Source: Cordylochernes scorpioides (lineage: Eukaryota > Arthropoda > Arachnida > Pseudoscorpiones > Chernetidae). Taken from it: a stretch of 64,000 nucleotides of DNA. The stretch spans positions 66,146,623 through 66,210,622 of the forward strand of contig CP092875.1 in the NCBI GenBank assembly GCA_030710605.1, in the 5' to 3' direction. Below, one piece after another: positions 1 through 64,000 of this stretch. The first letter of the stretch is position 1. Every line of letters begins with the position of its first letter. Position numbers and translations under genes: made by a program. The notes beneath the pieces are model-generated. The model ran no database searches and was not told the origin of the DNA. It saw nothing but the letters and a program-made list of their open reading frames with translations.

Positions 1-416
1 TATAGTTTTTTTAGTGAGTTGAGAGTAGTCTGAAGATAGAGTAACATGATGAGGCTCAAATTGTTTAGGCATATTTTTTATTAAATATTTAATAAATTTA
101 TTGTGAAGTATTATAAAAAGGTAAATATTCTCTTGCAATATATATATATATAAAAAGGTTTTATAATATTTTTTTCAAGGAAAGTTATATAAAATTTCGA
201 TGTTGATTTAAGAGTATAATGTCGAATTGAGAGTATAATGTCAGTATAGCAAGCTATTTTAATTTTAATTCTACCTATATATCTATATATACAACAGAAA
301 GCTTTCAACCAATGGCATTGGGGAATTTAAAGCTTTGACTAGCAGCTTATCTAAAAGAAACCATGATTATCGCAAACATGTTATTGGTTCTCTAGGGGCC
401 TTTTATCAGCCCTTAA
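1..416. other. AT-rich sequence, no gene seen
   Basis: Low-complexity AT-rich DNA with short TA runs. It matches the reverse complement of about 36220-36636, so position 1 lies inside the P1/P2 mirror and the homology runs off the left edge. No coding exon is visible on either strand. Confidence 0.6.
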
Positions 417-650
417 GTTATTGTTTCTTATCCCCTTGTGTAAAGATTACACAAATTCAATGAGTTTATGATCTCGTATCTCTACTCTTCCCCGGCAGAC
501 ACCATCAAAAGTCTCAAGCTTTACAAGCTTGATACCCTAATATGATTGAGTGGAGATAAGAAAGAAGAAGAAGATGATCTCATGGAATGGTGTGTAGGGG
601 TGCAGCTTTTGTTAATCATGGCACCATGATCCAGACACACTTTGGTGAAA
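417..650 (-). repeat. SINE-D copy interrupted by a LINE-2 3' end
   Basis: The outer element is the short family ending in TTACACAAGGGGATAAG, here in reverse orientation. It is split by a LINE-2 3' tail (about 480-572) that ends in a GAAGAAG tract. The motif ATGATCTC occurs on both sides of the inner piece and looks like its target-site duplication. The mirror copy at 36130-36380 has the same nesting, so both insertions predate the split of the two haplotypes. Confidence 0.55.
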
Positions 651-719
651 GTCTGACTTTGCCTGGGCCCTTAAGTCACATCACAGAAAGTTGTCTTACT
701 TATAGGACAGGGTGAAATG

Positions 720-985
720 ACATTCCATGATGGCTGACCTCTGTGACAGAGATGTTATTTGATGATGGATTTATTTTCAAGTGAGTTGTCCATATTGAAC
801 TCCTCCTTGCCAAGTTAATTAAGAGAAGAATGACACCATTGCCATTCCTCAGGTCTGATGATGAGGACAGTGATGAAAAGATAATTGTTGCACCATCTAG
901 CGCAACTAAACTATTTCCAGAATATTGGCAAAAGCCTGTTCTTGATAAAACCAGGAAATCCTGCCATGTATGTCTTTCAGGTTGT
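720..985 (+). pseudogene. Unidentified exon-like or pseudogene fragment
   Basis: Codons from about 831 read MTPLPFLRSDDEDSDEK and continue open to TRKSCH, where GTATGT could be a splice donor. A CAG just after CCATTCCT could be an acceptor. The mirror copy (35864-36049, minus) is open further upstream but stops earlier, and this copy has a TGA upstream that the mirror lacks. Each haplotype is broken in a different place, which argues against a functional exon. No family was recognised, and it does not resemble the missing N-terminus of NFS1. Confidence 0.25.
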
Positions 986-1093
986 TGACTTTTGTTGGTG
1001 TGTTTTTTTTATTAAATATATTTATAGTATTCATTAAATATACACAGTATACATTCTTTAATTCAACTGAATTATGATTGATGACTTACATTA

Positions 1094-1199
1094 ATTATGA
1101 AAAAGGCATCTCCTTATCGTGCAACTGAAAGATGCTGATGGCTTGCGCCATCAGCAACTTTCAGTTGCACGATATGGAGATGCTTTTTTTCATAATTTA
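1094..1199. repeat. Foldback element, ~50-bp arms
   Basis: Near-perfect inverted repeat. The left arm includes GCATCTCCTTATCGTGCAAC and the right arm its complement, around a centre at TGGCTTGCGCCATCA. The outer ends are AATTATGAAAAA and its complement. This is a small non-autonomous foldback with no coding capacity. Confidence 0.7.
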
Positions 1200-1404
1200 T
1201 GCACCTTTTCCCAGTACAATATCACATTTGTACTATTTTTTTCACATTACATTAATTAGCCAATTTTTCCAAATCCCAACCATTTCCCTTCTATAAATTG
1301 CCTACTTCAATTCAACCAACATTCCAACACACCTCTTAAGTACTGACAATAAAATGTCATAATGTCCACTAACAGTGAATGTAGGAATGACCTGATTGCT
1401 AATC

Positions 1405-1597
1405 GAACACAAAGTAATAAGACCAAATAAATAGTGTGTGATGTTTTGGTAACAGCGTTGTTACCTCATCATCAGACAAAATTACTATTTTGTATGAAGA
1501 TGGTAACAACGCTGTTACCAAAACATCACACACTATTTATTTATTTGGATTTGGTCTTATTAACTTGTGTTTATAATCTATAATCCAAATTGTATAT
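1405..1597. mobile_element. Foldback MITE, GTAACA family
   Basis: Arms read AATAAGACC-AAATA, AGTGTGTGATG, then GGTAACAGCGTTGTTACC, and return inverted to TTGGTCTTATTA and ATAATCCAAATTGT. More than ten copies of this family lie in the window, whole or as halves, several nested with SINEs. It has no coding capacity. The class of its autonomous partner cannot be told from the termini. Confidence 0.7.
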
Positions 1598-1646
1598 ACC
1601 TCATCATGATTGGTAATCATTTTAATTGAACTATAATTCTATAAGG

Positions 1647-2214
1647 TTGTCCCATAATTGTTTTTAATATTTTGAGGAATAAATTTTGTTTTTCTAAAAA
1701 CGTTGTTTTTGTTATTACTTGGCGAATAATATTATTACAGTGAATATATAATAATACATAATACAATTACTTTATATATAATACAAAGGCATTATACATA
1801 ACAGCAAATATATATATATATATATTTTTTTTGCTTATCCCTAGTACACGTGGTACAGGCCATGATAATCATGGTGGGTAGTTAGCGACTGCTTTTTTTA
1901 CTGTAAGTACACCACATGTCTACACATGTGAAAGCAGTTCGACTTTGCACTTACAAATGTGCCAGAGCCCCGTTTGGTTACTTGCACTCGCTGGTGGGGT
2001 TGGACTTTTGCAAGAATCGGGGGGCCATTGGAGCATTTTTTTTTTAAACATAAAAAGTGTCCAATGCGGGAATCGAACCCGGGTCGTAGTGGTCGAAAAC
2101 CAAACGGTTTAACCAGCCTTCCACCGACCCCCACAGCAAATATTATTCACCATAATATTATGAAATACCAATATTATTCACCATAAAAGTGTTTACGAAC
2201 TTTGGGACTACCTT
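1647..2214. mobile_element. Mariner-derived MITE with nested SINE, haplotype A only
   Basis: Ends AGGTTGTCCCATAATTG and its near complement GGGACTACCTT match the termini of the mariner element at 6100-7323. The interior repeats the AATATTATTCACC motifs of that mariner's 3' end, so this looks like an internal-deletion derivative. A SINE-A sits inside. The mirror region in P2 near 34920-34970 lacks the whole unit. Confidence 0.6.
1826..2132 (-). mobile_element. SINE-A (tRNA-derived SINE)
   Basis: Full-length copy of the commonest SINE here (~310 bp). On the minus strand the head holds a pol III box B, GGGTTCGATTCCCG, after a weak box A. A T/A tract and a ~200-bp body follow, ending CTAGGGATAAGCAAAAA. 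ACAGCAAATAT on both sides is a good target-site duplication. Short ORFs inside it, such as one reading [11 protein letters not shown], recur in every copy and are not genes. Confidence 0.85.
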
Positions 2215-2517
2215 GTATAATGACTAATTCAACTGAAAATTCTGAGTTCATGGGATGTTGTGTTGAAGAAGTTGGGCTGTATCTACCACACTTATCAACA
2301 TATCGCTAACAGTGTTGTTACCATCATTAGACAATAGTACTGTAGGATTATAAATACAGTCTAACCTCATTAAGTCCACACCCCAAGGCATCAGAGCTTT
2401 TGGTTGAATTAAAGTCAGTTAGATGATTCCATCACAACTTTCACTGCTAGTGGACATTTTATTGGAGATATAACCAAATATATAATTTGAATAATATTTT
2501 AGAAAATACTATTGTAA

Positions 2518-2705
2518 TATACAGTAGAACCTCCATGAGAGGACACTCCCGCTAGAGGACACCTCTTTACAAAGGACAGTTTTCATTGCTGAAATGACCA
2601 TTTTTACCATTTAGAAACTCTATGGTAAGAGGATACCTCTCTCTAAAGGATACTTTTCCTCTGCATTTAGATGTCCTTTACAGAGAGGTTTTCTACTGTA
2701 TTTTA
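2518..2705. mobile_element. Foldback MITE, GTAGAACCTC family (MITE-P)
   Basis: Terminal inverted repeats TACAGTAGAACCTCC and its complement enclose inverted copies of GAGGACACCTCT and AAAGGACA. The termini resemble those of pogo/Tigger transposons (CAGTA-AACC), so a Tigger-like transposase may have moved it. The mirror copy is at 34434-34617. Confidence 0.7.
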
Positions 2706-3133
2706 ATTTTACTACAGTAAAACCCAGCTAAAATGAACCCAGGATATAGTGTACTTTCTCTTATAACAAATAAGGTCTAACTTTTTTTTGTCAAACTTCA
2801 ATAAGCCCAATAGTCCGTGTTCGTCTCTCTCCAAGATATGATTCCATTTCCAGCAAGATATGACAACATTCTTCCTATCTACCTCAAAGTTTACATTTAT
2901 CTAACTGGAAATATAGTCAGTAATGTTTGCTTCTCCAAGCTTCGCTTGGGAGTTCTTCTCCTGATTCTATCTTCTCTAAAGACCGTTTGGATATCAAAAC
3001 CAGATAACAAGGTTTGAACCCTTAAAAAAAATAAGGTCTAACTAAATAAATCTGTTCATGATTCCACCTAAGATATGTTTCAATAGTCATTGTAGCACCA
3101 ATCCCCCTGTCTAACTGTGTGGTGTGGCCCCAG

Positions 3134-3271
3134 CAAGTGGCCTCCCTCATAGGAGCAGATGCCAAGGAGATAGTCTTCACCAGCGGGGCCACAGAGTCCA
3201 ACAACATCTCCCTCAAGGGAGTGGCCTGGTTCAACCAGTCCAAGAAGAAACATATCATCACAACACAGACG
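3134..3271 (+). CDS. NFS1: NFS1 exon a (QVASLIGAD...HIITTQT)
   Basis: 138 bp, phase 0 at both ends. It follows CCCCAG and is followed by GTGAGT. It carries [10 protein letters not shown], the conserved loop that contacts the PLP phosphate. The open frame upstream (VVWPQ) is intron read-through. Confidence 0.95.
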
Positions 3272-6200
3272 GTGAGTTGGGACTCTATCCTGAAAACTGA
3301 TAGCTTTCACCTAGCGTTATTTTTTGTTAAACTTATCCTAAGTATTAAATGAAAGGGGGGTCGGTGGAAGGCTGGTTAAACCGTTTGGTTTACGACCACT
3401 ACGACCCGGGTTCGATCCCCGCTTTGGACACTTTTTTCTGTTTAAAAAAAAAAAATGCTCCAATGGCCCCCCGATTCTTGCAAAAGTCCAACCCCACCAG
3501 CGAGTGCAAGTAACCAAACGGGGCTCTGGCACATTTGTAAGTGCAAAGTCGAACTGCTTTCACATGTGTAGACATGTGGTGCGCTTACAGTAAAAAAGCA
3601 GTCGCTAACTACCCACCATGATTATCATGGCCTGTACCACGTGTACTAGGGATAAGCAAAAAAAAATAAATAAATAAATAAAATGAAAGGATTTAAAAGC
3701 ATGAATATTTCTTTTATACATAATACAAACTTCTACTGCCTTTACTATGATGAAAAATATATTGGGAGGGCTCTTGGCTCATCAGTGGTGAACTTGGCTG
3801 TTAAATTGGCGAAACTGCTGGGAGGGTTCACCACTGATGAGCCAAGAGCCCTCCCAATATATTTTTTCATCGCAGTAAGGGCAGTAGAAGTTTGTATTAT
3901 GTATAAAAGAAACATTCATGCTTTTAAATCCTTTCATTTTATATGTATAGATGGTTCGTTATTGCTTTGTGTTAATTTATCCTAAGTATGCATATAGTAT
4001 AGGCCATGGTGGGTAGTTAGTGACTGTCTTTTAATGTAAGTTCCCCACATGTCTACATATGTAGAATGCAGTTTGACATTTGCACTTACAAGTTGCACAA
4101 AACCTCATTTAGTTGCTGGCAGTCATTGGTCAGATCGGACATATAAGAATCTGGGGCCATTGAAGCAGATAAAGGTGTTCAATGCGGGATTCAATCTCAG
4201 TTGCTGTGGTTAGGTACAATTTGGATTATAGATTATAAACACAAGGTAATAAAACCAAATCCAAATAAATAAATAGTGTGTGATGTTTCGGTAACAGCGT
4301 TGTTACTGAAACGTCACACACTATTTATTTATTTGGATTTGGTCTTATTACCTTGAGATTAGAGATACAAAGTCTTCTTCTTCTTTCTTATCTCCACTCA
4401 ATCACACTGAGATACAAAGTAATTAAACCAAATCCTAATAAATAGTTTATATAAATGGTAAAAGCCCTGTTTTTTTTGTTACTTACACTAAAGTTGAACT
4501 TCTGCTAGAATCAGGGATCTTTGAGAAGCAATTGTTTTCTTCAGAAAAAAAAAAAGTGTCCTATGTAGAATTTGTTCCCACATCGTGGCTCTCAAAAATC
4601 AACGGTTCATACCAATTCTTCACCAACCCCCTTTGGCATCAGACATGATAAGCCACGTTTGGAATATAAAAAGAGAGATTAAGAGGAACGTGGTAAGTTT
4701 CTTTATTAAGTGGTATACGAGCTTTCGGACGTCAGCCGTCCTTCAGCCGTCCCCTTTGTTGTGTAACCACGGCGCGACCCTGAACGGCGGACACGTGGGC
4801 GCGACTAACATATGCCGCTATCTTAACTAGCAAGGCTCACGATTTAGAATTTTTTTTTATTTTATTTTAATTAATTTTAAACTCTCTCTGTGAGTCATCG
4901 AACAACAGAGTTTGGTGAGAAATTGCACTTTGACAATGGACCAACTTTCTTGCTTGCTCTCTTTATTTATTTATTTATTATTATCATTTTTTTTACTTAA
5001 GTTCCATTTTTGGATCAACGCAAAATGAAGATGGCCCGACCCGCACCAACCAACCCTACAGAGGACCGACCTGAGTGCCAAGAAGCTACAGACAAGATGC
5101 ATCCCCGGACCAGCCCCAACCCTGGCACCAATAAAAAGTTACATCCCTTAGTACGGCCCCGTGACTTCCAGGCTCCCACACAACAATATATATATATATT
5201 TTTGCTTATCCCTAGTACATGTGGAACAGGCCATGATAATCATGGTGGGTAGAAGGCGACTGCTTTTCCTGCAAGTGCACCACATGTCTACACACGCGGA
5301 AAGCAGTTCAACTTTGCACTTACAAATATGCCAGAGCCCAGTTTAGTTACTTGAACTCGCTGGTGGAGTTGGACTTTTGCAAGAAGGCCATTGGAGCATT
5401 TTTTTTTTTTTTAAACAGAAAAAAGTGTCCAATGCGGGAATCAAACCCGGGTCGTAGCGGTCGAAAACCAAACGGTTTAACCAGCCTTCCACCGACCCCC
5501 ATAAGTTTTACAGTAGTTTTCTAGAGTGGTTGTTTCAGATAGATCAATCTTGTTGTGTTGCGCAGGAGCACAAATGTGTGCTGGACTCCTGCAGATTCTT
5601 GGAGTCCACCGGCTTCAAGGTGACCTATCTTCCAGTAGAGAAGTCCGGGCTGCTTTGCCTCAATGTAAGTCTGTCCTATGTTTTATATTTACTTTGGGCA
5701 AATAAATAACAACATTTCAGAATTTATTAACATAAAAGATACACTTCAGCTATAAAAAGTTTCATTTTCTCAACATTTCCATAAAAATCTTTTGTCCTCA
5801 TCAGCAAAAATAAAATGAAAGCATTTGGCAAGGTGTTATTCTCTATGGTTTTTAATGAAAAAAGTACTCTGCAAAAATGTATGAAAGAGAGAAAGAAATA
5901 TCCAATTGAAACCTAATCTGATTATCTGTCAATGTTGTCTGATGCAATCTTCTGCCCCTCTTGCAGCAGGTCTTACCCTAGGTCAGTTCCTCCTGGGTTT
6001 GACAGCATAAATATCTCACAAATCTGTTTGTTCAGAGCAGTATGACCTGACAGGGATTTCATGTTACTACCTTAGAGAGAATCTGATCATCTCTCTAACA
6101 AGGATGTTCCAAAAGTTCACAAAAACTTGCAAAAAAATTGAAACACCAATATTATTTGGCATTATATTATTCGCTATTATGTATAAAGTAATTGTATTAT

Positions 6201-9200
6201 GTATTCACCGTAATAATATTATTCTCGCCAAGTAATAAGAAAAACAAAATTTATTCCTCAAAATAAAGACCATCATTTTCTATGACTTTCTTCCATTGAT
6301 CTGCAAACTTATGGATCTGGTCAAAGTACCATTCAGCCACTTTCAAATCAAAGAATTCTTGACACGCTTCCATGACTTCATTAAACGATTTGAATTGGTG
6401 GCCGGCCCTTCAGAAAGTGTTGTTGCATTGAGCGGCCGTAATCTGATGGAGCACAGTGTAGGCTGGATATGGCAGAAATCCGTCCAGCTCTGTCTTTGGT
6501 CTTCCTATGTGGTTTGTCCTGCTGCATCAAAGCGCGCTTTCAGTTGATCAGAGACGGGTACTTTTGCTTCAACTTTCGTAGACCCGCTCCAGTTGCTGAC
6601 AGTAAAATTCGGCATTAATGGGTGACCATTCAGAGCCAACTCAAAATGAACAATCCCTTCTAAGTTCCACCAAACTCACAACCTCACTTTCTTGCCGAAT
6701 CAATCTTGTTTTGAAACTGATGGTATCTCTCTTGCCCTTTCTTAACCCATCGCTTGTCTTGATTGTGCTGGGCCAGGTAGACCCAATTCTCATCTAATGT
6801 CACAATGTGCTTCCAAAAATGGTCGTCCAATGGATTGCCGAACAATTTACGGCAAATTCCAACTCGTTTGTTGGCTTATGCTTCGGTGAGTTTGTGTGGA
6901 TCTTGGCATGTCTTTTTGTGAACGAAATCAAGTTGTTTCAAGTGTCGGTAAATTGTTGATTTGCCAACTCCAAGCACATCAGACAATTCTCGAGTATTCG
7001 TTGAAGGCTCAAAGTCCAACCCGGTTTGTAAGTCTCCATCATCCGATATTAATGGCCTACCCACACAAACCTTATCTTCAAGACTCTTGTTGCCTGAATC
7101 GAAACGCTTGTAACACTTTGAAATCGCCGCATATGCAATTGTTCCTTACCTTCGGCAGCACAAATCGCAGTAACGAATCAAAACTCGCAGCTCCATTTTA
7201 TCAATTGCCATCTGAAATATAAAAGGTGAAGATCAGCACGACAATATAAACACAAAAAAATAATCAAAATTTGCCTAAATTTGGAATTTTTTGAAGATGT
7301 TTTTGAAATTTTGGGACAACCTTATATACATTAGTTAGAGTTCTTGCTTAGTTTACATATACTGTACACAGACAGCTACTATATGAGGTCTTTCTTATCT
7401 TCACTTAACAATCATATTAGGTATCAAGCCTGTAGAGCTTGTTGATGGTGGTGTCATCAGTGGATGAGCCAATACGGTCTATGATGTGGTTTGACTCCCT
7501 GATGTAATGTCCAGAAACTGGAGACAGCCATCACACCTGACACCAGCCTGGTCTCCATCATGACAGTCAACAATGAGATTGGAGTCAAACAGCCCATCAA
7601 AGAGATTGGTGAGTTCCCTCACATCTTCTTTCCTCTGCTGACTTCTGCCACCATTTAATATATATATATGTAATATTTGAAAGATTACCTGTAGACTCAC
7701 TGTAGAATCCTGTCGACTCACTGTAACGTTGGACGATTACCTTTTTGAGATGGATTGAATTGATTGTTGATTGATTGATTGATTGTGGTGGGCGCAGTCG
7801 TATTTGCTGAGTTGGTAAGGTATTACAGGGGAAAAAATAACGAAAAAATAGGCCAGCGATCAAGGGAGAAAGGGGTTGAAGCTATTTTGCGGATTTGACT
7901 AATCTATGGCTGTTCACATTATTGAGGATTGGACTTATCTGATGGTTGAGAAGATGGGTGTTGGCTCCAAACTGGTCTCAATGGCGGCGAGCTCCTGACT
8001 GGTGTCAATGGTGCCACGTTCCTCACTAACTAAACTGAGTTCGCGATTTAACACGAAAACTTCTCAGGGCTTTGATTGGCTGATGGTAGACTCGTGTAAT
8101 CTTTCCATTGGTTCCTAGCTAATCCTCCTGGGCTCTGATTGGATCTTTGCTAATCCTTTGTTCATGTCTTGTTCTGACATGATCCCGGAAGGACTAGGTT
8201 CTTGAACCCAGTTTTATGAGTTCCTGGATAATAAAACCTGCTAATGATCGTTCCTCTTTGATGGCCTTTCTCTCTAAACCTTTCTCCCAGATTTCTAAGC
8301 CTTGTTTTTATTAAAATCTTTAGATTATACATTGCATACATATTGTGGTGGGATTACATCCAGTTATGTACAAATTATGACATATATATATATATTTTTT
8401 TTTGCTTATCCCTAGTACACGTGGTACAGGCCATGATAATCATGGTTGGAAGAAGTAGGCGACTGCTTTTACTGTAAGTGCACCATATGTCTACACATGT
8501 GAAAAGCAGTTCGACTTTGCACTTACAAATGTGCGAGAGCCCTTTTTGGTTACTTGCACTCGCTGGTGGGGTTAGACTTTTGCAAGAAGGCCATTGGAGC
8601 ATTTTTTTTTAAATCAGAAAAAAAGTGCCCAATGCGGGAATCGAACCCGGGTTGTAGCAGTCCAAAACCAACGGTTTTGACCATCCTTCCACCAACCCCC
8701 GTCATTTAATATGTGGTCACATTAATTGGGACTGTTGGTCCCAATTATCAGTAGTCTACCAATCAACATCTCCCCCCCCCCTCAATTTTTTTTACTCTTT
8801 CTAACATTCTTTTACAATTCCAATAGAATGGTAGATTACAATTTGCATATTAGATAAGAATCAAAGATAACAGGGGGGGACTACCAAATAAGTACGTGAT
8901 ATTTCAGCAGCAGTGGTGTTACTATCTTCAGCAATGTTGCATATTGGCTCTATATCTGAATACTGGAGTCCACCATGGTGTGATGCAGGGGCTCTCTGCC
9001 GTAGCAAGAAGGTCTTCTTCCACACTGACGCAGCCCAGGCTGTGGGCAAGATCCCCATCGATGTCAACGACATGAACATCGACCTGCTCTCCATCAGTGG
9101 CCACAAGATCTACGGACCCAAGGGGATTGGTGCCTTGTACGTGCGCAGGAGACCTCGAGTACGGCTTGTGCCTCTGCTCAGCGGAGGGGGCCAGGAGCGG

Positions 9201-12200
9201 GGCCTGCGTAGCGGTACAGTACCTACACCCCTGGTGGTGGGACTGGGAACTGCCTGTGCTATTGCTGAGGAAGAAATGGAGGTTGGTAGATTTTACTGTC
9301 CCATTCTTGCTGTTCTTTAATGGTGACTTCTTTCCCATGGTGAGGTGCAGTAACTAGCTAACTAATGGCATGGTTTCCAGTCGGACTTCAAGAGAGTCCA
9401 GGCACTCTCCGACCGGCTCTTCAACAAAATCACCAGCCAGCTGACCCATGTCATCCGTAACGGAGACCTGGAGCATTCCTATCCTGGTAAGTCTTGGCCA
9501 ACTTGTGGTTTGAGATGTAGGACATTGGCAGAAAGTAGGTGGGAGGGAATATTCTCTCTTTTATTCCCCTGGAAGGAACCTTGTTGTGTCTGATACATGC
9601 CATAACTAGAAATAAAGCAAATAGAAAAATCTGATTTTGATATTCACCAAGATTTAAAGGAATTCCTTAAATAGCACATGGTAATAAGACGAAATCCAAA
9701 TAAATAGTGTGTGAAGTTTCGATAACAGCGTTGTTACCATCTTCAAACAAAAGTACTGAATGAGAAATTTTACCACAGCATGTTTTAAATAGTTACTGTT
9801 ATCAAGTGTGTAAACAAGATAGCAGATAAGAAGAAGATAGTTTTCTGAGAAACACAGAATATTATTCTTAGAATTAAAAGTGGAAAAAAAAAAACATTTT
9901 TTCTTTAGATATAATTAAAAGCCTATCCTTAAATAGCACTTTATATTGGGATCCTTGTATGGGTGCAGGATCACTTATCTTTAACTTGGCATTGTAGAAT
10001 CCCAAATAGGTAAAAAAAAAAGACTGCCCTATTTCAGATACACACACACACACAAAAACCTTTATTAAGACACACAGGTCTTACAGAGGATTCTCCTTGG
10101 GGTTACAAGAAGGAGAAAAACCATGAAAGTGGGAAATATACAAAGGGGTAAAAATGGAGAAAGATTATATACACATGGTAAATATATACAGATAATAATT
10201 TGAATAATCCTATGGAAAATAAGATTATGGATTTGGTAAAAAAAAATTATTTTGGAAATATGGGTGGGAGAAGTACCTATTTCAGACACATAATGAGAGC
10301 AAATGGTTTATAAAAGACGTTGATGTTGGAAATAATTGAAGGAAGAGAGGAAGATCACTAGATGAGCTGTGAGTGATGGTCATTAACAAACCAAATTGGA
10401 GAATATTCAGTCACCAAAAGTTGAACTCAACTTGAAGACCACTATCACTGGTATTGGTAGTCTACTTTGAACACAAAATGGAGGCAATTTTGTTCATACT
10501 TGGTTATATCATTTGTCTTCAATAAAGATCACTGTGTATCAAACTCTCTCTGTAAAAGACACTTTGTATCTGCAACTAGATGTTGTCCTTTATAGAGAGG
10601 TTCTACTGTAATGTTCATATTTATCCATAGAAGCATAGGGTGCCTCTCCCGTCAAAATAAACGTCAAAACCTGACGCCATCTATTGACCGTCGCTGCAAC
10701 TAGCGGCCTCGGGTCGGTAACAAAGCCACAACACCAGCTTTGGCAAACTGAGAAACGTCCACCTAGAGACCATGGTTTCGGGCTAATGGCCCTCGTCAGT
10801 CTAGGGCGAACTTTATTCCATGAGATCCACACGGGATATAATGGAATCTTCACAATCTACCAAAGAGGTGTTTAGCTGGCAATGTGGCTGGGCCAAATCT
10901 ATGGCTAGAATAGATGGCGTCAGGTTTTGACGTTTATTTTGACGGGAGAGGCGCCCTATGCTTCTATGGATCAATTTCTTCCCGGCAAATTTTCCATGTA
11001 CATATTTATGTTGTTCTGGGGAGATAGTATGACATTATGGAGCACTATTTATTGCCTATTTTTAGTTTTGAGTTATTTACAGTGGGTATCCCCTGTGCCT
11101 CCTCTATCTTGGTAAATGAGTAGCCTTAGGTGCTGACTGTTTGTGTTGCAGGCTGCCTTAATCTTTCCTTCGCCTACGTGGAAGGAGAGAGTCTTCTGAT
11201 GGCCTTGAAGGACATTGCTCTGTCCTCTGGCAGGTAAGTGGAGCCACTCTCTGTGGCCATGTGACAAAGGAAATACTCATTAGATCCAATGATAAGGCAC
11301 AATTTGGATTATAGATTATAAACCCAAGGTAATAAGACCAAATTACACACTATTTATTTATTTGGATTTGGCCTTATTACCTTGTGTTCATTAGATTCAA
11401 GTTATGTGTTTATTGGTAATGAGGGGTGAGCACTTGCTCTTCAATGGGCCAGTCTGGGATGTGGGGGAGTAAGTAGTGTTGTTGTTGTTTCCTATCTCCT
11501 AGTGCAAAGATTACATGGCTTCATGCTCCTCAAGCTGTTTAATGATAAGCAGCAGCCTCTCCTAAAGGTCCTGGAGTTTTTTTTTTGCTTATCCCTAGTA
11601 CATGTGGTACAAGCCATGGTAATCATGGTGCATAGAAGTAGACGACTGCTTTTACTGTAAGTGCACCACATGTCTACACATTTGAAAAACGTTCGACTTT
11701 GCACTTACAAATGTGCCAAAGCTCCGTTTGGTTACATACACTTGCTGGTGGTGTTAAACTTTTGCAAGAATCGGAGGCCATTGGCGCATGTTTTTTTTTT
11801 TTTTTATCAGAAAAAAGTGCCCAATGCGGGAATCGAACCTGGGAGGTAGCGGTCGAAAACCAGGTCCTGGAGTTATTTGGACTGAAGGTAAATTTAGTAT
11901 GAGAGACTGAAGACTTTTCAATTTCATAGATACTTGTCCTCTCAACACCTGATAACTTATTGCTAAAATTGTAAATTCTATTTGTACTCAAGGTAATTAG
12001 ACCAAATCCAAATAAATAAATAGTGTGTGATGTTTTGGTAACAAGGCTGTAATTTGGATTTGGTCTTATTACCTTATGTTTCTAATCTATAATCCAAATT
12101 GTACCTGATCATCTATTTTTACTCAGTCTTACTTGTTTATTTCATTATCTTGTTTATTTGTTGGTTGCTTTATTTGGAATCTTGTTGGTATCGGATTATT

Positions 12201-14755
12201 TGAAATTAAGACATCAATGAGTTGTTGGTTATGAACTGACCTTGGTATGGTTGTGTCTGTCTGCAGTGCCTGTACATCAGCTTCTCTGGAGCCGTCCTAT
12301 GTACTCAGGGCCATAGGAGCAGAGGAGGACCTGGCCCACTCCTCCATCAGGTGAGAAGCACTTGATCCTTGACATGGGAAATCTATATTATTATTATCCC
12401 TAGTACATGTGGTACGGGTCATGAATCATCTTGGTGGGTAGAAGTTGGCAACTGCTTTTACTGTAAGTGCACCACATGTGAAAAGCAGTTTGACTTTTGC
12501 ACTTACAAGTGTGCCAGAGCCCTGTTTGGTTACTTGTACTCGCTGATGGGGTTGGACTTTTGCAAGAATCGGGGGGCCATCGCAGTAATTTTATTTATTT
12601 ATTTAGAAAAAGTGCCCAATACTGGGATTTGATCCCGGGTCGTAACAGTTGAAAACCAATGGTTTTGACCACCCTTCCACCAACCCCCTGGGAAATCTAT
12701 GCTCTCTCCGGGGCAACTTCCCCAAGAGGTGAATTTAAGGCCATAAATGTAGGCTTCAAAATTGATGATTTATCAAAGTCAAACACATGCACTTCTGGGG
12801 ATGAGTGATATAAACCATGCATTTTTGATAACCACAACCTGGGGATAAAATCCCGCATTTGTGGCACTTTATTCTCTGAATTAAAAAAAAATTGGCTCCA
12901 ATGGTTCTTAATTCTTAAAAAAGTCCAACCCCACCACTTAGTGCAAGTAACCAAATGGGGCTCTGGTACATTTGTAAGTGCCAAAGTCAAACTGCTTTCT
13001 ACATGTCTAGACATGTGGTGCACTAACAGTAAAAGCAGTAGCTAACTACTACCCAACATGATTATCATGGCCTGTACCATATGTATTAGGGATATATAAA
13101 AAACTATCTTCAGCCAACCTATACAATAATGATATTCTCCTCTACTGCAATAATGCTAGAGGCTGCTGTATATATTACTCTATGGGTCATCTCCTGGTGG
13201 AAGATGATTACTGCCATTTTTATACTGTAATAGACACACCAACTCAGTTTTTGAATAGTTCCCTAAAACAATAATGTGGACATGGCACCTGCCCGGTAAG
13301 CAGAAGGTTGTGGGTTCGATTCCCGCCCCTGGACACTTTTATTTTTCCGTTCGCCATTACTCTTCACATTTTCACCCTTTCATACGTCATCCAATCATAT
13401 ATAGACCATTACTCTTCATATATTCAACCTTTTCATACGTCATCCAAAAAGTTAGAAATAGTACATATTTCTCTTTAAAATTAATGTTAATTTTTCACAA
13501 AAAAGAAACTTATGTGGGGAGGCTTTAAGTATTACTTTATAAAACAATAATGTTCAAAAACTAACACATTTTGTTGGCCTGCATCAATGCTATGCAAGCT
13601 TGGTACCATCTTGCAATTGCACATCTCAGGAGGTACCTTTGTCCAAATTGAAACCCTGATCTTTTATTTATGAATCTTTCAATGTTTTATATAGTTGTTA
13701 CAGTGACCTGGTGATTTGATAAAAACAACTTGGGATCACATTGTGTACATTTTCTTAAACTAATTTGATGTTTCCTCCTAGTCTTTACTAGTCCAATCCC
13801 ACCAGAAAGTGCCATTAACTAAACTTTGTAAGTGCAAATTCAAACTACTTTCTAGGTTCTGCTTTCAGTAAAAGCAGTTTCTGTTCTCTATCCAACATGA
13901 TTATCATGGTCATGCATACTGGTGTATACAATAAAGCACAGTAGAACCTCTTCAATTCAACCAATTTTTTCAAATCCCAAGCATTTCTCCTTTAAAATTA
14001 CCATCTTTAATTCATAGATGGAAATTTTGCCGGGAGGATATTGATCTAAAGAGACAAAGGTGGCCTCTCCAGTAAAAATAGATGTCAAAACGTCAATAGA
14101 TGGCGTCTAGTTTTGACATCTATTTTTACGGGAGAGGCGACCTTTGTCTCTTTAGATCTTTAATTCAATCGACTATATTTCTAAAAACATAAGAATTCAA
14201 CCATTTAAAAAAATTCCATTCAACCTATTTACTTTACCTGCTGTAATTCAACACCTACTTTAATTCAATCATCCCTCCTCTCCTTCAGTTTTGACAACAT
14301 GTCCTAGAAGAATATCCAATAGCAGTGAATGCTGCATTGAATTAATAATCATCCTAACCATGGCTGATAAGACACAATTTGGATTATAAACACAAGGTAA
14401 TATGACCAAATCCAAACAAAGTGTGCCTGGATCATGATGCCATGATCAAACAAAAGCTAGGGGGTCGGTGGAAGGCTGGTAAACCGTTTGGTTTTCGACC
14501 ACTAGGACCCGGGTTCGAACCCGCATTGGACACTTTTTTTCTGTTTAAAGAAAAAAAAAATGCTCCAATGGCCCCCGATTCTTGCAAAAGTCCAACCCCA
14601 CCAGCGAGTGCAAGTAACCAAACGGGGCTCTGGCATTAGTAAGTGCAAAGTCGAACTGCTTTTCACATGTGTAGACATGTGGTGCACTTACAGTAAAAGC
14701 AGTCGCTAACTACCCACCATGATTATCATGGCCTGTACCACGTGTACTAGGGATA

Positions 14756-14789
<34 letters not shown>

Positions 14790-15381
14790 GCACCCCTATA
14801 CCCCAATCCATGAGGTCATGATCTCATGGAATTCGTGTAATCTTTACACAAGGGGATAAGAAACAACAACAGACCAAATCCAAACAAAGTGTGAGAAGTT
14901 TCGGTAACAGCATTGTTACCATCTTCAGACAAAAATGCTTAATGAATGATTTTCATTTTCACATGTATAGACATGTGGTGCACTTACAGTAAAAGCAGTC
15001 GCCTACTTCTACCCACCATGATTACCATGGCCTGTACAACGTGTACTAGGGATAAGCAAAAAAAAATTGTTTGGATTTGGTCTTGTGTTCCTAACCATGG
15101 CTGTATAATTCAACAGAAAATTTGGATCCCTTGGAATGTTGGTTTCCTACAGCTAAAGATGTTTCTGTGCAGGTTTGGAATCAGCAGATTCACCACAGAG
15201 GAAGAAGTAGACTACACAGCCGAGCAGTGCATCTACCATGTGAAGAGACTCAGAGAGATGAGGTAAGACTTGTGTTCAGGTTGTTGCGCAGGTTTTAAAC
15301 AACTGGTTGTTGCGCAGTCCTCTGTGGGAGATGGTCCAGGAAGGTATTGACATCAAAACAATCCAGTGGAGCCAGCACTGA
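3134..15381 (+). CDS. NFS1: Cysteine desulfurase NFS1, mitochondrial (partial: last 9 exons; haplotype A)
   Basis: PLP enzyme that takes sulfur from cysteine as a persulfide for Fe-S cluster assembly with ISCU, ISD11, ACP and frataxin in mitochondria. Exons: 3134-3271, 5566-5664, 7515-7608, 8989-9281, 9381-9486, 11152-11233, 12267-12350, 15173-15262, 15318-15381. All junctions keep frame and use AG/GT. They encode 349 residues that match animal NFS1 from QVASLIGAD to WSQH-stop. The PLP-binding [10 protein letters not shown] (human Lys258 equivalent) is in exon 4 of this set. The persulfide cysteine loop [14 protein letters not shown] (human Cys381 equivalent) spans the sixth and seventh. About 108 N-terminal residues, with the presequence, lie upstream of the window. 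The introns are full of SINEs and MITEs. It converges on DPH5. Confidence 0.97.
3356..3668 (+). mobile_element. SINE-A in NFS1 intron
   Basis: Full-length SINE-A with the head on the plus strand (GGGGTCGGTGGAAGGCTGG, box B at GGGTTCGATCCCCG) and the tail GATAAGCAAAAAAAAATAAATAAATA. The matching place in P2 (33640-33785) holds a GTAACA MITE instead, so the two copies differ in their insertions here. Confidence 0.85.
3676..3945. repeat. Large foldback element, ~115-bp arms
   Basis: Left arm AAAATGAAAGGATTTAAAAG onward, right arm its complement ending CCTTTCATTTTA. The inner ends carry CTCATCAGTGGTGAA and its complement. Mirror copy at 33373-33641. Solo arms of the same family lie near 25311, 46350, 61460 and 63915. 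Confidence 0.75.
4003..4210 (-). mobile_element. Old, diverged SINE-A
   Basis: Recognised by the order of body motifs (GGTGGGTAGTTAGTGACTG, CACATGTCTACA, TTGACATTTGCACTTACAAG) and a decayed box B. Present in mirror at about 33107-33330, so it predates haplotype divergence. A second old copy lies at about 4478-4632. Confidence 0.6.
4214..4375. mobile_element. Foldback MITE, GTAACA family
   Basis: Compact copy with almost no loop: the arms meet at GGTAACAGCGTTGTTACTGA. The flanks carry the usual ACAATTTGGATTATAGATTA outer sequence. Confidence 0.7.
4757..5185 (+). mobile_element. LTR-like sequence (solo LTR), ~430 bp
   Basis: Begins TGTTGTGTAACC and ends CCCACACAACA, the TG...CA form of a long terminal repeat, with AATAAA about 55 bp before the 3' end. 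A second copy, in reverse, is at 37080-37499. It is more GC-rich than its surroundings. No clear target-site duplication was seen, so it may be a fragment. It is absent from the mirror position in P2. Confidence 0.5.
5196..5500 (-). mobile_element. SINE-A in NFS1 intron
   Basis: Near full-length SINE-A ending CCACCGACCCCC just before ATAAGTTTTACAGTAG. In P2 a copy of opposite text but the same relative position is at 31710-32024. Confidence 0.8.
5566..5664 (+). CDS. NFS1: NFS1 exon b ([10 protein letters not shown]...)
   Basis: 99 bp, 33 codons, phase 0. Acceptor TTGCGCAG, donor GTAAGT. It contains the conserved EHKCVLDSC that follows ITTQT in animal NFS1. Confidence 0.95.
5665..6099. other. 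NFS1 intron sequence, nothing recognised
   Basis: Plain AT-rich intron between exon b and the mariner remnant. It is conserved with P2 31117-31549 apart from small changes. No exon, repeat or RNA gene was recognised. Confidence 0.5.
6100..7323 (-). pseudogene. Mariner transposon remnant (haplotype A copy)
   Basis: Ends AGGATGTTCCAAAAGTTC and the complement of AGGTTGTCCCAAAATTTC are degenerate inverted termini. The minus strand keeps pieces of a mariner transposase: an N-terminal helix-turn-helix ([20 protein letters not shown]-like) and the C-terminal WKKVIENDG region. Stops and frameshifts break it. The better-preserved mirror copy is at 29855-31116. It lies in the NFS1 intron between exons b and c in both haplotypes. 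Confidence 0.8.
7393..7495 (-). repeat. LINE-2 3' tail next to an NFS1 acceptor
   Basis: Reverse copy of the LINE-2 end (CTTTCTTATCTTCACTTAAC, then the TCAAGCCTGTAGAGCTTG hairpin). It stops about 20 bp before exon c. Mirror copy at about 29665-29785. Confidence 0.6.
7515..7608 (+). CDS. NFS1: NFS1 exon c ([12 protein letters not shown])
   Basis: 94 bp. Acceptor ATGTCCAG, donor GTGAGT, ending one base into a Gly codon. It carries VNNEIG, the conserved PLP-site segment. A LINE-2 3' tail ends only about 20 bp before the acceptor, so the branch-point region may be transposon-derived. Confidence 0.93.
7657..8704. mobile_element. 1-kb haplotype A-specific insertion (LTR-like part plus SINE-A)
   Basis: P2 reads straight through CACCATTTAATATGTGG where P1 has this block between two copies of CATTTAAT. 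The first ~700 bp include TGTGGTGGGCGCAGTCG, repeated ATTGGCT/ATTGGAT boxes and GATAATAAAACC, suggesting an LTR with promoter and poly(A) signals. No coding sequence is seen. The rest is a SINE-A. Confidence 0.5.
8395..8700 (-). mobile_element. SINE-A within the haplotype-specific insertion
   Basis: SINE-A on the minus strand with a mutated head (ACCAACCCCC, and TTGTAGCAGTCC before box B). It follows a TATATATA tract. Confidence 0.8.
8989..9281 (+). CDS. NFS1: NFS1 exon d (PLP-lysine exon)
   Basis: 293 bp, the longest exon, encoding [16 protein letters not shown], the PLP-lysine motif [10 protein letters not shown], then RRRPRVR and SGGGQERG. The donor here is GTTGGT, against GTAGGT in the P2 copy. 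The predicted protein is the same in both copies. Confidence 0.96.
9381..9486 (+). CDS. NFS1: NFS1 exon e
   Basis: 106 bp encoding [17 protein letters not shown] through HSYP. Acceptor TTTCCAG, donor GTAAGT. It corresponds to the less conserved linker before [10 protein letters not shown] in other animals. Confidence 0.93.
10037..10280. mobile_element. Haplotype A-specific insertion with long target-site duplication
   Basis: CCTATTTCAGA followed by ACACA occurs on both sides (about 10026 and 10276). P2 has a single copy (TGTATCTGAAATAGG near 27915). The insert begins with an ACACAC tract and AAAAACCTTTATTAAGACAC, which looks like the 3' end of a retroposon in reverse. Class not identified. 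Confidence 0.55.
10621..10971. mobile_element. Foldback element with ~60-bp termini
   Basis: Outer arms ATCCATAGAAGCATAGGG and its complement, then GACGCCATCTAT facing ATAGATGGCGTC. The ~220-bp core is not repeated inside. Mirror copy 27228-27582. A shorter relative lies at 14036-14160, and a lone arm near 45930 and 61900. Confidence 0.7.
11152..11233 (+). CDS. NFS1: NFS1 exon f ([13 protein letters not shown])
   Basis: 82 bp. Acceptor TGTTGCAG, donor GTAAGT (GTAAAT in P2). It encodes [19 protein letters not shown] and ends inside the serine codon before the catalytic SACTSA loop. Confidence 0.95.
11480..11878 (-). mobile_element. LINE-1 3' end interrupted by a SINE-A
   Basis: Minus-strand LINE-1 tail (TTTCCTATCTCCTAGTGCAAAG, then the codons for the C-terminus). 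A 5'-truncated SINE-A (about 11576-11863) splits it, flanked by GGTCCTGGAGTT on both sides. The same nesting occurs in P2 (26320-26720), so this SINE insertion is old and shared. Confidence 0.7.
11985..12108. mobile_element. Foldback MITE, GTAACA family (short)
   Basis: Arms AAGGTAATTAGACC and TTGGTCTTATTACCTT with a collapsed centre. Mirror copy at 25862-25982. Confidence 0.6.
12267..12350 (+). CDS. NFS1: NFS1 exon g (catalytic cysteine exon)
   Basis: 84 bp. It completes the serine codon and then encodes [17 protein letters not shown]. The Cys here is the persulfide-forming residue. The exon ends AHSSIR at a GTGAG donor. Confidence 0.96.
12397..12690 (-). mobile_element. SINE-A downstream of NFS1 exon g
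   Basis: Starts about 50 bp after the exon g donor. The head ends CCACCAACCCCC. Mirror copy at 24627-24935 in the other direction. Confidence 0.75.
12800..13095 (+). mobile_element. Old SINE-A copy abutting the previous one
   Basis: Diverged copy with head remnant GATAAAATCCCGCATT and tail CCTGTACCATATGTATTAGGG. It is head to head with the SINE-A at 12397-12690. Mirror at about 24216-24510. Confidence 0.65.
13277..13540 (+). mobile_element. SINE-B, tRNA-headed, haplotype A only
   Basis: Head GGCACCTGCCCGGTAAGCAG with box B GGGTTCGATTCCCG, then CCCTGGACAC and a 200-bp AT-rich body. It is bounded by perfect 12-bp duplications AAAACAATAATG (13265-13276 and 13541-13552). P2 has one copy of that 12-mer and no insert (about 24030-24045), so the empty site is seen directly. 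Two inverted copies of the same family form the foldback at 43811-44172. Confidence 0.85.
13690..13925 (+). mobile_element. Very old SINE-A copy
   Basis: Only the body order survives (CCAATCCCACCAG, TTTGTAAGTGCAAA, AGTAAAAGCAGTTTC, ATGATTATCATGG). Shared with P2 at about 23650-23840. Confidence 0.5.
13936..14340. mobile_element. MITE with nested short foldback
   Basis: Starts CAGTAGAACCTCTTCAATTC and runs through AATTCAACC-rich sequence. A 125-bp foldback (14036-14160, GATCTAAAGAGACAAAGG and complement) is inserted in it. The same arrangement is in P2 at about 23220-23650. Confidence 0.6.
14368..15110. mobile_element. Nested cluster: GTAACA MITE with SINE-A, SINE-D and a truncated SINE-A
   Basis: A GTAACA MITE is broken by a full SINE-A (14460-14787, plus, with a 27-A tail), a SINE-D (14788-14868, plus) and a 5'-truncated SINE-A (14955-15066, plus). 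P2 (22805-23225) has the SINE-D and the truncated SINE-A but not the full-length one, so the full-length insertion is specific to haplotype A. Confidence 0.65.
15173..15262 (+). CDS. NFS1: NFS1 exon h ([15 protein letters not shown] region)
   Basis: 90 bp encoding [18 protein letters not shown] through HVKRLREM. Acceptor TTCTGTGCAG, donor GTAAGA. The usual FGIGR is FGISR here, in both copies. Confidence 0.95.
15318..15381 (+). CDS. NFS1: NFS1 last coding exon with stop
   Basis: 64 bp encoding [20 protein letters not shown]-His and TGA (15379-15381). The intron before it is only 55 bp. Possible poly(A) signals AATAAA occur near 15434 and in the following 160 bp. Confidence 0.96.
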
Positions 15382-15737
15382 CCCCACTCACCTCTCTCTG
15401 TATCATAAGTTATAAATAGTTGAAGTATGTTATTAATAAAATTTCTCTTTTTAGATTCTCTACTATGGTAGCAACTTGTATTTTCAGATGTTGTTTACAA
15501 GATTTGGCTGGCTGGACCAATTCAATGGTTTTTCCTCCTTTTTGCCACAATGTGGAAATAAATATTGAAAAAATAATAAAGATTTTCCAATCAAAATTGG
15601 TGCTAAAAAAACATGTCTCTCATGATGTAATTTTTTTTTATTTTCTCCTTATTTTACAAAACCAGGATGCAAATAGCGTATGGATAAAGTTTATATGTAA
15701 TAAATTGTAAACCTAACAGGTATCTGTACCATGTTGT

Positions 15738-16062
15738 TGTTGTTGTTTCTTATCCCCTTGTGTAAAGATTACACGAATTCCATGAGTTCATGCTCCTCGA
15801 GCTGTTTTATGATGAGCAGCGGCCTCTCCCAAAGGTCCTGTTTAGTGCATCTAATGCAAGCCAAAATGTGTTCTGGAGCTGCAGGTACCAAACTACATTT
15901 TGGGCAAGTGGGATAAATTTTGTTATTATTTTCTATCTTCAATGGCTTGAGATGGCCTGTTCTAAATCTTGTTAGTGTTGTTTGATGCTGTCTATTTCTG
16001 ATGTTCAGAGCTCCTCCTGGGTTTACTCCACTGTACCAACTGTGCTTAGGTGGGAGTATCTG
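15738..16062 (-). mobile_element. LINE-1 3' fragment (C-terminal ORF2), haplotype A only
   Basis: The minus-strand frame encodes a LINE C-terminus with NPGGALNIRNRQHQTTLTRF, a CPKC...HILAC cysteine motif and the end HELMEFV-stop. Then come TTACACAAGGGG and an AACAAC tail. It resembles the end of jockey-like LINE polyproteins after RNase H. TATCTGTACCAT flanks it on both sides, and P2 keeps the empty site near 22175. The insertion is 5'-truncated, as is typical for LINEs. Confidence 0.75.
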
Positions 16063-16145
16063 TACCATTGTATGTGGTTGATGTTGACAGTTGTTGTTAG
16101 CGTCCTTCAAGTTCACTTTTGGTGACTATGGACAAATATTCTTTA

Positions 16146-16322
16146 ATATGATCTGTTGTGACCTAATCCAAATAATTTAATAGTGTGTGACGTTTCGGTA
16201 AAATATAAAAAATGTTTTTATTTTATAACATTTTTTTCTTTTGTCTGATGATGGTCACAATGCTGTTACCGAAACGTCACACACTATTAAACTATTTGGA
16301 TTAGGTCCTTTTTTCTTGTACC
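16146..16322. mobile_element. Foldback MITE, GTAACA family (variant with TTAGGTC end)
   Basis: Arms ACCTAATCCAAATAATTTAA, TGTGTGACGTTTCGGTAA and complements, with an AT-rich loop. Mirror at 21655-22090, where a LINE-1 has entered the loop side. Confidence 0.65.
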
Positions 16323-16362
16323 ATTGTACATACAAGGAGACGACTATACATAAAGTGTATGT

Positions 16363-16665
16363 GTGATATGTATATCTATACGTAAAGTGATTATGATACA
16401 CAAGACTTTTATAGTGGATTCCATGTTTGAAAGGTCTTCACTACGCTCTCAATGCCCAGTGTGTCCTGTTTTAAGACAGGACAAGCAGGTGGCATCTCCA
16501 CAGGACAAGTTGGTATTGATTATCTCTCCTATGTTATCACGGGTGAGTGAGGTTGAAAAAGTCCTCTTCTGGATTGACTTGAAGTCAAGGCTGTCACTTG
16601 GCAGCTGCCAGGGCATCAGCATTTTCATTCAGCACTTACATTACCACCAAAAGTTACCAGTGTAG
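16363..16665 (+). other. 100-codon open frame between the two gene tails
   Basis: Open frame containing SQCPVCPVLRQDK. The P2 copy (21299-21604, minus) stays open with one codon inserted and a few changes. The opposite strand also stays partly open and reads CLSCLKTGHTGH, like part of a CCHC zinc knuckle, so this may be an old retroelement fragment. Two haplotypes this similar stay open by chance fairly often, so coding is not supported. Confidence 0.2.
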
Positions 16666-16744
16666 AATCTTTGAAATATGATAAAGCACAATTTGGGTTA
16701 TAATTTATTTGGATTAGGTCTTATTTTCTTGTATCTATAATCTT

Positions 16745-16905
16745 TAAAATTTTACACATATAAATTTACTGGCAATGCGCTTCTTTTAAATATATCAAAT
16801 AATATCTCTACAGACCTTACGATAAGGTCTGTAGAGATAATATTTGATTATATTTTTAAAAAGCGCATTGCCAGTAAATTTATATGTGTAAAATTTTAAC
16901 GTAGA
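16745..16905. repeat. Near-perfect 80-bp-arm foldback
   Basis: TAAAATTTTACACATATAAA to CTACAGACCTTAC and its complement meet around ACGATAAGGT. In P2 one arm is amplified three-fold (20896-21222). Confidence 0.75.
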
Positions 16906-16968
16906 TGGCAATTAAATTTATCTATAATCTTTGAAAGAATTTTCACTCAACACCCCATTACATATTTT

Positions 16969-17080
16969 AAGTGTGCCTGGATCATGGTGCCATGATCAAC
17001 GAAAGCTGCGCCCTACACCCCATTCCATGAACTTATGGAATTCATGTAATCTTTACACAAGGGGATAAGAAACAACAACA
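16969..17080 (+). mobile_element. SINE-D (short retroposon sharing the LINE-1 tail)
   Basis: About 112 bp: GTGCCTGGATCATGGTGCCA, a short body, then ATGGAATTCATGTAATCTTT and TTACACAAGGGGATAAGAAA with an ACAAC tail. The last ~60 bp match the end of LINE-1 (stop codon region plus tail). Mirror 20709-20830. Confidence 0.65.
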
Positions 17081-17168
17081 TATTTTAAAATATAAAATTA
17101 ACAAAAGTAACTTTATTAAAAATGTCAAGTATAATACAATATATTACAATGTGAAGGAGAGAGGAGGG

Positions 17169-18105
17169 TCAATGTAGTTCAGCATGTTGAAGACAGGAGG
17201 CATCGAGGGCAAAGAGGCGGAGCATGTCCAGCTCCAGGGGGTGGAGCTTGCCAGCAATGATCAGGGAATGGAGAGGCGGACCCAGATCCAGGGTGCCCAT
17301 CTGCTCCAGACTGCAGGCCACCACCCTCTGGTCCGCACTGCCTACCTTGGCCAGTCCCACACACAGGGAGTCCTTGGTGTACGCTTCACACACACAATAA
17401 CACATGGTAGTGGTGGGACAAGAACAAAAAATATATATATTTTAAAATTATCCCTAGTTCAAAAAATAAAATCCACTGAAATCCAAATATTAATAAAAAC
17501 CTTCCGAGGATAAGTCTCTTTGTCTCCTTTGTTTGTTTTTGTAAGACAGTAGAACCTCCCTGTAAAGGACAACACCTAATAGCAGAGCTAAAGTGTCCTT
17601 TAGGGAGAGGTGTCCTCTTACCAGAGTTTCTAAATTGTAATGGGAGGTTCTACTGTACATTAAATATATATTTTACTAATGAGAATTATCTCCTTATGAC
17701 AGGAGGGGTGAATAAAAGATAACTTAAGATATCTTATATCAGAAAAAGAAGGGAGGCAACTGATATTTTCAAGGCAATATATATAATAGGTTAGATTTGA
17801 GTGGATTTTAAAAAACTAAAAATTTTTAAAACAAGTTATAACACATTTCAATTCATGATAAAATTGTGAAAAAAAGTTTTAAAATTACAAATATTTTCTC
17901 ACAATGAGTATCTTTTTTAATAAAAAGAAAATATTTGTAATTTTATAACACATTTCAGTTTAGACATTCTGTCACAAGGTAAAAAAAATAAAGACCTAAA
18001 TCATCCGAGTCTCCAGCTTCCTTCTTCCTCTCAATGATCTCCAGCAGTTGCTGTGCAGCCTGGCTGACTGTCATAAACCTCGGAGGATCGTAGATCTTGC
18101 GTTTC
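17169..18105 (-). CDS. DPH5: Diphthine methyl ester synthase DPH5, last two exons (haplotype A)
   Basis: Exon 7 is 17996-18105 (KRKIYDPPRFMTVSQAAQQL...). Exon 8 is 17169-17383 (YTKDSLCVGLAKVGSADQRV ... AELH-stop). Junction phases match those of exon 6 elsewhere in the window. The gene is cut by the scaffold gap: its upstream exons on this haplotype are at 53591-62490 on the minus strand. The poly(A) signal complement TTTATT is at about 17112. Exon 7 uses the weak donor GTCTTT in both haplotypes. Confidence 0.95.
17548..17662. mobile_element. MITE-P in DPH5 intron 7
   Basis: CAGTAGAACCTCCCTGTAAA and its complement GGGAGGTTCTACTGTA enclose short inverted copies of GGACAACACC and GTCCTCTTACC. 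Mirror 20136-20253. A 75-bp AT-rich foldback follows at 17870-17945. Confidence 0.65.
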
Positions 18106-18245
18106 CTGGAGGAACACAACAAAATTGTCATTTGCCGTAACAAGATAAAATATGCAACCACAGAAAAGATTTAGGAAATAGATAGTAAAAGGAGACCAAA
18201 AACATGCAAACTTATGTTTTGTTTATTGTATAGAACCATACAACG

Positions 18246-18560
18246 ATAAGGTGTCGGTGGAAGGAGGGTCTAAACTGTTGGTTTTCGGCCGTACAACCCA
18301 GGTTCAATTCCCGCATTGGGCACTTTTTTTCAGATTTAAAAAAAAAAAAAAAATTGCTCCAATGGCCCCCGATTCTTGCAAAAGTCCAACCCTACCAGCA
18401 AGTGAAAGTAACCAAACGGAGCTCTGGCACATTTGTAAGTGCAAAGTCAAACTGCTTTTCACATGTTTAAACACGTGGTGCACTTACAGTAAAAGCAGTC
18501 GCCAACTTCTACCCACCATGATTATCATGGCCTGTACCATACTAGGGAAAAGTAAAAAAA
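18246..18560 (+). mobile_element. SINE-A in DPH5 intron 6
   Basis: Head GGTGTCGGTGGAAGG with box B GGTTCAATTCCCG (mutated). Its allelic copy is at 52147-52455 in P3. That pairing of P1 with P3 is direct evidence that P3 continues into the sequence represented by P1 and P2. Confidence 0.8.
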
Positions 18561-18934
18561 TATATATATATACAACAACATTCACACACCATGTACAAGT
18601 TCACTCCAAATCAAGTTTCTAGAAAGTACTTGTTCATTTAGTTTAAAAAGTAAATTTAGTTTGCTTTCTCAATATAGATCAATTTAGTTTTCTAATGAAA
18701 ACTGTCCTTTGTAGAGAGGTGTCCTCTCAAGGAGGTTCTACTGCACTGACAAAAAAAAAAGTCCTGTTGGATCGAGAAAAGTCACAACCCCATGTAGGTA
18801 AATCAGACTGTCAGCATGGTACAGGTTATATATTAATTCTCCATTAAATAAAATGTGGACATGGTGAAAGCTACTAAGAGTGCCATGGACAGATAAAAGA
18901 ACAAATATTTCAATCTCAAATGAAATCAATTCTG

Positions 18935-19327
18935 GTCTTTCTTATCTCCACTCCACAATCATATTAGGGTATCAAGCTTATAAAGCTTGAGACTTTTGAT
19001 GGTGTCTCCCGGGGAAGAGTAGAGCTCATCAATACAGTCAATAATGTATTTTGGGGTTGCAGGTTGACACTTAGTACATAGTGGGAAAACCTTGCAACAA
19101 TTCTGGAAAGTCATTGTCCGTAGATGACCAGACTTAAGACTGGAAATCAAAGACTGTTGTTCTCTTGGGAGGACAGAATCAGTGCTTGTCCCTCCTGCTC
19201 TGTACCAGTCATGTGCAGCATTAGACTTCCATTCCTGCAGGCATTGGGTTTTGATGGTACAGAGGAGGTCTCTTTCACCTAGTTGGGTGGTAGGGTGGCT
19301 TCAGGTAAGGCCAAGAGCTCCAGCCTA
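18935..19327 (-). mobile_element. LINE-2 3' fragment, haplotype A only
   Basis: Minus-strand frame reads EWKSNAAHDWYRAGGT, LPREQQ, SLKSGHLRTMTFQ, a CTKC...YIIDCID motif and KLYKLDTLI-stop: the C-terminal end of a jockey-like LINE. The tail is GAGTGGAGATAAGAAAGA. TCAATTCTGG and TCAATCCTGG flank it, and P3 (about 51770) has the empty site. Confidence 0.7.
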
Positions 19328-19513
19328 TGACAGAGAGTTCAATCCTGGTAGATCCCAAGAATCCAAAATATATGTAAACATAGACACTGACCTACTTCAG
19401 ATACATATTGAGAGCAAATGGATTAAAAAAGATGTTGGAAAAATTGAAAGAAGAGAGCAAGACTACAAGGTAAAAAGACCAAATCCAAATAAATTAATAG
19501 TGTCTTACATTTC

Positions 19514-19613
19514 NNNNNNNNNNNNNNNNNNNNNNNNNNNNNNNNNNNNNNNNNNNNNNNNNNNNNNNNNNNNNNNNNNNNNNNNNNNNNNNNNNNNNNN
19601 NNNNNNNNNNNNN
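19514..19613. other. Scaffold gap 1 (100 N)
   Basis: Exactly 100 N. The flanks do not belong together: the left flank continues at 52625 and the right flank continues from 52524 (see findings). Confidence 0.95.
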
Positions 19614-19688
19614 TATTTCCTAAGTCTCTTCTGTGGTTGCATATTTTATCTTGTTACGGCAAATGACAATTTTGTTGTGTTCATCCAG

Positions 19689-20622
19689 GAAACGCAAGAT
19701 CTACGACCCTCCGAGGTTTATGACAGTCAGCCAGGCTGCACAGCAACTGCTGGAGATCATTGAGAGGAAGAAGGAAGCTGGAGACTCGGATGATTTAGGT
19801 CTTTATTGTTTTACCTTGTGACAGAATGTCTAAACTGAAATGTGTTATAAAATTACAAATATTTTCTTTTTATTAAAAAAGATACTCATTGTGAGAAAAT
19901 ATTTGTAATTTTAAAACTTTTTTTCACAATTTTATCATGAATTGAAATGTGTTATAACTTGTTTGAAATATCTTTAGTTTTTTTAAAATCCACTCAATAG
20001 AGTAGACCTATTATATATATTGCCTTGAAAATATCAGTTGCCTCCATTCTTTTTCTGATATAAGATATCTTAAGTTATCTTTTATTCTCCTCCTGTCATA
20101 AGGAGATAATTCTCATTAGTAAAATATATATCCTATGTACAGTAGAACCTCCCTTTACAATTTAGAAACTCTCTGGTAAGAGGACACCTCTCCCTAAAGG
20201 ACACTTTGGCTCTGCTATTAGGTGTTCTTTATAGGGAGGTTCTACTGTATTACAAAAACAAACAAAGGAGACAAAGAAACTTATCCTCGGAAGGTTTTTA
20301 TTATTATTTGGATTTCAGTGGATTTTATTTTTTGAACTAGGGATAAATAAAAAAATATATTTTTTGTTCTTGTGCCACCACCACCATGTGTTATTGTGTG
20401 TGTGAAGCGTACACCAAGGACAGTCTGTGTGTGGGACTGGCCAAGGTAGGCAGTGCAGACCAGAGGGTGGTGGCCAGCAGTCTGGAGCAGATGGCCACCC
20501 TGGACCTGGGTCCGCCCCTCCATTCCCTGATCATTGCTGGCAAGCTCCACCCCCTGGAACTGGACATGCTCCGCCTCTTTGCCCTCGATGCCTCCTGTCT
20601 TCAACATGCTGAGCTACATTGA
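19689..20622 (+). CDS. DPH5: DPH5 exons 7 and 8 (haplotype B, completes the gene started at 39142)
   Basis: Exon 7 is 19689-19798, after CATCCAG, encoding KKRKIYDPPRFM, SQAAQQLLEIIERKK and DSDDL. Exon 8 is 20408-20622, encoding YTKDSLCVGLAKVGSADQRV, DLGPPLHSLIIAG, KLHPLELDMLRLF and the end AELH with TGA at 20620-20622. These match the C-terminal part of eukaryotic DPH5. One base carried from exon 7 plus CG makes the junction Ala codon. The donor is GTCTTT rather than GTRAGT. Confidence 0.96.
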
Positions 20623-20673
20623 CCCTCCTCCCTCCTTCGCATTGTAATATATTGTATTATACTTGACATTTTT

Positions 20674-20679
20674 AATAAA
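20674..20679 (+). terminator. DPH5: DPH5 poly(A) signal AATAAA
   Basis: AATAAA 52 bases after the stop codon, within TTTTTAATAAAGTTAC. It is the only canonical hexamer close to the stop. A SINE-D begins about 30 bp further on. Confidence 0.75.
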
Positions 20680-20708
20680 GTTACTTTTGTTAATTTTATA
20701 TTTTAAAA

Positions 20709-20830
20709 TATGTTGTTGTTGTTTCTTATCCCCTTGTGTAAAGATTACATGAATTCCATAAGTTCATGGAATGGGGTGTAGGGCCGCAGCTTTCGTTGAT
20801 CATGGCACCATGATCCAGGCACACTTAAAA
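20709..20830 (-). mobile_element. SINE-D, mirror of 16969-17080
   Basis: Same element in reverse, starting with a GTTGTTGTTG tract and TTTCTTATCCCCTTG and ending GATCCAGGCACACTT. Confidence 0.65.
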
Positions 20831-20895
20831 TATGTAATGGGGTGTTGAGTGAAAATTCTTTCAAAGATTATAGATAAATTTAATTGCCATCTATC

Positions 20896-21222
20896 ATTGA
20901 AATTTTACACATATAAATTTACTGGCAATGCGCTTCTTTTAAATATAATCAAATATTATCTCTACAGACCTTACTTTAAAATTTTACACATATAAATTTA
21001 CTGGCAATGCGCTTTTTTTAAATATCAAATATTATCTCTACAGACCTTACTTTAAAATTTTACACATATAAATTTACTGGCAATGCGCTTCTTTTAAATA
21101 TAATCAAATATTATCTCTACAGACCTTATGCATACCTTATCGTAAGGTCTGTAGAGATAATATTTGATTATATTTAAAAGAAGCGCATTGCCAGTAAATT
21201 TATATGTGTAAAATTTTAAAGA
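20896..21222. repeat. Foldback with one arm amplified to three direct copies
   Basis: TAAAATTTTACACATATAAA-to-ACAGACCTTA units of about 80 bp occur three times in direct orientation, then once inverted. P1 has one copy of each arm (16745-16905), so two extra units arose or persisted only on haplotype B. Confidence 0.75.
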
Positions 21223-21654
21223 TTATAGATACAAGAAAATAAGACCTAATCCAAATAAATTATAACCCAAATTGTGCTTTTATCATATTTCAAAGATTCT
21301 ACACTGATAACTTTTGGTGGTAATGTAAGTGCTGAATGAAAATGCTGATACCCTGGCAGCTGCCAAGTGACAGCCTTGACTTCAAGTCAATCCAGAAGAG
21401 GACTTTTTCAACCTCACTCACCGGTGATAACAACATAGGAGAGATAATCAATACCAACTTGCCCCGTGGAGATGCCACCTGCTTGTCCTGTCTTAAAACA
21501 GGACACACTGGGCATTGAGAGCGTAGTGAAGACCTTTCAAACATGGAATCCACTATAAAAGTCTTGTGTATCATAACCACTTTACGTATAGATATACATA
21601 TCACACATACACTTTATGTATAGTTGTCTCCTTGTGTGTACAATGGTACAAGAA

Positions 21655-22090
21655 AAAAGGACCTAATCCAAATAGTTTAATAGTGTGTGACATTTCGGTA
21701 ACAGCATTGTGTTGTTGTTGTTTCTTATCCCCTTGTGTAAAGATTACACGAATTCCATGAGTTCATGCTCCTCGAGCTGTTTTATGATGAGCAGCGGCCT
21801 CTCCCAAAGGTCCTGTTTAGTGCTTCTAATGCAAGCCAAAATGTGTTCTGGAGCTGCAGGTGCCAAGCTACATTTTGGGCAAGTGGGGTAGATTTTGTTA
21901 TTATTTTCTATCTTCAATGGCTTGAGATGGCCTGTTCTAAATCTTGTTAGTGTTGTTTGATGCTGTCTATTTCTGATGTTCAGAGCTCCTCCTGATCCAT
22001 CAGACAAAAGAAAAAAAAGTTATAAAATAAAAACATTTTTTATTCTTTACCGAAACGTCACACACTATTAAATTATATGGATTATGTCAC
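21655..22090. mobile_element. GTAACA MITE split by a LINE-1 3' end (haplotype B)
   Basis: The MITE arm GGTAACAGCATTGT is interrupted by a minus-strand LINE-1 fragment (21712-21996, same C-terminal frame as 15738-16062). It resumes at CATCAGACAAAAG. Haplotype A has the intact MITE here and its own LINE-1 about 100 bp away, a separate event. Confidence 0.7.
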
Positions 22091-22521
22091 AACAGATCAA
22101 ATTAAAGAAAATTTGTCCATAGTCGCCAAAAGTAAACTTGAAGGACGCTATCAACAACTGTCAACACCAACCACATACAATGGTACAGACACATGTTAGG
22201 TTTACAATTTATTACATATAAACTTTATCCATACACCATTTGCATCCTGGTTTTGTAAAATAAGGAGAAAAAATACATCATGAGAGACATGTTTTTTTAG
22301 CACCAATTTTGATTGGAAAATCTTTATTATTTTTTCAATATTTATTTCCACATTGTGGCAAAAAGGAGGAAAAACCATTGAATTGGTCCAGCCAGCCAAA
22401 TCTTGTAAACAACATCTGAAAATACAAGTTGCTACCATAGTAGAGAATCTAAAAGGAGAAATTTTATTAATAACATACTTCAACTATTTATAACTTATGA
22501 TACAGAGAGAGGTGAGTGGGG

Positions 22522-25500
22522 TCAATGCTGGCTCCACTGGATTGTTTTGATGTCAATACCTTCCTGAACCATCTCCCACAGAGGACTGCGCAACAACCAG
22601 TTGTTTAATACCTACGCAACAACAACCTGAACACAAGTCTTACCTCATCTCTCTGAGTCTCTTCACATGGTAGATGCACTGCTCGGCTGTGTAGTCTACT
22701 TCTTCCTCTGTGGTGAATCTGCTGATTCCAAACCTGCACAGCAACATCTTTAGCTGGAGGAAACCAACATTCAAAGGGATCCAAATTTTCTGTTGAATTA
22801 TATACAGCCATGGTTAGGAACACATGGTAACAAGATTAAATCCAAACAATTTTTTTTTGTTTATCCCTAATACATGTTGTACAGGCCATGGTAATCATGG
22901 CGGGTAGTTAGCGACTGCTTTTACTCTAAGTGCACCACATGTCTATACATGTGAAAATGAAAATCATTCATTAAGCATTTTTGTCTGAAGATGGTGACAA
23001 CGCTGTTACCGAAACTTCTCACACTTTGTTTGGATTTGGTCTGTTGTTGTTGTTTCTTATTCCCTTGTGTAAAGATTACACGAATTCCATGAGGTCATGA
23101 TCTCATGGATTGGGGTATAGGGGTGCAGCTTTTGTTTGATCATGGCATCATGATCCAGGCACACTTTGGTTGGATTTGGTCTTGTTACCTTGTGTTTATA
23201 ATCCAAATTGTGCCTTTATCAGCCATGGTTAGGATGATTATTAATTCAATGCAGCATTCACTGCTATTGGGTGTTCTTCTAGGACATGTCAAAACTGAAG
23301 GAGAGGAGGTATGATTGAATTAAAGTAGGTGTTGAATTACAGAAGGTTAAAGTAAATAGGCTGAATGGAATTTTTTAAAATGGTTGAATTCTTATGTTTT
23401 TAGAAATATAGTCGATTGAATTAAAGATCTAAAGAGACAAAGGTCGCCTCTTCCGTAAAAATAGATGTCAAAACTAGACGCCATCTATTGACGTTTTGAC
23501 ATCTATTTTTACTGGAGAGGCCACCTTTGTCTCTTTAGATCAATATCCTCCCGGCAAAATTTCCATCTATGAATTAAAGATGGTAATTTTAAAGGAGAAA
23601 TGCTTGGGATTTGAAAAAATTGGTTGAATTGAAGAGGTTCTACTGTGCTTTATTGTATACACCAGTATGCATGACCATGATAATCATGTTGGATAGAGAA
23701 CAGAAACTGCTTTTACTGAAAGCAGAACCTAGAAAGTAGTTTGAATTTGCACTTACAAAGTTTAGTTAATGGCACTCTGGTGGGATTGAACTAGTAAGGA
23801 CTAGGAGGAACCATCAAATTAGTTTAAGAAAATGTACACAATGTGATCCCAGGTTGTGTTTATCAAACCAGGCCACTGTAACAACTATATAAAACATTGA
23901 AAGATTCTTAAATAAAAGATCAGGGTTTCAATTTGGACAAAGGTACCTCCTGAGATGTGCAATTGCAAGATGGTACCAAGCTTGCATAGCATTGATGCAG
24001 GCCAACAAAATGTGTTAGTTTTTGAACATTATTGTTTTAAGGAACTATTCAAAAACTGAGTTGGTGTGGCTATTAGAGTATAAAAATGGCAGTAATCATC
24101 TTCCACCAAGAGATGACATTGCTCTCATCCATAGAGTAATATATATAGCAGCCTCTAGCATTATTGCAGTAGAGGAGAATATCATTATTGTGTATGTTGG
24201 CTGAAGATAGTTTTTTTATATCCCTAGTACACGTGGTACAGGCCATGATAATCATGGTGGGTAATAGTTAGCTACTGCTTTTACTGTTAGTGCACCACAT
24301 GTCTAGACATGTAGAAAGCAGTTTGACTTTGGCACTTACAAATGTACCAGAGCTACATTTGGTTTTGTGCACTAAGTGGTGGGGTTGAACTTTTTTAAGA
24401 ATTAAGAACCATTGGAGCCAATTTTTTTTTTTAATTCAGAGAATAAAGTACCACAAATGCAGGATTTTATCCCCAGGTTGTGGTTGTCAAAAATGCATGG
24501 TTTATATCACTCATCCCCAGAAGTGCATGTGTTTGACTTTGATAAATCATCAATTTTGAAGCCTACATATATGGCCCTAAATTCACCTCTTGGGGAAGTT
24601 GCCCCGGAGAGAGCATAGATTTCCCAGGGGGTTGGTGGAAGGGTGGTCAAAACCATTGGTTTTCAACTGCTACGACCTGGGATCAAATCCCAGTATTGGG
24701 CACTTTTTCAAATAAAAAAATAAAAAATTACTGCGATGGCCCCCGATTCTTGCAAAATTCTAACCCCACCCACGAGTGCAAGTAACCAAACGGGGCTCTG
24801 GCACACTTGTAAGTGCAAAAGTCGAACTGCTTTTCACATGTGTAGACATATGATGCACTTACAGTAAAAGCAGTCGCCAACTTCTACCCACCAAGATGAT
24901 TCATGGCCTGTACCACATGTACTAGGGATAATAATAATATAGATTTCCCATGTCAAGGATCAAGTGTTGCTCACCTAATGGAGGAGTGAGCCAGGTCTTC
25001 CTCTGCTCCTATGGCCCTGAGTACATAGGACGGCTCCAGAGAAGCTGATGTACAGGCACTGCAGACAAGCACAACCATACCAAGGTCAGTTCATAGCCAA
25101 CAACTCTTTGATGTCTTAATTTCAAATAATCCGACATCAACAAGATGCCAAATAAAGCAACCAACAAGTAAACAAGATAATGAAATAAAAAACATCTGAC
25201 AAACAAAATGATAAATAAAGCAAAGGAAAAAATGCTAATAAAATAATTTTGCACAATTTTTCTTTTTCCTTTATAAATAAACTTCCTACTGTGATAAAAA
25301 AAAAACTGACAAAACTGCTGGAAGGGTTCACCACTGATGAGCCAAGCCTCCCAATATTTCCCATTGCAATAAGGACATTTTATTTATAAAATAAATAAAA
25401 ATGGTTTCATTTCTTATGCCGAGATGGCACGTTAATGCCTCATGTTATATACAAGATACTTCTTCTTTCTTATCTCCACTCAATCACACTAAGGTATCAA

Positions 25501-28500
25501 GCTTGTAAAGCTTGAGATTTTTTATGGTGTCTGCCGGGGAAGAGTAGAGCTCATCAATGGATGAGTGACAACCATCATGAGGGTAAAGTAGAATGTGTCT
25601 GCCTTTGTCATTAAGACTGGGAGCACTACTAAGTGGCAGGCCGACTTAGCTCTAAAAGAAATGGCCGCCTCTGACATGAGGAACAGACGCCATGTGCAGC
25701 CGCTCCTAACATGGAGTACTGAATAATGCGGGACATGAACAAGATACTGAATAAGGCACTACTCATCAGCATTTACTGAATCCTCTCCAGTGGCGGCTAC
25801 CAATGGATATGAAGAAAGAATGTTGTTTAAACAAGTAAGAATGAGTAAAAATAGATGATTAGGTAAAATTTGGATTATAGATTAGAAACATAAGGTAATA
25901 AGACCAAATCCAAATAACAGCCTTGTTTCCAAAACATCACACACTATTTATTTATTTGGATTGGGTATAATTACCTTGAGTACAAAGATAATTTATAAGT
26001 ATATAAAAGGGCGTACCTGGATCTGTAAAGAAAAAAATATAATAATAATAATTTTTTTCTTAAAATATTTCGATAGATTGCTCCCTCTTTATCAATTTAT
26101 TGATAAAGAGGGAGCAATCTCTCAAAATATTTTAAGAAAAAATTGTTTTGTTTTTTTTTCTTTACAGATCCAGGTACACCCTTTTATATAATCTTAATTA
26201 ATGGATCGCCTTTTGACTCAAAGAATTTACAATGTTAGCAACAAGTTATTAGGTGCTGAGAGGACAAGTATCTATGAAATTGAAAAGTCTTCGGTCTCTC
26301 ATACTAAATTTACTTTCAGTCCATATAACTCCAGGACCTGATTTTCGATCGCTACAACCCAGGTTCAATTCCCGCATTGGGCACTTTTTTCTGAATTAAA
26401 AAATAAAAATGCTCCAATGGCCTCTGATTCTTGCAAAAGTTTAACACCACCAGCAAGTGTATGTAACTAAACGGAGCTTTGGCACATTTGTAAGTGCAAA
26501 GTCAAACTGCTTTTAACCTGTGTAGACATGTGGTGCGCTTATAGTAAAAGCAGTCGCCTACTTCTACGCACCATGGTTACCATGGCTTGTACCACATGTA
26601 CTAGGGATAAGCAAAAAAAAAACTCCAGGACCTTTAGGAGAGGCCGCTGTTTATCATCAAACAGCTCGAGAAGCATGAAGCCATGTAATCTTTACACAAG
26701 GAGATAGGAAACAACAACACTACTTACTCCCCCACATCCCAGACTGGCCCATTGAAGAGCAAGTGCTCACCCCTCATTACCAATAAAAACATAACTTGAA
26801 TCTAATGAACACAAGGTAATAAGACCATATCCAAATAAATAAATAGTGTGTAATTTGGTCTTATTATAGCTTGGGTTTATAATCTATAATCCAAATTGTG
26901 CCTTATCATTGGATCTAATGAGTATTTCCTTTGTCCCATGGCCACAGCAGGAGTGGCTCCATTTACCTGCCAGAGGACAGAGCAATGTCCTTCAAGGCCA
27001 TCAGAAGACTCTCTCCTTCCACGTAGGCAAAGGAAAGATTAAGGCAGCCTGCACCACAAACAGTCAGCACCTAGGACTACTCATTTACCAAGGTAGAGGA
27101 GGCACAGGAGATACCCACTGTAAATAACTCAAAACTAAAAATAGGCAATTAATAGTACCCCATAGTGTCAAACTATCTTCCCAGAACAACATAAATATGT
27201 ACATGGAAAATTTGCCGAGAGGAAATTGATCCATAGAAGCATAGGGCGCCTCTCCCATCAAAATAAACGTCAAAACCTGACGCCATCTATGTTCTAGCCA
27301 TAGATTTGGCCTAGCCACATTGCCAGCAAAACACCTCTTTGGTAGATTGTGAAGATTCCATTAGATCCCGCGTGGATCTCATGGAATAAAGTCCGCCCTA
27401 GACTGACGAGGGCTATTAGCCCGAAACCATGGTCTCTAGGTGGAAGCTTCTCAGTTTGCCAAAGCTGGTGTTGTGGCTTTGTCACTGACCCGAGGCCACT
27501 AGTTGCGGCGACGGTCAATAGATGGCGTCAGTTTTTGACGTTTATTTTGATGGGAGAGGCACCCTATGCTTCTATGGATAAATATGTACATTACAGTAGA
27601 ACCTCTCTATAAAGGACAACATCTATTTGCAGATACAAAGTGTCTTTTTACAGAGAGAGTTTGATACACAGTGATCTTTATTGAAGACAAATGATATAAC
27701 CAAGTATGAACAAAATTGCCTCCATTTTGTGTTCAAAGTAGACTACCAATACCAGTGTCCTTCAAGTTGAGTTCAACTTTTGGTGACTAAATATTCTCCA
27801 ATTTGGTTTGTTAGTGACCATCACTCACAGCTCACATCTAGTGAACATCATCCTCTCTTCTTTCAATTTTTTCCAACATCAATGTCTTTTATAAACCATT
27901 TGCTCTCATTATGTATCTGAAATAGGTCTTTTTTTTTTACCTATTTGGGATTCTACAATGCCAAGTTAAAGATAAGTGATCCTGCACCCATACAAGGATC
28001 CCAATAAAAAGTGCTATTTAAGGATGATAAAAAAAAACAACTAATTAAGCCTTTTTCATTCATAAAAAAAAATGTGCTACAATTAACAGAATGGAAGAAA
28101 GAGGAAATATAAATGATATTTATAGATAGGCTTTTAATTATATCTAAAGAAAAAAAAGGGTTTTTTCCACTTTTAATTCTAAGAATAATATTCTGTTTCT
28201 CAGAAAACTATCTTCTTCTTATCTGCTATCTTGTTTACACACTTGATAACAGTAACTATTTAAAACATGCTGTGGTAAAATTTCTATTATGGGCCCAAAT
28301 TAGCTCAGTTGGTTAGAGTGTCGTGCTAATAACGCGAACGTCGTGGGTTCGATCCCCCCCATGGGCCACTTTTTTTTCTCCCTTGCCACCAGATCGCGGT
28401 CTGCAGCCATGTTGGGGCTAGAAGACCTTACCTGATAGGCCAACTATTTCTCATTCAGTACTTTTGTTTGAAGATGGTAACACCGCTGTTACCGAAACGT

Positions 28501-31500
28501 CACACACTACTTATTTATTTGGATTTGGTCTTATTACCTTGTGCTATTTAAGGAATTCCTTTAAATCTTGGTGAATCTCAAAATCAGATTTTTCTATTTG
28601 CTTTATTTCTAGTTATGGCATGTATCAGAGACACAACAAGGTTCCTTCCAGGGGAATAAAAGAGAGAACAGTCCCTCCCACCTACTTTCTGCCAATGTCC
28701 TACACCTCAAATCACAAGTTGGCCAAGACTTACCAGGATAGGAATGCTCCAGGTCTCCGTTACGGATGACATGGGTCAGCTGGCTGGTGATTTTGTTGAA
28801 GAGTCGATCGGAGAGTGCCTGGACTCTCTTGAAGTCCGACTGGAAACCATGCCATTAGTTAGCTAGAGTTACCGCACCCCACCATGGGAAAGAAGTCACC
28901 ATTAAAGAACAGCAAGAATGGGACAGTAAAATCTACCTACCTCCATTTCTTCCTCAGCAATAGCACAGGCAGTTCCCAGTCCCACCACCAGGGGTGTAGG
29001 TACTGTACCGCTACGCAGGCCCCGCTCCTGGCCCCCTCCGCTGAGCAGAGGCACAAGCCGTACTCGAGGTCTCCTGCGCACGTACAAGGCACCAATCCCC
29101 TTGGGTCCGTAGATCTTGTGGCCACTGATGGAGAGCAGGTCGATGTTCATGTCATTGACATCGATGGGGATCTTGCCCACAGCCTGGGCTGCGTCAGTGT
29201 GGAAGAAGACCTTCTTGCTACGGCAGAGAGCCCCTGCATCACACCATGGTGGACTCCAGTATTCAAATAAATAGCCAATATGCAACTTTGCTGAAGATAG
29301 TAACACTACTGCTGCTGAAATATCACATACTTATTTGGTAGTCCCCCCTGTTATCTTTGATTCTTATCTAATATGCAAATTGTAACCTACCATTCTATTG
29401 GTATTGTAAAAGAATGTTAGAAAGAGTAAAAAAAAATTGGGGGGGGGAGGGATGTTGATTGGTAGACTACTGATAATTGGGACCAACAGTCCCAATTAAT
29501 GTGACCACATATTAAATGGTGGCAGAAGTCAGCAGAGGAAGGAAGATGTGAGGGAAGACTTACCAATCTCTTTGATGGGCTGTTTGACTCCAATCTCATT
29601 GTTGACTGTCATGATGGAGACCAAGCTGGTGTCGGGTGTGATGGCTGTCTCCAGTTTCTGGACATCACATCAGGGAGTCAAACCACATCATTGACTGAAT
29701 TGGCTCATCCACTGATGACACCACCATCAACAAGCTCTACAGGCTTGATACCAAATATGATTGTTAAGTGAAGATAAGAAAGAAGAAGACCTCATATAGT
29801 AGCTGTCTGTGTACAGTATGTGTAAAGTAAGCAAGAACTCTGACTAATGTATATAAGGTTGTCCCAAAAATTCATAAACATCTGCAAAAAATTCCAAATT
29901 TAGGCAAATTTTGATTATTTTTTTTGTGTTTATATTGTCGTGCTGATCTTCACCTTTTGTATTTCAGATAGCAATTGATAAAATGGAGCTGCGAGTTTTG
30001 ATTCGTTACTTCTGGAAGTGAGAACTTTCAACCAGAAAAGCTGCAAAAGAGATTTGTGCTGCCGAAGGTAAAGTAACAATTGCATATGCGGAGATTTCAA
30101 AGTGGTACAAGCGTTTCGATTCAGGCAACAAGAGTCTTGAAGATAAGGTTTGTTCGGGTATGTCATTAATATCGGATGATGGAGACTTACAAACCGGGTT
30201 GGACTTTGAGCCTTCAACGAGTACTCGAGAATTGTCTGATGTGCTTGGAGTTGGCAAATCAACAATTTACCGACACTTGAAACAACTTGATTTCGTTCAC
30301 AAAAAGCCATGCCAAGATCCGCACGAACTCACTGAAGCACAAGCCAACAAATGAGTTTAAATTTGCCATAAATTGCTCGGCAATCCATTGGACGACTGTT
30401 TTAGGAAGCACATTGTGACATTAGATGAGAAATGGGTCTACCTGGTCCAGCACAATCGAGACAAGCGATGGGTTAAGAAAGGGCAAGAGAGATACCATCA
30501 GTTTCAAAACAAGATCGATTCGGCAAGAAAGTGAGGTTGTGAGTTTGGTGGAACTTTGAAGGGATTGTTCATTTTGAGTTGGCTCTGAATGGTCACCCAT
30601 TAATGCCGAATTTTACTGTCAGCAACTGGAGCGGGTCTACGAAAGTTGAAGCAAAAGTACCCGTCTCTGATCAACTGAAAGCGCGCTTTGATGCAGCAGG
30701 ACAAACCACACAGGAAGACCAAAGACAGAGCTGGACGGATTTCTCCCATATCCAGCCTACACTGTGCTCCATCAGATTACGGCCGCTCAATGCAACAACA
30801 CTTTCTGAAGGGCCGGCCGCCAATTCAAATTGTTTAATGAAGTCAAGGAAGCGTGTCAAGAATTCTTTGATTTGAAAGTGGCTGAATGGTACTTTGACCA
30901 GATCCATAAGTTCGCAGATCAATGGAAGAAAGTCATAGAAAATGATGGTCTTTATTTTGAGGAATAAATTTTGTTTTTCTTATTACTTGGCGAATAATAT
31001 TATTACGGTGAATACATAATACAATTACTTTATACATAATAGCGAATAATATAATGCCAAATAATATTGGTGTTTCAATTTTTTTGCAAGTTTTTATGAA
31101 CTTTTGGAACATCCTTGTTAGAGAGATGATCAGATTCTCTCTAAGGAAGTGACACGAAATCCCTATCAGGTCATACAGTTCTGAACAAACAGATTTGTGG
31201 GATATTTATGCTGTCAAACCCAGGAGGGACTGACCTAGGGTAAGACCTGCTGCAAGAGGGGCAGAAGATTGCATCAGACAACATTGACAGATAATCAGAT
31301 TAGGTTTCAATTGGATATTTATTTCTCTCTTTCATACATTTTTGCAGAGTACTTTTTTCATTAAAAACCATAGAGAATAACACTTTGCCAAATGCTTTAA
31401 TTTTATTTTTGCTGATGAGGACACAAGATTTTTGTGGAAATGTTGAGAAAATAAAACTTTTTCTAGCTGAAATGTATCTCTTATGTTAATAAATTCTGAA

Positions 31501-34001
31501 ATGTTGTTATTTACTTGCCCAAAGTAAATATAAAACAGGACAGACTTACATTGAGGCAAAGCAGCCCGGACTTCTCTACTGGAAGATAGGTCACCTTGAA
31601 GCCGGTGGACTCCAAGAATCTGCAGGAGTCAAGCACACACTTGTGCTCCTGCGCAACACAACAGGATTGATCCATCTGATACATCCACTCTAGAAAACTA
31701 CTGTAAAACTTATGGGGGTCGGTGGAGGGCTGGTTAAACCGTTTGGTTTCGACCACTACGACCCGGGTTCGATTCCCGCATTGGACACTTTTTTCTGTTT
31801 AAAAAAAAAAAAATGCTCCAATGGCCTTCTTGCAAAAGTCCAACCCCACCAGCGAGTGCAAGTAACTAAACAGGGCTCTGGCACATTTGTAAGTGCAAAG
31901 TCGAACTGCTTTCCGCATGTGTAGACATGTGGTGCACTTACAGTAAAAGCAGCCACCTACTTCTACCCACCATGATTATCATGGCCTGTACCACGTGTAC
32001 TAGGGATAAGCAAAAAAAAAAAAAACTGTAAACTTTAGTTATAAAAATTGTAAGTCCTTCTTAGCTGTTGACAGGTAACAAACATTAGAATACACTGCAC
32101 CATAAGGTTAGTACAAGCCCTTGTTCAGGGACAAACCAATTACCTCTGCAACAAGAGAGGATTGTATGGGACAAAATGTAGTAACAAACTTGTTTAGATT
32201 GGTGTCATCTCACTCTTCAACACCAAAAGAACACTAGAGATGAATAACATTATAGAAGGTAAACTAAGGTAAACTAGTTCTTTAAACAGGATGAGAAAGA
32301 AGATAAGGTACAATTTTTTTGGATTAGAGATTAGAATTAAAGGTGTAACAAAACCAAATCTCCAAATTATTGAAATGTTTGTGACAGCATTTTTACCATC
32401 ATTTAATACTGAAATATCACAAACATTTCAATAATTTGGTCTTATTACCTTTTGAGGATGGGAGAGATTGTTCTAGATGAGTTTTACCACCTCCAGTTTG
32501 GCTCCTGTGGTAACAGTCTTATCTTCATCAGGTAGATAAAGGGGGTTGGTGGAAGGCTGGTTAAACCGTTTGGTTTTCGACAGCTACGACCCGGGTTTGA
32601 TTCCCGCATTGGACACTTTTTTCTGATTGAAAAAAAAAATGCTCCAATGGCCCCCAATTCTTGCAAAAGTCCAACCCCACCAGCGAGTGCAAGTAACCAA
32701 ACGGGGCTCTGGCACATTTGTAAGTGCAAAGTCGAATTGCTTTTCACATATGTAGACATGTGGTGCGCTTACAGTAAAAAGCAGTCACTAACTACCCACC
32801 ATGATTATCATGGCCTGTACCACGTGTACTAGGGATAAGCAAAAATATATATATATATATAAAGGGGGTTGGTGAAGAATTGGTATTGATTTTTGACAGC
32901 CACGATGTGGGATCCAATTCTACATTGGACACTTTTTTTCTGAAGAAAACAATTGCTTTGCAAAGATCCCTGATTCTAGCAGAAGTTCAACTTTATCAGT
33001 AAGTGTAAGTAACAAAAAAAAACAGGGCTTTTACCATTTATATAAGCTATTTATTTATTAGGATTTGGTTTAATTACTTTGTGTTTCTAACCCAAATTGT
33101 ACCTAACCACAGCAAATGAGATTGAATCCTGCATTGAACACCTTTATCTGCTTCAATGGTTCCAGATTCTTATATGTCCGATCTGACCAATGACTGCCAG
33201 CAACAAAATGAGGTTTTGCAACTTGTAAGTGCAAATGTCAAACTGCATTCTTCATATGTAGACATGTGGTGAACTTACATTAAATGGCAGTCACTAACTA
33301 CCCACCATGGCCTATACTATGTGCAACTTAGGATAAATTAACACAAAGCAATAACTCACCATCTATACATATAAAATGAAAGGATTTAAAAGCACGAATG
33401 TTTCTTTTATACATAATACAAACTTCTACTGCCCTTACTGCAATGAAAAAATATATTGGGAGGGCTTGGCTCATCAGTGGTGAACCCTCCCAGCGGTTTC
33501 GCCAATTTAACCGCCAAGTTCACCACTGATGAACCAAGCCCTCCCAATATATTTTTTCATTGCAGTAAAGGCAGTAGAAGTTTGTATTATGTATAAAAGA
33601 AATATTCGTGCTTTTAAATCCTTTCATTTTATACCTAGGATAAACACAAGGTAATAAGACCAAATCCAAATAAATAAATAGTGTGTGATGTTTCGGTAAC
33701 AGCGTTGTTACCATCTTCAGACAAAAGTCTGAATAAAGTCTGGTCTTATTACCTTGTGTTTATAATCTACAATCCAAATTGTGCCTCATCTACCTAGGAT
33801 AAGTTTAACAAAAAATAACGCTAGGTGAAAGCTATCAGTTTCCAGGATAGAGTCCCAACTCACCGTCTGTGTTGTGATGATATGTTTCTTCTTGGACTGG
33901 TTGAACCAGGCCACTCCCTTGAGAGAGATGTTGTTGGACTCAGTGGCCCCGCTGGTGAAGACTATCTCCTTGGCATCTGCTCCTATGAGGGAGGCCACTT
34001 G
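22522..34001 (-). CDS. NFS1: Cysteine desulfurase NFS1, mitochondrial (partial: last 9 exons; haplotype B)
   Basis: Second copy, on the minus strand. Exons in gene order: 33864-34001, 31550-31648, 29564-29657, 28941-29233, 28734-28839, 26967-27048, 24975-25058, 22644-22733, 22522-22585. All nine lengths equal those of the copy at 3134-15381, and junction phases agree. PLP lysine ([10 protein letters not shown]) and catalytic cysteine ([11 protein letters not shown]) are intact. The differences I noticed in coding sequence are silent (for example CAC/CAT at the last His). The first exons are not found between 34002 and 37761, so the preceding intron exceeds 3.7 kb. I read this as the allele of the P1 copy, not a paralogue. 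Confidence 0.96.
22805..23225. mobile_element. Nested MITE, truncated SINE-A and SINE-D
   Basis: Truncated SINE-A (22851-22960, minus), MITE arm GGTGACAACGCTGTTACC and SINE-D (23041-23166, minus). Compared with P1 14368-15110 it lacks one full-length SINE-A. Confidence 0.6.
23426..23541. repeat. Short foldback (ATCTAAAGAGACAAAGG arms)
   Basis: Mirror of 14036-14160. The arms contain TAGATGTCAAAAC and enclose GACGCCATCTATTGACG, linking it to the larger foldback at 27228-27582. Confidence 0.65.
24216..24935. mobile_element. Two SINE-A copies, head to head
   Basis: An old minus-strand copy (24216-24510) and a younger plus-strand copy (24627-24935, head GGGGGTTGGTGGAAGGG) lie next to each other, mirroring 12397-13095. 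The younger one ends about 40 bp from NFS1 exon g. Confidence 0.65.
25448..25580 (-). repeat. LINE-2 3' tail, haplotype B
   Basis: CTTCTTCTTTCTTATCTCCA, the CAAGCTTGTAAAGCTTG hairpin and CTGCCGGGGAAGAGTAGAGC. The sequence to 25850 is not recognised and no gene is seen. Confidence 0.55.
25990..26195. repeat. Foldback element specific to haplotype B
   Basis: Arms from TATAAAAGGGCGTACCTGG to CTCCCTCTTTATCAA and the complement, meeting at TTTATTGATAAA. P1 near 11970 lacks it. Confidence 0.65.
26340..26720 (+). mobile_element. SINE-A inside a LINE-1 3' end
   Basis: SINE-A (26340-26622) with the 5' part missing, flanked by CTCCAGGACCT on both sides, within a LINE-1 tail that ends AGGAGATAGGAAACAACAAC. 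Mirror of 11480-11878. Confidence 0.7.
27228..27582. mobile_element. Foldback element, mirror of 10621-10971
   Basis: ATCCATAGAAGCATAGGGCG and its complement at the ends, GACGCCATCTAT and complement next inside. The core is in the same orientation relative to NFS1 as in P1. Confidence 0.7.
28286..28445 (+). mobile_element. SINE with tRNA-Ile-like head, haplotype B only
   Basis: The head (about 28292-28368) resembles tRNA-Ile(AAT): GCTCAGTTGGTTAGAG as box A, an anticodon stem TCGTG/CGCGA around CTAATAA (AAT at 28328-28330), and box B GGGTTCGATCCCC. Two extra bases after the acceptor stem and a mismatch in the T stem argue against a working tRNA. A short body ends GATAGGCCAAC. ATTTCT flanks it on both sides (28280-28285 and 28446-28451), and P1 shows the empty site near 9768. 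Confidence 0.7.
29855..31116 (+). pseudogene. Mariner transposase pseudogene (haplotype B copy)
   Basis: About 1.26 kb with ends AGGTTGTCCCAAAAATTC and the complement of AGGATGTTCCAAAAGTTC. Reading plus: [12 protein letters not shown] then a stop, [18 protein letters not shown] part [31 protein letters not shown] (first catalytic Asp), and RWVKKGQ. After further frameshifts come [20 protein letters not shown] and WKKVIENDG. This follows the Mos1-type order, but there are several stops and shifts. It is a dead copy shared by both haplotypes, in the NFS1 intron between exons b and c. Confidence 0.85.
31710..32024 (+). mobile_element. SINE-A in NFS1 intron (haplotype B)
   Basis: Head GGGGGTCGGTGGAGGGCTGG, box B GGGTTCGATTCCCG, tail GGGATAAGC plus poly(A). 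It starts about 60 bp upstream of exon b. Confidence 0.8.
32025..32536. other. NFS1 intron segment present only in haplotype B
   Basis: Between two SINE-A copies. It contains a weak inverted pair around CAAACATTTCAATAATTTGG (about 32350-32450). P1 has the LTR-like sequence of 4757-5185 in the corresponding interval. No coding sequence seen. Confidence 0.45.
32537..32842 (+). mobile_element. SINE-A in NFS1 intron (haplotype B)
   Basis: Full-length, with tail GATAAGCAAAAATATATATA. An old SINE-A follows directly at 32864-33055 and another at 33107-33330, shared with P1. Confidence 0.8.
33373..33641. repeat. Large foldback element, mirror of 3676-3945
   Basis: AAAATGAAAGGATTTAAAAG and complement at the ends. 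Centre CTCATCAGTGGTGAACCCTC and its complement. Confidence 0.75.
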
Positions 34002-34433
34002 CTGGGGCCACATCACACAGTTAGACAGGGGGATTAGGTGCTACAATGACTATTGAAACATCTCTTAGGTGGAATCATGAACAGAATTATTTTGTTAGAC
34101 CTTATTTTTTTAAGAGTCCAAACCTTGTTATCTGGTTTTAATATCTAAACGGTCTTTAGAGAAGATAGAATCAGGAGAAGAACTCCCAGGCAAAGCTTGG
34201 AGAAGCAATCATTACTGACTATATTTCCAGTTAGATAAATGTAAACTTTGAGGTAGATAGGAAGAATGTTGTCATATCTTGATGGAAATGGAATCGTATC
34301 TTGGAGAGAGACACACACAGACTATTGGGCTTATTGAAGTTTGACAAAAAAAAGTTAGACCTTATTTGTTATAAGAGAAAGTACACTATATCCTGGGTTC
34401 ATTTTAGCTGGGTTTTACTGTAGTAAAATTAAA
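34002..34433. other. Intron upstream of NFS1 exon a; no further exon
   Basis: Mirror of about 2706-3133. It contains a Tigger-like terminal motif GGGTTTTACTGTAG near 34410. The conserved N-terminal NFS1 segment does not appear in any frame here or up to 37761. Confidence 0.5.
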
Positions 34434-34617
34434 ATACAGTAGAAAACCTCTCTGTAAAGGACATCTAAATGCAGAGGAAAAGTATCCTTTAGAGAGAGGT
34501 ATCCTCTTACCATAGAGTTTCTAAATGGTAAAAATGGTCATTTCAGCAATGAAAACTGTCCTTTGTTAAGAGGTGTCCTCTAGCGTGAGTGTCCTCTCAT
34601 GGAGGTTCTACTGTATA
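34434..34617. mobile_element. MITE-P, mirror of 2518-2705
   Basis: ACAGTAGAAAACCTCTCTGT and the complement GGAGGTTCTACTGTA enclose inverted GGACA/TGTCC blocks. Confidence 0.7.
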
Positions 34618-35297
34618 TTACAACAGTATTTTCTAAAATATTATTCAAATTATATATTTGGTTATCCTATAAAAATGTCCACTAGCAGTGAATGCTGTGA
34701 TGAAATCATCTAACTGACTTTAATTCAACACCTACTTTAATTCAACCAAAAGCTCCGATCCCTTGGGGTGTCGACTTAATGAGGTTAGACTGTATTTATA
34801 CTACTACAGTGCTATACAGTGTGATGATGGTAACCACTCTGTTACTGATATGTTGACAAGTGTGGTAGATACAGCCCAACTTCTTCAACACAACATCCCA
34901 TGGGCTCAGAATTTTTAATTGAAGTCATTATATAATTATAGTCAATTAAAATGATTATCAATCATGATAAGGTATATACAGTTTGAATTATAAATTAGAA
35001 ACACAAGGTAATAAGACCAAATCCAAATAAATAAATAGTGTGTTTTTGTAACAGCGTTGTTACCAATAATTCACACACTATTTATTTGGATTTGGTCTTG
35101 GGTTTGATTATCAAACACTTTATCCCTACATTCACAGTTGCTGTAATTTTTTTCTGGGACATTTTATTGTCAGCCACTTAAAGGGAGGGTTGAATTAAAG
35201 TCTGTGTGTGTTGAATTATTGTCGATTGAATTGAAGTAGGCAATTTATATTCATTTATTTTATATAGATGGGGTGTTATTGCTTTATATTAATGATA

Positions 35298-35455
35298 AGA
35301 CACAATTTGGATTATAAATTATAAACACAAGGTAATAAGACCAAATCCAAATAAATAAATAGTGTTCAGTACTTTTGTCTGCAGATGGTAACAACGCTGT
35401 TATCAAAACGTCACACACTATTTGTTTATTTGGATTTGGTCTTATTACCTTGTGC
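35298..35455. mobile_element. Foldback MITE, GTAACA family (haplotype B)
   Basis: Complete copy with a short loop (TCTGCAGATGGTAACAACGC). Other copies nearby: 33640-33785, 34985-35105 and 36671-36890. Confidence 0.65.
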
Positions 35456-35583
35456 TTTATATTAATTTGTAGAAGGGAAATGGTTGAGATTTAGAAAAAT
35501 TGGCTAATCAATGTAAGTCATCAATCATAATCCAGTTGAATTAAAGAATGTATACTGTGTATATTTAATGATTACTATAAAAA

Positions 35584-35766
35584 TACAGTTAAACCTGTCT
35601 ATAGCGCCCCCTCTTGGGACTCACCAAAATAGGGTGCTATAGAAAGGGGGGTGCTATAGACAGGTCACTTTTAATGTAAATCGCATCGTACTACGTATTT
35701 AAAATCGGGTGCTATAGAGATGGAGGTGCTATTTAGAGGGGGCTCTATAGACAGGTTTAACTGTAT
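35584..35766. mobile_element. MITE with CAGTTAAACCTGTCTATAG termini, haplotype B only
   Basis: Inverted ends ACAGTTAAACCTGTCTATAG and CTATAGACAGGTTTAACTGT flanked by TA. Inside are several GTGCTATAGA repeats. P1 near 1016-1024 has the empty TA site. The CTATAGACAGG motif is the same as in the 73-bp minisatellite at 40265-43331. Confidence 0.7.
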
Positions 35767-35863
35767 ATTTAATTAAAAAAAAAAAAAAACACCCCAACAA
35801 AAGTCAACAACCTGAAAGAAATACATGGCAGGATTTCCTGGTTTTATCAAGAACAGGCTTCTG

Positions 35864-36049
35864 TCAATATACTGGAAATGGTTTAGTTGCGCTAGATGGT
35901 GCAACAATTATCTTCTCATCACTGTCCTCATCATCAGACCTGAGGAATGGCAATGGTGTCATTCTTCTCTTAATTAACTTGGCTGGGAGTTGAATATGGA
36001 CAGCTAACTTGAAAATAAATCCGTCATCAAACAACATCATCTCTGTCAC
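35864..36049 (-). pseudogene. Unidentified exon-like fragment, mirror of 720-985
   Basis: Open frame MTEMMLFDDGFIFKLAVHIQ through RRMTPLPFLRSDDEDSD, ending early at PVY-stop, where P1 reads on as PEYWQKPVL. The two copies carry different stops. No family recognised. Confidence 0.25.
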
Positions 36050-37079
36050 AGAGGTCAGCCATCTTGGAATGCCATTTCACCCTGTCCTATAAGTAAGACA
36101 ACTTTCTGTGACTTAAGGGCCCAGACAAAGTCAGACTTTCACCAAAGTGTGTCTGGATCATGGTTCCATGATTAACGAAAGCTGCACTCCTACACCCCAT
36201 TCCATGAGATGATCTTCTTCTTCTTTCTTATCTCCACTCAATCATATTAGGGTATCAAGCTTGTAAAGCTTGAGACTTTTGATGGTGTCTGCCGGGGAAG
36301 AGTAGAGATATGAGATCATGAACTCATTGAATTTGTGTAATCTTTACACAAGGGGATAAGACACAACAACTTAAGGGCTGATAAAAGGCCCCTAGAGAAC
36401 CAATAACATGTTTGCGATAATCATGGTTTCTTTTAGATAAGCTGCTAGTCAAAGCTTTAAACTCCCCAATGCTATTGGTTTAAAGCTTTCTGTTGTATTG
36501 CAAGAGGATATTTACCTTTTTATATAATACTTCACAATAAATTTATTAAATATTTAATAAAAAATATGCCTACACAATTTGAGCCTCATCATGTTACTAT
36601 ATCTTCGGACTACTCTCAACTAACTAAAAAACTATATAAACATAAAGTATGCAAAACTTTCTTATAACAATAAAAGAAAATAAGACCTAATCCAAATAAT
36701 TTATTAGGGTGTGACGTTTCGGCAACAGCATTGTCACCATCATCAGACAAAAGAATAAAATAATTTTTATTCTTTTGTCTGATGATGGTAACAATGCTGT
36801 TGCCGAAACATCCCACACTATTAAATTATTTGGATTAGGTCTTATTTTCTTTTATTATAATCTGTAATCCAAATTGTGCTTTATCATTTCTTATAACAAT
36901 TATATTGTAATGTGGAAAATTAGGAAAGGCAAACTTCAGGATGACACAGCAATTTATTTAATGCAAGAGCAAAATCAACATTTATAAGATACAAGATAAG
37001 CAATGAGGGAAGTTTCCGGAGTAGCAAACTATAAAAAATATAAATATCAAAACAATAATGATCTAAATATATAATCTAT

Positions 37080-37499
37080 TGTTGTGTGGGAGCCTGGAAG
37101 TCACAGGGCCGTACTAAGGGATGTAACTTTTTATTGGTGCCAGGGTTGGGGCTGGTCCGGGGATGCATCCTGTCCGTAGCTTCTTGGCCATCGGGTCGGT
37201 CCTCTGTAGGGTCGGTCGGTGCGGGTCGGGCCGTCTTCATTTTGCGTTGATCCAAAAATGGAACTTAAGTCCTCCAAAAACAATTCTCTACAAAATAAAT
37301 AAAGAGAGCAAGCAAGAAAGTTGGTCCGTGGTCAAAGTGCAATTTCTTGCTGAACTCTGTTGTTTGATGACTCACAGAGAGAGTTTAAAATTAAATAAAA
37401 TTTAAAAAAAATTCAAAATCGTGAGCCTTGCTAGTTGCGGGCGTGTGTTAGTCGCGGGCACGTGTCCGGCGTTCAGGGTCGCGCCATGGTTACACAACA
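37080..37499 (-). mobile_element. LTR-like sequence, reverse copy of 4757-5185
   Basis: 420 bp, TGTTGTGTGGG to ...TTACACAACA as written, i.e. TG...CA on the minus strand, with AATAAAAAG near its 3' end. If the gap to the right is real, it could be the 3' LTR of the gag-bearing element at 37862-38460, but contig order argues against this. Confidence 0.5.
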
Positions 37500-37761
37500 A
37501 TATATAAATACTTTGTTATATATACATACATTCCATTCATTAAATCTTCTTAAATAATACATATTTACAACAACAACAAAAAGCCTTTATTTAGGGTCAC
37601 TGACCCTATACAGGATTCACCAGAGATATGCATAAGAACAAAGCAGTGAGACAAAGGAAATAACGATATAGACAGAAGAAAAAAAAAACAAGAAAGAGAA
37701 AGAGGGAAGCAAGAAAAACAACACAAAAAGAGTAGCAGTAAGAAAGTGAGGAGTGAGTGTC
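37500..37761. other. Contig end: AAAGCCTTTATTT repeat tail
   Basis: ACAACAACAAAAAGCCTTTATTTAGG-type sequence resembles a retroposon 3' end in reverse, followed by purine-rich DNA up to the gap. No gene. Confidence 0.4.
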
Positions 37762-37861
37762 NNNNNNNNNNNNNNNNNNNNNNNNNNNNNNNNNNNNNNN
37801 NNNNNNNNNNNNNNNNNNNNNNNNNNNNNNNNNNNNNNNNNNNNNNNNNNNNNNNNNNNNN
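37762..37861. other. Scaffold gap 2 (100 N)
   Basis: Exactly 100 N between the end of P2 and the start of P3. Since P3 runs into P2 elsewhere, this gap joins the two outer ends of one contig, and its adjacency is unproven. Confidence 0.95.
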
Positions 37862-38460
37862 AATGAATTGCTCGGTGCTCTGTACATCCCTCGGTAGGAG
37901 TGCTTGATAAAGCTCCTCAGCTATCCCCTTCATGAGGTGGGAGATTTTATCTTCCTCGCTCATTTGAGGATCAGCCTCTTTGCAAAAGCACAGGACATCC
38001 TGGATGTAAAATTCGGTACTTTCGCCTTTTAATTGTGCCCGTGTTTTAAGTTTCTTCTCCGCTTGCAATTTTGAATTTTCTTTTTTTCCCGAACACATTC
38101 TCTAATTGAGATGTGAATTCCTTCCAAGTCTGGATGCTTTCTTCGTTGTTCTCAAACCATTTGAGAGCAGTTCCAGACAGATAAAAATAAACTTTAGTAA
38201 GACAAAGGGTTTCGTCCCAATGGTTTTACCTTGCCACACGTGCATACCCTTTTAACCATTTTTGAAGATCTTCACCATCCTCCCCGGAGAAAATGGAAGG
38301 GTTCCTTGGCAAATGTTGAACAACGTAGTTGCTTACCTGAGTACCTTCCTTCTTTACATTCATAGAAGTTTGTTCTGTTTCAACAGAATCAATTTTTCTT
38401 TTATTTCTTAATGGGTATCGGTCCAGTCTCTCCACCAGTTGTAGCATAGAAATCAAGCCT
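37862..38460 (-). pseudogene. LTR-retrotransposon gag fragment
   Basis: The minus strand reads PSIFSGEDGEDLQKWLKGY, then in a shifted frame WFENNEESIQTWKEF, ESTEFYIQDVLCFCKEADP and EEDKISHLMKGIAEELYQ. This order is that of the Retrotrans_gag domain of Ty3/gypsy-like elements. At least one frameshift separates the parts, and the gap cuts off the C-terminal side. Protease and pol are not seen. It lies about 700 bp upstream of the DPH5 start, on the opposite strand. Confidence 0.7.
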
Positions 38461-39141
38461 TGAAATATCCTAAGATGTAAAAGTATTTATTGATGACGTC
38501 ACAGCGACGAGTCGACAATTATTAACAGGTCAGCCCAAAACTATCTACAGCTAGGGAATCTTAAGCAAGCAAGCAAAGAAATATTTTAAAGATGATTTCA
38601 CAAATAAAGAGTAATATATATTTTTATAATCTGTTGAATATATTCATTGAATAATATTAAATTAAATAATAAAATATTTCTTCGTCACAATATGATACTG
38701 CTCGCTCTATTTTCAATCACAGAATTTTATCAAGTTTGATAAATTAAAATTATTTTGTGTAGAGTTTAGCCAATAATTAATAATGCAAACCCCACTACGA
38801 GATTACAAATAAAATATTTAAAATTCGACAAATAAAATTTGAGTGTAATTAGAACCATTAGTATATTACCACTAGTTGATAGCAATAAACTTAAATAAAT
38901 ATAATATATGCGTGAGCATAATATTCATTTTCAATAAAATAACATATATATAAAAGTTTATCCTCAGTATTCAAAATTATTTATAGGTTTGTTTTGATTT
39001 TTTTAAATTTATTAATTCACTGATAAGATATAATGACTATTTTGACAATTAACCATTTGTTTACTTTTAAAAACCACCTTTTAATACATGTGACGCTTTT
39101 GTTTATTCGTTTCTCATATAGTTTCCTAAATAGTGTATAAA
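38461..39141 (+). promoter_or_regulatory. DPH5: Presumed DPH5 upstream/promoter region
   Basis: 680 bp of AT-rich sequence between the gag fragment and the DPH5 start codon. It contains a perfect CRE-type TGACGTCA at 38494-38501, which may belong to the retroelement. An in-frame TAA at 39127-39129 stands 12 bases before the ATG. No clear TATA or initiator can be assigned. Confidence 0.4.
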
Positions 39142-39276
39142 ATGCTTTATTTAATAGGACTAGGATTAGGGGATGCAGAAGATGTATCAGTTAAAGGTCT
39201 TAATATAATCAAAAAAGCGTACAAAATATACCTTGAAGCCTACACCTCATTGCTTACTGTAGGAAAGGAAAAACTG
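39142..39276 (+). CDS. DPH5: DPH5 exon 1
   Basis: 45 codons from ATG (AAAATGC context, A at -3, in-frame stop 12 bases upstream) to KEKL, donor GTATGT. It encodes the LIGLGLGD loop near the SAM site. P4 ends before its allele would appear. Confidence 0.96.
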
Positions 39277-42200
39277 GTATGTTTTCAATATATATGACAT
39301 TTTAAAAGACACTCAAAATGTATCTTCAAACTCATTATTTTAAAATTCGATAAAATACATGCCCCCCAGATGATTAATTCGAGAAGTCTACAAATTGTAA
39401 TTTTAAATCATGGAATTTGAAATAAAACTGCCGAAAGACAATATCCTCTTAATCAGAAAGATAGCTTTTTTAAAATTAATTTTGTTTTAAACATGGAAAA
39501 AAATTTAAATAAAAATGAGTTACGTTATAAAGACAGCAACGCAAGTTTTTTTTTAGCTAATTATTGATAAGACACAATTTGAATTATATATTAGAAATGT
39601 GAAACAAGACCAAATCCAAATTATTCAAGTGTTTGTTTTGTTTCCATAACAATGCTGCAGTTACCGAACTGGGATTTGGTCTTGTTATCTTTTGTTTTTT
39701 AGCTTATTATTGTATGGAATATCTATATGCCTTTAAAAAAATCATTATCACACACTATTTATTTATATTTTGTAATATTACCCTGTGTTTATAATCCAAA
39801 TTGTGCCTTATCAACAAGTCCCAATTGTTTTAACCGTGGTCATCTTGACCCCAACTGATGTTCTAAAGAATTTTGTTTATCTATGGTTCAACTTGAATCT
39901 TAAATATTGCAACTATTTAAGTGTGAGAAATTACAATTCAGCGATACAGTTCTCTTTAATTCAACACACCTCAAGGAGGGAGCAGAATTTCCCATTGAAT
40001 TACAGTCAGTTAGGATTAACATTCATCATGGCATTCATTGCTAGTAGACTTTTTTCTAGGACATTGTGTTGTCATCACTTAAGGAGGTGTGCATTGAATT
40101 AAAGAAACTTTATTGCTCAAGGTTTTTAGATTTTTTTTTTATATAAGTAAATCGGTTGGTTGGGATTTTAAAAAAACATTGAATAAGTCATTTATATAAC
40201 TACTAGACGAAAGGCCCGGGCAACGCCCGGGGTTTACCCGAGTGCGAATATATTTCAAAAACGTTGTCTTGGGTGGCCGCTATAGACAGGATGGTCTGTA
40301 TAGACAGGTGGATGTATCACACAGCTGATAATAGGGTTGCCTAGAGTGACCGCTATATACAGGGTGGTCTGTATAGACAGGTGGATGTATCACACAGCTG
40401 TAGAGTGGTCGCTATAGACAGGGTGGTCTGTATAGACAGGTGTAGGTATCACACTGCTGATAACAGGGTTGCCTAAAGTGACCGCTATAGACAGGGTGGT
40501 CTGTATAGACAGGTGGATGTATCACACAGCTGATAACAGGGTTGTCTAGGGTGGTCGCTATAGACAGGGTGGTCTGTATAGACAGGTGTATGTATCACAC
40601 TGCTGATAACAGGGTTGCCTAAAGTGACCGCTATAGACAGGGTGGTCTGTATAGACAGGTAGTTGTATCACACAGCTGATAACAGGGTTGTCTAGGGTGG
40701 TCGCTATAGACAGGGTGGTCTGTATAGACAGGTGGATGTATCACACAGCTGATAACAGGGTTGTCTAGAGTGGTCGCTATAGACAGGGTGGTCTGTATAG
40801 ACAGGTGGATGTATCACACTGATGATAACAGGGTTGTCTAGAGTCGTCGCTATAGACAGGGTGGTCTGTATAGACAGGTGGATGTATCACACAGCTGATA
40901 TCAGGGTTGTCTAGAGTGGTCGCTATAGACAGGGTGGTCTGTTTAGACAGGTGGATGTATCACACAGCTGATAAGAGGGTTGCCGAAAGTGACCGCTATA
41001 GACAGGGTGGTCTGTATAGACAGGTGGATGTATCACACTGATGATAACAGGGTTGCCGAAAGTGACCACTATAGACAGGGTGGTCTGTATAGACAGGTGG
41101 ATGTATCACACAGCTGATAACAGGGTTGCCTAAAGTGACCGCTATAGACAGGGTGGTCTGTATAGACAGGTGGATGTATCACACAGCTGATAACAGGGTT
41201 GTCTAGAGTGGCCGCTATAGACAGGTGTATGTATCACACAGCTGATAACAGGGTTATCTAGAATGGCCGCTATATACAGGGTGGTCTGTTTAGACAGGTG
41301 GATGTATCACACAGCTGATAACAGGGTTGCCGAAAGTGACCGCTATAGACAGGGTGGTCTGTATAGACAGGGTGGTCTGTATAGACAGGTGGATGTATCA
41401 CACAGCTGATAACAGGGTTGTCTAGGGTGGTCGCTATAGACAGGGTGGTCTGTATAGACAGGTGGATGTATCACACAGCTGATAACAGGGTTGTCTAGGG
41501 TGAACGCTATAGACAGAGTGGTCTGTATAGACAGGTGGATGTATCACACAGCTGATAACAGGGTTGTCTAGGGTGGTCGCTATAGACAGGGTGGTCTGTA
41601 TAGACAGGTGGATGTATCACACAGCTGATAACAGGGTTGTCTAGAGTGGTCGCTATAGACAGGGTGGTCTGTTTAGACAGGTGGATGTATCACACAGCTG
41701 ATAACAGGGTTGTCTAGGGTGAACGCTATAGACAGGGTGGTCTGTATAGACAGGTGGATGTATCACACTGATGATAACAGGGTTGTCTAGGGTGGTCGCT
41801 ATAGACAGGGTGGTCTGTATAGACAGGTGGATGTATCACACAGCTGATAACAGGGTTGTCTAGAGTGGTCGCTATAGACAGGGTGGTCTGTTTAGACAGG
41901 TGGATGTATCACACAGCTGATAACAGGGTTGTCTAGGGTGGTCGCTATAGACAGGGTGGTCTGTATAGACAGGTGGATGTATCACACTGATGATAACAGG
42001 GTTGTCTAGGGTGGTCGCTATAGACAGGGTGGTCTGTATAGACAGGTGGATGTATCACACAGCTGATAACAGGGTTGTCTAGGGTGGTCGCTATAGACAG
42101 GGTGGTCTGTTTAGACAGGTGGATGTATCACACAGCTGATAACAGGGTTGTCTAGGGTGGTCGCTATAGACAGGGTGGTCTGTATAGACAGGTGGATGTA

Positions 42201-45200
42201 TCACACAGCTGATAACAGGGTTGTCTAGGGTGGTTGCTACAGACAGGGTGGTCTGTTTAGACAGGTGGATGTATCACACAGCTGATAACAGGGTTGTCTA
42301 GAGTGGTCGCTATAGACAGGGTGGTCTGTATAGACAGGTGGATGTATCACACTGATGATAACAGGGTTGTCTAGGGTGGTCGCTATAGACAGGGTGGTCT
42401 GTATAGACAGGTGGATGTATCACACAGCTGATAACAGGGTTGTCTAGAGTGGTCGCTCTAGACAGGGTGGTCTGTATAGACAGGTGGATGTATCACACAG
42501 CTGATAACAGGGTTGTCTAGAGTGGTCGCTATAGACAGGGTGGTCTGTTTAGACAGGAGGATGTATCACACAGCTGATAACAGGGTTGTCTAGGGTGGTC
42601 GCTATAGACAGGGTGGTCTGTATAGACAGGTGGATGTATCACACTGATGATAACAGGGTTGTCTAGGGTGGTCGCTATAGACAGGGTGGTCTGTATAGAC
42701 AGGTGGATGTATCACACAGCTGATAACAGGGTTGTCTAGGGTGGTCGCTATAGACAGGGTGGTCTGTATAGACAGGTGGATGTATCACACAGCTGATTAC
42801 AGGGTTGTCTAGAGTGGTAGGGTGGTCGCTATAGACAGGGTGGTCTGTATAGACAGGTGGATGTATCACACAGCTGATAACAGGGTTGTCTAGAGTGGTC
42901 GCTATAGACAGGGTGGTCTGTTTAGACAGGTGGATGTATCACACAGCTGATAACAGGGTTGTCTAGGGTGGTCGCTATAGACAGGGTGGTCTGTATAGAC
43001 AGGTGGATGTATCACACAGCTGATAACAGGGTTGTCTAGAGTGGTCGCTATAGACAGGGTGGTCTGTTTAGACAGGTGGATGTATCACACAGCTGATAAC
43101 AGGGTTGCCGAAAGTGACCGCTATAGACAGGGTGGTCTGTATAGACAGGTGGATGTATCACACTGATGATAACAGGGTTGCCGAAAGTGACCGCTATAGA
43201 CAGGGTGGTCTGTATAGACAGGTGGATGTATCACACAGCTGATAACAGGGTTGCCTAAAGTGACCGCTATAGACAGGGGGGTCTGTATAGACAGGTGGAT
43301 GTAACACACAGCTGATAACAGGGTTGTCTAGTGGGGGGGGCGGGCAGGGAGGTCACGTGTTTGCTGGCGGCCAATGGGCGCGCATTCTATCCGTGAGCTT
43401 CAGACAGACAGACAGAATAAGGCAAATATATAAGTAGATAGTTAAGTTAAAGATTTGAAGTAATTTTTTAAAGGAAAATGTGTTTAGGATTTGAAACATT
43501 GGTTGATTCAGTCAGTTGACTTCAAGAGGTTATACATACATACTGTATATGTGTTCATTATACCAAAATCCACACCCTCCACTAGCCACTATACCAGGAG
43601 AGATGGTTGTTCCAGGAAGAGTACTACGGGAGGGAGATCATCCTGGCCGACCGGGAGATGGTGGAGCAAGGAGCCGGTAAGTGTGCCACAAACCTCCACA
43701 GTACCAAGTCATTGACTGCATCTTTATTCCATCAAACCAAATTCAACATAATGCTAAGTAATTTATAATACAATAGAATGCAGCTTATGATTGTAAAACG
43801 ACATTTAGCAATTATCCCGCATGTGTTTCTTTTGAACGAAAAATCAAAATTTATTTTAAGGAGAAATAACGATTATTTCTAACCTTAGGGATGAATTATG
43901 AAGAGTAATGATAAACGGAAAAATAAAGTGTCCAGGGATGGGAATCATTCAAAAGAAACCTTTGCAGTGAAATTGTCAAACATTGTTCTACAATAGCTAT
44001 ATATATATACTGTGGGTTCGATTCCCATCCCTGGACACTTTATTTTTCTGTTTATCATTACTCTTCACAATTCATCCTTTTATACTTCATCCCTAAGGTT
44101 AGAAATAATCGTTATTTCTCCTTAAAATAAATTTTGATTTTTCGTTCAAAAGAAACACATGCGGGATAATGCTAAGTGTTTACAGTCCTCCAACAATAAT
44201 TCACCACCCCAATGGATCAGAATTTTTGGTTGAAGAGGTTAACTGTATTTACATATGAAGAACTACTGTAAAACATGTTCCATGACACTTCCACTAGAAG
44301 ACACCTCAATACCATTTTCATTGCCAAAATTACAATGTTTGCCAAGTAACTGCTCTCTGGTAAAAGGACACTTCTCTCTATGAAACACTTTGGCTCTGAA
44401 ACTGAGTGTTGTCCTTCTTCTTTCTTATCTCCACTCAATCATATCAGGGTATCAAGCTTTACAAGCTTGATACTCTTGATGGTGTCTGCTGGGGAAGAGT
44501 TGAGCTTATCAATGGATGAGTCAATACAGTCAATAATGTGTTTTGGGGTTGCAGGTTGAGAAGAGTGTTGTCCTTCTTCTTCTTTCTTATCTCCACTCAA
44601 TCATATCAGGGTATCAAGCTTGTAAAGCTTGTTGATGGTGTCTGCCGGGGAAGAGTTGAGCTTATCAATGGATGAGTCAATACAGTCAATAATGTGTTTT
44701 TAGGGTTGCAGGTTGTGAAGAGTGTTGTCCTTCTTCTTCTTTCTTATCTTCACTCAATCATATTAAGGTATCAAGCTAGTAAAGCTTGTTGATGGTGTCT
44801 GTTGGGGAGAGTTGAGCTCATCAATGGATGAGTCAATACAGTCAATAATGTGTTTTTAGGGTTGCAGGTTGTGAAGAGTGTTGTCCTTCTTCTTCTTTCT
44901 TATCTTCACTCAATCATATTAAGGTATCAAGCTAGTAAAGCTTGTTGATGGTGTCTGTTGGGGAGAGTTGAGCTCATCAATGGATGAGTCAATATAGCCA
45001 ATAATGTGTTTTGGGGTTGTAGGTTGTGAAGAGTGTTGTCCTTCAGAGAGGTTGTTCTACTGTATTTCTAACTCTTATTTAATTTCTTCTTTTGGTCACG
45101 AGCACCAAAATGTCACACACTATTTATTTGTATTTGGTCTTATTACCTTTTCTCCTTTTACCTTATATAATCTATAATCCAAATTGTGCCTTATCATAAT

Positions 45201-48200
45201 TTTCAACAGTCAGTTGCAGGATGGGGATGATATTATCATCATTTTTTTCTCTTGATCTTTCTTTCTTTGCTTTTCCCTCAGTTATTGTTGTTCGTATATC
45301 TTTTAACTAAGGATATTTTAATTCTATGTATAATTTATTCATGTTATTTTGTTTCCTTGTTCCAGATGAAATCATAGATGAGGCCAAAGATCATGATGTG
45401 GCATTCTTGGTTGTTGGGGATCCCTTTGGGTAAGTAGTGTGGAATCACACACACAGTTTAAATCCCTTCGTAGAACAGTTCAGGGGAGATGTTCCCCACT
45501 AAATGGTTCGCCTTCCTTGAGTTCTATGAGATCATCTATTTGTTTATCTATCCAGTTCATTCTTGTCCTCTCTCTGTCTCTCCCATTCTGAGGCTGTTAA
45601 ACCCTCCAGACCCAGGTAGAGTAAGTTGTTAGAGCTACCTACCTACATTGTGTCGTTGAAGTGGTATTCTTGGTTATTGGGGATCCCTTTGGGTAAGTAG
45701 TATGGAGTTAGTATAAATCCCCTCATCACTTCAATAGAACAGTTCAGGAGAGATGTTTCCCACTAAATGGTGTGCCATCCATCCTGTCTTGAGTTCCATG
45801 TGATCATCCATTTGTATATCTATCCAGTTCATTCTTGTCCTCTCTCTCTGTCTCTCCTATCCTGAGGCTGTTAAACCCTTCAGGACCTGATAGAGCAAGT
45901 TGTTAGAGCTACCTACCTACATTGTTCCATAGAAGCATAGGGCATCTCTCCTGTCAAAATAAACGTCAAAATTTCCCACCTATACCTACATTGTGCCGTT
46001 GATGTGGCATTCTTGGTTATTGGGGATCCCTTTGGATAAGTAGAGTGGAGTCAGAAAAAACCCCCTCATCACCTCAATAGAACAGTTCAGGGGAGATGTT
46101 TCCCACTAAATAGTTTGCATCTTGTTTTGAGTTCCATGAGAGATCATCCATTTGTATATCTATCCAGTTCTTTCTTGTCCTCTCTGTCTCTCTTATTCTG
46201 AGGCTGTTAAACCCTCCAGGACCTGATAAAACAAGTTGTTAGAGCTACCTACCTACATTGTATCGGTGTTTTCTCCAGTTTCTTGTAACCATCTTCTCTC
46301 GTGATCTCCTCCAAATACATTTATCCTACTCCATTTGATATAAGCTGAGTGGGTTTCACCACTGATGAGCCAGGATCTCTCCCATTATTTTACCATTGAT
46401 TTAGGAAAACTCAACAATAATTTGCCATTGTAGTCAGCCTATTGTTGCTAATTTAAAAAAGGGCTTACAAAACATGTACTCCCAATTCATAGTTGGCACT
46501 CTATGTATCACTATTGTTAAGCACCCATTTATATATACAGTAAAACCCCTCTATAGTGAACCCCATTGGGACGGGACTTTTGGTTCACTATAGCCACGGT
46601 TCACTATAGCCACGGTTTGGGTATTTAAATTTTTTTTAGGATATAATTAAAAGGCATGCGCAAAAAAAAAAAAAAAAAGGCTACCTCTTAATATTGGCTG
46701 CTTTCCCCCCCCCCCCCCCCCCCCCCCTAAATTAACCTATTTCTATATATTAAAGCTGTATATTAAAATAAAAACAAAATCATGTGAAAATATTGCCTTT
46801 TTGATCAGTTCCTCTGATAATTTAATTAGTATAAATGCAACCTGCCCCCCATATGTCAAAAAAATCCAAGAAAAGTATACTTTATATATAAAAATTAAAT
46901 AAAAACTTTATTAATAATATTTTAAAAGGTATAAAAATATATTTTAAATAAATATTATTATATTACAATATAGGATACAAAGGCTTACTTGAAGAAGTCT
47001 GTTATTTTTTTCTGCTTTAACATATTCCTCAAAAATTTGGTTTCATATCTAGCAAAGAAATATTCATTTTTTTAAATTTCTTCTGCAGTGAAGTCACAAA
47101 TTCTAGAATATGTCTTCAACCATTTTAAAGATGACAGCACTTGTGATGATGATGGCATTTCCTCCTCCTCTTCTTCTGGTAAATCAATATCAGGAACATT
47201 TGTAACCATTTTAATAATCTCCTCATCTGTCATTTCAGCGAAGACCTGTTCATTATCATCAACATGGACATATTGCTCAAAATTTGAGGTTGCACGTGAT
47301 ATTTCTTCAAGGCTTAAAAAAATTGTAGAATCTTGTGGGGCTATTTCAGCTTGAAAGCTTCCAAACCCAGACAAGGAAAAGCAATTTACAATAGTTGATT
47401 TAGGGATAGAGTTCCATGACATATTCAACAATTCTATTGAATCAAGCAATGTAATATTTGTTTCTCTATCATTTTCCATGTCTAGAAGGCATCTTTGTAT
47501 CAACCTCATCCTGTATTTTCTTTTAATATCAAGAATAATCCCCATATCCATGGGCTTGACTGTGGCATTGGGGGGGAGAAATACTACCTGAATATTTTCC
47601 AATTTTTCAGGGATGTGGTGTGCTGGACAGTTGTCCAGGATGAGCAGCACCTTTTTATTTTCACTGCCAAAATATTCATCTAAATAGTGAAGATATTTTT
47701 TGAAAATTAAGGCTGTCATCCACGCTGTTTTATTCGCCTCATAATGGGTGGAGAGATTTTTTTATTTTCTAAAACATCGTGGCTTGGCATATTTCCCTAT
47801 AACCAGGAGAGGAAGCTTATCTGAGCCATCCATATTAGTCCCAGCCAAAAAGGTAATTCTCTCCTTGGACCTCTTTGTCCCAGAACAAGTGTCTCCCTTG
47901 AAGGTGAGTGTCTTGTCAGGCAAACATTTATAAAATAATCCTGATTCATCAATATTATAAATATTGGAGGGAGAATACTTGTCCAAAAAAGAAGGAATTT
48001 TCTCTTTCCAATCTTCCACCACCAATGGGTTCACTGCCCTTTCCTCTCCACAAATTTTTCTAAAAATAATATTTCTTCTGGCCTTAAATCTATCAAGCCA
48101 GCCATTACTGGCTTCAAATTCATCATATTTCATACCCATGGTATAATAAATGGCCTTTTGTTGTAAAATGAGTCCAATTAGTGGGATGTTTTTTAGCCTA

Positions 48201-51166
48201 GCTTGTACTAACCACGTATACAAGGCTTCTTCTAAAAGTGGATAATGACACTGACGATAGCGGCAATAGTTGGGATTGATTCCTCTTTGTAGCATTTTTT
48301 TTTATAGTCTTCTTTTTTGCCCCATATCGTAGAAATGCTACTTTTGCTCATTTTCATTTTCTTCCGAAGTTCCGCTTGCGATGTACCACTCTCAATAGCT
48401 TTTATGATGGTTAATTTCTTTTCAAGTGATATCTTGGTACGAGCGACTTTTTCTTTGGCACTTCCATTATCTTTTAAAACTGGTTTTAATAATTCAACCA
48501 TGTTTTAAGGAATTTTCCTAATGTAGAGTTAAGAAATTTAGTTTTCAATAAGGCATGAAAAATTTATAAAAGTGTGCAGTATAAAAATAGAACGTGAATA
48601 AAAACACCCAATGTGGAAGGCTGGTTAAACCGTTTGGTTTACGACCACTACGACCCGGGTTCGATCCCCACATTGGACACTTTTTTCTGTTTAAAAAAAA
48701 AAATGCTCCAATGGCCCCCCGATTCTTGCAAAAGTCCAACCCCACCAGCGAGTGCAAGTAACCAAACGGGGCTCTGGCACATTTGTAAGTGCAAAGTCGA
48801 ACTGCTTTCACATGTGTAGACATGTGGTGCGCTTACAGTAAAAAAGCAGTCGCTAACTACCCACCATGATTATCATGGCCTGTACCACGTGTACTAGGGA
48901 TAAGCAAAAAAATAAAAAATTCTTTGTTTTGAATTGCGATCTGTGAGCTAGAGCTCACACAAAATTTTAATTAGTTTTGAAAATTATAATTTTGGAATTT
49001 TAGAATTAAAATTAAAAGTTTGTTATAAGCATGGTATTTTTGGATAGAATTTAATATTTTGGGACCAAAATTGGGTTCGTTATAGCGATAGTTCGCTAGT
49101 TTGAAAAGTGAAAAGTTTGTTATAACGATGGTAATTTTAATGGAATGGAATTGGGATTTTCGATGGGTTCGTTATAAGGGAAGGTTCGTTATATCCATGG
49201 TTCGTCTTAGCGGGGTTTTACTGTATATATATATTAGATAATAAAAAGGCATATATTGGATTTAATAAGAAACAAAATTAGAAACACATTGTTAATAAAA
49301 AATTAATGAATTAATGGAGAGAAATAGAATCTTCAGAGATCTAAATAACAATAATTATCAAAGCAAATTTATCGAAAAACATTTTTTTAAAACAAAATCT
49401 TCACCTTTAAATTACACCCCTGATCAATCAAAAAAGCTTTACTGCTCCCTACAGCTGCTCCATACAGCTACGGCTCTGAACGCATCACCAAAGTCCTAAA
49501 GAGACACAACATCATAACTACCTATCAATCATCTTTAAATTTAAAAAGACCCTACACCATCCAGACACTAAGCAAATTAACAAAATATAAAACAAAATAA
49601 ACGTAGTTTACAAAATTCCTTGTAACAATTGTCAAGCCAATTACATAGGTGAAACCAGTAAACCACTCAAAGATCGTATAAATCAACACAAATCAGGATT
49701 GAGAAATTATAACCCACTGTCTCTCCTTGTAGATCATGCACTGAACAACAACCACACGCCGGACTTTGAAAATACAACTATCCATTTGCTTTCATTAGGT
49801 GTCCAAAATAGCCTAAGTCTTTACATATTTAGGGATTCTAAGAATGGACTACCTGGGTGTATAGGATGATACCATAATCTCTTATTACCTAGGGATATAT
49901 GAATGCTTACACATTAATGATAGCCATATGACAATGTAGAATATCTGTTTGGCTAACAATGTTGTCATGTGACAGAGCAACTACCCACACAGACCTGGTT
50001 CTCCGAGCCCAGGAGAAATCTGTCCCTTACTCTGTGGTCCACAATGCCTCGATCTTGTCTGCTGTGGGTTGCTGCGGACTCCAGGTTAGTTGGGGACTGT
50101 ACCAGCCAATTTTTAGAACCACGGTTATAACAATTGGGACTTTTAAACAAGATACCTTAGAAAGTTATGACCAAGCTGCTGAGAGGTTCCACTGTCCTTG
50201 GTTGTAGTATCCTTGCTGCCATCACCTGACCCCGGGGAGTACAGAATGTGGAGGGAATACTAAGTCCTCTACTACACTAGAACATACTCCATGAGAGGAG
50301 GACACTCTTGCCAAGATCACCAATTTTACTAATTAGAAACTCCAGTAAGAGGACACTCCCCTCTCCCTAAAAGACACTTTGGGTGGGGAAAAAGTTGCCC
50401 AAAGTTCACCCAATTCCACAAGAAACCATTCTCACCTGACCCTTCACTGCATTGTCCCAGATAAATTGGGTCTTTGTATCCACATAGTGTAATAGACCTC
50501 ATCAACACCCTTTGTCTTCTTCAGCTTCCAAATTTCAGTCATTGGGAAGATGATGTATAGTACTATCCAGAATTTTTTTATGTACAAGTTGTCATTTTTT
50601 TGTCATATCTACAGTAGAACCTTGTTATAACAGCACACAACTTGGTGAAAACATTATAATTCTAAAGTTTCTACAAGAAGAAAAAACCTAATCCATTTAG
50701 GTCTTATTTTCTTGTAGCTCTAATCTATCATTCAAATTGTGCTTTATCATATAAAGTCTCTGGTTTTAAGTCCCAAATGTTTTAGCCATAGTTATAACAT
50801 CAACATGGTTATAACATCAAATCAAACAGTGTCAGAAAGGTTTCACTGTATTTGGTGTACTCTAACTGTAAAAAAAATCCCCTTTAAGAATAAATAAATG
50901 AATGGTACTGGAATATTCTGTGAAGAGATTGGTTATGTGTGTGTCCAGCTCTATTCATTCGGGGAGACAGTGTCCATTGTATTCTGGACGGAGGATTGGA
51001 AGCCGGACAGTTTCTATGACAGAATCCTGGCCAATAGGAAGAGAGGACTTCACACCTTGTGTCTCATGGGTTCGTAGTCCAGTGTTGCTAGTCTCCTTTC
51101 TCACCAGCACTCTGTGACTGCAACAGATCTCAAGATAAAAGAACAAACCATTGAGAACATGATGAA
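39142..51166 (+). CDS. DPH5: Diphthine methyl ester synthase DPH5, exons 1-6 (haplotype B)
   Basis: SAM-dependent methyltransferase of the cytosol that modifies the 3-amino-3-carboxypropyl histidine on eEF2, making diphthine methyl ester in diphthamide synthesis. Exons: 39142-39276, 43616-43676, 45366-45429, 49976-50084, 50949-51069, 51127-51166. All junctions keep frame. Landmarks are the N-terminal MLYLIGLGLGDAEDVSVKGL, LEAYTSLLTVGKE, VAFLVVGDPFGATTHTD, VVHNASILSAVGCCGLQ and FGETVSIVFWTEDWKPDSF, all typical of DPH5. With exons 7-8 at 19689-20622 the protein is 284 residues, close to the human length of 285. The scaffold gap at 52525 falsely separates exon 6 from exon 7. Confidence 0.97.
39562..39815. 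mobile_element. GTAACA MITE remnants in DPH5 intron 1
   Basis: One decayed foldback (39562-39705, GACACAATTTGAATTATATA ... GGGATTTGGTCTTGTTA) and a half copy (39735-39815). A diverged AATTCAACAC-type MITE follows to about 40130. Confidence 0.5.
40202..40250. repeat. GC hairpin CCCGGGCAACGCCCGGG at the minisatellite edge
   Basis: ACTAGACGAAAGGCCCGGGC followed by AACGCCCGGGG makes a strong GC stem in AT-rich DNA. On the far side of the array (43331-43420) lie a G run, GGCCAATGGGCGCGC and CAGACAGACAGACAG. The two could be the ends of one dispersed element in which the tandem array expanded. Confidence 0.45.
40265..43331. repeat. 73-bp minisatellite, ~42 units, in DPH5 intron 1
   Basis: The unit is 73 bp (for example starts at 42601 and 42674). 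It contains GCTATAGACAGGGTGGTCTG, TATAGACAGGTGGATG, TATCACACAGCTGATAACAG and GGTTGTCTAGGG. Variants at fixed sites (TATAGAC/TTTAGAC, CACAGCTG/CACTGATG, TCTAGGG/TCTAGAG/CCGAAAG) recur in order through much of 41640-42960, giving a partial three-unit (219-bp) higher-order repeat. Open frames inside it are repeat artefacts. Confidence 0.95.
43616..43676 (+). CDS. DPH5: DPH5 exon 2
   Basis: 61 bp encoding EEYYGREIILADREMVEQGA plus one base. Acceptor TTGTTCCAG, donor GTAAGT. It lies just 3' of the minisatellite intron. Confidence 0.93.
43811..44172. repeat. Foldback made of two inverted SINE-B-like halves
   Basis: Arms of about 150 bp run from ATTATCCCGCATGTGTTTCT to its complement AACACATGCGGGATAAT. 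Each arm contains AAATAATCGTTATTTC or its complement, and CCAGGGATGGGAAT next to box B-like GGGTTCGATTCCCA. The spacer has an AT microsatellite. Confidence 0.7.
44265..45062. mobile_element. MITE-P carrying four tandem LINE-2 3' tails
   Basis: A MITE-P (ACTGTAAAACATGTTCC ... GAGGTTGTTCTACTGTA) is expanded by four ~156-bp units, each TTCTTCTTTCTTATCTYCAC ... GGGTTGCAGGTTG, with GAGTGTTGTCC at every junction (44408, 44563, 44721, 44877, 45033). The haplotype A allele (62785-63330) has three units. Confidence 0.75.
45366..45429 (+). CDS. DPH5: DPH5 exon 3
   Basis: 64 bp encoding DEIIDEAKDHDVAFLVVGDP-FG with the conserved VVGDPFG motif. Donor GTAAGT. Its 3' half and donor are duplicated twice downstream (about 45665 and 46010). 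Confidence 0.95.
45400..46300 (+). repeat. DPH5: Partial triplication of DPH5 exon 3 and intron 3 start
   Basis: Three ~300-bp units begin with the 3' half of exon 3 (GTGGCATTCTTGGTT..TTGGGGATCCCTTTGG) and its donor, then about 250 bp of intron ending GTTAGAGCTACCTACCTACA. Unit 1 holds the real exon. Units 2 and 3 (about 45665 and 46010) lack an acceptor. Unit 3 has a changed donor (GGATAAGT). The same three units occur in P4 (61560-62490). Confidence 0.8.
47072..48501 (-). pseudogene. Tigger-like transposase with one frameshift and one stop
   Basis: About 476 codons. The N-terminus has a CENP-B/Psq-type helix-turn-helix (KISLEKKLTIIKAIESGTSQ, then SKSSISTIWGKK) and a second DNA-binding helix set with NGWLDRFKARRNI. 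The DDE_1 domain follows with its three acidic sites: YNIDESGLFYK, LLILDNCPAH and PPNATVKPMDMGI. One base is gained or lost in an A run near 48300, and TAA at 47762-47764 interrupts the frame. The acidic C-terminus (EEEEEEM) is usual for the family. The few lesions suggest recent activity. Confidence 0.85.
48609..48911 (+). mobile_element. SINE-A nested in the Tigger element
   Basis: Head GTGGAAGGCTGGTTAAACCG, box B GGGTTCGATCCCC, tail GATAAGCAAAAAAATAAAA. It lies between the transposase start and the right terminus, so it is younger than the Tigger insertion. Confidence 0.85.
49226..49870 (+). pseudogene. Penelope-like retroelement fragment with GIY-YIG domain
   Basis: The plus strand reads VYKIPCNNCQANYIGETSKP, LKDRINQHKSGLRNYNPLS, HALNNNHTPDFENTTIH: the C-terminal GIY-YIG endonuclease pattern of Penelope-like elements (YIGET, then R..QHK). 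The upstream linker is broken by stops. The allelic copy is at 56240-56878, minus. Insertion predates haplotype divergence. Confidence 0.75.
49976..50084 (+). CDS. DPH5: DPH5 exon 4
   Basis: 109 bp encoding ATTHTDLVLRAQEKSVPYSV and HNASILSAVGCCGLQ. Acceptor ATGTGACAG, donor GTTAGT. The intron before it carries the Tigger and Penelope insertions. Confidence 0.95.
50611..50850. mobile_element. Tigger-type MITE with nested GTAACA-MITE end
   Basis: ACAGTAGAACCTTGTTATAA and GAAAGGTTTCACTGTA flank AACATCA..TTATAAC inverted blocks. A small ACCTAATCC/GGATTAGGT piece is inside. In P4 that piece has become a 25-bp tandem array (54045-54535). Confidence 0.65.
50949..51069 (+). CDS. DPH5: DPH5 exon 5
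   Basis: 121 bp encoding LYSFGETVSIVFWTEDWKPD through RGLHTLCLM plus one base. The donor is GTTCGT, atypical but needed by the frame and by homology (CLxDxKxKEQ). Confidence 0.94.
51127..51166 (+). CDS. DPH5: DPH5 exon 6
   Basis: 40 bp encoding DLKIKEQTIENMM plus two bases. The preceding intron is only 57 bp. Donor GTAAGT. It splices in phase to exon 7 at 19689. Confidence 0.92.
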
Positions 51167-51291
51167 GTAAGTGGTGACCCCCTTCTTACCTATATTTCTA
51201 CTTTAGTTCCCATCACACAATACATATCAAATAGGTTGTTTGCCCTAATGAGAGAGCATCTTCTGGTTATATAATTGAAAGGTTACTGATA

Positions 51292-51456
51292 CAGTAAAAC
51301 CTCCCTGTAAAGGACACCTAATTTCAAAGCCAAAGTGTCCTTTAGTCAGAGGTGTCCTTTTACTGGAGAGTTGCTAAATTGTAAAAATGGTAATTTTGCA
51401 AATGAAAATTGTCCTTTGTAGAGAGGTGTCCGCTAAAGGGAGGTTCTACTGTAGTT
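51292..51456. mobile_element. MITE-P in DPH5 intron 6
   Basis: TACAGTAAAACCTCCCTGTA and GGGAGGTTCTACTGTA enclose inverted GTCCTTTA/TAAAGGAC blocks. The allelic copy is at 53291-53472. Confidence 0.7.
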
Positions 51457-51539
51457 GTGGATCTATTAATAAAGACATCAAGTGAACATTGTTATGTGGA
51501 TTTCTGGAAATGATAGCCACCCATTGTTGTTGTTAGTGT

Positions 51540-51780
51540 ACATCAAGTTGACTTTTGGTAACAATGCAGACAGATATTCTCCGATTTGATGTGTTAGTCA
51601 CTCACAGCTTATCTAGAGACCTTCTGGTAGCTTCCTAGACCCCTTACAGCTAACTCATTAGAGATGTTCCTTCTTCCTTCAATTTTTCCATTATCAACAT
51701 CTTTTATAATCCATTTGCTCTCAATATCCAAAGTAGGTCAGTCTTTGTTTACATATATTTGGGATCTACCAGGATTGATT
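51540..51780. repeat. Dispersed repeat E
   Basis: CATCAAGTTGACTTTTGGTA ... CATCTTTTATAATCCATTTG. Related copies lie at about 10290-10440, 16080-16150, 22100-22180 and 27770-27910. It is also split between 19383-19465 and 53066-53200, where the two parts match this locus on either side of the P1/P4 join. Confidence 0.6.
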
Positions 51781-52146
51781 TCATTTGAGATTGAAATATT
51801 TGTTCTTTTATCTGTCTATGGCTCTGAGTAGCTTTCACCATGTCCACATTTTATTTAATGGGTCATTAATATATAGCCTGTACCATGTTGACAGTCTGAT
51901 TTACCTACATGGGGTTGTGAGACTTTTCTTGATTCAACAGGAATTTTTTTTTGTCAGTGCAGTAGAACCTCCTTGAGAGGACACCTCTCTACAAAGGACA
52001 GTTTTCATTAGAAAACTAAATTGATCTATATTGAGAAAGCAAACTAAATTTACTTTTTAAACTAAATGAACAAGCACTTTCTAGAAACTTGATTTGGAGT
52101 GAACTTGTACATGGTGTGTGAATGTTGTTGTATATATATATTTTTT

Positions 52147-52455
52147 GCTTTTCCCTAGTACACGTGGTACAGGGCATGATTCTCATGGTGGGTAGAAGTT
52201 GGCGACTGCTTTTACTGTAAGTGCACCACGTGTCTAAACTTGTGAAAAGCAGTTTGACTTTGCACTTACAAATGTGCCAGAGCTCCTTTTGGTTACTTTT
52301 ACTTGCTGGTTGGTAGGGTTGGACTTTTGCAAGAATCGAGGGCCATTGGAGCAATTTTTTTTTTTTAAATCTGAAAAAAAGTGCCCAATGCAGGAATCGA
52401 ACCTGGTTTGTACGGCCGAAAACCGACAGTTTAGACCATCCTTCCACCGACCCCT
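52147..52455 (-). mobile_element. SINE-A in DPH5 intron 6 (haplotype B)
   Basis: Allele of 18246-18560. The head carries the same unusual GTACGGCCGAAAACC. It lies 70 bp before the gap. Confidence 0.8.
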
Positions 52456-52524
52456 TATCATTGTATGGTTCTATATAATGGACAAAACATAAGTTTGCCA
52501 TGTTTTTGTTCTCCTTTTACTATC

Positions 52525-52624
52525 NNNNNNNNNNNNNNNNNNNNNNNNNNNNNNNNNNNNNNNNNNNNNNNNNNNNNNNNNNNNNNNNNNNNNNNNNNNN
52601 NNNNNNNNNNNNNNNNNNNNNNNN
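52525..52624. other. Scaffold gap 3 (100 N)
   Basis: Exactly 100 N placed inside DPH5 intron 6. The left side truly continues at 19614 and the right side truly follows 19513. Confidence 0.95.
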
Positions 52625-53062
52625 GGTAACAGCATTGTTACCATCATCCTTATTTTCTTGTAGTCTTCTTTCTTATCTCAATACACGTGGTACAGGCCAT
52701 GATAATCATGGTGGGTAGAAGGCGACTGCTTTTACTGTAAGTACACCACATGTCTACACAATCTCCAATCTCCATTCTGTCACCCCGGAAGCCCTGAACT
52801 GGCTGAAGGCCTTGCCTCTCAGACTTTAATGACCGATATGTCCCCACTTCTTTTTTCTAGCTTTAATTCATTTTGTCTCCTCTCTAATTGTAAATACGCT
52901 GCTGTATCACCTCATAAGCATAAATAAATAAACATGTGAAAAGCAGTTCGACTTTGCACTTACAAATGTGCCAAAGCCCGGTTTGGTTACTTGCACTCGC
53001 TGGTGGTTTTTTTTCTTGTAGTTATAATCTATGATCCAAATTGTGCCTTATCAATAGAGGAA
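52625..53062. mobile_element. Right half of a GTAACA MITE with nested SINE-A and LINE-3 end
   Basis: Starts GGTAACAGCATTGTTACC, the right side of the MITE whose left side ends P1. A minus-strand SINE-A (52681-52759 and 52932-53006) is itself split by a LINE 3' end (52760-52931) reading LHSVTPEALNWLKALPLRL-stop with an ATAAATAAATA tail. The MITE end TTGTAGTTATAATCTATGAT follows at 53018. Confidence 0.7.
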
Positions 53063-53290
53063 GACCTTCAATGAGTTGGTTGAAAGGGATCTAGGAAATT
53101 ACCAGAAGGTCAGTAGAAGAGCTGTGAGTGATAAGTCATTAACAGATTAAATTAGAGAATATTTGTCCATTTAGTTACCAAATGTCGACTTAATGGGCAC
53201 TAACAACAACAATGGGTGGCTATTATTTCCAGAAATCCATATAACAATGACACAATGTTCACTTGATGTCTTTATCAACAAACCTAGAAC

Positions 53291-53472
53291 TACAGTAGAA
53301 CCTCCCTTTAGCGGACAACCCGCTAGAGGACACCTCTCCACAAAGGACAGTTTTCATTTGCAAAATTACCATTTTTTACTATTAGCAAACTCTCAGGTAA
53401 GAGAACACCTCTGACTAAAGGACACTTTGGCTTTGAAATTAGGTGTCCTTTACAGGGAGGTTCTACTGTATC
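53291..53472. mobile_element. MITE-P, allele of 51292-51456
   Basis: TACAGTAGAACCTCCCTTTA and GGGAGGTTCTACTGTA with inverted GGACA blocks. Confidence 0.7.
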
Positions 53473-53590
53473 AGCAACCTTTCGATTACATAACCAGGAG
53501 ATGCTCTCTCATTAGGGCAAACAATCTATTTGATATGTATTGTGTGAAGGGAACTAAAGTAGAAATATAGGTAAGTAAGGCACCACTTAC

Positions 53591-56500
53591 TTCATCATGT
53601 TCTCAATGGATTGTTCTTTTATCTTGAGATCTGTTGCAGTCACAGAGTGCTGGTGAGAAAGGAGACTAGCAACACTGGACTACGAACCCATGAGACACAA
53701 GGTGTGAAGTCCCCTCTTCCTATTGGCCAGGATTCTGTCGTAGAAACTGTCGGGCTTCCAATCCTCTGTCCAGAATACAATGGACACTGTCTCCCCGAAT
53801 GAATAGAGCTGGACACACACATTACCAATCTCTTCACAAAATATTCTGATCCCATTTATTTAGTTATTCTTACAGAGAGAGGGGATTTTTTTTACAGTTA
53901 GAGTACACCAAATACAGTGAAACCTTTCTGACACTGTTTGATTTGATGTTATAACCATGTTGATGTTATAACTCTGGCTAAAACAAGTGGGACTTAAAAC
54001 CAGAGACTTTATATGATAAGGCACAATTTGGATGACAGATTATAGCTACAATAAGACCTATGTAACTACAAGAAAATAAGACCTATGTAACTACAAGAAA
54101 ATAAAACCTATGTAACTACAAGAAAATAAGACCTATGTAACTACAAGAAAATAAGACCTATGTAACTACAAGAAAATAAGACCTATGTAACTACAAGAAA
54201 ATAAAACCTATGTAACTACAAGAAAATAAGACCTATGTAACTACAAGAAAATAAGACCTATGTAACTACAAGAAAATAAGACCTATGTAACTACAAGAAA
54301 ATAAGACCTATGTAACTACAAGAAAATAAGACCTATGTAACTACAAGAAAATAAGACCTATGTAACTACAAGAAAATAAGACCTATGTAACTACAAGAAA
54401 ATAAGACCTATGTAACTACAAGAAAATAAGACCTATGTAGCTACAAGAAAATAAGACCTATGTAGCTACAAGAAAATAAGACCTATGTAGCTACAAGAAA
54501 ATAAGACCTATGTAGCTACAAGAAAATAAGACCTAAATGGATTAGGTCTTATTTTCTTGTAGAGACTTTAGAATTATAATGTTTGCACCAAGTTGTGTGC
54601 TGTTATAACAAGGTTCTACTGTAGATATGACAAAAAAATGAAAAAAAAAAAACTTGTACATAAAAAAAATCTGGATAGTACTATACATCATCTTCCCAAT
54701 GACTGAAACTTGGCAATTGAAGAAAGAAGACAAAGGGTGTTGATTAGGTCTATTACACTATGTGGATACAAAGATCCACAGAAACAAGAACTGGAGGATC
54801 CCACCTAAGCACAGTTGGTACAGTGGAGTAAACCCAGGAGGAGCTCTTAACATCAGAAATAGACAGCATCAAACAACACTAACAAGATTTAGAACAGGCC
54901 ATCTCAAGCTATTGAAGATAGAAAATAACAACAAAATCTACCCCACTTGCCCAAAATGTAGCTTGGAACCTGCAGCTCCAGAACATATTTTGGCTTGCAT
55001 TAGATGCACTAAACAGGATCTTTGGGAGAGGCCGCTGCTCATCATAAAACAGCTCGAGCAGCATGAACTCATGGAATTTGTGTAATCTTTACACAAGGGG
55101 ATAAGAAACAACAACAAAGATCCAATTTATCTGGGACAATGCAGTGAAGGGTCAGGTGAGAATGGTTCCTTATTGAATTGGGTGAACTTTGGGCAATTTT
55201 TTCTGGGGAAACAAGACCTTTTCCTATCCCAACAATGGTATTCAAAGAGGGAAAACAATGAGGAACTTTGTTAACACTGGCATGAGGATTGTTACCATCA
55301 CTATACAGAACTTTAATCTCTCTAAAGATACTTTATAACAGTTGTATATGAAGTGAAAAGTGAGTCGTTCAAGGCCGTTATGTTCACCGAAGAAGTATGG
55401 CATGTATATGAAATATTGGAAATAATAAATATGTGATACAAAATGAGCAATTTTGAAAATAGATGAAATAGGGATGGCTCAGTTATCAAAAACAAGCACA
55501 CTTACAAATATATAGAAAAAGTAAAAAGATTAATTTTGATGCATTTCTTTATTACAATTGAACCACTCTCTAAAGAACACCTAGATACAGAGTCAAAGTG
55601 TCCTTTAGGGAGAGGGGTTCTCTTACTGGAGAGTTGCTAAATACTTGGTAAAATTGGTGATCTTGGCAACGAAAACTTCCCAATGTAGAGAAGTGTCCTC
55701 CTACCAAAGAGTTGCTAATTGTAAAATTGGTGGCATCATAATCTTGGCAAAGAAACTGTCCATTGTAAAGAGAAGGGTGTCCTCTTACTGGAGAGTTGCT
55801 AAATACTTGGTAAAATTGGTGATCTTGGCAACGAAAACTTCCCATTGCAGAGAGATGTCCTCAGACAAGAGTGTCCTCTCATGGAGTATGTTACAGTGTA
55901 GTAGAGGACTTAATATTCCCTCCACATTCTGTACTCCCTGGGGTCAGGTGATGGCAGCAAAGATACCACCACCAAGGACAGTGGAACCTCTCAGCAGCTT
56001 GGTCATAACTTTCTAAGTTGTCTTGTTTAGAGTCCCAATTGTTATAACCATGGTTTTAACAATCCAGGGTCAGTCCCCAACTAACCTGGAGTCCGCAGCA
56101 ACCCACGGCAGACAAGATCGAGGCATTGTGGACCACAGAGTAAGGAACAGATTTCTCCTGGGCTCGGAGAACCAGGTCTGTGTGGGTAGTTGCTCTGTCA
56201 CATGACAACATTGTTAGCCAAACAGATATTCTACATTGTCACATAGCTATCATTGATTTGTAAACATTCATATATCCCAAGGTAATAAGTTCATATTATC
56301 ATCCTATGTATCCTGGTAGATCCATCCTTAGAATCCCTAAATATGTAAAGACTTAGGTTATTTTGGACACCTAATGAAAGCAAATGGATAGTTGTATTTT
56401 CAAAGTCCGGCGTGTGGTTGTTGTTCAGTGCATAATCTACAAGGAGAGACAGTGGGTTATAATTTCTTAATCCTGATTTGTGTTGATTTATACGATCTAT

Positions 56501-59500
56501 GAGTGGTTTTACTGGTTTCACCTATGTAATTGGCTTGACAATTGTCACAAGGAATTTTGTAAATTACGTTTATTTTGTTTTCCATTTTGTTAATTTGCTT
56601 AGTGTCTGGATGGCGTAAGGCTTTTTTTAAATTTAAAGATGATTGATAGGTGGTTATGATGTAGCAGTAAAGATTTTTTGATTGATCAGGGGTGTTATTT
56701 AAAGGTGAAGATTTTGTTTTAAAAAAAGTTTTTAGATAAATTTGCTTGGATAATTATTGTTATTTAGATCTCTGAAGATTCTATTTCTCTCCATTAATTC
56801 ATTAATTTTTGACTAACAATGTGTTTCTAATTTTGTTTCTTATTAAATCCAATATATGCCTTTTTATTATCTAATATATATACAGGGTGATCCAAAAGTC
56901 CCGCACAACTTTAAAAATTAATAACTCCGCGAATATTTGCGCTAGAGCAATGCGGTAAACACCATTGTGTTCAGGATGCAATGGGATTTTTTATGGCAAA
57001 TAATGAAAAATTCGAAATTGATTTTAGTTACAACTTTATTCGCTAGATGGCGCTCTACCAGAATCAGCTATTCAGCGGCCAAATTGTTTGATAAATTGAA
57101 AAATATAACTGAATGACACGTATTTTTCCTTTTTGAATACCAGGAAAGAACACAAATAATATCAAATGATAAATTAATAAAACACCATTTCGCCAAAAGT
57201 TAGAAGAAATGGTTAACGATTTTTAAATACAATCTGAGATATGTAAAATAGGTATATGCAGATTAAAACATGTAGCAAAAATAAAATTGATATTTTAGAT
57301 GCGGTTTTTTTTTAATTCAACTCTCTCTCAGTATCGATTATATTTATTTTAATTCATTTGAAAAATATTTATCTATCTCTGATGATTTATTTTACTCTGG
57401 AATGCCGTTGTTGTTTTTGTCGTGTCCAATAAAGAGCCTCAGATGTCTCCATGCATCTCTATCGCAGCAGCAGCATTGTCCACTATCTTGGGTGTGTAAA
57501 GCAGCTGCTCTGGGTCTATGTCAATTTTCTGCAAGGCTGCGGGCATGAGAATATGTGGGTAGGTGTTAGTTCCACACCAGGACAGTTGTTGCATGTTCTA
57601 TAGGTTCTTGTGCCATCTGGATGTATTGTCATCCTTTATAATGTTTTGTTCTAAATCTTGTTATAGTTTTGTCATTTTTCTCTCGGAGTTTATTTCACAT
57701 TTTGATCTTTTATTATTTTTTGTTATTTTTTATCTTGTATTTTGCAAAAGCATTAGCGTCAAATAATGACATTTGTTCTTTCCTTTGGCTCAACTTTCTG
57801 GCTTCCTTTGCAAATTCAACTACCATTTCATTACCCCCCGATCCCAACACGGGCAGGAATCCATTGTAGAATGCAGTTATTCTCCAATGATATCAGTTGA
57901 GTAAGTAACGAATGTATTTTCTGTGTGACTATAGTATTGCCCTTCTGAATTGCTTCTAGATCGGATATGAAGTCGATGTACGATATATTATAATTCCTTC
58001 TGCTTGATGCAGGGATGGTTGGTTAAGGCAAACATCACGAGCTTTCCAGATAGCTGTCAGTTCACAAGTGAAGTTTGACGAAATCTTTCTTGCTCCTTCT
58101 ATGATTTTGATGTATGTTCCATTTTGCAGTATTATGTTAATTCCAGCCCCTCCATTACTTATGGTAAGTTCTGATGATCCATCTGTATATGCTTTTAAAT
58201 AATTTATCTGATCGCATAAACCAATTGTGTCAAGTCCTTTCTTTTTAAGCATGTTTTTGTTCTCTTTTTTATTGCAGGGTTCATTCAGGTTAAGATTGAT
58301 GATTACATTTGATGGCAATGGGGTAGGAAATATTGGTTATTCTTGAATTTGAAATTCATTATGTTTCATATTTATGCTCTTTCTAATATTGTTGTCGTAC
58401 TGAAGTGTTGGAGATCTTTTGAGCCTTTCTTTTTGTGTCCAGTTTAAATAGGTTCTATGGGATATGTGTTCGGTTTCTTTAGTTTTTAAGCAATTGGTGA
58501 ATTTTATTGTTTTTAATTGTCTTATGCTTTCAAGGAGGTCTAGACCACATTCTCTCTGAATTTTCTAATTGTTGGTATTTGAAACAGAACCAGTGATTAA
58601 TTTGGCCACTTTTGCTTGAACACTGTCTAGTCTTCTTTTTAGTGATGAACTTGAGGGAGCCCAGACGGGTGTTGCATATTCCATTATTTGCCTTATTAAG
58701 GTGATATATGTTGTTCTTAGAATTTTGGGTTTTGCTCCCCAATTTGTTCCACATAGCCTTCTCAGAATGTTTAGGTTTCTGGTAGCTCTATTTGAGGTGC
58801 TAATTATGTGTTCTGTAAATCGCAATTCCTCATCAAGTATCACACCTAGGTAATTTGGAGAACAAATTTTATCAATTATATGGTTGTTTATGCTTCTTAT
58901 TTTGGAGTTAAATTCATGCCCTTTTTCCTGTCAGTAAAGGAGACCGATAGGTTTGTGTTTATTGTTTTGTTTTTTTTTGTCATTTTGAGTTTCATTGCCC
59001 ACTTCTCATTGATGTGTTCAGTATTTTTCTGATATTTCTATACTGCTACTTGTGTGCCATATGGCTATATAATCTGCATAACAGGCAACTTTTGTGTCTT
59101 CAGTGAGGTAAGGATGGATGTTGTTAAGGTTGTGTCGTAATTAGATGTACAACAACTCAAACTTGACTGTGATTCTTTTTTTAGCTCTTATTCTTTTCGT
59201 TTGGCCAACAAAAAAGTCCAATTTATATACACATATATTCTTACAAAGCGATTGATTAAAAGTTTTGATGAAACTGGATCTCTGGAAACAAAACCTCGGA
59301 GTGGAAGACCTTCGACATGCAAGTCAGTGGCTGTTACGGTTTTGCAGAATGCTGAAGCTATTAAAACGTTATCCACGTATGGAGAATTAAGTGCTAGACA
59401 AGTTTCTCGACAAACGGGAATTTCGTATGGAACAGTTTGGAGAGAACACACATTTTGAATTTTTCTATAAAAATACCCTAACAAAATTAAAAGTTTTCAC

Positions 59501-62490
59501 GAGTTGAAAGTCAGCGATTTTGAGAAGCGTCAAGAATTCGCTGCATGGGTTTTCCAGCAAATTGATATTGATGAAAAGTGGCTGTCAAATGTTCTAAGAA
59601 CAGATGATGCTAACTTTTATCTAAAGGGAGAATTTAACATTCAAAACTGCCTCATTTTGGCAACAGAAAACCCTAGGATTTTTACAGAAATACCACTTCA
59701 TCAGCACAGAGTTACAGTTTTGTGTGGGTTCACTTCTTCTTTTATTTTTGGGCCAATTATCTTTGAAAAAATCAATGGAAGAACTTTTAAAACCGTTTTT
59801 GTAACTGGTGAACGTTATGTTCAACTTTTGAGAGAAAAGGTTATTCCCATATTGCAGGACAGACAAGCACTAAGCGAAATAACATTCATGCAAGATGGAG
59901 GACCTCCTCATATCTCCCGCGGTGCCAAACAATTGCTGAAGGATACGTTCAGTGAAATTCGTTGATAGGTCGCCACTTTATATACCAGTGGCCTCCAATA
60001 TCACCAGACTTGACGCCTTACAATTTCGGTTATGGGGGTACATTAAGTCACGTTTTTATCGATGCCGGCCTACCACATTGGCCATGTTGAAGGCTTCTAT
60101 CAGATGGCACGTTTTATAAATTTCAACTATTTAATTGTGACCATTCTGTCATCTATCGTCTGCAGGCGGTGTTTGAGAATGAAGGGCGCCACATTGAGCA
60201 AGGATTGTGACCTAATACAAGAGAGAAGGCAGTTACCTCATGTGTTATATTTTGCAGCTCTTTGTTTTGGGTTATGGGAATAATAAATGCTGTCCTCACA
60301 TCTTGACTTTTTTTTTTCTGTGAACAGTAATTTTTTTGTTTGTCATTTTCCCACATCTTATATTATGTCGTGCAGGCCAAAGTGTTATAACTTCTCGAAT
60401 AACACTGGTATACACAATTTTAACCCTTATGTTTAGTTTATCGCTTTTCGCTCATTAGAAGAAATAGCATAAGGAATATTCTCTGTATCCCCCCCCAACT
60501 TTAGAAATTTTGCGCAAAAAATAATACAAAATGATTTTGCTACCACGTTTTTCAACGCAAAAGGTCGCTTTAAAAATGATTTTTTTGAGGGGATACATTT
60601 TCAAAATTATGTACAGTATAATAAACAAAGATAACATTTGACAAGCCCATAGGATATTTGGAGTAAAGTACGACAAATATATTTTGTCACTCCCCTCTAT
60701 ATTTCATCTTTGGATCATGACAAATATCCAGTTAAATAGTCAAGTGTCGCCAATTAGTCAAGAAACTATACATTCCTTATAGCATGAAATCCTATTAGTA
60801 GTGCCATCATAATTTTTGGTACTATATTAACATTTCAAAAATCGTGTATTGATATCAGTAGTTATTTTCAAACATTCAATCTATTTCTCAAAACTCCATC
60901 TAAAATATAAATATTTTTTGCTACATGTTTCAATTTGCATATACCTATTTTACATATCTCAGATTGTATTTAAAAATCGTTAACCATTTCTTCTAACTTT
61001 TGGCGAAATGGTGTTTTATTAATTTATCATTTGATATTATTTGTGTTCTTTCCCGGTATTCAAAAAGGAAAAATACGTGTCATTCAGTTATATTTTTCAA
61101 TTTATCAAACAATTTGGCCGCTGAATAGCTGATTCTGGTAGAGCGCCATCTAGCGAATAAAGTTGTAACTAAAATCAATTTCGAATTTTTCATTATTTGC
61201 CATAAAAAATCCCATTGCATCCTGAACACAATGGTGTTTACCGCATTGCTCTAGCGCACATATTCGCGGAGTTATTAATTTTTAAAGTTGTGCGGGACTT
61301 TTGGATCACCCTGTATATAAATGGGTACTCTTAACAATAGTGATACATAGAGTGCCAACTATGAATTGGGAGTACATGTTTTGTAAGCCCTTTTTAAATT
61401 AGCAACAATAGGCCGACTACAATGGCAATTGATTGTTGGGTTTTCCTAAATCAATGGTAAAATAATGGGAGAGATCCTGGCTCATCAGTGGTGAAACCTA
61501 CTCAGCTTATATCAAATGGAGTAGGATAAATGTATTTGGAGGACATCACGAGAGAAGATGATTACAAGAAACTGGAGAAAAGACCGATACAATTTAGGTA
61601 GGTAGCTCTAACAACTTGTTCTATCAGGTCCTGGAGGGTTTAACAGCCTCAGGATAGGAGAGACAGAGAGGACAAGAAAGAACTGGATAGATATACAAAT
61701 GGATGATCACATTGAACTCAAGACAGGATGGATGGCGTACCATTTAGTGTGAAACATCTCCCCTGAACTGTTCTATTGAGATGATGAGGGGATTTATTCT
61801 GATTCCACTCTACTTATCCAAAGGGATCCCCAACAACCAAGAATGCCACATCAACGGCACAATGTAGGTATAGGTGGGAAATTTTGACGTTTATTTTGAC
61901 AGGAGAGACGCCCTATGCTTCTATGGAACAATGTAGGTAGGTAGCTCTAACAACTTGCTCTATTAGGTTCTGGAGGATTTAACAGCCCCAGGATAGGAGA
62001 GACAGAGAGAGAGAGAGGACAAGAATGAACTGGATAGATATACAAATGGATGATCACATGGAACTCAAGACAGGAAGGATGGCGCACCATTTAGTGGGAA
62101 ACATCTCTCCTGAACTGTTCTATTGAAGTGATCAAGGGATTCATACTAACTCCATACTACTTACCCAAAGGGATCCCCAATAACCAAGAATGCCACATCA
62201 ACGACACAATGTAGGTAGGTAGCTCTAACAACTTGCTCTACCTGGGTCTGGAGGGTTTAACAGCCTCAGAATGGGAGAGACAGAGAGGACAAGAATGAAC
62301 TGGATAGATAAACAAATAGATGATCTAATAGAACTCAAGGAAGGCGAACCATTTAGTGGGAAACATCTCCCCTGAACTGTTCTATGAGGGGATATAAACT
62401 GTGTGTGTTGATTCCACACTACTTACCCAAAGGGATCCCCAACAACCAAGAATGCCACATCATGATCTTTGGCCTCATCTATGATTTCAT
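53591..62490 (-). CDS. DPH5: DPH5 exons 3-6 (haplotype A)
   Basis: Minus strand, in gene order: exon 3 62427-62490, exon 4 56086-56194, exon 5 53688-53808, exon 6 53591-53630. Lengths and phases equal those of the P3 copy, including the 57-bp intron 5 with GTTCGT donor. Exon 2 and exon 1 lie beyond the right edge. Exons 7-8 of this haplotype are at 17169-18105, reached through the P1/P4 join. Intron 3 holds a 4.4-kb mariner-like element absent from haplotype B, yet all coding exons stay intact. Confidence 0.95.
54045..54535. repeat. 25-bp tandem array, ~20 units, haplotype A only
   Basis: Unit ACCTATGTAACTACAAGAAAAT(AAG), 25 bp, very uniform. The last few units read GTAGCTAC, and a few read AAAACC for AAGACC. 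P3 has a single equivalent (ACAAGAAGAAAAAACCTAATCC at about 50675). The array grew from the end of a GTAACA-type MITE. Confidence 0.9.
54779..55113 (+). mobile_element. LINE-1 3' fragment, haplotype A only
   Basis: Plus strand reads IPPKHSWYSGVNPGGALNIR, LTRFRTGHLKLLKIE, CPKC...HILACI and HELMEFV-stop, then TTACACAAGGGGATAAG and AACAAC. Perfect 11-bp duplications ACAAAGATCCA flank it (54768-54778 and 55114-55124). P3 (about 50470) has the empty site. It is 5'-truncated. Confidence 0.85.
55125..55554. other. DPH5 intron 4 sequence, nothing recognised
   Basis: Partly allelic to about 50390-50470, then unique AT-rich sequence absent from P3. No exon, TIR or tandem repeat was seen. Confidence 0.45.
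55555..55890. mobile_element. MITE-P with internal duplication
   Basis: Blocks TTACTGGAGAGTTGCTAAAT, ACTTGGTAAAATTGGTGATC and CAACGAAAACTTCCCA appear twice within 330 bp. The P3 allele (50270-50390) is a single, shorter copy. Confidence 0.6.
56240..56878 (-). pseudogene. Penelope-like fragment, allele of 49226-49870
   Basis: Minus strand keeps RINQHKSGLRNYNPLSLLVD and HTPDFENTTIHLLSLG. The YIGET part is shifted out of frame. Confidence 0.7.
57560..59130 (-). pseudogene. Jockey/I-type LINE fragment: RT end plus RNase H
   Basis: Minus-strand pieces in order: ACYADYIAIW (the YADD site of reverse transcriptase, here YADY), NYLGVILDEELRFTEHI, then the thumb region LRRLCGTNWGAKPKILRTTY and PVWAP. 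Next is RNase H with AYTDGSSELTISNGGAGINI and SNFTCELTAIWKAR (catalytic Asp and Glu sites). Frameshifts divide them and the RT Asp is lost, so it is inactive. It is nested in the mariner-like element. Confidence 0.75.
59170..60290 (+). pseudogene. Mariner-like transposase pseudogene
   Basis: HTH part: FDETGSLETKPRSGRPSTC and ELSARQVSRQTGISYGTVWR. Catalytic part: RTDDANFYLKGEFN (first Asp), QDGGPPHISRGAKQLLKDTF (second Asp), then after a frameshift WPPISPDLTPYNF, where the third acidic residue expected in P-x-DF is Asn. The end reads VFENEGRHIEQ. It resembles mariner-type transposases with a DUF4817-like N-terminus common in arthropods. Frameshifts near 59460 and 59965 make it non-functional. 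Confidence 0.75.
61560..62430 (-). repeat. DPH5: Exon 3/intron 3 triplication (haplotype A allele)
   Basis: Three ~300-bp units, each with GGGATCCCCAACAACCAAGA or a close variant and TAGGTAGCTCTAACAACTTG. The unit nearest 62490 holds the complete exon 3. Confidence 0.8.
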
Positions 62491-62784
62491 CTGGAACAAG
62501 GAAACAAAATAACATGAATAAATTATACATATAGAATTAAAATAGCCTTAGTTAAAAGATATACGAACAACAATAACTGAGGGAAAAGCAAAGAAAGAAA
62601 GATCAAGAAAAAAAAAAAAGAAGATAATATCATTCCCATCCTGCAACTGACTGTTGAAAATTATGATAAGGCACAATTTGGATTATAGATTTGAAACAAA
62701 AGGTAATAAGACCAAATACAAATAAATAGTGTGTGACATTTTGGTGCTTGTGACCAAAATAAGAAACTAAATAAGAGTTAGAAA

Positions 62785-63770
62785 TACAGTAGAACAACCT
62801 CTCTGAAGGACAACACTCTTCACAACCTACAACCCCAAAACACATTATTGACTCATCCATTGATAAGCTCAACTCTTCCCCAACAGACACCATCAACAAG
62901 CTTTACAAGCTTGATACCTTAATATGATTGAGTGGAGATAAGAAAGAAGAAAAAGGACAACACTCTTCACAACCTGCAACCTCAAAACACATTATTGACT
63001 GTATTGACTCATCCATTGATAAGCTCAACTCTTCCCCAACAGACACCATCAACAAGCTTTACAAGCTTGATACCTTAATATGATTGAGTGGAGATAAGAA
63101 AGAAGAAAAAGGACAACACTCTTCACAACCTGCAACCTCAAAACACATTATTGACTGTATTGACTCATCCATTGATAAGCTCTACTCTTCCCCAGCAGAC
63201 ACCATCAAAAGTCTCAAGCTTTACAAGCTTGATACCCTGATATGATTGAGTGGAGATAAGAAAGAAGGACAACACTCAGTTTCAGAGCCAAAGTGTTTCA
63301 TAGAGAGAAGTGTCCATTTACCAGAGAGCAGTTACTTGGCAAATATTGTAATTTTGGCAATTTTTTGCCTATCCCTAGTACACGTGGTACAGGCCATGAT
63401 AATCATGGTGGGTAGTTAGTGACTGCTTTTACTGTAAGCGCACCACATGTCTACACATGTGAAAAGCAGTTCGACTTTGCACTTACAAATGTGCCAGAGC
63501 CCCGTTTGGTTACTTGCACTCGCTGGTGGGGTTGGACTTTTGCAAGAATCGGGGGCCATTGGAGCATTTTTAATTTTTTTTTTTTAAACATAAAAAAGTG
63601 TCCAATGCGGGAATCGAACCCGGGTCGTAGTGGTCGAAAACCAAACGGTTTAACATGCCTTCCACCGACCCCCTAATTTTGGCAATGAAAATGGTATTTT
63701 GTTTTGAGGTGTCTTCTAGTGGAAGTGTCCTCTCATGGAACATGTTTTACTGTAGTTCTTCATATGTAAA
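62785..63770. mobile_element. MITE-P with three LINE-2 tails and a SINE-A (haplotype A allele)
   Basis: TACAGTAGAACAACCTCT to ACATGTTTTACTGTAG. Three ~156-bp LINE-2 units (62808-63272) against four in P3, plus a SINE-A absent from P3. Confidence 0.7.
63361..63673 (-). mobile_element. SINE-A, haplotype A only, with perfect 12-bp duplication
   Basis: Full-length and close to the family consensus. TAATTTTGGCAA flanks it at 63349-63360 and 63674-63685. P3 has one copy (complement near 44325) and no SINE. It is therefore among the youngest SINE-A copies here. Confidence 0.88.
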
Positions 63771-63894
63771 TACAGTTAACCTCTTCAACCAAAAATTCTG
63801 ATCCATTGGGGTGGGGAATTATTGTTGGGGGACTGTAAACATTTAGCATTATGATGCATTAGCTCGCCATCTGTTATCAAAATTTTAAACTTAT

Positions 63895-64000
63895 TAGAGA
63901 CGCATATGATTCTTTTTAAAATAAAACAATTTCTACTGCCCTTACTGCAATGGAAAAATTATTGGGAGGGCCTGGCTCATCAGTGGTGAACCCTTTCAGC
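63895..64000. repeat. Arm of the CTCATCAGTGGTGAA foldback family, cut by the window edge
   Basis: TTCTACTGCCCTTACTGCAA, then GGGAGGGCCTGGCTCATCAG and TGGTGAACCC, as in the arms at 3676-3945. The second arm would lie beyond 64000. Confidence 0.55.

Follow-up and report, generated by a model that had tools for sequence, protein, structure and literature searches.

The DNA analysed here, called the window throughout, comprises 64,000 nucleotides of Cordylochernes scorpioides (assembly GCA_030710605.1, contig CP092875.1, positions 66,146,623 to 66,210,622, forward strand). It raises the question of whether its pieces are written in the order that they have in the genome. Our answer is that they very probably are not. 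The window appears to hold two allelic sequences in the wrong order, namely A, in which the first piece (P1) runs on into the fourth (P4), and B, in which the third piece (P3) runs on into the second (P2) on the opposite strand.

Layout of the window

Three runs of N were found in the window, each exactly 100 long, which bears out the 100-N fillers described in an earlier note on this DNA. Gaps of 100 N are used by scaffolders other than HiRise as well. The window is divided as follows, the end test being the joining control described below.

1–19513, plus strand: P1, left piece, haplotype A, continues into P4 (colinear chain, end test)
19514–19613, no strand: 100-N gap, false join of P1 and P2, a fold-back (no homologous window sequence across the seam)
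19614–37761, minus strand: P2, one half of haplotig B, reverse-oriented counterpart allele of P1, comes after P3 (piece comparison, chain, end test)
37762–37861, no strand: 100-N gap where the outer ends of haplotig B meet (no window sequence crosses the gap or bears on the true neighbours)
37862–52524, minus strand: P3, second half of haplotig B, reverse-oriented counterpart allele of P4, comes before P2 (piece comparison, chain, end test)
52525–52624, no strand: 100-N gap, false join of P3 and P4, a fold-back (N run, end test)
52625–64000, plus strand: P4, right piece, haplotype A, continues P1 (colinear chain, end test)

P1 and P4 extend past the window, the left end of the former and the right end of the latter being window ends and not piece ends of the assembly, and P2 (18,148 bases) and P3 (14,663 bases) are bounded by gaps at both ends. 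All three gaps lie on one scaffold and border both copies, as in heterotype false duplication. On the two sides of the middle gap, a Pfam scan of the minus strand only (37862–40200 and 35700–37761) found no family at E ≤0.01.

Colinearity and divergence of the two copies

In an all-against-all comparison of the pieces, P2 matched P1 in reverse, the right end of P3 matched the right end of P1 in reverse, and the rest of P3 matched P4 in reverse. With P1+P4 taken as A (30,889 bases) and P3+P2, reverse-complemented, as B (32,811 bases), the best colinear chain between the two has 93.4% identity over 19,067 columns and extends from the first base of A to within 148 bases of its last. It covers only ~60% of A, the other ~40% being unaligned in stretches between aligned blocks. 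B overhangs the A of the window by 1,125 and 6,304 bases at the ends, and further internal stretches of B are unaligned. The unaligned stretches of A and B look like insertions private to one copy. Substitution rates are similar between P1 and P2 (4.02% over 13,242 columns), P1 and P3 (4.37% over 847) and P4 and P3 (4.78% over 4,497).

The two copies are thus colinear over all of their comparable sequence, with allele-like divergence, as in heterotype false duplication, a rate which by itself cannot separate alleles from an old duplication. The divergence would match that of two alleles in a very heterozygous genome, and an old duplication would look alike. With ~4–5% substitutions and many unaligned stretches, A and B would therefore have been kept apart by the assembler.

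Other features of the window include a repeat of ~310–320 bases, found at 1809–2132 and in at least about 20 further places, some of them partial, in all four pieces and both orientations; among the matches listed, the copies are roughly 75–98% alike. P1 also carries class-V aminotransferase exons (Pfam Aminotran_5; 3131–3271 and 8982–9272), which we take to be probably those of the cysteine desulfurase NFS1, with allelic open frames in P2 and no gap inside the exons.

Joins supported by homologous sequence

The earlier note had proposed that 52524 joins 19614 and that 19513 joins 52625. At the former join, P3 ends in TTTTACTATC and P2 starts with TATTTCCTAAG, and P1 contains TTAGGAAATAGATAGTAAAA, which occurs once on the plus strand of the window.

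18171–18190, plus strand: P1 sequence running unbroken through the join of P3 and P2 (exact match, end test)

As had been claimed, P1 is unbroken here: across 18180 and 18181 it reads, base for base, as the reverse complement of the P3 end running directly on into the P2 start, with nothing lost or inserted. A single alignment between A and B (A 16823–18936) passes straight through the join. When the 300-base sequence over the join was searched against the window, P1 was the only match across the seam (300 columns, 94.7%, no gap near the seam), and therefore no repeat tangle is seen there.

At the join in haplotype A, P1 terminates in TTACATTTC and P4 starts with GGTAACAGCATTGTTACC. A stretch of 492 bases, with the join 59 bases in, has no counterpart in B, so B cannot vouch for the join and the A seam rests on repeat copies. 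Put together, the end of P1 and the start of P4 read as a single unbroken GTAACA repeat copy.

19465–19513, plus strand: left part of the GTAACA copy spanning P1 and P4, start approximate (repeat matches, end test)
52625–52648, plus strand: right part of the same copy, end approximate (repeat matches, end test)

Fifteen window matches extend 15 bases or more past this seam in both directions, and 14 of them are free of gaps within ~10 columns of it. The 14 matches listed, of the 15, are 75–89% identical, several are gapped elsewhere, and they group by hand into ~11 places, some of the matches being the two arms of one element. Since some of the places are allelic to each other, they are not independent. 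The two ends had been described as one GTAACA MITE; the continuous repeat copy stands, with 14 of the 15 crossing matches ungapped near the seam, though it need not be a complete MITE. The repeat called E in that description is indeed colinear with P3 on both sides of the join (P1 19339–19454 with 51778–51672, and P4 from 53058 onward with 51671 onward). Two further signs at this seam were given little weight: an 11-base inverted repeat (AAGACTACAAG) that spans it, and the folding of the joined 98-mer, whose −11.8 kcal/mol was not reached by any of 200 shuffles (mean −4.61). The reason is that, among 3000 random pairs of 80-mers, 18 showed an inverted match of that length or longer.

For the end test, eight oriented pieces were each joined to each, giving 64 ordered pairs with self-pairs included. 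The query consisted of 150 bases from each side of the seam and was searched within the window only at E ≤0.01, with at least 15 bases required per side. A seam-crossing match was obtained in 8/64 pairs. In four it was ungapped near the seam, and these are only the two proposed joins, each on both strands. The other four—the fold of the P1 right end, the fold of the P4 right end and the joined window ends on both strands—were all gapped near the seam. For the joins as written, P1 to P2, P2 to P3 and P3 to P4, the window contains no seam-crossing homologue at E ≤0.01. The written joins are hence without support and the alternative ones are supported, as a scaffold order error would have it. We regard the adjacencies of P3 with P2 and of P1 with P4 as shown at the level of the sequence.

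Reconstruction of DPH5

Both proposed joins also pass a gene-model test on DPH5. The parts of this gene in P3, P4 and P1 were found with NCBIfam TIGR00522, the exons in P2 were located via their P1 counterparts, and splice sites were set by hand.

39142–39276, plus strand: DPH5 haplotype B exon 1
43616–43676, plus strand: DPH5 haplotype B exon 2
45366–45429, plus strand: DPH5 haplotype B exon 3
49976–50084, plus strand: DPH5 haplotype B exon 4
50949–51069, plus strand: DPH5 haplotype B exon 5
51127–51166, plus strand: DPH5 haplotype B exon 6, last before the break
19689–19798, plus strand: DPH5 haplotype B exon 7, first after the break
20408–20622, plus strand: DPH5 haplotype B exon 8, with stop
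62427–62490, minus strand: DPH5 haplotype A exon 3
56086–56194, minus strand: DPH5 haplotype A exon 4
53688–53808, minus strand: DPH5 haplotype A exon 5
53591–53630, minus strand: DPH5 haplotype A exon 6
17996–18105, minus strand: DPH5 haplotype A exon 7
17169–17383, minus strand: DPH5 haplotype A exon 8

Exons 1–6 from P3 and exons 7–8 from P2 together encode a 284-residue protein that ends in a stop. It scores 312.6 bits against TIGR00522 over profile positions 1–255 of 258 (curated cut-off 114.3), and is thus a full-length member of the family, compared with 242.2 bits for exons 1–6 (P3, 176 residues) and 65.0 bits, below the cut-off, for exons 7–8 (P2, 107 residues). The corrected order therefore restores the gene, as expected of a scaffold order error. 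The closest solved structure to this protein is the diphthine synthase PDB 3i4t (E 8.5e-82). Where the intron that bears the join starts, ATGATGAA is followed by GTAAGT; where it ends, CCAG is followed by GAAACGC. In both haplotypes the exons flanking the join together complete a codon, and the GT-AG sites and the phase agree.

In haplotype A, exons 3–8 were found, of which exons 4–8 translate together to the same stop with no internal one; exons 1–2 are expected to lie beyond position 64000. Exon 7 gave no match when its stretch (17900–18180, minus strand) was scanned by itself against Pfam; what identified it was a match to 3i4t (E 0.00028) together with its position in the complete gene. 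The split of DPH5 in both haplotypes, also claimed earlier, is confirmed: TIGR00522 matches in pieces, with exons 1–6 and 7–8 of B apart, and likewise exons 3–6 and 7–8 of A. In the written order, two 3′ halves stand back to back around the first gap, two 5′ halves point towards each other at the third, and no complete DPH5 is left in the window.

The span of the gene also holds repeats. In haplotype B, intron 1 contains a 73-base satellite in P3 (40401–43331; 40.0 copies, 92% match), and a Tc5/pogo-like transposase (46400–49400, minus strand; Pfam DDE_1 and HTH_Tnp_Tc5) lies between exons 3 and 4. The latter stretch is skipped by the colinear chain, and the matching interval of A (56883–61313) has other open frames, among them one near 59141–59962 that is presumably mariner-like. 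Tandem units of ~270 bases carry copies of the end of exon 3 (45394–46268 and 61585–62462), with partial copies besides the full exon at 46000–46035 and 45661–45692 in B and at 61853–61818 and 62200–62165 in A. This arrangement suggests that part of exon 3 had already been multiplied within DPH5 when A and B began to diverge. Between exons 5 and 4 of haplotype A, P4 contains a 25-base tandem array (54050–54535; 19.4 copies, 98% alike) that is nearly all skipped by the colinear chain; the tandem-repeat scan listed none such for P3.

Origin of the written order

The case is an assembly error and not biology, an artefact of a known kind. Two alleles would have been assembled as separate haplotigs, B as one of 32.8 kb and A as a longer contig. 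Each would then have been broken within the same DPH5 intron, the two break points lying 1,333 bases from each other on A; a long-range scaffolder with a break step is the probable agent. As the four broken ends originate at one place, their partners could be mispaired: the scaffolder would have joined P1 to P2 and P3 to P4 and padded the swapped ends with fixed 100-N fillers, creating two fold-back joins and placing haplotig B within A in inverted, circularly permuted form. The joins of P1 with P2 and of P3 with P4 are fold-backs at one homologous spot and amount to one reciprocal partner swap. P2 and P3 seem to make up a single haplotig of 32,811 bases, divided into two halves, with its outer ends brought together at the gap at 37762; a simple partner swap does not account for this outer join.

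As to the trigger, the break points in A and B are non-homologous. Local repeat density found no support, neither break lying in an unusually repetitive stretch: within-haplotype repetitiveness was 0.470 at the A break (34.4% of comparison windows at least as repetitive) and 0.322 at the B break (59.9%). Restriction-site cutting was considered by eye only, and no GATC or AAGCTT is present at the seams. Assuming that B is whole, the lengths of P3 and P2, which are not round numbers, speak weakly against bin-wise breaking.

As the earlier note had proposed, the breaks are probably cuts in continuous contigs and not natural ends, since the ends abut to the base and lie at places that do not correspond between the haplotypes, which is more readily expected of cutting. 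A rather unlikely account, which leaves the correct order unchanged and disputes only the cutting step, is that the pieces were never cut and are zero-overlap edges of an assembly graph that ended at a tangle and were mispaired by the scaffolder. Graph edges without overlap abut to the base in some assemblers. The base-exact abutment is what such edges would give, and the A end does sit in a multi-copy repeat; however, the 300-base sequence over the B join is crossed by P1 only, with no repeat tangle seen there, and the haplotypes end at non-homologous places, separated by the 1,333 bases of A given above.

That P1+P4 and P3+P2 are alleles is what we infer. It is improbable that they are instead an old inverted segmental duplication, of which only the scaffold order would be wrong. 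The 4–5% substitutions and many unaligned stretches suit an old duplication as well as high heterozygosity, and the DPH5 exons found are open in both copies. Yet the copies are colinear one to one over all comparable sequence, both are broken inside one intron, and no separate flanks are seen within the window, the flanks lying outside it.

The written order itself could be genuine if haplotig B were an inverted, circularly permuted duplication inside A that breaks DPH5 twice, for instance a circle of the locus cut out of one haplotype, linearised within the DPH5 intron and inserted backwards into the other. P1-P2-P3-P4 is formally such a re-inserted circle and the alignment does not contradict it, but this is highly improbable, as all three would-be rearrangement points are 100-N fillers that no sequence spans, each of the two alternative adjacencies is continuous to the base, and the window would be left without an intact DPH5. 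We also rejected a true palindrome, since its folds would all fall at 100-N gaps and the sequence runs on base by base over the two alternative seams.

Relation to described assembly errors

The preferred reading, a mis-ordered scaffold of one heterozygous locus, has close relatives. Heterotype (haplotypic) false duplications on one scaffold, with split genes, were described by Ko et al. 2022 (PMC9516828). As in that description, two diverged alleles are kept separate, often on one scaffold beside gaps, and genes are falsely doubled or split; unlike it, both copies are here also broken near the same spot and partner-swapped into two fold-backs.

HiRise sets gaps to 100 Ns (PMC5982815) and breaks contigs judged misassembled before scaffolding; contigs that it falsely broke are mentioned in PMC5411772, which also calls it very conservative in breaking contigs and whose authors insert 100 N themselves as well. 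The present case resembles long-range scaffolding with a break step and fixed 100-N gaps, of which HiRise is one example, in that all gaps are exactly 100 N and the ends abut to the base. The gaps would fit HiRise output, 100 N not being unique to one tool. According to a Hi-C benchmark (PMC13085270), haplotigs disturb scaffolding, break steps may err, and most Hi-C scaffolders leave haplotigs out. Here, as in its cases, two sequences for one location confuse the ordering and break steps can cut good contigs; in contrast to the haplotig omission reported there for most scaffolders, one was placed in the scaffold. Among titles and abstract openings, no description of such a partner swap, with an inverted or interleaved haplotig order, was found, and one may still be in print.

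Consequences for users of the assembly

The end-joining check requires no reads: all pairs of piece ends are tried, and it is asked which seams are crossed by homologous sequence. It flags partner swaps between haplotigs. Users of this assembly would meet DPH5 only as half genes, together with two false inverted duplications and false synteny breaks. The artefact is useful for them to know and of little wider interest.
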